Under the pieces are notes generated by a model. The model was not told where the DNA came from. It did not search any database and saw nothing but the letters and a program-made list of their open reading frames with translations. Below are positions 1-64,000 of a DNA stretch of 64,000 bases, piece by piece. The first letter of the stretch is position 1. Every line of letters starts with the position of its first letter. Location of the stretch: positions 19,509,537-19,573,536 of the forward strand of contig NC_134428.1 in the NCBI RefSeq assembly GCF_030867145.1, written 5' to 3'. This stretch comes from Opisthocomus hoazin. Taxonomy: Eukaryota > Chordata > Aves > Opisthocomiformes > Opisthocomidae. Position numbers and translations under genes: made by a program.

Positions 1-8
1 TTCTCTAG

Positions 9-3000
9 ATGCCTTCCAAAGACCTACAAGCTGTTCCTGTTTCTTCTGCCGCTCCTGTTTCTACTAGGTACGTGAATCGCTTAGTTATACTACAGACCGG
101 TGTATGCTTACTGCAGCCGTTCCAAGAGAGCGTTTTTAGTTGAGCTCTCGGTTTGTGAAGAAGACGCAGAAGCAAAAAAGAGCAAGTTTGTTTGTGACTA
201 GGGCAGCAATTCAAGCTTTCAAAGTACTGACAAGTCAGTAGCCTTCCCCTTGCCGTGAAAGGAATACCCTCAATTTAATTTCGTAGAGCTCTTTAGAAAG
301 TGAGAGTGGGTGCATAAATGCACTGAAGTCCTTTTTTCTTCACCTCCCTTGATAAGAATATCAGTGAGGTCACAAAGAGCAGGTTGTGTACCGATTGCTT
401 TGATTGTTGTTAATCTCCGTAAAAGTGGGGTTAGGTTCTTTGAGCAACTCATCCGAAGTCTTTCCCTTGCTCTGGACCATCCTTGAGTTGCTTAAAATAC
501 TGCTGTTTAGACTGGTTAGTTGACAGTATTCCAGGCCAGCTGTCTTCTTTGAAATAAACAAACTCAGTTTCGAACACTTGCTGAAAGTGGTGGGCTGTTT
601 CTGAAAAGCAGGTTCATGTCTTCGCATGTCCTAAAAACTTTAGAAACTACTCTGGGGAGAAGATGAAGCTTCGCAGAAACTTACAGTCAGGATTGAAAAT
701 CCTCTCTACTAGGGAGAATAAGAAAGGAAGAACTTCCCTACCCTGTGTAGAAAGTGCTGCTACTTCTTGCTAAGACAGTGCAAAAACAAGCGTCATGTTT
801 GTGAACTGCGAGATTGCCTAATATCTAACAAAAGTTGGAAGAAACTTGGGCTTCCGTGGAAACAATGTGGTATGTAGTACGTAGGGTACAGGGCAAGATA
901 TTTTCCATGGAGATAAAAAGCAGTTTTTTACATCTGCCTTCAGTGAGCATGGCCTGTCTTAATTGGTAAATGAGATCTAGGTCCCAGGGACGCAGTAGTA
1001 TGAGATTGAGGATATACCATGAGACATAAGCGCAAGCTGCCTGCCATACAACGGTGTGAGCGGTACTGATGGATGTTCCCCAATGTGCTTGAGTGCTTGA
1101 CTTCACAGTTTGACAGCTGGCTCATACTGATTTTTGTTTAGACTGGAGTAGTGTGCGCTGTGTGACGTCTAGCTTGCAAACTTAAGGTAGCTTGTGTCAC
1201 GAAGTAGGAAGACGACCTGTAGATCTAAGCAGTCTTCAGGGGGAATTCTCTTGAACACCCTTTTTGCCTTTTGTTTGTGATCTAGGTATATGGTTCTGGG
1301 GGTTTGATGGCTGCTTCTCACTATTACCTTTGTTGAACTGGATCAAAATTGATAGAATACAGAGAACAGAGGACTCTCTCCGTGTTCGTGAACCGCAGGC
1401 TGATTCTTTGCACTCTGTGCAACCTCCAGAGGTAAGGGAGAACAGTCTAGGGAAGAACTCTGGTATCTTGGAAGACTTCTTAACTGCCATGCCTTCAATA
1501 TTTGGCAAGAACTACTTGACACACAAGGCTAATGTGAATAAATGTCTTGATCTTTACATATATTAAAAAAATATTCTGTATACCTTAGGATTCCATCAAC
1601 ATCTTTGCTTCTGGTCGTGAAAGTGAGCTGGAAAAGCAAATGGCCTTTCTGTCTGAGAGATACCATCACCTTGATGAAAAATATAGCAAAGTGATGCTTC
1701 TACTCCAGAACCTTCAAGATCAGGTTGCCCAGAAAAGTGACAAAAGCGAAACATTGACGCTAATACGAAATATGATGGGTCAACATCCTCAAGATGTGAG
1801 ACTGGAGCAAAAGGTAAGATAGTCAGTTGTTGGTGCTTTTGGGTGGTGATCGACGTATCCTGTTTTAGTAATGCAGATTGCTAGCCATTTGATTCAGGCT
1901 TGCGTCCAATTTTGTGAGCAAAAGTGATTTGCAGCCTTTTCTGCGGGATCTAGAGTTGCAGATCCTCCAGAAGATCGCTCTCCATATGTCTGTGACAAGC
2001 CAAAAGCTAACATCTGCAGTAGTAACAAAGGCTGTGACTAATGCAGGGGTTCGTGGAATCACAGAAGCGGTGAGTGAGTTGAAGTTCTCGCAAGTTCAAC
2101 TAAAACCGTCAGGAGTCCTTTTCTAGGCATTTTTTGGAGCATCGCAGTCAATATAAATGTCAGTGACTTGAAGAGATGTTTAGAACATGAATTGAAATGG
2201 GGAGAACTACAGAAAATGCTTGATGAAGCGTACGCTTACAGCATTGCTTGTTGCCTGTTGCGAATGTTGTTTTTTTTTTTCCAAAGTATGCTATCTTGAA
2301 AATTGCAGAATTCCCAAAAAAACAGCCATACCAAAGCAATGCAGCTCAGGGTCTGGGGAAGGTGGGGGAAAGAATGCAACCTTTGAAGAAAGCACCAGTC
2401 AATATGCAGTATGAATTTGTATTTTAAGCCAAAAAACCATGCACTAAAAATGGCCTCTGTCTTGAGAGAGGCTTTCAAAGACTTGCGATGGAGTGCAGCA
2501 TCTCAAAAAGATGCTTATTCTACATGTATACAGATGTGTATAGATCAATTACTTTATCAGTTGATATTATTAAATTCTTCCCTTTCTCCCCTTCTGTGTG
2601 TATATCTGTAGCAAGTCCAGACTATTGTAAACAATGCCCTGAAACTTTTCTCTCAAGACAAGACTGGTATGGTGGATTTCGCCTTGGAATCTGGAGGTAA
2701 ATAGTGGAGGAAACTCCACTTTCACGATTCGTGTTATTTTATAGTATCTACTAAAAATGTCGAAAGATCTGCTTGCGTGGGGTGTACGCACCACTGAACT
2801 CGCTAGGGAAAATGTGTATGTTTTAGCCCTCTGAGGTGAAAAACCTTGAACATGCTGAAAAGAACACTGTACTTGATAGAAGCATTGTATCCCCAGCCAA
2901 TGACTAGACTTGAACAGTATCTTTACTAGTTGGTTTTGAGGAAAAGAACTGGTATGTTCACGAAGCTTTGTACAAATCTCTGGCTGAAAAGTCTTCAGGA

Positions 3001-5317
3001 AGAAATGAGTAATTATTTCGGCTAACCTGATACCTCTTTTTTAAGGTGGCAGCATTCTGAGTGCTCGCTGTTCTGAAACCTATGACAGCAAAACAGCAGT
3101 GATCAGCCTCTTTGGAATTCCTCTGTGGTACCTCTCTCAGCCTCCAAGGGCGGTGATTCAGGTAATTAAAGGCCGAGTGAAGAAATTCAGCAATGTTATT
3201 TTGTGCTGAGGGGTTTGGATTGTTTCTTGGATGCTGGATGTTTCTGTCTGCAACACACTGTGGGGCACGGGTCCTTTGAACGATGTTCCCAAGAGTGCCA
3301 TTCTTCTGGTAGTTCCTGGGCACTGCTCAAGTCGTCTTCTAGCAAAACAAAGACCCTGCTAGGAGGCTTGGGTGGTACACTGGACTTCTGCAGAGTGTGA
3401 GCACTGGGAAGGTTCCTGTTGTGAAGTAGTCTCCAGGCGGATCTTCAAAACGCTGCTGGCTGTTTGGGTGGATGTGCTGTCTCCCTGAAGGATGCTACCA
3501 AATAGATTATATTCTGCCACTTACTCTCTAAGACTGTCCCTAATAATTCAGAATTCGCCACAACTCTTTCTGGCAAAATGCTTGTGGCTGCAGGTTTTGT
3601 TGTTGCTGTTGTGTTCCATCCTGTTCTCTCCGCTTTCCTCCTGTCTAGCCGGACGTGTATCCAGGAAACTGCTGGGCTTTCAAAGGATCACAGGGGTATC
3701 TCGTAGTTCGACTTTCAAGGAAGATCTATCCGACTGCCTTTACGTTGGAACACATCCCAAAAGCACTTTCAGCAACAGGAGAGATCTCCAGTGCTCTGAG
3801 GAGCTTTGCAGTATATGTAAGTCTGTCTGTGAACTTCAGAGGATATTTGTATGCATAAAGAATATTTGTGGCGCAGATCTTGGAAAATAAGGACTGAAGG
3901 GAGGACAGCTAAGGAGAGAAACTGCTTGCTTTTAAAATTGCTGTTTTTGTAATCAGCTTTGAGATTAGGAATAAGAAGTGTTGCAGCTAATTTTGAGGGA
4001 GCTGTTTCTTTTTTTCCTGCTTTATACAGTAGTAAATATTTTTGGAGGGAGGTGACTGTTTTTGATTTGGTATCGTTCTTTCAGGCACTGGAACTGTTCC
4101 ATCCTTCCACCACTCCTACTGCTTACCCTCTCCCTCCCCAGTGTTGGCTTTGCATCTTGTCTGTGATGTGCCTTCAGTGTGTTTTAAATTGATTTTAACT
4201 AGCACCACAGCTGCTTAGGCAGGACTGCAGAACAGAAGACCACAGGCTACATCAGAGTGTAGCTGTGATCCCTGAGAACATTTGTCTAGCTCCATTAAAT
4301 GCTGAAGCCGCCGTCTGCAAGCATCTGAATCTTGGCTTCCGTCTTGTTTGTGATGTTGCTGTTTTCTCATTCTTGTTTTTCCTGAGCAGTTTACATTGTC
4401 CACTGCGATCTTGGTTGTGCCATGGAAATGATGGGGTTTGACCATGAAAACAGCAACATACAAACATAGCACAGCTCTTTGCAGTTCAGGAAAGTCAAAT
4501 GCAGAGCTGTGGCTGAAGAAGCATGAAGTTCCACGGGAAGTATTCTGATCTCGGTTTCAGAGACTTGCGTTGACAGGCAGTTAGGTAGGCATGCTTCTGG
4601 CTTTGGTTTGACTTGAAATGTGATGGAAGCAAACGTCTTTCTCCTGTTGTTGTAGGGTCTAGATAATGAATATCAAGAAGGCGGCAAGCTTCTAGGACAG
4701 TATGTCTACGACCAAGACGGAGAACCACTGCAGACCTTTCCAGTGATGGTAAGTCTGGATGAGAAGATTTCAAGTGTCAGAAGAAGCACACGCATATTTT
4801 CTAGGGTAGTGCACAATGAGCAGTGAAGGAAAAAGGCTTCATTCTCTGTTGGGCACTGTAGAAACTGAGGTGGAAAGTAGCTACTGATCTGCCTCAAAAC
4901 CTAAGGTTCGGATAGTTTAGAGGGGAGGAAAGTTTTGTGCCAGGTGGACACAAGTGGTGTGAAGATACCGAACGTATGAGGAGTCTGCTTCATGCTGCTT
5001 CTGACTCCCTTCACAAAAAAAACCCCAACAAACCGGTTGTAAGGCAAAGAAGGTTCTGTTCCAAGTGGCAGAAGGTTCCCAAGGCATCACTCAGTTATTA
5101 ATCAAAGTTGGTAGTTGCAGGAATGAAGGAAAGCGCCTTCAGTTGCACCTGTTTATACTCCAAACCGAACTCTGGTTTGTGTGTTTGTTTTTTCCTTCTG
5201 CAGGAGAAAAGTGAAAACGCATTCCAAATAGTGGAACTGAGAGTGTTTTCTAACTGGGGACATCCGGAATATACCTGCCTATATCGGTTCAGAGTGCATG
5301 GGAAACTTGCCGAATAA
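9..5317 (+). CDS. SUN1: SUN1-like copy S1, 3' half (5' end outside window)
   Basis: SUN1 sits in the inner nuclear membrane; its C-terminal SUN domain binds KASH proteins in the perinuclear space, forming the LINC complex. Exons by similarity and GT-AG sites: 9-67 (membrane segment, CLPKTYKLF...), 1286-1431, 1589-1813, 1898-2069, 2612-2696, 3046-3161, 3649-3816, 4656-4748, 5204-5317 (stop TAA). The last five exons carry the SUN domain. They keep the Cys of RCSETY (the KASH disulfide Cys by alignment to SUN2 C563), the GNCW and YTCLYR cysteines, the TLEH histidine and the HPEY tyrosine. Odd: only 84 bp separate exons 1589-1813 and 1898-2069, where mammalian SUN1 has about 115 residues of coiled coil. 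The donor is phase 0 and the acceptor phase 2, so direct splicing shifts the frame and soon hits a stop. It may therefore be a pseudogene or be spliced around. Introns show nothing else recognisable. Confidence 0.85.
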
Positions 5318-5409
5318 TCTCCAGCACTTCAGCTTGGACTGGTTTTACGGTTGTGCATTTTGTTCTCGATTTTTGTATATGCCGGAAAGCCTAGAAGACT
5401 GGAATCTTG

Positions 5410-6357
5410 CCTTTTTCTTCGTGGAGGCAGTCGTGATGCGTGGGGCTGACTGCCTAGGTCTGGGCAAGCCCGTGCGTGGGCCTTCGTCCGCCTCGTCATT
5501 TGCCTGCCCCTCCGGTTCCATTGCCTCATACCTATTGCGTCAGGGCACCTGGTGTGGAGAGGGAGGCCAGGAGGGGATTCGCCTGCCGCCCCGAGCAGGG
5601 ACCCGTTTCCATTCCCCGCTGTCTCTCAGGTGCTCTCCTTCAGCCTGGTGGCGAGAGGGCAGGGGATCTTCTGCTTCTTGCGGAACATCCATCCTGTGCG
5701 CTTGTTTCGGGGGTGGCAGGGCATGGCTCCACCAGTCTATTTCCCCCTCGCACTCCCTGATGCTCCTGAACCTTTCTGCCTCCTCTTTGAGCTCTGCCAC
5801 CAGGACGAGCAGATCATCCACCTGGTCACAGCGCACGCAGGCGTTCTGCCTGCTGCCCTCCCATACCAGTGACAGGCTCGGGCACTCCCTGCAGCCAGAG
5901 ACCTGCACAGCTGCCTGTTTATGCGGGAGCTCTGTCTGGGTCGCCGTATTCCGCCTGGTGACGGCTTTCAGGCGAGTGGAGACCCTAGCTACTAGCTGAG
6001 CAAGTGATGACCACCGGCTGAATTTACCCTGGTAGCTGGCCGAGCCTCGGGGCCCTGCCTGCGCCAGCTGCCGTGCCAACTGCCGTGGCAGGCCCTGTTT
6101 GCCTGTCCTAGTGGCCGCACTGCGGGTCGCTCGTGCTCCCTCGGGGCTGCTTTTGTGAGGGGGGAGGGTGCCGCCGTCACTCTTGACCCTGCTCTTCTTT
6201 GGGGGAGGGGGGTTTGGGGGGGCACGCTCTCTCTCGCCAGGCGGCTGTCTCGGCTGTTGTGCCGCTGAGAAAAGGTTTCCCCGGTGCGATCACTCGCTCC
6301 GGAGCCCTTCACTGTGCGGTCTGTTCTTCTCTGCTGCCTCCAAACTGACAAGATGCT
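5410..6357 (-). pseudogene. CR1 ORF1 N-terminal part and 5' leader (inverted), U1
   Basis: Read on the minus strand, this gives a bird CR1 ORF1-type protein. Motifs in order: TQTELPHKQAAVQVSGC, two Cys pairs (CREC and CVRC), a short leucine-rich coiled coil (VDDLLVLVAELKEE) and REC.GEIDWW. The frame stops after PHQVP (stop at about 5540); similarity resumes in another frame as RNRYEAMEPEGQ and ends at STKKKA near 5410, just before the SGNH-esterase domain would begin. It is thus frameshifted and truncated. The region right of about 6080 is GC-rich and probably the element's 5' leader. The plus-strand 233-residue frame here is a shadow. Confidence 0.7.
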
Positions 6358-6362
6358 GTTGA

Positions 6363-7994
6363 GAGGATGCAGAGAAGGCAGAGCTACTGAATGCCTTCTT
6401 TGCTTCAGTCTTCAGTGCCAAGGCAGGCCCTCAGGAATCCCAGGCCCCGGAGGTAAGAGAGGAAGCCTACAGAGAGGATGACTTTCCCTTGGTCGAGGAG
6501 GACTGTGTGAGGGATCGCTTAAGCGATCTGGACGTCCACAAATCCATGGGCCCCGATGGAATGCACCCACGAGTGCTGAGGGAGCTGGCGGATGTCATTG
6601 CTGAGCCACTCTCCATCTTCTTTGAGAGGTCCTGGAGGACAGGAGAGGTGCCGGAGGACTGGAGAAAGGCCAGTGTCACTCCAGTCTTCAACAAGGGCAA
6701 GAAGGAGGACCCAGGGAACTACAGGCCGGTGAGCCTCACCTCCATCCCGGGAAAGGTGATGGAGCAGCTTATCCTGGAGGTCATCAACAAGCAAGTGGAA
6801 GAAAAGAAGGTTATCAGGAGTAGTCAGCGTGGATTCACCAAGGGGAAATCATGCTTGACCAATCTGATAGCTTTCTACGATGACATGACTGGCCGGGTAG
6901 ATGAAGGGAGAGCCATAGATGTTATCTACCTAGACTTCAGCAAGGCTTTCGACACAGTCTCCCATAATATCGTCCTAGGGAAGCTCAGGAAGTATGGGCT
7001 GGATGAGTGGTCGGTGAGGTGGATTGAGAACTGGCTGAATGGCAGAACTCAGAGGGTTGTCATCAGCGGCGCTGAGTCTAGTTGGAGGCCGGTAACTAGT
7101 GGTGTCCCCCAGGGGTCAGTACTGGGCCCAGCCTTGTTCAACTTCTTCATCAATGACCTGGATGAAGAGTTAGAGTGTACCCTCAGCAAGTTTGCTGATG
7201 ACACCAAACTGGGAGGAGTGGTAGATACACCAGCAGGCTGTGCTGCCATTCAGCGTGACCTGGACAGGCTGGAAAGTTGGGCAGAGAGGAACCTGATGAG
7301 GTTCAACAAAGGCAAATGCAGGGTCCTGCACATGGGGAGGAACAACCCCAGGCATCAGTACAGGCTTGTGGCGGACCTGCTGGAGAGCAGCTGTGCGGAG
7401 AGGGACCTGGGTGTCCTGGTGGACGACAGGTTAACCATGAGCCAGCAGTGTGCCCTGGCTGCCAAGAAGGCCAATGGCATTCTGGGATGCATCAAAAGGA
7501 GTGTGGCCAGCAGGTCGAGGGAGGTTCTCCTTCCCCTCTACACTGCCCTAGTGAGGCCTCATCTGGAGTACTCTGTCCAGTTCTGGGCTCCCCAGTTCAA
7601 GAAAGATGAGGAGCTACTGGAGAGAGTCCAGCGGAGGGCTACAAGGATGGTGAGGGGACTGGAACATCTCTGCTATGAGGAGAGGCTGAGGGAGCTGGGC
7701 TTGTTCAGCCTGAAGAAGAGAAGGCTGCGAGGGGACCTAATAAATGCTTACAAATATCTGAAGGGTGGGTGTCAGGAGGATGGGGCCAAGCTCTTTTCAG
7801 TGGTGCCCAGTGACAGGACAAGGGGCAATGAGCACAAACTGAAGCACAGGAAGTTCCGTCTGAATATGAGGAAGATTTTCTTCCCTCTGAGGGTGACGGA
7901 GCACTGGAACAGGCTGCCCAGGGAGGTTGTGGAGTCTCCTTCTCTGGAGATATTCAAGACCCGCCTGGACAAGGTCCTCTACAACCTACTGTAG
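6363..7994 (+). CDS. CR1 ORF2 fragment: reverse transcriptase, open (U1)
   Basis: An uninterrupted frame runs from 6363 (just after an in-frame stop near the inversion junction) to the TAG at 7992-7994. The first ATG is at 6489, giving 501 residues. RT motifs counted from that Met: FSKAFD at 150-155, GVPQGS at 205-210, FADD at 235-238. The C-terminal CR1 signature [18 protein letters not shown] is present. Full-length CR1 ORF2 has an N-terminal endonuclease that is absent here, so this copy cannot be autonomous. Copy-specific: codon 7572-7574 gives Ser where U2 and U4 have Cys. An AATAAA at 7739-7744 could serve as a polyadenylation signal for SUN1 transcripts reading in. Confidence 0.9.
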
Positions 7995-8199
7995 GTGACC
8001 CTGCTCCGGCAGGAGGGTTGGGCTAGATGACCCACAGAGGTCCCTTCCAACCCCTACCATTCTGTGATTCTGTGATTCTGTGAGATGTTTAAAGAAAAGA
8101 GTTTTAATTTTTGAAAGCGCGCGTAATGCTTGAAAGAAGAAATCAAAGTTTCTTTCCTGTATTTTTGATCACCTGCTGCAATCGCTAGGCCAGTAAAAC

Positions 8200-8600
8200 C
8201 CAAGGAGTGCCCCTTGCCCGAGGGGCAGGCGCAGGGGCTTTGTTGCCAAATGCCTTCTCCCCCTTCCTCTCTCCCCCCGGCTGGGTCTCAGCGGTCTGCA
8301 ATACCCTCTCCCCAGTTCGTGCCTGAGATGTTGGGGCTTGGGTTCATTCCGCTCTCTGAGCCCCCTTCCCTCAGCTGCGTCGATGGCGGCCGCGATGATG
8401 GCGGCGGAGCAGGAAGCCGTCAAAGGCGGCGGCAGGAACCGCGGCGGCGTGCAGCGCGTGGAGGGCAAGCTGCGCGCCAGCGTCGAGAAGGGCGACTGCT
8501 ACGAGGCGCACCAGATGTACCGGACGCTCTTCCTCAGGTGGGGCCCGGCCCGCCGCCCTGCCCTTCCCTGCCCGGCCTTCCAGAGCCTTCCCACGCACCC
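8200..8600 (+). promoter_or_regulatory. CpG-rich GET4 promoter region, U1
   Basis: A GC- and CpG-rich stretch surrounds the GET4 start codon, with no TATA box evident, as expected for a housekeeping CpG-island promoter. It begins about 120 bp after the CR1 tail. In the array it is the only obvious promoter upstream of the SUN1 5' half. Activity is inferred from composition and position only. Confidence 0.55.
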
Positions 8601-8886
8601 AGCGTAACCACATCTGTTTTGCTTTCCTGGAAGCTTCTCTTCTGATGCCATCAAATGACTATAACTTTTGTGTAAGGGAATGTTGAGACTTGATACTGTG
8701 CCTTAGCTGTAGATGTTGATGAAAAGACTAAATCTACAAAATTCTGGTTGATGTTTTCTTTTCTGTACCGATATGTTCATCACTAGCAGCATCTGTCTGT
8801 TTTGTAGCAAAACAGTGCTGCTGATGTGTCCGTGCTGGGTTTGGAGTCTGGAGAAATCGGATGCAAAAGTAGCAGAGGACCTTTAG
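8383..8886 (+). pseudogene. GET4: GET4 fragment: exon 1 and degraded third coding block, U1
   Basis: GET4 (TRC35) works with BAG6 and UBL4A in handing tail-anchored proteins to the GET/TRC pathway. Exon 1 coding part is 8383-8537: it starts [12 protein letters not shown], contains [20 protein letters not shown] and ends MYRTLFL plus two bases before GTGGGG. A second exon, 8808-8886 (acceptor TTTTGTAG, donor GTGAGG), matches the human block QNSAADLSMLVLESLEKA. The block between them (YMSQSKHTEAREL...) is missing; only about 270 bp separate the exons. In U1 the second exon has lost single bases at three places relative to U2-U4 and is out of frame. A complete GET4 must lie elsewhere if the bird has one. 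Confidence 0.85.
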
Positions 8887-9084
8887 GTGAGGTGACTTTT
8901 GCACTCGCTTTGACGTTGCTCAGATGTGCTTTGAGTTGGAGACTGGTAACAACAGTCACTGTGCAACCTGAAATGCTTTTTGTATGCCCTCCCAGATGGC
9001 TAAGGGTTACCTTCGTCATAGCAATGGACTGGGGGACAACTCGATTAGAGAATAGTGGGTTCCTGATAACTTTGTGGGCATGCT

Positions 9085-9350
9085 TAGAACAATTTTTCCT
9101 GTCAGATTGTGCCAGGGGAGGTTTAGAGGAGATACTGGGATAGATATCTTCACTGAAAGGGTTGTCAAGCATTGGCACAGGCTGCCCAGGGAAGCGGCTG
9201 AGTCGCCATCCCTGGAGGTATTTAAAAGACTTGTAGATGTGGTGCTCAGGGACATGGTTTAGTGGTAGACTTGGCGGTGTTATGTTCATGGTTGGACTTG
9301 ATGATCTTCAAGGTCTTTTCCAACCTAAATGATCCCGTGATTCTACAATA
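9085..9350 (+). mobile_element. CR1 3'-end fragment (second family), U1
   Basis: Forward CR1 tail: its frame reads FTERVVKHWHRLPREAAESPSLEVFKRL then VDVVLRDMV and a stop, followed by the typical CR1 3' end (TTGGACTTGATGATCTTCAA) and ATTCTACAAT. It differs from the larger CR1 upstream, so it is a separate, older, 5'-truncated insertion in GET4 intron sequence. Confidence 0.8.
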
Positions 9351-10684
9351 CAAATGACATTATTACTTTGTAATGTTCTGGGGTCTTTAACGCTTGTGTT
9401 TTTGTTTAGGATTTTGGGGAGAAGGAGCTGCTTTCATTGACAATATTGTGCTCAGCTCTTTTTTTTTATTATTTTTTTAGAAACAAAAGCCCCAGGAACG
9501 TTGGAAATAACGTGTGACATCTCTGTACATCCCTGTGGCCCAAGAAGGGACAGACGCCTTAAGAAAGCTAGCCTAGAACACTGGAGAAAAGCACCGGAGC
9601 GTTTAGATTCTTGGGTCACAATGCTGGGTGGTTCTAGAAGCTGGTCTTCTGCTGCGCAGTGCCCTGTAGCAAGGAGCTCGGCTCAGCTACGCAGCAGTGT
9701 TTCCTTCGAGTGTAAGTATGAGGCTTCTGCTTGAGGCTAAACTTCTGTTTTAGTACGTTTCTTTCCTACCGATTCCTCTGTTTAATCTGTTAGTGATTGC
9801 CTTGTGTTGCTGATTTGCCTTGATTGTAAGTTTTCCTGGGGGTTCTGAGAGAATCAAATGTCGAAGTGCGGAGTAGAGTTCCTGGGGTAATGATGGGAAG
9901 CTTGTCTGCCTGTAAACTTGCCTCTGTAGGATAAACCAGAGAGAAAGGGATGAAAGACAAAACCATTTTTTGATTTGTTCAGAGTTAAAGATTTGTAATG
10001 ATTGAGAGATGAAGAAATCTTTTAAAAACACTTGTTTTTTTTTAAACTCCTGGTAGTTAAACTAGTGTAGCTAAAGTAGGGAGGTCTTGAAGTGTCTTCA
10101 AGTGGGGAAGTTGCTTCTGGGTTGGCGTGTATGAACGTGTGTCCTCATCTTTCCTCTTTCCCCATCCATGTTTCCGTTCTGCCCTCAGACGTGTGCACGT
10201 ACTCACTCTTTTGTTTTAGATGTCTGCCTGCTGGAAATTCACAGTCCAGTGAGTAAACTTGATTTACTGGTGTGGTCAGCATCAGGACGCGTTGCACAGT
10301 CAAGTGAATGTGCCAGGCAAACGTATATGTGATGCAGCACCGTAGATTGTATAGATGTAATTCTCTGTTGTCATCTGTGCATAGAGTACTGTATTTGAAG
10401 AATGGTAAACACGTAGCTTGTCTTTGCAAAGCCAAAGGAAAAGCTTTCTCTTGTTTGTGCATAGCCAGAAGTGTGTTTCAACTTAACATACCTTCACCTG
10501 ACAGTTTCAAATTCGTGGCACTGCAGTGTTTCCTGAGGGGGTTTTTGTCTGTGGCTGGCTGGTTTGTTTTTGCAAGGAGGTACAAGTATGCTTTTCTGGA
10601 ACCTACTTTTTTCGTTGAAGAGGAGAATACTTTACGTAGACAATACTCCAGGTGTTGTGTAGGAGAAGATCAACAAATGACTAT
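9351..10684. other. GET4/SUN1 intron junction region, U1
   Basis: No gene was recognised. Somewhere here, GET4 intron sequence passes into SUN1 intron 1; the exact point is not visible. A deletion junction near 10112 removes the block that holds SUN1 exons 2 and 3 in U4 (56497-57672). Confidence 0.5.
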
Positions 10685-10745
10685 ATCATAGAATCATAGA
10701 ATCGTACGTTGGAAAAGACCTCTAAGATCATCAAGTCCAACCGTC
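10685..10745 (-). mobile_element. Short reverse CR1 3' end with 9-bp flanking repeats, U1
   Basis: Reverse complement reads as a CR1 3' terminus (GGTTGGACTTGATGATCTTA then ATTCTATG repeats), only about 61 bp. AATGACTAT occurs directly on both sides (10676-10684 and 10746-10754), like a target-site duplication. Also present in U4, lost in U2/U3 by the larger deletion. Confidence 0.75.
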
Positions 10746-11925
10746 AATGACTATTTGTTTCCAGTCAGTGTGCCTGTGCCCTGGAGTTGTTTCAATCTCA
10801 GTAGAATGTGTTCGAAACTTTCAAATACCTGGCTCTTCAAACAGAATCTTAAAATACGGTAGTACCGAAGTAGTTACCAAGCAACAGAAACGGCATAAGC
10901 TTGTAATTAGCTGCTTTCAAGTCAGATGGGAGGTAAGAAAAGGTGCAGTTGTCATTCATATTTAGTTTGCTGCTCCCGTGGCAGAATGCTTTTCACTGTC
11001 TGTTACCCTACTACATTGACGTCTGAATGTATGGATCTGTTTCTGTTCATGTAGTGGACTGCAAAATGCATTCAATACCAATCATAAAGTGGCTTTTCTT
11101 TGCAGTATTAAAATCAGTGGGACTTTTAGTGGGACTTTTACTTGGAGTTCTTGTCAGATATCGTAGTTGATTGTGGCGCTTCCTTACTTTTGGGACCAAT
11201 TTTTTTTTTTTCTCCCCCTTGAAGGTCTTGATGGTGAAGGCAACCCTAAATTTAACTATGGTTTCATTTTCTTTCCGAGTGCATTTTATTCCATGGTGAC
11301 TAGCGATGGCGATACTGATAGCAATGCACTAGAGGCTTTCGTACAAGCTTGGCACACTGCTTACCTATTAGGAAAAACAAGGTGTAGGGACAGCATACAC
11401 CTTGTATGTTAGAAAGAAGAAGTCATATTGTTAATTGATTCCACTTTGGGGCAGTTGGTACACTTGACAGGTTGAAAAGCTGCCTTGAAAGGAAAGCAAG
11501 GTATGAGGTATTGGTGTGCAGAAGATTTGAATAAAGGGGTTTTAACATTTTATTTTTGTTCTAGTGAGAGTCAGTTTTTCCAGGAGTCTTCTAGAGGGAT
11601 AGCATCTTCCCTGTGAGATGAGCGTTCGCTAGCTTGAATGACAGAGGCATCAAGAATCTGTGGAGTGCCCTTTATTCAGCAAAGGAAAATGATTTGAGAC
11701 ACTTCAGTCACCAAGATGCTTTGCAAAATACTGGGTTGCTAGATCTACAGTCCCTCAGATGAAGCCAGACATATCTGCTAATCTAAAAATGTATGCGTTG
11801 GCTGTGCTCACGCATTTCTCTGCTCTGCAAAGCATTCTTGGCCACAGTTGCATGTCCCTCTGCTTGGTTCCTTTGAACACGTGCCGCAGTAATGACATTT
11901 CGCGCTACCACTTTTTGTCTTCTAG

Positions 11926-14900
11926 GGAGGGCAGCTTCTGGCATGTACAGGTTACTCAGAACTGGATGGTATCAACTTGCTACTCTGATGTCTTTTCTCA
12001 AGGTGTTTCTTCTAAAGAGGTGCGTATCCTTTGAGAAAAGTGTTTTGTGAGCAAATGATTTACCCAGTTATAAAACAATACAAGAGGAGAAATGTGTTGT
12101 TTCATGTGAACTTTCCTCTTTCTTTCTCTAGATGCCTTCCAAAGACCTACAAGCTGTTCCTGTTTCTTCTGCCGCTCCTGTTTCCACTAGGTACGTGAAT
12201 CGCTTAGTTATACTACAGACCGGTGTATGCTTACTGCAGCCGTTCCAAGAGAGCGTTTTTAGTTGAGCTCTCGGTTTGTGAAGAAGACGCAGAAGCAAAA
12301 AAGAGCAAGTTTGTTTGTGACTAGGGCAGCAATTCAAGCTTTCAAAGTACTGACAAGTCAGTAGCCTTCCCCTTGCCGTGAAAGGAATACCCTCAATTTA
12401 ATTTCGTAGAGCTCTTTAGAAAGTGAGAGTGGGTGGGTAAATGCACTGAAGTCCTTTTTTCTTCACCTGCCTTGATAAGAATATCAGTGAGGTCACAAAG
12501 AGCAGGTTGTGTACCGATTGCTTTGATTGTTGTTAATCTCCGTAAAAGTGGGGTTAGGTTCTTTGAGCAACTCATCCGAAGTCTTTCCCTTGCTCTGGAC
12601 CATCCTTGAGTTGCTTAAAATACTGCTGTTTAGACTGGTTAGTTGACAGTATTCCAGGCCAGCTGTCTTCTTTGAAATAAACAAACTCAGTTTCGAACAC
12701 TTGCTGAAAGTGGTGGGCTGTTTCTGAAAAGCAGGTTCATGTCTTCGCATGTCCTAAAAACTTTAGAAACTACTCTGGGGAGAAGATGAAGCTTCGCAGA
12801 AACTTACAGTCAGGATTGAAAATCCTCTCTACTAGGGAGAATAAGAAAGGAAGAACTTCCCTACCCTGTGTAGAAAGTGCTGCTACTTCTTGCTAAGACA
12901 GTGCAAAAACAAGCGTCATGTTTGTGAACTGCGAGATTGCCTAATATCTAACAAAAGTTGGAAGAAACTTGGGCTTCCGTGGAAACAATGTGGTATGTAG
13001 TACGTAGGGTACAGGGCAAGATATTTTCCATGGAGATAAAAAGCAGTTTTTTACATCTGCCTTCAGTGAGCATGGCCTGTCTTAATTGGTAAATGAGATC
13101 TAGGTCCCAGGGACGCAGTAGTATGAGATTGAGGATATACCATGAGACATAAGCGCAAGCTGCCTGCCATACAACGGTGTGAGCGGTACTGATGGATGTT
13201 CCCCAACGTGCTTGAGTGCTTGACTTCACAGTTTGACAGCTGGCTCATACTGATTTTTGTTTAGACTGGAGTAGTGTGCGCTGTGTGACGTCTAGCTTGC
13301 AAACTTAAGGTAGCTTGTGTCACGAAGTAGGAAGACGACCTGTAGATCTAAGCAGTCTTCAGGGGGAATTCTCTTGAACACCCTTTTTGCCTTTTGTTTG
13401 TGATCTAGGTATATGGTTCTGGGGGTTTGATGGCTGCTTCTCACTATTACCTTTGTTGAACTGGATCAAAATTGATAGAATACAGAGAACAGAGGACTCT
13501 CTCCGTGTTCGTGAACCGCAGGCTGATTCTTTGCACTCTGTGCAACCTCCAGAGGTAAGGGAGAACAGTCTAGGGAAGAACTCTGGTATCTTGGAAGACT
13601 TCTTAACTGCCATGCCTTCAATATTTGGCAAGAACTACTTGACACACAAGGCTAATGTGAATAAATGTCTTGATCTTTACATATATTAAAAAAATATTCT
13701 GTATACCTTAGGATTCCATCGACATCTTTGCTTCTGGTCGTGAAAGTGAGCTGGAAAAGCAAATGGCCTTTCTGTCTGAGAGATACCATCACCTTGATGA
13801 AAAATATAGCAAAGTGATGCTTCTACTCCAGAACCTTCAAGATCAGGTTGCCCAGAAAAGTGACAAAAGCAAAACATTGACGCTAATAAGAAATATGATG
13901 GGTCAACATCCTCAAGATGTGAGACTGGAGCAAAAGGTAAGATAGTCAGTTGTTGGTGCTTTTGGGTGGTGATCGACGTATCCTGTTTTAGTAGTGCAGA
14001 TTACTAGCCATTTGATTCAGGCTTGCGTCCAATTTTGTGAGCAAAAGTGATTTGCAGCCTTTTCTGCGGGATCTAGAGTTGCAGATCCTCCAGAAGATCG
14101 CTCTCCATATGTCTGTGACAAGCCAAAAGCTAACATCTGCAGTAGTAACAAAGGCTGTGACTAATGCAGGGGTTCGTGGAATCACAGAAGCGGTGAGTGA
14201 GTTGAAGTTCTCGCAAGTTCAACTAAAACCGTCAGGAGTCCTTTTCTAGGCATTTTTTGGAGCATCGCAGTCAATATAAACGTCAGTGACTTGAAGAGAT
14301 GTTTAGAACATGAATTGAAATGGGGAGAACTACAGAAAATGCTTGATGAAGCGTACGCTTACAGCATTGCTTGTTGCCTGTTGCGAATGTTGTTTTTTTT
14401 TTTCCAAAGTATGCTATCTTGAAAATTGCAGAATTCCCAAAAAAACAGCTATACCAAAGCAATGCAGCTCAGGGTCTGGGGAAGGTGGGGGAAAGAATGC
14501 AACTTTTGAAGAAAGCACCAGTCAATATGCAGTATGAATTTGTATTTTAAGCCAAAAAACCATGCACTAAAAATGGCCTCTGTCTTGAGAGAGGCTTTCA
14601 AAGACTTGCGATGGAGTGCAGCATCTCAAAAAGATGCTTATTCTACATGTATACAGATGTGTATAGATCAATTACTTTATCAGTTGATATTATTAAATTC
14701 TTCCCTTTCTCCTCTTCTATGTGTATATCTGTAGCAAGTCCAGACTATTGTAAACAATGCCCTGAAACTTTTCTCTCAAGACAAGACTGGTATGGTGGAT
14801 TTCGCCTTGGAATCTGGAGGTAAATAGTGGAGGAAACTCCACTTTCACGATTCGTGTTATTTTATAGTATCTACTAAAAATGTTGAAAGATCTGCTTGCG

Positions 14901-17440
14901 TGGGGTGTACGCACCACTGAACTCGCTAGGGAAAATGTGTATGTTTTAGCCCTCTGAGGTGAAAAACCTTGAACATGCTGAAAAGAACACTGTACTTGAT
15001 AGAAGCATTGTATCCCCAGCCAATGACTAGACTTGAACAGTATCTTTACTAGTTGGTTTTGAGGAAAAGAACTGGTATGTTCACGAAGCTTTGTACAAAT
15101 CTCTGGCTGAAAAGTCTTCAGGAAGAAATGAGTAATTATTTCGGCTAACCTGATACCTCTTTTTTAAGGTGGCAGCATTCTGAGTGCTCGCTGTTCTGAA
15201 ACCTATGACAGCAAAACAGCAGTGATCAGCCTCTTTGGAATTCCTCTGTGGTACCTCTCTCAGCCTCCAAGGGTGGTGATTCAGGTAATTAAAGGCCGAG
15301 TGAAGAAATTCAGCAATGTTATTTTGTGCTGAGGGGTTTGGATTGTTTCTTGGATGCTGGATGTTTCTGTCTGCAACACACTGTGGGGCACGGGTACTTT
15401 GAACGATGTTCCCAAGAGTGCCATTCTTCTGGTAGTTGCTGGGCACTGCTCAAGTCGTCTTCTAGCAAAACGAAGACCCTGCTAGGAGGCTTGGGTGGTA
15501 CACTGGACTTCTGCAGAGTGTGAGCACTGGGAAGGTTCCTGTTGTGAAGTAGTCTCCAGGCGGATCTTCAAAACGCTGCTGGCTGTTTGGGTGGATATGC
15601 TGTCTCCCTGAAGGATGCTACCAAATAGATAATATTCTGCCACTTACTCTCTAAGACTGTCCCTAATAATTCAGAATTCGCCACAACTCTTTCTGGCAAA
15701 ATGCTTGTGGCTGCAGGTTTTGTTGTTGCTGTTGTGTTCCATCCTGTTCTCTCCCCTTTCCTCCTGTCTAGCCGGACGTGTATCCAGGAAACTGCTGGGC
15801 TTTCAAAGGATCACAGGGGTATCTCGTAGTTCGACTTTCAAGGAAGATCTATCCGACTGCCTTTACGTTGGAACACATCCCAAAAGCACTTTCAGCAACA
15901 GGAGAGATCTCCAGTGCTCTGAGGAGCTTTGCAGTATATGTAAGTCTGTCTGTGAACTTCAGAGGATATTTGTATGCATAAAGAATATTTGTGGCGCGGA
16001 TCTTGGAAAATAAGGACTGAAGGGAGGACAGCTAAGGAGAGAAACTGCTTGCTTTTAAAATTGCTGTTTTTGTAATCAGCTTTGAGATTAGGAATAAGAA
16101 GTGTTGCAGCTAATTTTGAGGGAGCTGTTTCTTTTTTTCCTGCTTTATACAGTAGTAAGCGTTTTTGGAGGGAGGTGATTGTTTTTGATTTGGTATCGTT
16201 CTTTCAGGCACTGGAACTGTTCCATCCTTCCACCACTCCTACTGCTTACCCTCTCCCTCCCCAGTGTTGGCTTTGCATCTTGTCTGTGATGTGCCTTCAG
16301 TGTGTTTTAAATTGATTTTAACTAGCACCACAGCTGCTTAGGCAGGACTGCAGAACAGAAGACCACAGGCTACATCAGAGTGTAGCTGTGATCCCTGAGA
16401 ACATTTGTCTAGCTCCATTAAATGCTGAAGCCGCCGTCTGCAAGCATCTGAATCTTGGCTTCCGTCTTGTTTGTGATGTTGCTGTTTTCTCATTCTTGTT
16501 TTTCCTGAGCAGTTTACATTGTACACTGCGATCTTGGTTGTGCCATGGAAATGATGGGGTTTGACCATGAAAACAGCAACATACAAACATAGCACAGCTC
16601 TTTGCAGTTCAGGAAAGTCAAATGCAGAGCTGTGGCTGAAGAAGCATGAAGTTCCACGGGAAGTATTCTGATCTCGGTTTCAGAGACTTTCATTGACAGG
16701 CAGTTAGGTAGGCATGCTTCTGGCTTTGGTTTGACTTGAAATGTGATGGAAGCAAACGTCTTTCTCCTGTTGTTGTAGGGTCTAGATAATGAATATCAAG
16801 AAGGCGGCAAGCTTCTAGGACAGTATGTCTACGACCAAGACGGAGAACCACTGCAGACCTTTCCAGTGATGGTAAGTCTGGATGAGAAGATTTCAAGTGT
16901 CAGAAGAAGCACACGCATATTTTCTAGGGTAGTGCACAATGAGCAGTGAAGGAAAAAGGCTTCATTCTCTGTTGGGCACTGTAGAAACTGAGGTGGAAAG
17001 TAGCTACTGATCTGCCTCAAAACCTAAGGTTCGGATAGTTTAGAGGGGAGGAAAGTTTTGTGCCAGGTGGACACAAGTGGTGTGAAGATACCGAACGTAT
17101 GAGGAGTCTGCTTCATGCTGCTTCTGACTCCCTTCACAAAAAAAACCCCAACAAACCGGTTGTAAGGCAAAGAAGGTTCTGTTCCAAGTGGCAGAAGGTT
17201 CCCAAGGCATCACTCAGTTATTAATCAAAGTTGGTAGTTGCAGGAATGAAGGAAAGCGCCTTCAGTTGCACCTGTTTATACTCCAAACCGAACTCTGGTT
17301 TGTGTGTTTGTTTTTTCCTTCTGCAGGAGAAAAGTGAAAACGCATTCCAAATAGTGGAACTGAGAGTGTTTTCTAACTGGGGACATCCGGAATATACCTG
17401 CCTTTATCGGTTCAGAGTGCATGGGAAACTTGCCGAATAA
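11926..17440 (+). pseudogene. SUN1: SUN1-like copy S2, N-terminus deleted
   Basis: Exons: 11926-12019 (membrane exon; AASGMYRLLRTGWYQLATLM, ends FLKVFLLKR), 12132-12190, 13409-13554, 13712-13936, 14021-14192, 14735-14819, 15169-15284, 15772-15939, 16779-16871, 17327-17440 (stop). Upstream, U1 has lost SUN1 exons 2 and 3, the QGNGD exon, the 84-nt and 111-nt exons and the first membrane exon, so no normal N-terminus can be built. The coiled-coil gap between 13936 and 14021 is the same as in S1. In the last membrane exon, codon 12184-12186 is CCA (Pro) where U1 has CTA (Leu). The SUN-domain exons are open and keep the KASH-pocket His (15874-15876). Called a pseudogene because of the missing 5' exons. 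Confidence 0.8.
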
Positions 17441-17532
17441 TCTCCAGCACTTCAGCTTGGACTGGTTTTACGGTTGTGCATTTTGTTCTCGATTTTTGTA
17501 TATGCCGGAAAGCCTAGAAGACTGGAATCTTG

Positions 17533-18490
17533 CCTTTTTCTTCGTGGAGGCAGTCGTGATGCGTGGGGCTGACTGCCTAGGTCTGGGCAAGCCCGTGCGT
17601 GGGCCTTCGTCCGCCTCGTCGTTTGCCTGCCCCTCCGGTTCCATTGCCTCATACCTATTGCGTCAGGGCACCTGGTGTGGAGAGGGAGGCCAGGAGGGGA
17701 TTCGCCTGCCGCCCCGAGCAGGGACCCGTTTCCATTCCCCGCTGTCTCTCAGGTGCTCTCCTTCAGCCTGGTGGCGAGAGGGCAGGGGATCTTCTGCTTC
17801 TTGCGGAACATCCATCCTGTGCGCTTGTTTCGGGGGTGGCAGGGCATGGCTCCACCAGTCTATTTCCCCCTCGCACTCCCTGATGCTCCTGAACCTTTCT
17901 GCCTCCTCTTTGAGCTCTGCCACCAGGACGAGCAGATCATCCACCTGGTCACAGCGCACGCAGGCGTTCTGCCTGCTGCCCTCCCATACCAGTGACAGGC
18001 TCGGGCACTCCCTGCAGCCAGAGACCTGCACAGCTGCCTGTTTATGCGGGAGCTCTGTCTGGGTCGCCGTATTCCGCCTGGTGACGGCTTTCAGGCGAGT
18101 GGAGACCCTAGCTACTAGCTGAGCAAGTGATGACCACCGGCTGAATTTACCCCGGTAGCTGGCCGAGCCTCGGGGCCCTGCCTGCGCCAGCTGCCGTGCC
18201 AACGGCCGTGCCAACTGCCGTGGCAGGCCCTGTTTGCCTGTCCTGGTGGCCGCACTGCGGGTCGCTCGTGCTCCCTCGGGGCTGCTTTTGTGAGGGGGGA
18301 GGGTGCCGCCGTCACTCTTGACCCCGCTCTTCTTTGGGGGAGGGTGGTTTGGGGGGGCACGCTCTCTCTCGCCAGGCGGCTGTCTCGGCTGTTGTGCCGC
18401 TGAGAAAAGGTTTCCCCGGTGCGATCACTCGCTCCGGAGCCCTTCACTGTGCGGTCTGTTCTTCTCTGCTGCCTCCAAACTGACAAGATG
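17533..18490 (-). pseudogene. CR1 ORF1 N-terminal part and leader (inverted), U2
   Basis: As in U1: Cys pairs, coiled coil and EIDWW motif on the minus strand. The open stretch is 17663-18214, with the same frame stop after PHQVP and the same truncation before the esterase domain. Confidence 0.7.
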
Positions 18491-18497
18491 CTGTTGA

Positions 18498-20129
18498 GAG
18501 GATGCAGAGAAGGCAGAGCTACTGAATGCCTTCTTTGCTTCAGTCTTCAGTGCCAAGGCAGGCCCTCAGGAATCCCAGGCCCCGGAGGTAAGAGAGGAAG
18601 CCTACAGAGAGGATGACTTTCCCTTGGTCGAGGAGGACTGTGTGAGGGATCGCTTAAGCGATCTGGACGTCCACAAATCCATGGGCCCCGATGGAATGCA
18701 CCCACGAGTGCTGAGGGAGCTGGCGGATGTCATTGCTGAGCCACTCTCCATCTTCTTTGAGAGGTCCTGGAGGACAGGAGAGGTGCCGGAGGACTGGAGA
18801 AAGGCCAGTGTCACTCCAGTCTTCAACAAGGGCAAGAAGGAGGACCCAGGGAACTACAGGCCGGTGAGCCTCACCTCCATCCCGGGAAAGGTGATGGAGC
18901 AGCTTATCCTGGAGGTCATCAACAAGCAAGTGGAAGAAAAGAAGGTTATCAGGAGTAGTCAGCGTGGATTCACCAAGGGGAAATCATGCTTGACCAATCT
19001 GATAGCTTTCTACGATGACATGACTGGCCGGGTAGATGAAGGGAGAGCCATAGATGTTATCTACCTAGACTTCAGCAAGGCTTTCGACACAGTCTCCCAT
19101 AATATCGTCCTAGGGAAGCTCAGGAAGTATGGGCTGGATGAGTGGTCGGTGAGGTGGATTGAGAACTGGCTGAATGGCAGAACTCAGAGGGTTGTCATCA
19201 GCGGCGCTGAGTCTAGTTGGAGGCCGGTAACTAGTGGTGTCCCCCAGGGGTCAGTACTGGGCCCAGCCTTGTTCAACTTCTTCATCAATGACCTGGATGA
19301 AGAGTTAGAGTGTACCCTCAGCAAGTTTGCTGATGACACCAAACTGGGAGGAGTGGTAGATACACCAGCAGGCTGTGCTGCCATTCAGCGTGACCTGGAC
19401 AGGCTGGAAAGTTGGGCAGAGAGGAACCTGATGAGGTTCAACAAAGGCAAATGCAGGGTCCTGCACATGGGGAGGAACAACCCCAGGCATCAGTACAGGC
19501 TTGTGGCGGACCTGCTGGAGAGCAGCTGTGCGGAGAGGGACCTGGGTGTCCTGGTGGACGACAGGTTAACCATGAGCCAGCAGTGTGCCCTGGCTGCCAA
19601 GAAGGCCAATGGCATTCTGGGATGCATCAAAAGGAGTGTGGCCAGCAGGTCGAGGGAGGTTCTCCTTCCCCTCTACACTGCCCTAGTGATGCCTCATCTG
19701 GAGTACTGTGTCCAGTTCTGGGCTCCCCAGTTCAAGAAAGATGAGGAGCTACTGGATAGAGTCCAGCGGAGGGCTACAAGGATGGTGAGGGGACTGGAAC
19801 ATCTCTGCTATGAGGAGAGGCTGAGGGAGCTGGGCTTGTTCAGCCTGAAGAAGAGAAGGCTGCGAGGGGACCTAATAAATGCTTACAAATATCTGAAGGG
19901 TGGGTGTCAGGAGGATGGGGCCAAGCTCTTTTCAGTGGTGCCCAGTGACAGGACAAGGGGCAATGAGCACAAACTGAAGCACAGGAAGTTCCGTCTGAAT
20001 ATGAGGAAGATTTTCTTCCCTCTGAGGGTGACGGAGCACTGGAACAGGCTGCCCAGGGAGGTTGTGGAGTCTCCTTCTCTGGAGATATTCAAGACCCGCC
20101 TGGACAAGGTCCTCTACAACCTACTGTAG
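18498..20129 (+). CDS. CR1 ORF2 reverse-transcriptase fragment, open (U2)
   Basis: Open from 18498 to the TAG at 20127-20129; first ATG 18624 (501 residues). FADD and the other RT motifs are intact. Differences from U1: Arg to Met before PHLEY, Cys at codon 19707-19709, and Asp instead of Glu in the LLDRVQRR motif. No endonuclease domain. Confidence 0.9.
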
Positions 20130-20334
20130 GTGACCCTGCTCCGGCAGGAGGGTTGGGCTAGATGACCCACAGAGGTCCCTTCCAACCCCTACCATTCTGT
20201 GATTCTGTGATTCTGTGAGATGTTTAAAGAAAAGAGTTTTAATTTTTGAAAGCGCGCGTAATGCTTGAAAGAAGAAATCAAAGTTTCTTTCCTGTATTTT
20301 TGATCACCTGCTGCAATCGCTAGGCCAGTAAAAC

Positions 20335-20740
20335 CCAAGGAGTGCCCCTTGCCCGAGGGGCAGGCGCAGGGGCTTTGTTGCCAAATGCCTTCTCCCCCTT
20401 CCTCTCTCCCCCCGGCTGGGTCTCAGCGGTCTGCAATACCCTCTCCCCAGTTCGTGCCTGAGATGTTGGGGCTTGGGTTCATTCCGCTCTCTGAGCCCCC
20501 TTCCCTCAGCTGCGTCGATGGCGGCCGCGATGATGGCGGCGGAGCAGGAAGCCGTCAAAGGCGGCGGCAGGAACCGCGGCGGCGTGCAGCGCGTGGAGGG
20601 CAAGCTGCGCGCCAGCGTCGAGAAGGGCGACTGCTACGAGGCGCACCAGATGTACCGGACGCTCTTCCTCAGGTGGGGCCCGGCCCGCCGCCCTGCCCTT
20701 CCCTGCCCGGCCTTCCAGAGCCTTCCCACGCACCCAGCGT
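20335..20740 (+). promoter_or_regulatory. CpG-rich GET4 promoter region, U2
   Basis: Same CpG-rich block as in U1 around the GET4 start. It lies upstream of the S3 SUN1 body and could drive a chimeric transcript. Confidence 0.55.
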
Positions 20741-21025
20741 AACCACATCTGTTTTGCTTTCCTGGAAGCTTCTCTTCTGATGCCATCAAATGACTATAAC
20801 TTTTGTGTAAGGGAATGCTGAGACTTGATACTGTGCCTTAGCTGTAGATGTTGATGAAAAGACTAAGTCTACAAAATTCTGGTTGATGTTTTCTTTTCTG
20901 TACCGATATGTTCATCACTAGCAGCATCTGTCTGTTTTGTAGCAAAAACAGTGCTGCTGATGTGTCCGTGCTGGGTTTGGAGTCTTTGGAGAAATCGGAT
21001 GCAAAAGTAGCAGAGGACCTTTTAG
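20518..21025 (+). pseudogene. GET4: GET4 fragment: exon 1 and third coding block, U2
   Basis: Exon 1 coding part 20518-20672 (ends in phase 2, donor GTGGGG). The third block, 20943-21025, reads in frame KNSAADVSVLGLESLEKSDA then KVAEDLL, with acceptor phase 2 and donor phase 1. Exon 1 could splice directly to it in frame, making a GET4 start lacking the second block. Unlike U1, this exon is undamaged. No later GET4 exon is present, so full GET4 cannot be made here. Confidence 0.85.
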
Positions 21026-21234
21026 GTGAGGTGACTTTTGCGCTCGCTTTGACGTTGCTCAGATGTGCTTTGAGTTGGAGACTGGTAACAACAGTCGCTG
21101 TGCAACCTGAAATGCTTTTTGTATGCCCTCCCAGATGGCTAAGGGTTACCTTCGTCATAGCAATGGACTGGGGGACAACTCGATTAGAGAATAGTGGGTT
21201 CCTGATAACTTTGTGGGCATGCTTAGAACAATTT

Positions 21235-21489
21235 TTCCTGTCAGATTGTGCCAGGGGAGGTTTAGAGGAGATACTGGGATAGATATCTTCACTGAAAGGG
21301 TTGTCAAGCATTGGCACAGGCTGCCCAGGGAAGCGGCTGAGTCGCCATCCCTGGAGGTATTTAAAAGACTTGTAGATGTGGTGCTTAGGGACATGGTTTA
21401 GTGGTGGACTTGGCGGCGTTATGTTTATGGTTGGACTTGATGATCTTTAAGGTCTTTTCCAACCTAAATGATTCCATGATTCTACAATA
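21235..21489 (+). mobile_element. CR1 3'-end fragment, U2
   Basis: Same insertion as at 9085-9350 in U1. Just upstream lies a 59-bp segment, shared by U1-U3 and absent from U4. Confidence 0.8.
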
Positions 21490-22771
21490 CAAATGACATT
21501 ATTACTTTGTAATGTTCTGGGGTCTTTAACGCTTGTGTTTTTGTTTAGGATTTTGGGGAGAAGGAGCTGCTTTCATTGACAATATTGTGCTCAGCTCTTT
21601 TTTTTTATTATTTTTTTAGAAACAAAAGCCCCAGGAACGTTGGAAATAATGTGTCACATCTCTGTACATCCCTGTGGCCCAAGAAGGGACAGACGCCTTA
21701 AGAAAGCTAGCCTAGAACACTGGAGAAAAGCACCGGAGCGTTTAGATTCTGGGTGGTTTTAGAAGCTGGTCTTCTGCTGCGCAGTGCCCTGTAGCAAGGA
21801 GCTCGGCTCAGCTACGCAGCAGTGTTTCCTTCGAGTGTAAGTATGAGGCTTCTGCTTGAGGCTAAACTTCTGTTTTAGTACGTTTCTTTCCTGCCGATTC
21901 CTCTGTTTAATCTGTTAGTGATTGCCTTGTGTTGCTGATTTGCCTTGATTGTAAGTTTTCCTGGGGGTTCTGAGAGAATCAAATGTCGAAGTGCGGAGTA
22001 GAGTTCCTGGGGTAATGATGGGAAGCTTGTCTGCCTGTAAACTTGCCTCTGTAGGATAAACCAGAGAGAAAGGGATGAAAGACAAAACCATTTTTTGATT
22101 TGTTCAGAGTTAAAGGTTTGTAATAATTGAGAGATGAAGAAATCTTTTAAAAACACTCTTTTTTTTTTTTTTAACTCCTGGTAGTTAAAGTAGTGTAGCT
22201 AAAGTAGGGAGGTCTTGAAGTGTCTTCAAGTGGGGAAGTTCTTACTTGCTGGGAGATGGAAACTTGGAGTAGTGTGGCATATGGATCTTTGGTTCTGCAA
22301 GCAAGGTACTGGCAACCAAAATGTTTAAAATATCAGCTTTGGCTCTAAATGAGTCTTTACCTTGAAACTCAGAGTGCATCCTGATTTTGAATTTGTGGCT
22401 CAGCGTGGCAAAGAAACTGTCCTGAATGGCTTCCTCTCTCCACTTGGTCCCCAAAGAACTGTGTGTCTAAAGCTGTACAACGAATGCTTGCTCTGGTTTG
22501 ACTTCAAACATGGGTTTCCGTGGTGGTTGTTTCTTTCTAACTAGCATTTGCTTTCAGTTGCTCAACTTGCAATGTGAATTGCTGAAGAGAACCTTGACTA
22601 TCGACGTACTTCTAAGCTGTTTGTATTATGTGGCGTGTCTTGTAGGAGTTGCTCCATAACCCCGGATAAACTGCTTTGAATGGAAACTCAGACTAGCTTG
22701 AAGGGCGTGTTTGTTACGAGGGGAATTTTCTCTTCACCTCAGGTAACTTTGCTCTTCATGTTTTGCTGCAG

Positions 22772-22997
22772 TTCGAGTTATTCTTCGTCTGCTTTGGATT
22801 TTGAGACTGAAAATAAAATAGATCCAGTATTTGATTCGCCAAGAATGTCGCGGCGTAGCTTACGGTTATCTGCTGTTCGAAACTTTCAAATACCTGGCTC
22901 TTCAAACAGAATCTTAAAATACGGTAGTACCGAAGTAGTTACCAAGCAACAGAAACGGCATAAGCTTGTAATTAGCTGCGTTCAAGTCAGATGGGAG
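22772..22997 (+). other. Fused exon: SUN1 exon 2 joined to former intron (U2)
   Basis: Acceptor GCTGCAG precedes SSYSSSALDFETENKIDPV and DSPRMSRRSLRLSAV, the SUN1 N-terminal block. At about 22874 a deletion joins this in frame to RNFQIPGSSNRILKYG, which is intronic in U1/U4. A usable donor (GAG then GTAAGA) follows at 22998. The fused exon is 226 nt and ends in phase 0, while the next SUN1 exon needs phase 1, so downstream SUN1 would be out of frame. The open frame runs to 23030 as 116 residues from an upstream ATG at 22680. Confidence 0.6.
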
Positions 22998-24427
22998 GTA
23001 AGAAAAGGTGCAGTTGTCATTCATATTTAGTTTGCTGCTCCCGTGGCAGAATGCTTTTCACTGTCTGTTACCCTACTACATTGACGTCTGAATGTATGGA
23101 TCTGTTTCTGTTCATGTAGTGACTGCAAAATATGTTAAATACCAATCATAAAGTGGCTTTTCTTTGCAGTATTAAAATCAGTGGGACTTTCACTTGGAGT
23201 TCTTGTCAGATATCGTAGTTGATTGTGGGACTTCCTTACTTTTGGGACCAAATTTTTTTTTTTCTTCTCTTGAAGGTCTTGATGATGAAGGCGACCCTAA
23301 AGGTAACTATGGTTTCATTTTCTTTCCGAGTGCATTCTATTCAATGGTAACTAGCGACGGCGATACTGATAGCAGTGCTCTATATGTTTTACTCTTGGTT
23401 GGCTAGGTAGTGATACTACACTAATGCAGGGAAATGGTGATATAGAAACAGCAGAAAACAGCACAGTGGTCAATGGCTACACTTGCAGGGATTGCAGGAT
23501 GCTTTCTGAACGGAAGGAGGTTCTGACAGCATACTCGCCTTCTCATGTGCCATCTTCCAGAATTTACTCCAGGGATAGGAGCCAGAAACATGCATCCAGT
23601 AAGTTACTTTCTCTTTTTTTTTTTTTTTTTCATGTGGTTGGCAGAATGGTGTACAGTTCAGTTGATGCTTTTTTCATGTAGTGTTGTTTAAGTACTCTTC
23701 CTGCCCTGCTAAATTTATCAATATCCAAATTCTAGATATCAGCTTACAAGGAATACCTTCCTCTGTTTCATTTGAAACTTTGCGTACTTGTTGGCTTCTG
23801 ATATCTAATCATCAGCTTTTCTTTTTCAGTGCTACTGTAGGACTTACACGGTTTTCGAATACGTGTCTATTTCTAAGGTTTTGGTAAGGGTTTTCAGATG
23901 AAACTGCTTCTGTATGGTCCAGATTTTTGATGCTTTTTTTTATTCTTACGTGAACTTTCAAAATTGAGCAGAACAGTTACTTTGCAGTGCTTCTGTTATG
24001 CAAGAAATTGGAGAGATGCTGTCCTACTTTGCTTTGGGTTTTTTCTCCTCATTTAACCGTGCAGCTTATTAGAGTGTTTTTAGAAGCTAAACCTCAAGTC
24101 CTTGAAAAATGGAACTCCAAAGGGGAAAACTGATTCCAGATAGACTCCCTGGTGACCATATTCCTAAAGCTCAAAACCAAATGAATCTGCTGTAAACAAG
24201 GTTCTGCCTTTTCAAGGCAATCTCCATTATAGGGATGCTTGTCCTCAGTGTCCTGACTGCATCTGCCTGCCTCTTGTATACCATCTGTAATTTCTTGATG
24301 GTTGGTAGTCCTCAGTTCTCAGGAAGTTGTTTCGTGAGTGGCCTTGAATTAGGAGCCGATTTTGGAATTCTGTCAGTGTGGTATTCTTGAATGAAGTATG
24401 TTCTCAGTAGCAAGAAATCCGTTAGTT

Positions 24428-25263
24428 CGGACTGTGAGGTGTGACTTCAAGTGCTTTGGGGCAAGTATATCTTTTTGGTAAATCGGTATCACAGGTAGGA
24501 ATTCTGTTGGCTTAGCGTCATGAATTACAAGGGACACTGTATGAAACCTACTTTCTGTGCTCCTGAGTTTGTATTCACGCAGGAGAATTCTACAAGGAAC
24601 TCATCTTTGCACATGCATTTGAACTTGAACTGAGTAGTTTGGGTTCAACTTCGGGAGGGCGGGGGAAGAGGCACACAGTCATGGCAGGTTTTGGGAATGT
24701 GGCTGATTCTAGGAGAGCAGCAGTATGGAGGACTGCCGCTTTGTTCCCGTGGCTCTGCAGAAGTGTGTGTCTCTAGCACTTGAGACAGACCGCTGCAGGA
24801 ACTTCCTGCAATGCAGAGGCAGAGGAGGAGGTGAGAAGTCCTCACCCTTTCCAATCCACAAGAAGGATGCAGTTTGTCGCTTTGGAGCTGTAACCCACAA
24901 AATCAGTATCAACAGCTCACATCACCCTTGGGAAATCCTGAGTTGTGTAAGCAAGGAATTCATTGCTGTGTAGAGTTCTTAATTCTGATGAAGAAAAGGT
25001 ATTCTTGCTGAAGTCATAGATTCCGTCTTGAAGGTGTTTTCCCTAGGATGTGTAGTTCTTCCAAAAGCTCTGCTCTAATACCCAGTGCATCCAGCCTTTT
25101 CAAACCACGCTTGCTTAAGTTTCACACTCCTGGCTAAACAAAGGCTTTCCATGCTTGTTGCTCACTCTTCGACAAGTTAGCGGTCACCAGAGGACAGAAA
25201 TACATCTTTAGGTAGGTGAACAATTTGTATTCACACTGTTTTTTCCAACAGGAGGAACCTGTT
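24428..25263. other. 836-bp segment present in U2/U3, absent from U4
   Basis: A SUN1 intron segment with short GTT microhomology at its edges (24425-24427 and 25261-25263). U4 joins the flanks directly at about 59916. Its content was not recognised; frames of 82 residues or less inside look non-coding. Confidence 0.7.
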
Positions 25264-26902
25264 TCTACATGAGTAAGATTCTGCGATTGATGCAAAAGAT
25301 GCTGCAGTGTGTTTGACCACTGTTAGTGCAACTGTTTCAAATGGTTTTGCTGAAGCTGGGTTGTGAATTAAAAGGTACCTTTTCAGTTGTCTTCCTTGGT
25401 CTCCACAAAAAGCTGGAGTGTGTCTGTTGGGTTTTTTTCTTATGGACTTCATCTTTGGCACTACGGTGTTTTTTTTCTATAGTCTTTTGGCTGGCTCCTG
25501 TCTTTCTCTCTTTTCAGTTGTGCTACCCTTTTCCTACTTTCCCCCTGTTTTGGAAGTATCAGGATTCACATATGTGAGATATGTGTTACAGTTAAGATTC
25601 AGATGTTGATTTTGACTAGGAAGTGGTAGAAGGCAATGTTTAAATTGAGAAACTGAAGTTGATTTTTTTTTTTTTTAAACTGTTTGCTGTGAGAGTGTCA
25701 AATCCTAACTCTTCAATGTCTGTAGGTTTGGACTGTCTTCGTACCCTTCAGCCCACTGTGCCATTAAAGCTTGATGAGATCTGTCTTGCAAAACTAAAAC
25801 TGCCATCATCACTCCGCACTACTCTAAAGCACATCTTGTTTTCCCCGAAAATGTTCCATTCTTCTTTAGTGCTTTCTCTTCTGTAACGCCTGCTCTGTGA
25901 GTGAAGTGAAATTGCCATAGGCAGAAGGTAACTGATTTCTGTGTGTGAATAAAACTTTGCGCTCTCCTGTTCTCTCTGCCTCAGTGCCTTGTAACTTGCT
26001 AACGCTCTCTTCTCAGTCTTCTAAGATCTCCGGTAAAACCTGTACAAAGATGTTGCTTGGCCTGTTTGACAGGATGATGGGAATAGGAGCTGAAGATTTG
26101 AGGAGTTGTTACTTGGGGACTTTTGTACTAACTTTGCTATCTGAAAAGAAGCAAGAAAGGTTTTTGAATGAAAAGGCCCCCTGTTATTTACAGAAGGAAA
26201 AAAAAGAAGTTTGCACAGAGTAGGCTGCTGCTTTGGTTGTTTTTCAGTTTTTCTGTGACTAACCTGGCTTTAGTAGTGAACCAAGCCAGTTTAGCTGAAA
26301 TCTGTATCTATGATAGCTCAAATGCGCATATGTGAAAGGCTTTGAACTTGAGTTACATTCCATGTATGCTGTTTGAATGCGTTGCAGCTCACTCAGACTA
26401 CTGTGGAAGCATGAATGTAAAGGAGTTTTACAGAGAAGATGGCCATCTTGGTGTAAATGAGGAATCAATATGTAAGTAGAATGACTGATGTTGTCTTTCA
26501 GCCTTGGGCTGTACACCAGGTTGTTGCTGTAACAGTAATATCAGATGGCCCCTGACTCTAGGGAAGCTGCAAAGTCAACGATTGTTTGGCAACTTGAACG
26601 TAGGGGCAAGAATGCCGATTGCCTGGTGTACTGTAAGATTTCCCCAAGCAAGATTGACTCTGCTGTAGTTTGCTTAGTGGTTTTTGGTTTGATAACTGGT
26701 GTGATGACATAGACTTGTTCAAGTTTTCTTGTAAGAATCTTGATTTGATCCTGGCTTTGTCCCATTAATCGACTGTTACCACCACCAACCGGTGATGACT
26801 GTAAGGGGAAGAAACCTCTTGAACTGTACGCCACAGACCACATGCAATCTTTACGGGCTAAAAGGGTAGCAAGGACCATTTGGCACACCTTTTCTTATGC
26901 AG

Positions 26903-28318
26903 GTTGACTTGGACCTTTTTTTTTCTTTTGTTTTTGTTTTGAATCGCAATCTCACAATGTTAATCCTACATATTGTTTTGTGTTTGTTTTCTTATCTTCA
27001 TCTATCAAAGTAGATGAAAAGTGTAAAGTGTCTAGAAAATTAATGAACAGCTCTTCTGTTTGATTCTTGCTCTGATACTGGCTTTCGTACAAGCTTAGCA
27101 CGCTGCTTAGCTATTAGGAAAAACAAGGTGTAGGGACAGCATACACCTTGTATGTTAGAAAGAAGAAGTCATATTGTTAATTGATTCCACTTTGGGGCAG
27201 TTGGTAAACTTGACAGGTTGAAAAGCTGCCTTGAAAAGAAAGCAAGGTATGAGGTATTGGTGTGCAGATGATTTGAATAAAGGGGTTTTAACATTTTATT
27301 TTTGTTCTAGTGATAGTCAGTTTTTACAGGAGTCTTCTAGAGGGATAGCATCTTCCCTGTGAGATGAGCGTTTGCTAGCTTGAATGACAGAGGCATCAAG
27401 AATCTGTGGAGTGCCCCTTATTTAGCAAAGGAAAATGATTTGAGACACTTCAGTCACCTAAATGCTTTGCAAAATATTGGGTTGGTAGATCTATAGTCCC
27501 TCAGATGAAGCCAGACATATCTGCTAATCTAAAAATGTAGGATTATTTTCTCAATTTGTACTACGTAGTATGTTCTGTAGAACGAGCAGTCCTAGTCTTG
27601 GAAATAGTAATTGTTGGCTTCAGTGGGCTTCAAGTCACAGCACTTTGTTCTAGTCTGTTGGGGTTTGTTGTTGTTGTTGGTTTTGTTCTTTCTAAAGAGC
27701 CTCAAAATTGACCTGCTGAAGATCCTTGGGAACACTCAGTTTATTGAACGTTTACTGCTTGTAACTTTTAGTAGGGAATATTTTCTATTATTTGTGAGTA
27801 TTTCTCAGGCATCATTAATTCTTTCACTAGGATTTAAAACTTGTAATTGTTCCTTCTTCTGCACATGAACCCAGACAATGAACTTGATGTAGAACTCAGA
27901 ACAAATCAGATGCTTTTAAAGTAATGATGTGCTTAAAACTTGTTTTTGTGGTACTACTTTTTTACTCTTCTTCTACACTTAGCATGACATTGTTAGATAA
28001 ACAAGCTGCAAAAGGTAAACTTTGATTTTTGGAAAAGTGATACGCTACACAGATGCTGTTGATCATTCTGTTGATCTCTGTAGATGAAAATTGTGTTTCT
28101 AAATTGGCTTGCTTTTACTTGGCTTCATATTTATTAGTGGCTTGCTTTGCTTCTAAACAGTGAAGAACCAAGTCTGTAGATTACTGGAAGGTATGGTTTA
28201 AAATATTGCGGAACGTGTGATGTGCAGGGGATCGCATCTGTTTTACTGCATGTGCTGGGAAAGAACATTAAGTGCATATATGTATGTTACCACAAGAAGT
28301 GAATTTGTTGTAATCTAG
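26903..28318. other. SUN1 intron before first membrane exon, U2
   Basis: No gene seen. The 5' boundary is GTTGAC, a weak donor. Most of this block, from about 27540 to 28955, is deleted in U1. Confidence 0.5.
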
Positions 28319-28433
28319 GTTACTTTATGCTTGACGTGTTGCAAACAGTGGGAGCAACAGGATGGCTTGTGTCTCAGAAGGTGGTGTCTCTACTTTGGCT
28401 GGCCGTTCTTTCTCCAGGTGACTGTCTCAGTCT

Positions 28434-28458
28434 TTGTGTGTGTGTGTGTGCGCGCGCA
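28434..28458. repeat. (TG)n/(CG)n microsatellite, U2
   Basis: Alternating TG then CG dinucleotides shortly after the first membrane exon. The alternating purine-pyrimidine run is Z-DNA-prone. Equivalent tracts lie in U3 and U4 with small length differences. Confidence 0.9.
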
Positions 28459-31400
28459 TTGCCCGTTCCTTTTGACAAACTAGGACTCTGCAGGACATGG
28501 CGTACACTAATTCAACTATGCTTATGCTGTAGCTTTGGTGTCTTGAAATGCATGTGCTGCTTTTCTTTATTGACCAAAATATGCGTAATGAGAGGGTATA
28601 TTTCTGTTCGCAGGCACAATGGGAGACTAAGCGGACCGTTTCATGCGGGAACAAGTGTGTGAATAGCACAGAATATGGGGTGCCAAGAATAACGGGGCAT
28701 GTTTTGGTTTGGTAGTCACTGCCCATGTTGGTATTCCTCTTAGCAAAAACTGATGCTGCTAATCTGTGCATTTCTTGAAACATCTTGAACTGTCTTCATT
28801 GTGTGGTAACTTCGATTCAAACATTGACTTCTGGCAAGATAGCGTTGTTCTAACAAATGAGCATTTCATATTTTTGCGTGGCTCTTGGTTTTGTTGAGTT
28901 TCTGGTGTTACAATGCTGTCGTGCTTGTGCTATCTAGATGTTAATAAGCTGCATGCATTGCCTGTGCTCACGCATTTCTCTGCTCCGCAAAGCATTCTTG
29001 GCCACAGTTGCATGTCCCTCTGCTTGGTTCCTTTGAACACGTGCCGCAGTAATGACATTTCGCGCTACCACTTTTTGTCTTCTAGGGAGGGCAGCTTCTG
29101 GCATGTACAGGTTACTCAGAACTGGATGGTATCAACTTGCTACTCTGATGTCTTTTCTCAAGGTGTTTCTTCTAAAGAGGTGCGTATCCTTTGAGAAAAG
29201 TGTTTTGTGAGCAAATGATTTACCCAGTTATAAAACAATACAAGAGGAGAAATGTGTTGTTTCATGTGAACTTTCCTCTCTCTTTCTCTAGATGCCTTCC
29301 AAAGACCTACAAGCTGTTCCTGTTTCTTCTGCCGCTCCTGTTTCCACTAGGTACGTGAATCGCTTAGTTATACTACAGACCGGTGTATGCTTACTGCAGC
29401 CGTTCCAAGAGAGCGTTTTTAGTTGAGCTCTCGGTTTGTGAAGAAGACGCAGAAGCAAAAAAGAGCAAGTTTGTTTGTGACTAGGGCAGTAATTCAAGCT
29501 TTCAAAGTACTGACAAGTCAGTAGCCTTCCCCTTGCCGTGAAAGGAATACCCTCAATTTAATTTCGTAGAGCTCTTTAGAAAGTGAGAGTGGGTGGGTAA
29601 ATGCACTGAAGTCCTTTTTTCTTCACCTGCCTTGATAAGAATAGCAGTGAGGTCACAAAGAGCAGGTTGTGTACCGATTGCTTTGATTGTTGTTAATCTC
29701 CGTAAAAGTGGGGTTAGGTTCTTTGAGCAACTCATCCGAAGTCTTTCCCTTGCTCTGGACCATCCTTGAGTTGCTTAAAATACTGCTGTTTAGACTGGTT
29801 AGTTGACAGTATTCCAGGCCAGCTGTCTTCTTTGAAATAAACAAACTCAGTTTCGAACACTTGCTGAAAGTGGTGGGCTGTTTCTGAAAAGCAGGTTCAT
29901 GTCTTCGCATGTCCTAAAAACTTTAGAAACTACTCTGGGGAGAAGATGAAGCTTCGCAGAAACTTACAGTCAGGATTGAAAATCCTCTCTACTAGGGAGA
30001 ATAAGAAAGGAAGAACTTCCCTACCCTGTGTAGAAAGTGCTGCTACTTCTTGCTAAGACAGTGCAAAAACAAGCGTCATGTTTGTGAACTGCGAGATTGC
30101 CTAATATCTAACAAAAGTTGGAAGAAACTTGGGCTTCCGTGGAAACAATGTGGTATGTAGTACGTAGGGTACAGGGCAAGATATTTTCCATGGAGATAAA
30201 AAGCAGTTTTTTACATCTGCCTTCAGTGAGCATGGCCTGTCTTAATTGGTAAATGAGATCTAGGTCCCAGGGACGCAGTAGTATGAGATTGAGGATATAC
30301 CATGAGACATAAGCGCAAGCTGCCTGCCATACAACGGTGTGAGCGGTACTGATGGATGTTCCCCAACGTGCTTGAGTGCTTGACTTCACAGTTTGACAGC
30401 TGGCTCATACTGATTTTTGTTTAGACTGGAGTAGTGTGCGCTGTGTGACGTCTAGCTTGCAAACTTAAGGTAGCTTGTGTCACGAAGTAGGAAGACGACC
30501 TGTAGATCTAAGCAGTCTTCAGGGGGAATTCTCTTGAACACCCTTTTTGCCTTTTGTTTGTGATCTAGGTATATGGTTCTGGGGGTTTGATGGCTGCTTC
30601 TCACTATTACCTTTGTTGAACTGGATCAAAATTGATAGAATACAGAGAACAGAGGACTCTCTCCGTGTTCGTGAACCGCAGGCTGATTCTTTGCACTCTG
30701 TGCAACCTCCAGAGGTAAGGGAGAACAGTCTAGGGAAGAACTCTGGTATCTTGGAAGACTTCTTAACTGCCATGCCTTCAATATTTGGCAAGAACTACTT
30801 GACACACAAGGCTAATGTGAATAAATGTCTTGATCTTTACATATATTAAAAAAATATTCTGTATACCTTAGGATTCCATCGACATCTTTGCTTCTGGTCG
30901 TGAAAGTGAGCTGGAAAAGCAAATGGCCTTTCTGTCTGAGAGATACCATCACCTTGATGAAAAATATAGCAAAGTGATGCTTCTACTCCAGAACCTTCAA
31001 GATCAGGTTGCCCAGAAAAGTGACAAAAGCAAAACATTGACGCTAATAAGAAATATGATGGGTCAACATCCTCAAGATGTGAGACTGGAGCAAAAGGTAA
31101 GATAGTCAGTTGTTGGTGCTTTTGGGTGGTGATCGACGTATCCTGTTTTAGTAGTGCAGATTACTAGCCATTTGATTCAGGCTTGCGTCCAATTTTGTGA
31201 GCAAAAGTGATTTGCAGCCTTTTCTGCGGGATCTAGAGTTGCAGATCCTCCAGAAGATCGCTCTCCATATGTCTGTGACAAGCCAAAAGCTAACATCTGC
31301 AGTAGTAACAAAGGCTGTGACTAATGCAGGGGTTCGTGGAATCACAGAAGCGGTGAGTGAGTTGAAGTTCTCGCAAGTTCAACTAAAACCGTCAGGAGTC

Positions 31401-34400
31401 CTTTTCTAGGCATTTTTTGGAGCATCGCAGTCAATATAAACGTCAGTGACTTGAAGAGATGTTTAGAACATGAATTGAAATGGGGAGAACTACAGAAAAT
31501 GCTTGATGAAGTGTACGCTTACAGCATTGCTTGTTGCCTGTTGCGAATGTTGTTTTTTTTTTTCCAAAGTATGCTATCTTGAAAATTGCAGAATTCCCAA
31601 AAAAACAGCTATACCAAAGCAATGCAGCTCAGGGTCTGGGGAAGGTGGGGGAAAGAATGCAACTTTTGAAGAAAGCACCAGTCAATATGCAGTATGAATT
31701 TGTATTTTAAGCCAAAAAACCATGCACTAAAAATGGCCTCTGTCTTGAGAGAGGCTTTCAAAGACTTGCGATGGAGTGCAGCATCTCAAAAAGATGCTTA
31801 TTCTACATGTATACAGATGTGTATAGATCAATTACTTTATCAGTTGATATTATTAAATTCTTCCCTTTCTCCTCTTCTATGTGTATATCTGTAGCAAGTC
31901 CAGACTATTGTAAACAATGCCCTGAAACTTTTCTCTCAAGACAAGACTGGTATGGTGGATTTCGCCTTGGAATCTGGAGGTAAATAGTGGAGGAAACTCC
32001 ACTTTCACGATTCGTGTTATTTTATAGTATCTACTAAAAATGTCGAAAGATCTGCTTGCGTGGGGTGTACGCACCACTGAACTCGCTAGGGAAAATGTGT
32101 ATGTTTTAGCCCTCTGAGGTGAAAAACCTTGAACATGCTGAAAAGAACACTGTACTTGATAGAAGCATTGTATCCCCAGCCAATGACTAGACTTGAACAG
32201 TATCTTTACTAGTTGGTTTTGAGGAAAAGAACTGGTATGTTCACGAAGCTTTGTACAAATCTCTGGCTGAAAAGTCTTCAGGAAGAAATGAGTAATTATT
32301 TCGGCTAACCTGATACCTCTTTTTTAAGGTGGCAGCATTCTGAGTGCTCGCTGTTCTGAAACCTATGACAGCAAAACAGCAGTGATCAGCCTCTTTGGAA
32401 TTCCTCTGTGGTACCTCTCTCAGCCTCCAAGGGTGGTGATTCAGGTAATTAAAGGCCGAGTGAAGAAATTCAGCAATGTTATTTTGTGCTGAGGGGTTTG
32501 GATTGTTTCTTGGATGCTGGATGTTTCTGTCTGCAACACACTGTGGGGCACGGGTACTTTGAACGATGTTCCCAAGAGTGCCATTCTTCTGGTAGTTGCT
32601 GGGCACTGCTCAAGTCGTCTTCTAGCAAAACGAAGACCCTGCTAGGAGGCTTGGGTGGTACACTGGACTTCTGCAGAGTGTGAGCACTGGGAAGGTTCCT
32701 GTTGTGAAGTAGTCTCCAGGCGGATCTTCAAAACGCTGCTGGCTGTTTGGGTGGATATGCTGTCTCCCTGAAGGATGCTACCAAATAGATAATATTCTGC
32801 CACTTACTCTCTAAGACTGTCCCTAATAATTCAGAATTCGCCACAACTCTTTCTGGCAAAATGCTTGTGGCTGCAGGTTTTGTTGTTGCTGTTGTGTTCC
32901 ATCCTGTTCTCTCCCCTTTCCTCCTGTCTAGCCGGACGTGTATCCAGGAAACTGCTGGGCTTTCAAAGGATCACAGGGGTATCTCGTAGTTCGACTTTCA
33001 AGGAAGATCTATCCGACTGCCTTTACGTTGGAACACATCCCAAAAGCACTTTCAGCAACAGGAGAGATCTCCAGTGCTCTGAGGAGCTTTGCAGTATATG
33101 TAAGTCTGTCTGTGAACTTCAGAGGATATTTGTATGCATAAAGAATATTTGTGGCGCGGATCTTGGAAAATAAGGACTGAAGGGAGGACAGCTAAGGAGA
33201 GAAACTGCTTGCTTTTAAAATTGCTGTTTTTGTAATCAGCTTTGAGATTAGGAATAAGAAGTGTTGCAGCTAATTTTGAGGGAGCTGTTTCTTTTTTTCC
33301 TGCTTTATACAGTAGTAAGCGTTTTTGGAGGGAGGTGATTGTTTTTGATTTGGTATCGTTCTTTCAGGCACTGGAACTGTTCCATCCTTCCACCACTCCT
33401 ACTGCTTACCCTCTCCCTCCCCAGTGTTGGCTTTGCATCTTGTCTGTGATGTGCCTTCAGTGTGTTTTAAATTGATTTTAACTAGCACCACAGCTGCTTA
33501 GGCAGGACTGCAGAACAGAAGACCACAGGCTACATCAGAGTGTAGCTGTGATCCCTGAGAACATTTGTCTAGCTCCATTAAATGCTGAAGCCGCCGTCTG
33601 CAAGCATCTGAATCTTGGCTTCCGTCTTGTTTGTGATGTTGCTGTTTTCTCATTCTTGTTTTTCCTGAGCAGTTTACATTGTACACTGCGATCTTGGTTG
33701 TGCCATGGAAATGATGGGGTTTGACCATGAAAACAGCAACATACAAACATAGCACAGCTCTTTGCAGTTCAGGAAAGTCAAATGCAGAGCTGTGGCTGAA
33801 GAAGCATGAAGTTCCACGGGAAGTATTCTGATCTCGGTTTCAGAGACTTTCATTGACAGGCAGTTAGGTAGGCATGCTTCTGGCTTTGGTTTGACTTGAA
33901 ATGTGATGGAAGCAAACGTCTTTCTCCTGTTGTTGTAGGGTCTAGATAATGAATATCAAGAAGGCGGCAAGCTTCTAGGACAGTATGTCTACGACCAAGA
34001 CGGAGAACCACTGCAGACCTTTCCAGTGATGGTAAGTCTGGATGAGAAGATTTCAAGTGTCAGAAGAAGCACACGCATATTTTCTAGGGTAGTGCACAAT
34101 GAGCAGTGAAGGAAAAAGGCTTCATTCTCTGTTGGGCACTGTAGAAACTGAGGTGGAAAGTAGCTACTGATCTGCCTCAAAACCTAAGGTTCGGATAGTT
34201 TAGAGGGGAGGAAAGTTTTGTGCCAGGTGGACACAAGTGGTGTGAAGATACCGAACGTATGAGGAGTCTGCTTCATGCTGCTTCTGACTCCCTTCACAAA
34301 AAAAACCCCAACAAACCGGTTGTAAGGCAAAGAAGGTTCTGTTCCAAGTGGCAGAAGGTTCCCAAGGCATCACTCAGTTATTAATCAAAGTTGGTAGTTG

Positions 34401-34692
34401 CAGGAATGAAGGAAAGCGCCTTCAGTTGCACCTGTTTATACTCCAAACCGAACTCTGGTTTGTGTGTTTGTTTTTTCCTTCTGCAGGAGAAAAGTGAAAA
34501 CGCATTCCAAATAGTGGAACTGAGAGTGTTTTCTAACTGGGGACATCCGGAATATACCTGCCTTTATCGGTTCAGAGTGCATGGGAAACTTGCCGAATAA
34601 TCTCCAGCACTTCAGCTTGGACTGGTTTTACGGTTGTGCATTTTGTTCTCGATTTTTGTATATGCCGGAAAGCCTAGAAGACTGGAATCTTG

Positions 34693-35650
34693 CCTTTTTC
34701 TTCGTGGAGGCAGTCGTGATGCGTGGGGCTGACTGCCTAGGTCTGGGCAAGCCCGTGCGTGGGCCTTCGTCCGCCTCGTCGTTTGCCTGCCCCTCCGGTT
34801 CCATTGCCTCATACCTATTGCGTCAGGGCACCTGGTGTGGAGAGGGAGGCCAGGAGGGGATTCGCCTGCCGCCCCGAGCAGGGACCCGTTTCCATTCCCC
34901 GCTGTCTCTCAGGTGCTCTCCTTCAGCCTGGTGGCGAGAGGGCAGGGGATCTTCTGCTTCTTGCGGAACGTCCATCCTGTGCGCTTGTTTCGGGGGTGGC
35001 AGGGCATGGCTCCACCAGTCTATTTCCCCCTCGCACTCCCTGATGCTCCTGAACCTTTCTGCCTCCTCTTTAAGCTCTGCCACCAGGACGAGCAGATCAT
35101 CCACCTGGTCACAGCGCACGCAGGCGTTCTGCCTGCTGCCCTCCCATACCAGTGACAGGCTCGGGCACTCCCTGCAGCCAGAGACCTGCACAGCTGCCTG
35201 TTTATGCGGGAGCTCTGTCTGGGTCGCCGTATTCCGCCTGGTGACGGCTTTCAGGCGAGTGGAGACCCTAGCTACTAGCTGAGCAAGTGATGACCACCGG
35301 CTGAATTTACCCCGGTAGCTGGCCGAGCCTCGGGGCCCTGCCTGCGCCAGCTGCCGTGCCAACGGCCGTGCCAACTGCCGTGGCAGGCCCTGTTTGCCTG
35401 TCCTGGTGGCCGCACTGCGGGTCGCTCGTGCTCCCTCGGGGCTGCTTTTGTGAGGGGGGAGGGTGCCGCCGTCACTCTTGACCCCGCTCTTCTTTGGGGG
35501 AGGGTGGTTTGGGGGGGCACGCTCTCTCTCGCCAGGCGGCTGTCTCGGCTGTTGTGCCGCTGAGAAAAGGTTTCCCCGGTGCGATCACTCGCTCCGGAGC
35601 CCTTCACTGTGCGGTCTGTTCTTCTCTGCTGCCTCCAAACTGACAAGATG
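34693..35650 (-). pseudogene. CR1 ORF1 N-terminal part and leader (inverted), U3
   Basis: Minus-strand open stretch 34823-35374; same motifs, frame stop and truncation as U2, with a few substitutions (for example near 34970 and 35071). Confidence 0.7.
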
Positions 35651-35657
35651 CTGTTGA

Positions 35658-37289
35658 GAGGATGCAGAGAAGGCAGAGCTACTGAATGCCTTCTTTGCTT
35701 CAGTCTTCAGTGCCAAGGCAGGCCCTCAGGAATCCCAGGCCCCGGAGGTAAGAGAGGAAGCCTACAGAGAGGATGACTTTCCCTTGGTCGAGGAGGACTG
35801 TGTGAGGGATCGCTTAAGCGATCTGGACGTCCACAAATCCATGGGCCCCGATGGAATGCACCCACGAGTGCTGAGGGAGCTGGCGGATGTCATTGCTGAG
35901 CCACTCTCCATCTTCTTTGAGAGGTCCTGGAGGACAGGAGAGGTGCCGGAGGACTGGAGAAAGGCCAGTGTCACTCCAGTCTTCAACAAGGGCAAGAAGG
36001 AGGACCCAGGGAACTACAGGCCGGTGAGCCTCACCTCCATCCCGGGAAAGGTGATGGAGCAGCTTATCCTGGAGGTCATCAACAAGCAAGTGGAAGAAAA
36101 GAAGGTTATCAGGAGTAGTCAGCGTGGATTCACCAAGGGGAAATCATGCTTGACCAATCTGATAGCTTTCTACGATGACATGACTGGCCGGGTAGATGAA
36201 GGGAGAGCCATAGATGTTATCTACCTAGACTTCAGCAAGGCTTTCGACACAGTCTCCCATAATATCGTCCTAGGGAAGCTCAGGAAGTATGGGCTGGATG
36301 AGTGGTCGGTGAGGTGGATTGAGAACTGGCTGAATGGCAGAACTCAGAGGGTTGTCATCAGCGGCGCTGAGTCTAGTTGGAGGCCGGTAACTAGTGGTGT
36401 CCCCCAGGGGTCAGTACTGGGCCCAGCCTTGTTCAACTTCTTCATCAATGACCTGGATGAAGAGTTAGAGTGTACCCTCAGCAAGTTTGCTGATGACACC
36501 AAACTGGGAGGAGTGGTAGATACACCAGCAGGCTGTGCTGCCATTCAGCGTGACCTGGACAGGCTGGAAAGTTGGGCAGAGAGGAACCTGATGAGGTTCA
36601 ACAAAGGCAAATGCAGGGTCCTGCACATGGGGAGGAACAACCCCAGGCATCAGTACAGGCTTGTGGCGGACCTGCTGGAGAGCAGCTGTGCGGAGAGGGA
36701 CCTGGGTGTCCTGGTGGACGACAGGTTAACCATGAGCCAGCAGTGTGCCCTGGCTGCCAAGAAGGCCAATGGCATTCTGGGATGCATCAAAAGGAGTGTG
36801 GCCAGCAGGTCGAGGGAGGTTCTCCTTCCCCTCTACACTGCCCTAGTGATGCCTCATCTGGAGTACTATGTCCAGTTCTGGGCTCCCCAGTTCAAGAAAG
36901 ATGAGGAGCTACTGGATAGAGTCCAGCGGAGGGCTACAAGGATGGTGAGGGGACTGGAACATCTCTGCTATGAGGAGAGGCTGAGGGAGCTGGGCTTGTT
37001 CAGCCTGAAGAAGAGAAGGCTGCGAGGGGACCTAATAAATGCTTACAAATATCTGAAGGGTGGGTGTCAGGAGGATGGGGCCAAGCTCTTTTCAGTGGTG
37101 CCCAGTGACAGGACAAGGGGCAATGAGCACAAACTGAAGCACAGGAAGTTCCGTCTGAATATGAGGAAGATTTTCTTCCCTCTGAGGGTGACGGAGCACT
37201 GGAACAGGCTGCCCAGGGAGGTTGTGGAGTCTCCTTCTCTGGAGATATTCAAGACCCGCCTGGACAAGGTCCTCTACAACCTACTGTAG
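35658..37289 (+). CDS. CR1 ORF2 reverse-transcriptase fragment, open (U3)
   Basis: Open from 35658 to TAG 37287-37289; first ATG 35784. Identical to U2 except Tyr at codon 36867-36869, where U2 has Cys. RT motifs intact, endonuclease absent. Confidence 0.9.
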
Positions 37290-37494
37290 GTGACCCTGCT
37301 CCGGCAGGAGGGTTGGGCTAGATGACCCACAGAGGTCCCTTCCAACCCCTACCATTCTGTGATTCTGTGATTCTGTGAGATGTTTAAAGAAAAGAGTTTT
37401 AATTTTTGAAAGCGCGCGTAATGCTTGAAAGAAGAAATCAAAGTTTCTTTCCTGTATTTTTGATCACCTGCTGCAATCGCTAGGCCAGTAAAAC

Positions 37495-37900
37495 CCAAGG
37501 AGTGCCCCTTGCCCGAGGGGCAGGCGCAGGGGCTTTGTTGCCAAATGCCTTCTCCCCCTTCCTCTCTCCCCCCGGCTGGGTCTCAGCGGTCTGCAATACC
37601 CTCTCCCCAGTTCGTGCCTGAGATGTTGGGGCTTGGGTTCATTCCGCTCTCTGAGCCCCCTTCCCTCAGCTGCGTCGATGGCGGCCGCGATGATGGCGGC
37701 GGAGCAGGAAGCCGTCAAAGGCGGCGGCAGGAACCGCGGCGGCGTGCAGCGCGTGGAGGGCAAGCTGCGCGCCAGCGTCGAGAAGGGCGACTGCTACGAG
37801 GCGCACCAGATGTACCGGACGCTCTTCCTCAGGTGGGGCCCGGCCCGCCGCCCTGCCCTTCCCTGCCCGGCCTTCCAGAGCCTTCCCACGCACCCAGCGT
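37495..37900 (+). promoter_or_regulatory. CpG-rich GET4 promoter region, U3
   Basis: Same block as U2, upstream of the S4 SUN1 body. Confidence 0.55.
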
Positions 37901-38185
37901 AACCACATCTGTTTTGCTTTCCTGGAAGCTTCTCTTCTGATGCCATCAAATGACTATAACTTTTGTGTAAGGGAATGCTGAGACTTGATACTGTGCCTTA
38001 GCTGTAGATGTTGATGAAAAGACTAAGTCTACAAAATTCTGGTTGATGTTTTCTTTTCTGTACCGATATGTTCATCACTAGCAGCATCTGTCTGTTTTGT
38101 AGCAAAAACAGTGCTGCTGATGTGTCCGTGCTGGGTTTGGAGTCTTTGGAGAAATCGGATGCAAAAGTAGCAGAGGACCTTTTAG
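37678..38185 (+). pseudogene. GET4: GET4 fragment: exon 1 and third coding block, U3
   Basis: Exon 1 coding part 37678-37832; third block 38103-38185, in frame and undamaged, as in U2. The second coding block is missing. Confidence 0.85.
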
Positions 38186-38394
38186 GTGAGGTGACTTTTG
38201 CGCTCGCTTTGACGTTGCTCAGATGTGCTTTGAGTTGGAGACTGGTAACAACAGTCGCTGTGCAACCTGAAATGCTTTTTGTATGCCCTCCCAGATGGCT
38301 AAGGGTTACCTTCGTCATAGCAATGGACTGGGGGACAACTCGATTAGAGAATAGTGGGTTCCTGATAACTTTGTGGGCATGCTTAGAACAATTT

Positions 38395-38649
38395 TTCCTG
38401 TCAGATTGTGCCAGGGGAGGTTTAGAGGAGATACTGGGATAGATATCTTCACTGAAAGGGTTGTCAAGCATTGGCACAGGCTGCCCAGGGAAGCGGCTGA
38501 GTCGCCATCCCTGGAGGTATTTAAAAGACTTGTAGATGTGGTGCTTAGGGACATGGTTTAGTGGTGGACTTGGCGGCGTTATGTTTATGGTTGGACTTGA
38601 TGATCTTTAAGGTCTTTTCCAACCTAAATGATTCCATGATTCTACAATA
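38395..38649 (+). mobile_element. CR1 3'-end fragment, U3
   Basis: Same insertion as in U1/U2. Confidence 0.8.
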
Positions 38650-39929
38650 CAAATGACATTATTACTTTGTAATGTTCTGGGGTCTTTAACGCTTGTGTTT
38701 TTGTTTAGGATTTTGGGGAGAAGGAGCTGCTTTCATTGACAATATTGTGCTCAGCTCTTTTTTTTTATTATTTTTTTAGAAACAAAAGCCCCAGGAACGT
38801 TGGAAATAATGTGTCACATCTCTGTACATCCCTGTGGCCCAAGAAGGGACAGACGCCTTAAGAAAGCTAGCCTAGAACACTGGAGAAAAGCACCGGAGCG
38901 TTTAGATTCTGGGTGGTTTTAGAAGCTGGTCTTCTGCTGCGCAGTGCCCTGTAGCAAGGAGCTCGGCTCAGCTACGCAGCAGTGTTTCCTTCGAGTGTAA
39001 GTATGAGGCTTCTGCTTGAGGCTAAACTTCTGTTTTAGTACGTTTCTTTCCTGCCGATTCCTCTGTTTAATCTGTTAGTGATTGCCTTGTGTTGCTGATT
39101 TGCCTTGATTGTAAGTTTTCCTGGGGGTTCTGAGAGAATCAAATGTCGAAGTGCGGAGTAGAGTTCCTGGGGTAATGATGGGAAGCTTGTCTGCCTGTAA
39201 ACTTGCCTCTGTAGGATAAACCAGAGAGAAAGGGATGAAAGACAAAACCATTTTTTGATTTGTTCAGAGTTAAAGGTTTGTAATAATTGAGAGATGAAGA
39301 AATCTTTTAAAAACACTCTTTTTTTTTTTTAACTCCTGGTAGTTAAAGTAGTGTAGCTAAAGTAGGGAGGTCTTGAAGTGTCTTCAAGTGGGGAAGTTCT
39401 TACTTGCTGGGAGATGGAAACTTGGAGTAGTGTGGCATATGGATCTTTGGTTCTGCAAGCAAGGTACTGGCAACCAAAATGTTTAAAATATCAGCTTTGG
39501 CTCTAAATGAGTCTTTACCTTGAAACTCAGAGTGCATCCTGATTTTGAATTTGTGGCTCAGCGTGGCAAAGAAACTGTCCTGAATGGCTTCCTCTCTCCA
39601 CTTGGTCCCCAAAGAACTGTGTGTCTAAAGCTGTACAACGAATGCTTGCTCTGGTTTGACTTCAAACATGGGTTTCCGTGGTGGTTGTTTCTTTCTAACT
39701 AGCATTTGCTTTCAGTTGCTCAACTTGCAATGTGAATTGCTGAAGAGAACCTTGACTATCGACGTACTTCTAAGCTGTTTGTATTATGTGGCGTGTCTTG
39801 TAGGAGTTGCTCCATAACCCCGGATAAACTGCTTTGAATGGAAACTCAGACTAGCTTGAAGGGCGTGTTTGTTACGAGGGGAATTTTCTCTTCACCTCAG
39901 GTAACTTTGCTCTTCATGTTTTGCTGCAG

Positions 39930-40155
39930 TTCGAGTTATTCTTCGTCTGCTTTGGATTTTGAGACTGAAAATAAAATAGATCCAGTATTTGATTCGCCAA
40001 GAATGTCGCGGCGTAGCTTACGGTTATCTGCTGTTCGAAACTTTCAAATACCTGGCTCTTCAAACAGAATCTTAAAATACGGTAGTACCGAAGTAGTTAC
40101 CAAGCAACAGAAACGGCATAAGCTTGTAATTAGCTGCTTTCAAGTCAGATGGGAG
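39930..40155 (+). other. Fused exon: SUN1 exon 2 joined to former intron (U3)
   Basis: Same fusion as in U2, with one coding difference near the end (CFQVRW here, CVQVRW in U2). Phase 0 donor at 40156. Confidence 0.6.
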
Positions 40156-41585
40156 GTAAGAAAAGGTGCAGTTGTCATTCATATTTAGTTTGCTGCTCCC
40201 GTGGCAGAATGCTTTTCACTGTCTGTTACCCTACTACATTGACGTCTGAATGTATGGATCTGTTTCTGTTCATGTAGTGACTGCAAAATATGTTAAATAC
40301 CAATCATAAAGTGGCTTTTCTTTGCAGTATTAAAATCAGTGGGACTTTCACTTGGAGTTCTTGTCAGATATCGTAGTTGATTGTGGGACTTCCTTACTTT
40401 TGGGACCAAATTTTTTTTTTTCTTCTCTTGAAGGTCTTGATGATGAAGGCGACCCTAAAGGTAACTATGGTTTCATTTTCTTTCCGAGTGCATTCTATTC
40501 AATGGTAACTAGCGACGGCGATACTGATAGCAGTGCTCTATATGTTTTACTCTTGGTTGGCTAGGTAGTGATACTACACTAATGCAGGGAAATGGTGATA
40601 TAGAAACAGCAGAAAACAGCACAGTGGTCAATGGCTACACTTGCAGGGATTGCAGGATGCTTTCTGAACGGAAGGAGGTTCTGACAGCATACTCGCCTTC
40701 TCATGTGCCATCTTCCAGAATTTACTCCAGGGATAGGAGCCAGAAACATGCATCCAGTAAGTTACTTTCTCTTTTTTTTTTTTTTTTTCATGTGGTTGGC
40801 AGAATGGTGTACAGTTCAGTTGATGCTTTTTTCATGTAGTGTTGTTTAAGTACTCTTCCTGCCCTGCTAAATTTATCAATATCCAAATTCTAGATATCAG
40901 CTTACAAGGAATACCTTCCTCTGTTTCATTTGAAACTTTGCGTACTTGTTGGCTTCTGATATCTAATCATCAGCTTTTCTTTTTCAGTGCTACTGTAGGA
41001 CTTACACGGTTTTCGAATACGTGTCTATTTCTAAGGTTTTGGTAAGGGTTTTCAGATGAAACTGCTTCTGTATGGTCCAGATTTTTGATGCTTTTTTTTA
41101 TTCTTACGTGAACTTTCAAAATTGAGCAGAACAGTTACTTTGCAGTGCTTCTGTTATGCAAGAAATTGGAGAGATGCTGTCCTACTTTGCTTTGGGTTTT
41201 TTCTCCTCATTTAACCGTGCAGCTTATTAGAGTGTTTTTAGAAGCTAAACCTCAAGTCCTTGAAAAATGGAACTCCAAAGGGGAAAACTGATTCCAGATA
41301 GACTCCCTGGTGACCATATTCCTAAAGCTCAAAACCAAATGAATCTGCTGTAAACAAGGTTCTGCCTTTTCAAGGCAATCTCCATTATAGGGATGCTTGT
41401 CCTCAGTGTCCTGACTGCATCTGCCTGCCTCTTGTATACCATCTGTAATTTCTTGATGGTTGGTAGTCCTCAGTTCTCAGGAAGTTGTTTCGTGAGTGGC
41501 CTTGAATTAGGAGCCGATTTTGGAATTCTGTCAGTGTGGTATTCTTGAATGAAGTATGTTCTCAGTAGCAAGAAATCCGTTAGTT

Positions 41586-42421
41586 CGGACTGTGAGGTGT
41601 GACTTCAAGTGCTTTGGGGCAAGTATATCTTTTTGGTAAATCGGTATCACAGGTAGGAATTCTGTTGGCTTAGCGTCATGAATTACAAGGGACACTGTAT
41701 GAAACCTACTTTCTGTGCTCCTGAGTTTGTATTCACGCAGGAGAATTCTACAAGGAACTCATCTTTGCACATGCATTTGAACTTGAACTGAGTAGTTTGG
41801 GTTCAACTTCGGGAGGGCGGGGGAAGAGGCACACAGTCATGGCAGGTTTTGGGAATGTGGCTGATTCTAGGAGAGCAGCAGTATGGAGGACTGCCGCTTT
41901 GTTCCCGTGGCTCTGCAGAAGTGTGTGTCTCTAGCACTTGAGACAGACCGCTGCAGGAACTTCCTGCAATGCAGAGGCAGAGGAGGAGGTGAGAAGTCCT
42001 CACCCTTTCCAATCCACAAGAAGGATGCAGTTTGTCGCTTTGGAGCTGTAACCCACAAAATCAGTATCAACAGCTCACATCACCCTTGGGAAATCCTGAG
42101 TTGTGTAAGCAAGGAATTCATTGCTGTGTAGAGTTCTTAATTCTGATGAAGAAAAGGTATTCTTGCTGAAGTCATAGATTCCGTCTTGAAGGTGTTTTCC
42201 CTAGGATGTGTAGTTCTTCCAAAAGCTCTGCTCTAATACCCAGTGCATCCAGCCTTTTCAAACCACGCTTGCTTAAGTTTCACACTCCTGGCTAAACAAA
42301 GGCTTTCCATGCTTGTTGCTCACTCTTCGACAAGTTAGCGGTCACCAGAGGACAGAAATACATCTTTAGGTAGGTGAACAATTTGTATTCACACTGTTTT
42401 TTCCAACAGGAGGAACCTGTT
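41586..42421. other. 836-bp segment (U3 copy)
   Basis: Same intron segment as 24428-25263; nothing recognised inside. Confidence 0.7.
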
Positions 42422-45400
42422 TCTACATGAGTAAGATTCTGCGATTGATGCAAAAGATGCTGCAGTGTGTTTGACCACTGTTAGTGCAACTGTTTCAAAT
42501 GGTTTTGCTGAAGCTGGGTTGTGAATTAAAAGGTACCTTTTCAGTTGTCTTCCTTGGTCTCCACAAAAAGCTGGAGTGTGTCTGTTGGGTTTTTTTCTTA
42601 TGGACTTCATCTTTGGCACTACGGTGTTTTTTTTCTATAGTCTTTTGGCTGGCTCCTGTCTTTCTCTCTTTTCAGTTGTGCTACCCTTTTCCTACTTTCC
42701 CCCTGTTTTGGAAGTATCAGGATTCACATATGTGAGATATGTGTTACAGTTAAGATTCAGATGTTGATTTTGACTAGGAAGTGGTAGAAGGCAATGTTTA
42801 AATTGAGAAACTGAAGTTGATTTTTTTTTTTTTTAAACTGTTTGCTGTGAGAGTGTCAAATCCTAACTCTTCAATGTCTGTAGGTTTGGACTGTCTTCGT
42901 ACCCTTCAGCCCACTGTGCCATTAAAGCTTGATGAGATCTGTCTTGCAAAACTAAAACTGCCATCATCACTCCGCACTACTCTAAAGCACATCTTGTTTT
43001 CCCCGAAAATGTTCCATTCTTCTTTAGTGCTTTCTCTTCTGTAACGCCTGCTCTGTGAGTGAAGTGAAATTGCCATAGGCAGAAGGTAACTGATTTCTGT
43101 GTGTGAATAAAACTTTGCGCTCTCCTGTTCTCTCTGCCTCAGTGCCTTGTAACTTGCTAACGCTCTCTTCTCAGTCTTCTAAGATCTCCGGTAAAACCTG
43201 TACAAAGATGTTGCTTGGCCTGTTTGACAGGATGATGGGAATAGGAGCTGAAGATTTGAGGAGTTGTTACTTGGGGACTTTTGTACTAACTTTGCTATCT
43301 GAAAAGAAGCAAGAAAGGTTTTTGAATGAAAAGGCCCCCTGTTATTTACAGAAGGAAAAAAAAGAAGTTTGCACAGAGTAGGCTGCTGCTTTGGTTGTTT
43401 TTCAGTTTTTCTGTGACTAACCTGGCTTTAGTAGTGAACCAAGCCAGTTTAGCTGAAATCTGTATCTATGATAGCTCAAATGCGCATATGTGAAAGGCTT
43501 TGAACTTGAGTTACATTCCATGTATGCTGTTTGAATGCGTTGCAGCTCACTCAGACTACTGTGGAAGCATGAATGTGAAGGAGTTTTACAGAGAAGATGG
43601 CCATCTTGGTGTAAATGAGGAATCAATATGTAAGTAGAATGACTGATGTTGTCTTTCAGCCTTGGGCTGTACACCAGGTTGTTGCTGTAACAGTAATATC
43701 AGATGGCCCCTGACTCTAGGGAAGCTGCAAAGTCAACGATTGTTTGGCAACTTGAACGTAGGGGCAAGAATGCCGATTGCCTGGTGTACTGTAAGATTTC
43801 CCCAAGCAAGATTGACTCTGCTGTAGTTTGCTTAGTGGTTTTTGGTTTGATAACTGGTGTGATGACATAGACTTGTTCAAGTTTTCTTGTAAGAATCTTG
43901 ATTTGATCCTGGCTTTGTCCCATTAATCGACTGTTACCACCACCAACCGGTGATGACTGTAAGGGGAAGAAACCTCTTGAACTGTACGCCACAGACCACA
44001 TGCAATCTTTACGGGCTAAAAGGGTAGCAAGGACCATTTGGCACACCTTTTCTTATGCAGGTTGACTTGGACCTTTTTTTTTCTTTTGTTTTTGTTTTGA
44101 ATCGCAATCTCACAATGTTAATCCTACATATTGTTTTGTGTTTGTTTTCTTATCTTCATCTATCAAAGTAGATGAAAAGTGTAAAGTGTCTAGAAAATTA
44201 ATGAACAGCTCTTCTGTTTGATTCTTGCTCTGATACTGGCTTTCGTACAAGCTTAGCACGCTGCTTAGCTATTAGGAAAAACAAGGTGTAGGGACAGCAT
44301 ACACCTTGTATGTTAGAAAGAAGAAGTCATATTGTTAATTGATTCCACTTTGGGGCAGTTGGTAAACTTGACAGGTTGAAAAGCTGCCTTGAAAAGAAAG
44401 CAAGGTATGAGGTATTGGTGTGCAGATGATTTGAATAAAGGGGTTTTAACATTTTATTTTTGTTCTAGTGATAGTCAGTTTTTACAGGAGTCTTCTAGAG
44501 GGATAGCATCTTCCCTGTGAGATGAGCGTTTGCTAGCTTGAATGACAGAGGCATCAAGAATCTGTGGAGTGCCCCTTATTTAGCAAAGGAAAATGATTTG
44601 AGACACTTCAGTCACCTAAATGCTTTGCAAAATATTGGGTTGGTAGATCTATAGTCCCTCAGATGAAGCCAGACATATCTGCTAATCTAAAAATGTAGGA
44701 TTATTTTCTCAATTTGTACTACGTAGTATGTTCTGTAGAACGAGCAGTCCTAGTCTTGGAAATAGTAATTGTTGGCTTCAGTGGGCTTCAAGTCACAGCA
44801 CTTTGTTCTAGTCTGTTGGGGTTTGTTGTTGTTGTTGGTTTTGTTCTTTCTAAAGAGCCTCAAAATTGACCTGCTGAAGATCCTTGGGAACACTCAGTTT
44901 ATTGAACGTTTACTGCTTGTAACTTTTAGTAGGGAATATTTTCTATTATTTGTGAGTATTTCTCAGGCATCATTAATTCTTTCACTAGGATTTAAAACTT
45001 GTAATTGTTCCTTCTTCTGCACGTGAACCCAGACAATGAACTTGATGTAGAACTCAGAACAAATCAGATGCTTTTAAAGTAATGATGTGCTTAAAACTTG
45101 TTTTTGTGGTACTACTTTTTTACTCTTCTTCTACACTTAGCATGACATTGTTAGATAAACAAGCTGCAAAAGGTAAACTTTGATTTTTGGAAAAGTGATA
45201 CGCTACACAGATGCTGTTGATCATTCTGTTGATCTCTGTAGATGAAAATTGTGTTTCTAAATTGGCTTGCTTTTACTTGGCTTCATATTTATTAGTGGCT
45301 TGCTTTGCTTCTAAACAGTGAAGAACCAAGTCTGTAGATTACTGGAAGGTATGGTTTAAAATATTGCGGAACGTGTGATGTGCAGGGGATCGCATCTGTT

Positions 45401-45591
45401 TTACTGCATGTGCTGGGAAAGAACATTAAGTGCATATATGTATGTTACCACAAGAAGTGAATTTGTTGTAATCTAGGTTACTTTATGCTTGACGTGTTGC
45501 AAACAGTGGGAGCAACAGGATGGCTTGTGTCTCAGAAGGTGGTGTCTCTACTTTGGCTGGCCGTTCTTTCTCCAGGTGACTGTCTCAGTCT

Positions 45592-45616
45592 TTGTGTGTG
45601 TGTGTGTGCGCGCGCA
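45592..45616. repeat. (TG)n/(CG)n microsatellite, U3
   Basis: Same tract as in U2. Confidence 0.9.
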
Positions 45617-48600
45617 TTGCCCGTTCCTTTTGACAAACTAGGACTCTGCAGGACATGGCGTACACTAATTCAACTATGCTTATGCTGTAGCTTTGGTGTC
45701 TTGAAATGCATGTGCTGCTTTTCTTTATTGACCAAAATATGCGTAATGAGAGGGTATATTTCTGTTCGCAGGCACAATGGGAGACTAAGCGGACCGTTTC
45801 ATGCGGGAACAAGTGTGTGAATAGCACAGAATATGGGGTGCCAAGAATAACGGGGCATGTTTTGGTTTGGTAGTCACTGCCCATGTTGGTATTCCTCTTA
45901 GCAAAAACTGATGCTGCTAATCTGTGCATTTCTTGAAACATCTTGAACTGTCTTCATTGTGTGGTAACTTCGATTCAAACATTGACTTCTGGCAAGATAG
46001 CGTTGTTCTAACAAATGAGCATTTCATATTTTTGCGTGGCTCTTGGTTTTGTTGAGTTTCTGGTGTTACAATGCTGTCGTGCTTGTGCTATCTAGATGTT
46101 AATAAGCTGCATGCATTGCCTGTGCTCACGCATTTCTCTGCTCCGCAAAGCATTCTTGGCCACAGTTGCATGTCCCTCTGCTTGGTTCCTTTGAACACGT
46201 GCCGCAGTAATGACATTTCGCGCTACCACTTTTTGTCTTCTAGGGAGGGCAGCTTCTGGCATGTACAGGTTACTCAGAACTGGATGGTATCAACTTGCTA
46301 CTCTGATGTCTTTTCTCAAGGTGTTTCTTCTAAAGAGGTGCGTATCCTTTGAGAAAAGTGTTCAGTGAGCAAATGATTTACCCAGTTATAAAACAATACA
46401 AGAGGAGAAATGTGTTGTTTCATGTGAACTTTCCTCTTTCTTTCTCTAGATGCCTTCCAAAGACCTACAAGCTGTTCCCGTTTCTTCTCCCGCTCCTGTT
46501 TCGACTAGGTACGTGAATCGCTTAGTTATACTACAGACCGGTGTATGCTTACTGCAGCCGTTCCAAGAGAGCGTTTTTAGTTGAACTCTCGGTTTATGAA
46601 GAAGACGCAGAAGCAAAAAAGAGCAAGTTTGTTTGTGACTAGGGCAGTAATTCAAGCTTTCAAGGTACTGACAAGTCAGTAGCCTTCCCCTTGCCGTGAA
46701 AGGAATACCCTCGATTTAATTTCATAGAGCCCTTTAGAAAGTGAGAGTGGGTGAGTAAATGCACTGAAGTCCTTTTTTCTTCACCTCCCTTGATAAGAAT
46801 AGCAGTGAGGTCACAAAGAGCAGGTTGTGTACCGATTGCTTTGATTGTTGTTAATCTCCGTAAAAGTGGGGTTAGGTTCTTTGAGCAACTCATCCAAAGT
46901 CTTTCCCTTGCTCTGGACCATCCTTGAGTTGCTTAAAATACTGCTGTTTAGACTGGTTAGTTGACAGTATTCCAGGCCAGCTGTCTTCTTTGAAATAAAC
47001 AAACTCAGTTTCGAACACTTGCTGAAAGTGGTGGGCTGTTTCTGAAAAGCAGGTTCATGTCTTCGCATGTCCTAAAAACTTTAGAAACTACTCTGGGGAG
47101 AAGATGAAGCTTCGCAGAAACTTACAGTCAGGATTGAAAATCCTCTGTACTAGGGAGAATAAGAAAGGAAGAACTTCCCTACCCTGTGTAGAAAGTGCTG
47201 CTACTTCTTGCTAAGACAGTGCAAAAACAAGCGTCATGTTTGTGAACTGCGAGATTGCTAATATCTAACAAAAGTTGGAAGAAACTTGGGCTTCCGTGGA
47301 AACAATGTGGTATGTAGTACGTAGGGTACAGGGCAAGATATTTTCCATGGAGATAAAAAGCAGTTTTTTACATCTGCCTTCAGTGAGCATGGCCTGTCTT
47401 AATTGGTAAATGAGATCTAGGTCCCAGGGACGCAGTAGTATGAGACTGAGGATATACCATGAGACATAAGCGCAAGCTGCCTGCCATACAACGGTGTGAG
47501 CGGTACTGATGGATGTTCCCCAATGTGCTTGAGTGCTTGACTTCACAGTTTGACAGCTGGCTCATACGGATTTTTGTTTAGACTGGAGTAGTGTGCGCTG
47601 TGTGACGTCTAGCTTGCAAACTTAAGGTAGCTTGTGTTGCAAAGTAGGAAGACGACCTGTAGATCTAAGCAGTCTTCAGGGGGAATTCTCTTGAACACTC
47701 TTTTTGCCTTTTGTTTGTGATCTAGGTATATGGTTCTGGGGGTTTGATGGCTGCTTCTCACTATTACCTTTGTTGAACTGGATCAAAATTGATAGAATAC
47801 AGAGAACAGAGGACTCTCTCCGTGTTCGTGAACCGCAGGCTGATTCTTTGCACTCTGTGCAACCTCCAGAGGTAAGGGAGAACAGTCTAGGGAAGAACTC
47901 TGGTATCTTGGAAGACTTTTTAACTGCCATGCCTTCAATATTTGGCAAGAACTACTTGACACACAAGGCTAATGTGAGTAAATGTCTTGATCTTTACATA
48001 TATTAAAAAAAAAAATCTGTATACCTTAGGATTCCATCGACATCTTTGCTTCTGGTCGTGAAAGTGAGCTGGAAAAGCAAATGGCCTTTCTGTCTGAGAG
48101 ATACCATCACCTTGATGAAAAATATAGCAAAGTGATGCTTCTACTCCAGAACCTTCAAGATCAGGTTGCCCAGAAAAGTGACAAAAGCAAAACATTGACG
48201 CTAATAAGAAATATGATGGGTCAACATCCTCAAGATGCGAGACTGGAGCAAAAGGTAACATAGTCAGTTGTTGGTGCTTTTGGGTGGTGATCGACGTATC
48301 CTGTTTTAGTAGTGCAGATTACTAGCCATTTCATTCAGGCTTGCGTCCAATTTTGTGAGCAAAAGTGATTTGCAGCCTTTTCTGCGGGATCTAGAGTTGC
48401 AGATCCTCCAGAAGATCGCTCTCCATATGTCTGTGACAAGCCAAAAGCTAACATCTGCAGTAGTAACAAAGGCTGTGACTAATGCAGGGGTTCGTGGAAT
48501 CACAGAAGCGGTGAGTGAGTTGAAGTTCTCGCAAGTTCAACTAAAACCGTCAGGCGTTTTTTTTCTAGGCATTTTTTGGAGCATCGCAGTCAATATAAAT

Positions 48601-51600
48601 GTCAGTGACTTGAAGAGATGTTTAGAACATGAATTGAAATGGGGAGAACTACAGAAAATGCTTGATGAAGCGTACACTTACAGCATTGCTTGTTGCCTGT
48701 TGCGAATGTTGGTTTTTTTTTCCAAAGTATGCTATCTTGAAAATTGCAGAATTCCCAAAAAACAGCTATACCAAAGCAATGCAGCTCAGGGTCTTGGGAA
48801 GGTGGGGGAAAGATACAACTTTTGAAGAAGGCACCAGTCAATATGCAGTATGAATTTGTATTTTAAGCCAAAAAACCATGCACTAAAAATGGCCTCTGTC
48901 TTGAGAGAGGCTTTCAAAGACTTGCGATGGAGTGCAGCATCTCAAAAAGATGCTTATTCTACATGTATACAGATGTGTATAGATCAATTACTTTATCAGT
49001 TGATATTATTAAATTCTTCCCTTTCTCCTCTTCTATGTGTATATCTGTAGCAAGTCCAGACTATTGTAAACAATGCCCTGAAACTTTTCTCTCAAGACAA
49101 GACTGGTATGGTGGATTTCGCGTTGGAATCTGGAGGTAAATAGTGGAGGAAACTCCACTTTCACGATTTGTGTTATTTATAGTATCTACTAAAAATGTGG
49201 AAAGATCTGCTTGCGTGGGGTGTATGCACCACTGAACTCGCTAGGGAAAATGTGTATGTTTTAGCCCTCTGAGGTGAAAAGCCTTGAACATTCTGAAAAG
49301 AACACTGTACTTGATAGAAGCATTGTATCCCCAGCCAATGACTAGACTTGAACAGTATCTTTACTAGTTGGTTTTAAGGAAAAGAACTGGTATGTTCACG
49401 AAGCTTTGTACAAATCTCTGGCTGAAAAGTCTTCAGGAAGAAATGAGTAATTATTTCGGCTAACCTGATACCTCTTTTTTAAGGTGGCAGCATTCTGAGT
49501 ACTCGCTGTTCTGAAACCTATGACACCAAACCAGCAGTGATCAGTCTCTTTGGAATTCTTCTGTGGTACCTCTCTCAGCCTCCAAGGGTGGTGATTCAGG
49601 TAATTAAAGGCCGAGTAAAGAAATTCAGCAATGTTATTTTGTGCTGAGGGGTTTGGATTGTTTCTTGGATGCTGGATGTTTCTGTCTGCAACACACTGTG
49701 GGGCACGGGTCCTTTGAACTATGTTCCCAAGAGTGCCATTCTTCTGGTAGTTCCTGGGCACTGCTCAAGTCGTCTTCCAGCAAAACAAAGACCCTGCTAG
49801 GAGGCTTGGGTGGTACACTGGACTTCTGCAGAGTGTGAGCACTGGGAAGGTTCCTGTTGTGAAGTAGTCTCCAGGCGGATCTTCAAAACGCTGCTGGCTG
49901 TTCGGGAGGATGTGCTGTCTCCCTGAAGAATGCTACCAAATAGATTATATTCTGCCACTTACTCTCTAAGACTGTCCCTAATAATTCAGAATTCACCACA
50001 ACTCTTTCTGGCAAAATGCTTGTGGCTGCAGGTTTTGTTGTTGCTGTTGTGTTCCATCCTGTTCTCTCCCTTTTCCTCCTGTCTAGCCAGACACGTATCC
50101 AGGAAACTGCTGGGCTTTCAAAGGACCACAGGGGTGTCTCGTAGTTCGACTTTCAAGGAAGATCTATCCGACTGCCTTTACGTTGGAACGCATCCCAAAA
50201 GCACTTTCAGCAACAGGAGAGATCTCCAGTGCTCTGAGGAGCTTTGCAGTATATGTAAGTCTGTCTGTGAACTTCAGAGGATATTTGTATGCATAAAGAA
50301 TATTTGTGGCGCAGATCTTGGAAAATAAGGACTGAAGGGAGGACAGCTAAGGAGAGAAACTGCTTGCTTTTAAAATTGCTGTTTTTGTAATCAGCTTTGA
50401 GATTAGGAATAAGAAGTGTTGCAGCTAATTTTGAGGGAGCTGTTTCTTTTTTTCCTGCTTTATACAGTAGTAAACGTTTTTGGAGGGAGGTGATTGTTTT
50501 TGATTTGATATCGTTCTTTCGGACACTCGAAATGTTCCATCCTTCCACCACTCCTACTGCTTACCCTCTCCCTCCCCAGTGTTGGCTTTGCACCTTGTCT
50601 GTGATGTGCCTTCAGTGTGTTTTAAATTGATTTTAACTAGCACCACAGCTGCTTAGGCAGGACTGCAGAACAGAAGACCACAGGCTACATCAGAGTGTAG
50701 CTGTGATCCCTGAGAACATTTGTCTAGCTCCATTAAATGCTGAAGCCGCCATCTGCAAGCATCTGAATCTTGGCTTCCGTCTTGTTTGTGATGTTGCTGT
50801 TTTCTCATTCTTGTTTGTCCTGAGCAGTTTACATTGTACACTGCGATCTTGGTTGTGCCATGGAAATGATGGGGTTTGACCATGAAAACAGCAACATACA
50901 AACACAGCACAGCTCTTTGCAGTTCAGGAAAGTCAAATGCAGAGCTGTGGCTGAAGAAGCATGACGTTCCACGGGAAGTATTCTGACCTCGGTTTCAGAG
51001 ACTTGCGTTGACAGGCAGTTAGGTAGGCATGCTTCTGGCTTTGGTTTGACTTGAAATGTGATGGAAGCAAACGTCTTTCTCCTGTTGTTCTAGGGTCTAG
51101 ATAATGAATATCAAGAAGGCGGCAAGCTTCTAGGACAGTATGTCTACGACCAAGACGGAGAACCACTGCAGACCTTTCCAGTGATGGTAAGTCTGGATGA
51201 GAAGATTTCAAGTGTCAGAAGAAGCACACGCGTATTTTCTAGGGTAGTGCACAATGAGCAGTGAAGGAAAAAGGCTTCATTCTCTGTTGGGCACCGTAGA
51301 AACTGAGGTGGAAAGTAGCTACTGATCTGCCTCAAAACCTAAGGTTCGGATAGGTTAGAGGGGAGGAAAGTTTTGTGCCAGGTGGACACAAGTGGTGTGA
51401 AGATACCGAACGTATGAGGAGTCTGCTTCATGCTGCTTCTGACTCCCTTCACAAAAAAAAAACAAACAACAAACCGGTTGTAAGGCAAAGAAGGTTCTGT
51501 TCCAAGTGGCAGAAGGTTCCCAAGGCATCACTCAGTTATTAATCAAAGTTGGTAGTTGCAGGAATGAAGGAAAGCGCCTTCAGTTGCACCTGTTTATACT

Positions 51601-51850
51601 CAAAACCGAACTCTGGTTTGTGTGTTTGTTTTTTCCTTCTGCAGGAGAAAAGTGAAAACGCATTCCAAATAGTGGAACTGAGAGTGTTTTCTAACTGGGG
51701 ACATCCGGAATATACCTGCCTTTATCGGTTCAGAGTGCATGGGAAACTTGCCGAATAATCTCCAGCACTTCAACTTGGACTGGTTTTACGGTTGTGCATT
51801 TTGTTCTCGATTTTTGTATATGCCGGAAAGCCTAGAAGACTGGAATCTTG

Positions 51851-52797
51851 CCTTTTTCTTCGTGGAGGCAGTCGTGATGCGTGGGGCTGACTGCCTAGGT
51901 CTGGGCAAGCCCGTGCGTGGGCCTTCGTCCGCCTCGTCATTTGCCTGCCCCTCCGGTTCCATTGCCTCATACCTATTGCGTCAGGGCACCTGGTGTGGAG
52001 AGGGAGGCCGGGAGGGGATTCGCCTGCCGCCCCGAGCAGGGACCCGTTTCCATTCCCCGCTGTCTCTCAGGTGCTCTCCTTCAGCCTGGTGGCGAGAGGG
52101 CAGGGGATCTTCTGCTTCTTGCGGAACGTCCATCCTCTGTGCTTGTTTCGGGGGTGGCAGGGCATGGCTCCACCAGTCTATTTCCCTCTCGCACTCCCTG
52201 ATGCTCCTGAACCTTTCTGCCTCCTCTTTGAGCTCTGCCACCAGGACGAGCAGATCATCCACCTGGTCACAACGGACGCAGGCGTTCTGCCTGCTGCCCT
52301 CCCATACCAGTGACAGGCTCGGGCACTCCCTGCAGCCAGAGACCTGCACAGCTGCCTGTTTATGCGGGAGCTCTGTCTGGGTCGCCGTATTCCGCCTGGT
52401 GACGGCTTTCAGGCGAGTGGAGACCCTAGCTACCAGCTGAGCAAGTGCTGACCATCGGCTGAATTTACCCCGGTAGCTGGCCGAGCGTCGGGGCCCTGCC
52501 TGCGCCAGCTGCCGTGCCAACGGCCGTGGCAGGCCCTGTTTGCCTGTCCTGGTGGCCGCACTGCGGGTCGCTCGCGCTCCCTCGGGGCTGCTTTTGTGAG
52601 GGGGGAGGGTGCCGCCGTCACTCTTGACCCCGCTCTTCTTTGGGGGGGCGGGGGGGTTGAGGGGGCCACGCTCTCTCTCGCCGGGCGCCTGTCTCGGCTG
52701 TTGGGCCGCTGAGAAAAGGTTTCCCCGGTGCGATCCCTCACTCCGGAGCCCTTCACTACGCGGTATGTTCTTCTCTGCTTCCTCCAGTCTGACAAGA
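51851..52797 (-). pseudogene. CR1 ORF1 N-terminal part and leader (inverted), U4
   Basis: Minus-strand open frame 51981-52865. Its right end overlaps the RT portion antisense and is a shadow; the ORF1-like part covers the Cys pairs, coiled coil and EIDWW motif. Same stop after PHQVP as in the other units, so that defect predates amplification. Confidence 0.7.
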
Positions 52798-52806
52798 TGC
52801 TGTTGA

Positions 52807-54438
52807 GAGGATGCAGAGAAGGCAGAGCTACTGAATGCCTTCTTTGCTTCAGTCTTCAGTGCCAAGGCAGGCCCTCAGGAATCCCAGGCCCCGGAGGTAA
52901 GAGAGGAAGCCTACAGAGAGGATGACTTTCCCTTGGTCGAGAAGGACTGTGTGAGGGATCACTTAAGCGATCTGGACGTCCACAAATCCATGGGCCCCGA
53001 TGGAATGCACCCACGAGTGCTGAGGGAGCTGGCGGATGTTATTGCTGAGCCACTCTCCATCATCTTTGAGAGGTCCTGGAGGACAGGAGAGGTGCCGGAG
53101 GACTGGAGAAAGGCCAGTGTCACTCCAGTCTTCAACAAGGGCAAGAAGGAGGACCCAGGGAACTACAGGCCGGTGAGCCTCACCTCCATCCCGGGAAAGG
53201 TGATGGAGCAGCTTATCCTGGAGGTCATCAACAAGCAAGTGGAGGAAAAGAAGGTTATCAGGAGCAGTCAGCGTGGATTCACCAAGGGGAAATCATGCTT
53301 GACCAATCTGATAGCTTTCTACGATGACATGACTGGCTGGGCAGATGAAGGGAGAGCCATGGATGTTGTCTACCTAGACTTCAGCAAGGCTTTCGACACA
53401 GTCTCCCATAATATCCTCCTAGGGAAGCTCAGGAAGTATGGGCTGGATGAGTGGTCGGTGAGGTGGATTGAGAACTGGCTGAATGGCAGAACTCAGAGGG
53501 TTGTCATCAGCGGCGCTGAGTCTAGTTGGAGGCCGGTAACTAGTGGTGTCCCCCAGGGGTCAGTACTGGGCCCAGCCTTCTTCAACTTCTTCATCAATGA
53601 CCTGGATGAAGAGTTAGAGTGTACCCTCAGCAAGTTTGCTGATGACACCAAACTGGGAGGAGTGGTAGATACACCAGCAGGCTGTGCTGCCATTCAGCGT
53701 GACCTGGACAGGCTGGAAAGTTGGGCAGAGAGGAACCTGATGAGGTTCAACAAAGCCAAATGCAGGGTCCTGCACATGGGGAGAAACAACCCCAGGCATC
53801 AGTACAGGCTTGTGGCGGACCTGCTGGAGAGCAGCTGTGTGGAGAGGGACCTGGGCCTCCTGGTGGACGACAGGTTAACCATGAGCCAGCAGTGTGCCCT
53901 GGCTGCCAAGAAGGCCAGTGGCATTCTGGGATGCATCAAGAGGAGTGTGGCCAGCAGGTCGAGGGAGGTTCTCCTTCCCCTCTACACTGCCCTAGTGAGG
54001 CCTCATCTGGAGTACTGTGTCCAGTTCTGGGCTCCCCAGTTCAAGAAAGATGAGGAGCTACTGGAGAGAGTCCAGCGGAGGGCTACAAGGATGGTGAGGG
54101 GACTGGAACATCTCTGCTATGAGGAGAGGCTGAGGGAGCTGGGCTTGTTCAACCTGAAGAAGAGAAGGCTGCGAGGGGACCTAATAAATGCTTACAAATA
54201 TCTGAAGGGTGGGTGTCAGGAGGATGGTGCCAAGCTCTTTTCAGTGGTGCCCAGTGACAGGACAAGGGGCAATGAGCACAAACTGAAGCACAGGAAGTTC
54301 CGTCTGAATATGAGGAAGAATTTCTTCCCTCTGAGGGTGACGGAGCACTGGAACAGGCTGCCCAGGGAGGTTGTGGAGTCTCCTTCTCTGGAGATATTCA
54401 AGACCCGCCTGGACAAGGTCCTCTACAACCTACTGTAG
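52807..54438 (+). CDS. CR1 ORF2 reverse-transcriptase fragment, open (U4)
   Basis: Open from 52807 to TAG 54436-54438; first ATG 52933 (501 residues). FADD and GVPQGS motifs intact. Differs from U1-U3 at many residues yet without any stop, showing how little decay has occurred in any unit. Confidence 0.9.
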
Positions 54439-54635
54439 GTGACCCTGCTTCGGCAGGAGGGTTGGGCTAGATGACCCACAGAGGTCCCTTCCAACCCCTA
54501 CCATTCTGTGATTCTGTGAGATGTTTAAAGAAAAGAGTTTTAATTTTTGAAAGCGCGCGTAATGCTTGAAAGAAGAAATCAAAGTTTCTTTCCTGTATTT
54601 TTGATCACCTGCTGCAATCGCTACGCCAGTAAAAC

Positions 54636-55040
54636 CCAAGGAGTGCCCCTTGCCCGAGGGGCAGGCGCAGGGGCTTTGTTGCCAAATGCCTTCTCCCCCT
54701 TCCTCTCTCCCCCCGGCTGGGTCTCAGCGGTCTGCAATACCCTCTCCCCAGTTCGTGCCTGAGATGTTGGGGCTTGGGTTCATTCCGCTCTCTGAGTCCC
54801 CTTCCCTCAGCTGCGTCGATGGCGGCCGCGATGATGGCGGCGGAGCAGGAAGCCGTCAAAGGCGGCGGCAGGAACCGCGGCGGCGTGCAGCACGTGGAGG
54901 GCAAGCTGCGCGCCAGCGTCGAGAAGGGCGACTGCTACGAGGCGCACCAGATGTACCGGACGCTCTTCCTCAGGTGGGGCCCGGCCCGCCGCCCTGCCCC
55001 TCCCCGCCCGGCCTTCCAGAGCCTTCCCACGCACCCAGCG
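54636..55040 (+). promoter_or_regulatory. CpG-rich GET4 promoter region, U4
   Basis: Same block as in other units, upstream of the only SUN1 5' half with intact exons 2 and 3. Confidence 0.55.
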
Positions 55041-55326
55041 TAACCACATCTGTTTTGCTTTCCTGGAAGCTTCTCTTCTGATGCCATCAAATGACTATAA
55101 CTTTTGTGTAAGGGAATTCTGAGACTTGATACTGTGCCTTAGCTGTAGATGTTGATGAAAAGACTAAATCTACAAAATTCTGGTTGATGTTTTCTTTTCT
55201 GTACCGATATGTTCATCACTAGCAGCATCTGTCTGTTTTGTAGCAAAAACAGTGCTGCTGATGTGTCCGTGCTGGGTTTGGAGTCTTTGGAGAAATCGGA
55301 TGCAAAAGTAGCAGAGGACCTTTTAG
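54819..55326 (+). pseudogene. GET4: GET4 fragment: exon 1 and third coding block, U4
   Basis: Exon 1 coding part 54819-54973 with one change (GGVQH for GGVQR). Third block 55244-55326, in frame. The second block is missing here too, so its loss predates amplification. Confidence 0.85.
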
Positions 55327-55466
55327 GTGAGGTGACTTTTGCGCTCGCTTTGACGTTGCTCAGATGTGCTTTGAGTTGAAGACTGGTAACAACAGTCACT
55401 GTGCAACCTGAAATGCTTTTTGTATGCCCTCCCAGATGGCTAAGGGTTACCTTTGTGAGCATGCTT

Positions 55467-55730
55467 AGAACAATCGTTGCTGTCAGGTTGTGCCTGGGGA
55501 GGTTTAGAGGAGATACTGGGATAGATATCTTCACTGAAAGGGTTGTCAAGCGTTGGCACAGGCTGCCCAGGGAAGCGGCTGAGTCGCCATCCCTGGAGGT
55601 ATTTAAAAGACTTGTAGATGTGGTGCTTAGGGACATGGTTTAGTGGTGGACTTGGCTGTGTTATGTTTATGGTTGGACTTGATGATCTTCAAGGTCTTTT
55701 CCAACCTAAATGATTCCATGATTCTACAAT
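55467..55730 (+). mobile_element. CR1 3'-end fragment, U4
   Basis: Same CR1 tail as in the other units; its frame can be followed slightly further upstream (LRTIVAVRLCLGRFRGD). The 59-bp segment of U1-U3 is absent just upstream. Confidence 0.8.
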
Positions 55731-57027
55731 ACAAATGACATTATTACTTTGTAATGTTCTGGGGTCTTTAACGCTTGTGTTTTTGTTTAGGATTTTGGGG
55801 AGAAGGAGCTGCTTTCATTGACAATATTGTGCTCAGCTCTTTTTTTTTATTATTTTTTTAGAAACAAAAGCCCCAGGAACGTTGGAAATAACGTGTCACA
55901 TCTCTGTACATCCCTGTGGCCCAAGAAGGGACAGATGCCTTAAGAAAGCTAGCCTAGAACACTCGAGAAAAGCACTGGAGTGTTTAGATTCTTGGGTCAC
56001 AATGCTGGGTGGTTCTAGAAGCTGGTCTTCTGCTGCGCAGTGCCCTGTAGCAAGGAGCTCGGCTCAGCTACGCAGCAGTGTTTCCTTCGAGTGTAAGTAT
56101 GAGGCTTCTGCTTGAGGCTAAACTTCTGTTTTAGTACGTTTCTTTCCTGCCGATTCCTCTGTTTAATCTGTTAGTGATTGCCTTGTGTTGCTGATTTGCC
56201 TTGATTGTAAGTTTTCCTGGGGGTTCTGAGAGAATCAAATGTCAAAGTGCGGAGTAGAGTTCCTGGGGTAATGATGGGAAGCTTGTCTGCCTGTAAACTT
56301 GCCTCTGTAGGATAAACCAGAGAGAAAGGGATGAAAGACAAAACCATTTTTTGATTTGTACAGAGTTAAAGGTTTGTAATGATTGAGAGATGAAGAAATC
56401 TTTTAAAAACACTCTTTTTTTTTTTTTTAACTCCTGGTAGTTAAAGTAGTGTAGCTAAAGTAGGGAGGTCTTGAAGTGTCTTCAAGTGGGGAAGTTCTTA
56501 CTTGCTGGGAGATGGAAACTTGGAGTAGTGTGGCATATGGATCTTTGGTTCTCCAAGCAAGGAACGGGCAACCAAAATGTTTAAAATATCAGCTTTGGCT
56601 CTAAATGAGTCTTTACCTTGAAACTCAGAGTGCATCCTGATTTTGAATTTGTGGCTCAGCGTGGCAAAGAAACTGTCCTGAATGGCTTCCTCTCTCCACT
56701 TGGTCCCCAAAGAACTGTGTGTCTAAAGCTGTACAACGAATGCTTGCTCTGGTTTGACTTCAAACATGGGTTTCCGTGGTGGTTGTTTCTTTCTATCTAG
56801 CATTTGCTTTCAGTTGCTCAACTTGCAATGTGAATTGCTGAAGAGAACCTTGACTATCGACGTACTTCTAAGCTGTTTGTATTATGTGGCGTGTCTTGTA
56901 GGAGTTGCTCCATAACCCCGGATAAACTGCTTTGAATGGAAACTCAGACTAGCTTGAAGGGCGTGTTTGTTACGAGGGGAATTTTCTCTTCACCTCAGGT
57001 AACTTTGCTCTTCATGTTTTGCTGCAG
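55731..57027. other. GET4/SUN1 intron junction region, U4
   Basis: No gene recognised. The duplication breakpoint joining GET4 intron to SUN1 intron 1 must lie between 55327 and 57027. Short frames such as 56618-56800 match nothing known to me. SUN1 exon 1 (MDFSRLH... in human) was not found. Confidence 0.5.
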
Positions 57028-60000
57028 TTCGAGTTATTCTTCGTCTGCTTTGGATTTTGAGACTGAAAATAAAATAGATCCAGTATTTGATTCGCCAAGA
57101 ATGTTGCGGCGTAGCTTACGGTTATCTGCTGTGGCATTGAAGAAATCCAGTGTTGCACCAAAGGATACCCATCCTGACAGCTCTTACGCTGGAAACCTGT
57201 CCTTCAGAGAGCAGTCTTCCAAGTAAGCACTTTTTGTCGTCACAAGTTAATTTTTTGGTTGGACTCTTGAGACTTTGCAAAAGCATAGATGTTGGAGGAC
57301 TTTCTTTTAAACCTGATTTGAGCCGTTTAGTCATGTCAGTTTTAACATACCCTGCCTTTCTTTTTCATTTAAAGTGAGAGACAAAGAGAAATTTACATCT
57401 TTCATGCTGTATCGTATGTGTCTTTGCTCTGTTTCATAGGGTGCTGAAGCACCGCCCAAGTGTGAATAAGAAATCTGGCAGTGCAAGACACACACCAAGG
57501 AAGAATCTGTCCCGCTCTTCCATTGTCTGCCAAAGCAGTTTCAATAGCCATGCCAGTGATGCATCAATCGTATCCAGTGCATTGGCTGAATCCCGGATTC
57601 GAGAGCAGAGAGAAGTTAATCATTTCTGGGGTAGGTAATCATTGCCATTGCTTGTATCGGACTGTGAAAGCTGCTTCTGGGTTGGCGTGTATGAACGTGT
57701 GTCCTCATCTTCCCTCTTTCCCCATCCATGTTTCCGTTCTGCCCTCAGAAGTGTGCACGTACTCACTCTTCTGCTGTAGATGTCTGCCTGCTGGAAATTC
57801 ACAGTCTAGTGAGTAAACTTGATTTACTGGTGTGGTCAGCATCAGGACGCGTTGAACAGTCAAATGAATGTGCCAGGCAAACGTATATGTGATGCAGCAC
57901 CGTAGATTGCATAGATGCAATTCTCTGTTGTCATCTGTGCATAGAGTCCTGTATTTGAAGAATGGTAAACACGTAGCTTGTCTTTGCAAAGCCAAAGGAA
58001 AAGCTTTCTCTTGTTTGTGCATAGCCAGAAGTGTGTTTCAACTTAACATACCTTCATCTGACAGTTTCAAATTCGTGGCACTGCAGTGTTTCCTGAGGGG
58101 GTTTTTGTCTGTGGCTGGCTGGTTTGTTTTTGCAAGGAGGTAAAAGTATGCTTTTCTGGAACCTACTTTTTTCGTTGAAGAGGAGAATACTTTACGTAGA
58201 CAGTACTCCAGGTGTTGTGTAGGAGAAGATCAACAAATGACTGTATCATAGAATCATAGAATCGTAGGTTGGAAAAGACCTCTAAGATCATCAAGTCCAA
58301 CCGTCAATGACTATTTGTTTCCAGTCAGTGTGCCTGTGCCCTGGAGTTGTTTCAATCTCAGTAGAATGCATTCTAAACTTTCAAATACCTGGCTCTTCAA
58401 ACAGAATCTTAAAATACGGTAGTACCGAAGTAGTTACCAAGCAACAGAAACGGCATAAGCTTGTAATTAGCTGCTTTCAAGTCAGATGGGAGGTAAGAAA
58501 AGGTGCAGTTGTCATTCATATTTAGTTTGCTGCTCCCATGGTAGAATGCTTTTCACTGTCTGTTACCCTACTACATTGACGTCTGAATGTATGGATCTGT
58601 TTCTGTTCATGTAGTGACTGCAAAATATGTTAAATACCAATCATAAAGTGGCTTTTCTTTGCAGTATTAAAATCAGTGGGACTTTTACTTGGAGTTCTTG
58701 TCAGATATCGTAGTTGATTGTGGGACTTCCTTACTCTTGGGACCAAATTTTTTTTTTTTTTCCCTTTGAAGGTCTTGATGATGAAGGCGACCCTAAAGGT
58801 AACTATGGTTTCATTTTCTTTCCGAGTGCATTCTATTCAACGGTAACTAGCGACGGCGATACTGATAGCAATGCTCTATATGTTTTACTCTTGGTTGGCT
58901 AGGTAGTGGTACTACACTAATGCAGGGAAATGGTGATACAGAAACAGCAGAAAACAGCACAGTGGTCAATGGCTACACTTGCAGGGATTACAGGATGCTT
59001 TCTAAACGGAAGGAGGTTCTGACAGCATACTCGCCTTCTCATGTGCCATCTTCCAGAATTTACTCCAGGGATAGGAGCCAGAAACATGCATCCAGTAAGT
59101 TACTTTCTCTTTTTTTTTTTTCATTTGGTTGGCAGAATGGTGTACAGTTCAGTTCATGCTTTTTTCATGTAGTGTTCTTTAAGTACTCTTCCTGCCCTGC
59201 TAGATTTATCAATATCCAAATTCTAGATATCGGCTTACAAGGAATACCTTCCTCTGTTTCATTTGAAACTTTGCGTACTTGTTGGCTTCTGATATCTAAT
59301 CATCAGCTTTTCTTTTTCAGTGCTACTGTAGGACTTACACGGTTTTCGAATACGTGTCTATTTCTAAGGTTTTGGTAAGGGTTTTCAGATGAAACTGCTT
59401 CTGTATGGTCCAGATTTTTGATGCTTTTTTTTATTGTTACGTGAACTTTCAAAATTGAGCAGAACAGTTACTTTGCAGTGCTTCTGTTATGCAAGAAATT
59501 GGAGAGATGCTGTCCTACTTTGCTTTGGGTTTTTTCTCCTCATTTAACCGTGCAGCTTATTAGAGTGTTTTTAGAAGCTAAACCTCAAGTCCTTGAAAAA
59601 TGGAACTCCAAAGGGGAAAACTGATTCCAGATAGACTCCCTGGTGACCATATTCCTAAAGCTCAAAACCAAATGAATCTGCTGTAAACAAGGTTCTGCCT
59701 TTTCAAGGCAATCTCCATTATAGGGATGCTTGTCCTCAGTGTCCTGACTGCATCTGCCTGCCTCTTGTATACCATCTGTAATTTCTTGATGGTTGGTAGT
59801 CCTCAGTTCTCAGGAAGTTGTTTCGTGAGTGGCCTTGAATTAGGAACCGATTTTGGAATTCTGTCAGTGTGCTATTCTTGAATGAAGTATGTTCTCAGTA
59901 GCAAGAAATCCGTTAGTTTCTACATGAGTAAGATTCTGCGATTGGTCAAACACACTGCAGCATCTTTTGCATCACTGTTAGTGCAACTATTTCAAATGGT

Positions 60001-63000
60001 TTTGCTGAAGCTGGGTTGTGAATTAAAAGGTACCTTTTCAGTTGTCTTCCTTGGTCTCCACAATAAGCTGGAGTGTGTCTGTTGGTTTTTTTTCGTATGG
60101 ACTTCATCTTTGGCACTACGGTGTTCTTTTTCTATAGTCTTTTGGCTGGCTCCTGTCTTTCTCTCTTTTCAGTTGTGCTACCCTTTTCCTACTTTCCCCC
60201 TGTTTTGGAAGTATCAGGATTCACATATGTGAGATATGTGTTACAGTTAAGATTCACATGTTGATTTTGACTAGGAAGTGGTAGAAGGTAATGTTTAAAT
60301 TGAGAAACTGAAGTTGATTTTTTTTTTTTTTAAACTGTTTGCTGTGAGAGTGTCAAATCCTAACTCTTCAATGTCTGTAGGTTTGGACTGACTTCATACC
60401 CTTAAGCCCACTGTGCCATTAAAGCTTGATGAGATCTGTCTTGCAAAACTAAAACTGCTATCATCACTCCGCACTACTCTAAAGCACATCTTGTTTTCCC
60501 CGAAAATGTTCCATTCTTCTTTAGTGCTTTCTCTTCTGTAATGCCTGCTCTGTGAGTGAAGTGAAATTGCCATAGGCAGAAGGTAACTGATTTCTGTGTG
60601 TGAATAAAACTTTGCACTCTCCTGTTCTCTCTGCCTCAGTGCCTTGTAACTTGCTAACGCTCTCTTCTCAGTCTTCTAAGATCTCCGGTAAAACCTGTAC
60701 AAAGAGGTATTGCTTGGCCTGTATTTGCAGGATGATGGGAACAGGAGCTGAAGATTTGAGGAGTTGTTACTTGGGGACTTTTGTACTAACTTTGCTATCT
60801 GAAAAGAAGCAAGAAAGGTTTTTGAATGAAAAGGCCCCCTGTTATTTACAGAAGGAAAAAAAAGAAGTTTGCACAGAGTAGGCTGCTGCTTTGGTTGTTT
60901 TTCAGTTTTTCTGTGACTAACCTGGCTTTAGTAGTGAACCAAGCCAGTTCAGCTGAAATCTGTATCCATGATAGCTCAAATGCGCATATGTGAAAGGCTT
61001 TGAACTTGAGTTACATTCCATGTATGCTGTTTGAATGCGTTGCAGCTCACTCAGACTACTGTGGAAGCATGAATGTAAAGGAGTTTTACAGAGAAGATGG
61101 CCATCTTGGTGTAAATGAGGAATCAATATGTAAGTAGAATGACTGATGTTGTCTTTCAGCCTTGGGCTGTACACCAGGTTGTTGCTGTAACAGTAATATC
61201 AGATGGCCCCTGACTCTAGGGAAGCTGCAAAGTCAACGATTGTTTGGCAACTTGAACGTAGGGGCAAGAATGCCGATTGCCCGGTGTACTGTAAGATTCC
61301 CCCAAGCAAGATTGACTCTGCTGTAGTTTGCTTAGTGGTTTTTGGTTTGATAACTGGTGTGATGACACAGACTTGTTCAAGTTTTCTTGTAAGAATCTTG
61401 ATTTGATCCTGGCTTTGTCCCATTAATCGACTGTTACCACCACCAACCGGTGATGACTGTAAGGGGAAGAAACCTCTTGAACTGTACGCCACAGACCACA
61501 TGCAATCTTTACGGGCTAAAAGGGTAGCAAGGACCATTTGGCACACCTTTTCTTATGCAGGTTGACTTGGACCTTTTTTTTTCTTTTGTTTTTGTTTTGA
61601 ATCGCAATCTCACAATGTTAATCCTACATATTGTTTTGTGTTTGTTTTCTTATCTTCATCTATCAAAGTAGATGAAAAGTGTAAAGTGTCTAGAAAATTA
61701 ATGAACAGCTCTTCTGTTTGATTCTTGCTGTGATACTGGCTTTCGTACGAGCTTGGCGCGCTGCTTACCTATTAGGAAAAACAAGGTGTAGGGACAACAT
61801 ACACCTTGTATGTTAGAAAGAAGAAGTCATATTGTTAATTGATTCCACTTTGGGGCAGTTAGTACACTTGACAGGTTGAAAAGCTGCCTTGAAAAGAAAG
61901 CAAGGTATGAGGTATTGGTGTGCAGATGATTTGAATAAAGGGGTTTTAACATTTTATTTTTGTTCTAGTGATAGTCAATTTTTACAGGAGTCTTCTAGAG
62001 GGATAGCATCTTCCCTGTGAGATGAGCGTTTGCTAGCTTGAATGACAGAGGCATCAAGAATCTGTGGAGTGCCCCTTATTCAGCAAAGGAAAATGATTTG
62101 AGACACTTCAGTCACCTAAATTCTTTGCAAAATATTGGGTTGGTAGATCTATAGTCCCTCAGATGAAGCCAGACATATCTGCTAATCTAAAAATGTAGGA
62201 TTATTTTCTCAATTTGTACTACGTAGTATGTTCTGTAGAATGAGCAGTCCTAGTCTTGGAAATAGTAATTGTTGGCTTCAGTGGGCTTCAAGTCACAGCA
62301 CTTTGTTCTAGTCTGTTGGGGTTTGTTGTTGTTGTTGGTTTTGTTCTTTCTAAGAGCCTCAAAATTGACCTGCTGAAGATCCTTGGGAACACTCAGTTTA
62401 TTGAACATTTACTGCTTGTAACTTTTAGTAGGGAAAATTTCCTATTATTTGTGAGTATTTCTCAGGCATCATTAATTCTTTCTCTAGGATTTAAAACTTT
62501 TAATTGTTCCTTCTTCTACACATGAACCCAGACAATGAACTTGATGTAGAACTCAGAACAAATCAGATGCTTTTAAAGTAATGATGTGCTTAAAACTTGT
62601 TTTTGTGGTACTACTTTTTTACTCTTCTTCTGCACTTAGCATGACATTGTTAGATAAACATGCTGCAAAAGGTAAACTTTGATTTTTGGAAAAGTGATAC
62701 GCTACACAGATGCTGTTGATCATTCTGTTGATCTCTGTAGATGAAAATTGTGTTTCTAAATTGGCTTGCTTTTACTTGGCTTCATATTTATTAGTGGCTT
62801 GCTTTGCTTCTAAACAGTGAAGAACCAAGTCTGTAGATTACTGGAAGGTATGGTTTAAAATATTGCGGAACGTGTGATGTGCAGGGGATCGCATCTGTTT
62901 TTACTGCATGTGCTGGGAAAGAAGATTAAGCGCATATATGTATGTTACCACAAGAAGTGAATTTGTTGTAATCTAGGTTACTTTATGCTTGACGTGTTGC

Positions 63001-64000
63001 AAACAGTGGGAGCAACAGGATGGCTTGTGTCTCAGAAGGTGGTGTCTCTACTTTGGCTGGCCATTCTTTCTCCAGGTGACTGTCTCAGTCTCTCTGTGTG
63101 TGTGTGTGTGCGCGCATTGCCCGTTCCTTTTGACAAACTAGGACTCTGCAGGACATGGCGTACACTAATTCGACTATGCTTATGCTGTAGCTTTGGTGTC
63201 TTGAAATGCATGTGCTGGTTTTCTTTATTGACCAAAATATGCGTAATGAGAGGGTATATTTCTGTTCGCAGGCACAATGGGAGACTAAGCAGACCGTTTC
63301 ATGCGGGAACAAGTGTGTGAATAGCACAGAATATGGGGTGCCAAGAATAACGGGGCATGTTTTGGTTTGGTAGTCACTGCCCATGTTGGTATTCCTCTTA
63401 GCAAAAACTGATGCTGCTAATCTGTGCATTTCTTGAAACATCTTGAACTGTCTTCATTGTGTGGTAACTTCGATTCAAACATTGACTTCTGGCAAGATAG
63501 CGTTGTTCTAACAAATGAGCATTTCATATTTTTGCGTGGCTGTTGGTTTTGTTGAGTAGCTGGTGTTACAATGCTGTCGTGCTTGTGCTATCTAGATGTT
63601 AATAAGCTGCATGCATTGCCTGTGCTCACGCATTTCTCTGCTCCGCAAAGTGTTCTTGGCCACAGTTGCATGTCCCTCTGCTTGGTTCCTTTGAACACGT
63701 GCCGCAGTAATGACATTTCGCGCTACCACTTTTTGTCTTCTAGGGAGGGCAGCTTCTGGCATGTACAGGTTACTCAGAACTGGATGGTATCAACTTGCTA
63801 CTCTGATGTCTTTGCTCAAGGTGTTTCTTCTAAAGAGGTGTGTATCCTTTGAGAAAAGTGTTTTGTGAGCAAATGATTTACCCAGTTATAAAACAATACA
63901 AGAGGAGAAATGTGTTGTTTCATGTGAACTTTCCTCTCTCTTTCTCTAGATGCCTTCCAAAGACCTACAAGCTGTTCCTGTTTCTTCTCCCGCTCCTGTT
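57028..64000 (+). CDS. SUN1: SUN1-like copy S5, 5' half (continues past window)
   Basis: Best-preserved N-terminal half. Exons: 57028-57222 (SSYSSSALDFETENK...; acceptor and donor both phase 2), 57440-57630 (VLKHRPSVNKKSG...REQREVNHFWG), 58772-58798 (27 nt), 58903-59094 (MQGNGDTETA), 61046-61129 (DYCGSMNVKEFYRED), about 61450-61560 (DDCKGKKPLELY; no visible AG acceptor), 62977-63075 (first membrane exon), 63744-63837 (membrane exon), 63950 to window end. Phases agree throughout. Order and residues match the human nucleoplasmic domain and membrane region of SUN1. The putative zinc-binding motif is CRDY here instead of CRDC in U2/U3. SUN1 exon 1 is absent; GET4 exon 1, 2 kb upstream, ends in the phase needed by 57028. 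Confidence 0.85.
58245..58305 (-). mobile_element. Short reverse CR1 3' end, U4
   Basis: Same as 10685-10745 in U1. The flanking direct repeat has one mismatch here (AATGACTGT left, AATGACTAT right). Confidence 0.75.
59095..61045. other. SUN1 intron with 30-bp inversion, U4
   Basis: No exon recognised. Positions 59944-59973 are the exact reverse complement of 25289-25318 (U2) and 42447-42476 (U3), with flanks collinear. The 836-bp segment of U2/U3 is absent at about 59916. Confidence 0.7.
61561..62976. other. SUN1 intron before first membrane exon, U4
   Basis: Nothing recognised; collinear with 26903-28318. Confidence 0.5.
63094..63115. repeat. (TG)n/(CG)n microsatellite, U4
   Basis: Same tract as U2/U3 with a shorter CG part. 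Confidence 0.85.
63942..64000 (+). repeat. Start of tandem unit U5
   Basis: The last 59 bases repeat the start of U1-U4, including the acceptor and most of the last membrane exon. The array therefore continues beyond the window. Confidence 0.9.

Follow-up and report, generated by a model that had tools for sequence, protein, structure and literature searches.

A tandem array built from parts of two adjacent genes, SUN1 and GET4, was found in the hoatzin on contig NC_134428.1 (C15; 26,829,410 bp in an assembly of 1.48 Gb and 415 contigs). The array was probably formed by amplification in place in the hoatzin lineage, with the parent genes kept at its ends and most copies being by-products. The stretch of DNA analysed (the window; 64 kb, C15:19,509,537-19,573,536) lies inside the array, which runs on both sides of it (C15:19.296-19.733 Mb), and the whole locus, from complete SUN1 to native GET4, measures about 440 kb. 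Sequence was read over C15 19.250-19.450 Mb, the window and 19.705-19.745 Mb; the remainder of the locus is known from matches. No report of the hoatzin SUN1-GET4 array was found in the open-licence literature searched.

By self-comparison, the window was resolved from end to end into unbroken head-to-tail copies on the + strand, three of them whole units (17.16, 17.16 and 17.50 kb) and two partial, in agreement with the original prediction of a tandem SUN1-GET4 array of at least five units. With anchors at 11790, 28950, 46108 and 63608, the units are u1 (1..11789; 11,789 bp, cut by the window start and of a short type with large internal deletions), u2 (11790..28949; 17,160 bp, with a 1,239-bp deletion through SUN1 exons A-B), u3 (28950..46107; 17,158 bp), u4 (46108..63607; 17,500 bp, with an 836-bp deletion at SUN1 exon D2) and u5 (63608..64000; the first 393 bp, cut by the window end). 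Differences were counted at 15 of 17,158 aligned sites between u2 and u3 (0.09%), 98 of 11,064 between u1 and u2, and 282 of 16,234 between u2 and u4. Identity between units at such length is far beyond chance.

Each whole unit contains SUN1 exons (labelled A to O, in-house naming), a CR1 piece with a reverse-transcriptase frame, and GET4 exons 1 and 3. The predicted gene content was borne out by matches of the unit exons: the SUN-domain exon matched SUN1 chains in PDB (5ywz, 1.6e-27), a second SUN1 exon matched Pfam HTH_SUN2 (8.8e-08), and GET4 exon 1 matched GET4 in PDB (7ru9, 2.9e-21). The copies of GET4 exon 1 lie at 8383-8537, 20518..20672, 37678-37832 and 54819-54973 (+), and a GET4 exon 3 copy lies at 20943..21025 (+), with exon 2 missing between exons 1 and 3; the exon 3 copy of u1 has a 4-base gap. 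The segment 21136-21194 was rejected as a GET4 exon, as comparison with native GET4 identified it as GET4 intron 3. SUN1 exons F to O of u2 (11926..17440, +) cover the membrane region, the start of the coiled coil, the SUN domain and the stop. In u4, the only window unit with SUN1 exons A and B whole, exons A (57028-57222), B (57440-57630), C (58772-58798) and D (58903-59094) occupy 57028..59094 (+), and exons D3, D4 and E lie within 61045..63075 (+). Whole exons keep their splice sites and frame, with the exception of the exon C donor of u1. No structured RNA was matched in Rfam, and 588 pattern matches on prokaryote contigs included no relatives.

All four of the units u1 to u4 carry lesions. 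SUN1 coiled-coil exons are missing from each, and exon I joins exon J out of frame; in none of the four does one open frame run from a membrane span through a coiled coil to a SUN domain. In addition, u2 and u3 have lost part of exon A and the whole of exon B, u1 has lost exons A, B, D and E together with the exon C donor, and u4 has lost the start of exon D2. The GET4 copy lacks 4.1 kb including exon 2 in u2, u4 and a unit at 19.356 Mb, and all three of these compared copies have also lost the 222 bp immediately upstream of the GET4 start codon. Loss of the coiled coil from every copy of the array was ruled out by the copies at 19.659 and 19.711 Mb, which retain part of the coiled-coil sequence; a frame break in the last exon splits the 19.711 Mb copy.

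The unit junction (21243..21480 in u2, +; right edge approximate) is made of CR1 sequence, with GET4 intron 3 on its left and SUN1 intron 1 on its right, and the same path from GET4 intron 3 through CR1 to SUN1 intron 1 was read in the 19.356 Mb unit. The repeat unit thereby couples segments of two neighbouring genes that run in the same direction (both +). Comparison of these two units with the native genes bore out the expectation that the unit ends in SUN1 intron 1 and a GET4 intron, and placed the native breakpoints in GET4 intron 3 (to about 19,738,194) and in SUN1 intron 1 (from about 19,275,363). The CR1 at the junction extends further 5' than the CR1 in native SUN1. The join itself was observed directly; recombination between two CR1 copies would fit it, and is counted as inferred because native GET4 carries no CR1 at that spot. 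The larger CR1 of the unit has a reverse-transcriptase frame of 543 aa (18498..20129, with further copies from 6363, 35658 and 52807, all +; Pfam RVT_1, 4.9e-33). This frame is open in all four window units despite a difference of 1.8% between u4 and u2 there. The native spacer upstream of GET4 does not contain the larger CR1, the two flanks overlapping there by 13 bp, so this element was probably a later arrival that then spread.

The parent genes flank the array. Complete SUN1 lies at the left end (C15:19,271,294-19,293,951) and is present from its first coding exon, coiled coil included, down to the stop codon. It was modelled as 801 aa, and at one splice in the coiled coil the model is uncertain by a single residue. 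Native GET4 lies at the right end, from its start codon at C15:19,733,331 to the last matched residue at 19,744,571. A run of 68 N (C15:19,733,406-19,733,473; locus L029), either an assembly gap or a withheld stretch, falls in native GET4 exon 1. The location of the array between the two genes points to amplification in place. In a human report, SUN1 and GET4 are described as neighbours in the same order as in the hoatzin (PMC12310479, in the part of the text available).

A 4-kb probe returned at least 47 rows, every one on C15 between 19.285 and 19.732 Mb. Counts were made on the 40 longer of the 47 rows; exon M is covered by none of the other seven. SUN exon M was present in at least 32 of the 40, one being the complete gene, which gives at least 31 further copies; at least 21 copies of GET4 exon 1 were counted outside the native gene. 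A search with the annotated protein P0002 gave at least 68 rows, all within the array interval, with 50 of 418 candidates scored; a weaker SUN1 copy may therefore exist elsewhere. Units follow one another at about 12.1 kb over a long stretch of the centre and at 17.2-17.5 kb in the window, and their spacing becomes irregular towards both ends (4.5 to 27.7 kb). An enlarged chromosome was considered and rejected: 26.8 Mb is not unusual, as 15 of 58 contigs compared, the hoatzin contig included, exceed 25.2 Mb.

Divergence was compared over 18 SUN1 blocks. The central 12.1-kb blocks are 0.00-0.38% apart, the outer blocks from 1% up to 2.60%, and complete SUN1 differs from all other blocks by 3.76-5.27%. 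The centre is thus uniform and the edges are diverged, as in arrays of the macrosatellite type, and a gradient of this kind is usually left by unequal exchange and conversion. At a neutral rate near 2e-9 per site and year, amplification would have started roughly ten million years ago, to an order of magnitude.

At each junction GET4 exon 1 stands upstream of SUN1 exons, and chimeric reading frames result. The end of GET4 exon 1 and the start of SUN1 exon A are in the same phase, so that a direct splice between them is in frame. One chimeric GET4-SUN1 gene model spans u1 and u2 (8383..17440, +; 420 aa), with exons at 8383-8537, 8996-9054, 10220-10303, 11225-11340, 12208-12308, 14021-14192, 14735-14819, 15169-15284, 15772-15939, 16779-16871 and 17327-17440 (+) and GT-AG borders at all introns. 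It is identical to P0236, an NCBI hoatzin protein labelled 'SUN1-like', every letter of which was reproduced by splicing the 11 window exons. The 420-aa frame is open in all eight 12.1-kb units tested (the window copy and seven of seven upstream), the upstream chimeras differing from P0236 by 2-3 residues. Fifteen member sequences, all from one contig, are grouped under P0236. A 248-aa query matched hoatzin P0236 and P0237 at 100%, and for a SUN1 protein stitched from the window the hoatzin 'SUN1-like' proteins P0001 and P0002 were the best among 120 matches listed. P0001 is a related GET4-SUN1 fusion, and NCBI labels the chimeras of the array 'SUN1-like'. The assignment of P0002 to the complete left-end SUN1 was ruled out (28 of 799 aligned residues differ), C15:19.63-19.66 Mb being a better fit. 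All 21 member sequences labelled 'SUN1-like' in the hoatzin, which fall into four clusters, come from one locus and should not be treated as ordinary paralogs. In P0236 the SUN domain was matched by Pfam Sad1_UNC (1.6e-45). The protein has no membrane stretch (highest 19-residue mean, 1.03), part of its frame derives from intron sequence, and its structure prediction was poor (mean pLDDT 48.8, pTM 0.36).

Between the window units pN/pS was 0.88-1.41, and between complete SUN1 and the array it was 1.5 (42 and 8 changes); exons J-O were not significantly slower than the introns between them. Changes between units therefore suggest no clear protein constraint. Among the eight 12.1-kb units, variable sites numbered 6 of 1,263 in chimera exons and 85 of 7,794 outside them (p = 0.046, marginal and uncorrected), with pN 0.0041 and pS 0.0069 for the chimera in the same set. 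CpG loss was lower around GET4 exon 1 (2 of 40) than elsewhere (57 of 309; p = 0.04, marginal and uncorrected).

Complete hoatzin SUN1 is 79-83% identical to the SUN1 of six other birds. One of the six is the Adelie penguin, with which the remaining five share 92-96% identity. In two trees (39 and 48 sequences) it formed a long branch inside Neoaves, joined to parrots with 100/100 support; on its position inside Neoaves, an ancient SUN1 paralog was rejected. As just one rare residue is held in common with kakapo, the grouping with parrots is likelier to reflect long-branch attraction. Long SUN1 branches were also seen in parrots, pigeons, a falcon and kagu; in parrots, pigeons, a falcon and the hoatzin, SUN1 evolves fast relative to most other birds sampled. 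An array is unnecessary for a fast SUN1, since parrots, pigeons and a falcon are fast as well. Additional entries were noted in other birds. The sandgrouse Pterocles gutturalis (P0238, P0246, P0297, P0250 noted) has three 'SUN1-like' entries on contigs of 132.9, 0.21 and 43.1 Mb, perhaps from an independent SUN1 duplication; kakapo has two 'SUN1-like' entries, one long and one short (P0201, P0285), both on 86.46 Mb contigs; and Nyctibius and Cariama each have a second '-like' SUN1 entry.

On the sequence evidence, the array copies are most likely decaying by-products that carry open chimeric frames. They might instead form a young functional family of GET4-SUN1 chimeras, either soluble (P0236 type) or membrane-bound (P0001 type), with a role in germline LINC complexes, which we regard as unlikely. 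Such a role would agree with the 420-aa frame being open in eight of eight short units, the 15 member sequences under P0236, its retained SUN domain, the common phase of GET4 exon 1 and SUN1 exon A, and the weak exon conservation in the eight 12.1-kb units. According to the accessible part of PMC7555797, a lumenal fragment of SUN1 that bears a signal sequence is dominant negative, and this too would favour function. However, P0236 has no membrane stretch and is not expected to enter the perinuclear space, its frame is partly intron-derived, the stretch that precedes the start codon in native GET4 is lost, and pN/pS between window units is near 1. We give little credence to a further reading, in which a young germline family of chimeras disturbs LINC complexes in meiosis or sperm and is in conflict with complete SUN1. 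Its products would be either soluble proteins with a SUN domain or SUN1 that is anchored in the membrane but has no working SUN end. If true, such a conflict would help to explain the low identity of hoatzin SUN1 to the six birds.

That one or two true copies were repeated many times by the assembler is very improbable. Two central 3.9-kb blocks (421757, 433884) are 0.00% apart and u2 and u3 are nearly identical, as an artefact would predict; against it stand the different private deletions of the units, their unequal spacings, the divergence graded from centre to edge, and annotated proteins that fit different units. Least probable of all is an amplicon on a sex or germline-restricted chromosome (GRC), which the original prediction had proposed and for which no support was found, although its reading of the host as a bird with a local tandem amplification agrees with a hoatzin array at the SUN1-GET4 locus. 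SUN1 has a meiotic role, in keeping with such a placement, and bird W chromosomes carry ampliconic gene families. Ampliconic families are likewise described on the songbird GRC in the part of PMC10172847 available, and resemble the hoatzin array, as do the W families, in holding multicopy genes, some with meiotic links. The hoatzin array differs in its position: it sits at the parental locus, between the parent genes on C15, and not on a separate chromosome away from it, and no SUN1 row lay elsewhere among the 50 of 418 candidates scored.

In-place amplification with decaying by-products has partial counterparts in known systems. Macrosatellites such as D4Z4 are tandem arrays of many kb-scale units; each unit has an open frame, and unequal exchange keeps the units alike. 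The hoatzin array is like them in its many kb-scale units, each with an open frame, and in its homogenisation, but differs in having both parent genes at its ends and in its widely varying unit lengths. Sdic of Drosophila melanogaster was born from a duplication that fused two neighbouring genes, an origin like that of the array. It is a species-specific tandem repeat with copy-number variation, conversion and a role in sperm competition, according to the part of PMC7475035 available. The likeness extends to the tandem arrangement with conversion, but the Sdic copies have coding potential and that role in sperm competition, whereas all four hoatzin window units have lesions and the hoatzin array is known from its sequence; it also has far more copies and longer units.

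The array may have arisen as follows. A duplication would have brought GET4 intron 3 and SUN1 intron 1 together inside CR1 sequence. The resulting unit would have lost several pieces, including SUN1 coiled-coil exons, exon 2 of GET4 and the stretch immediately upstream of the GET4 start codon, and gained the larger CR1. Unequal crossing-over and conversion, as the divergence gradient suggests, would then have raised its number to about 31, while complete SUN1 and native GET4 were kept at the ends, presumably doing the work. Most copies would be neutral by-products, probably weakly expressed or not expressed at all. The locus is a clear case of two neighbouring genes giving rise to a chimeric tandem array, with the parents at its ends, intermediates between them and a gradient of homogenisation. 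Germline expression of the chimeras, if it occurs, would mean that a gene for telomere tethering in meiosis is turning into a multicopy family in the hoatzin.
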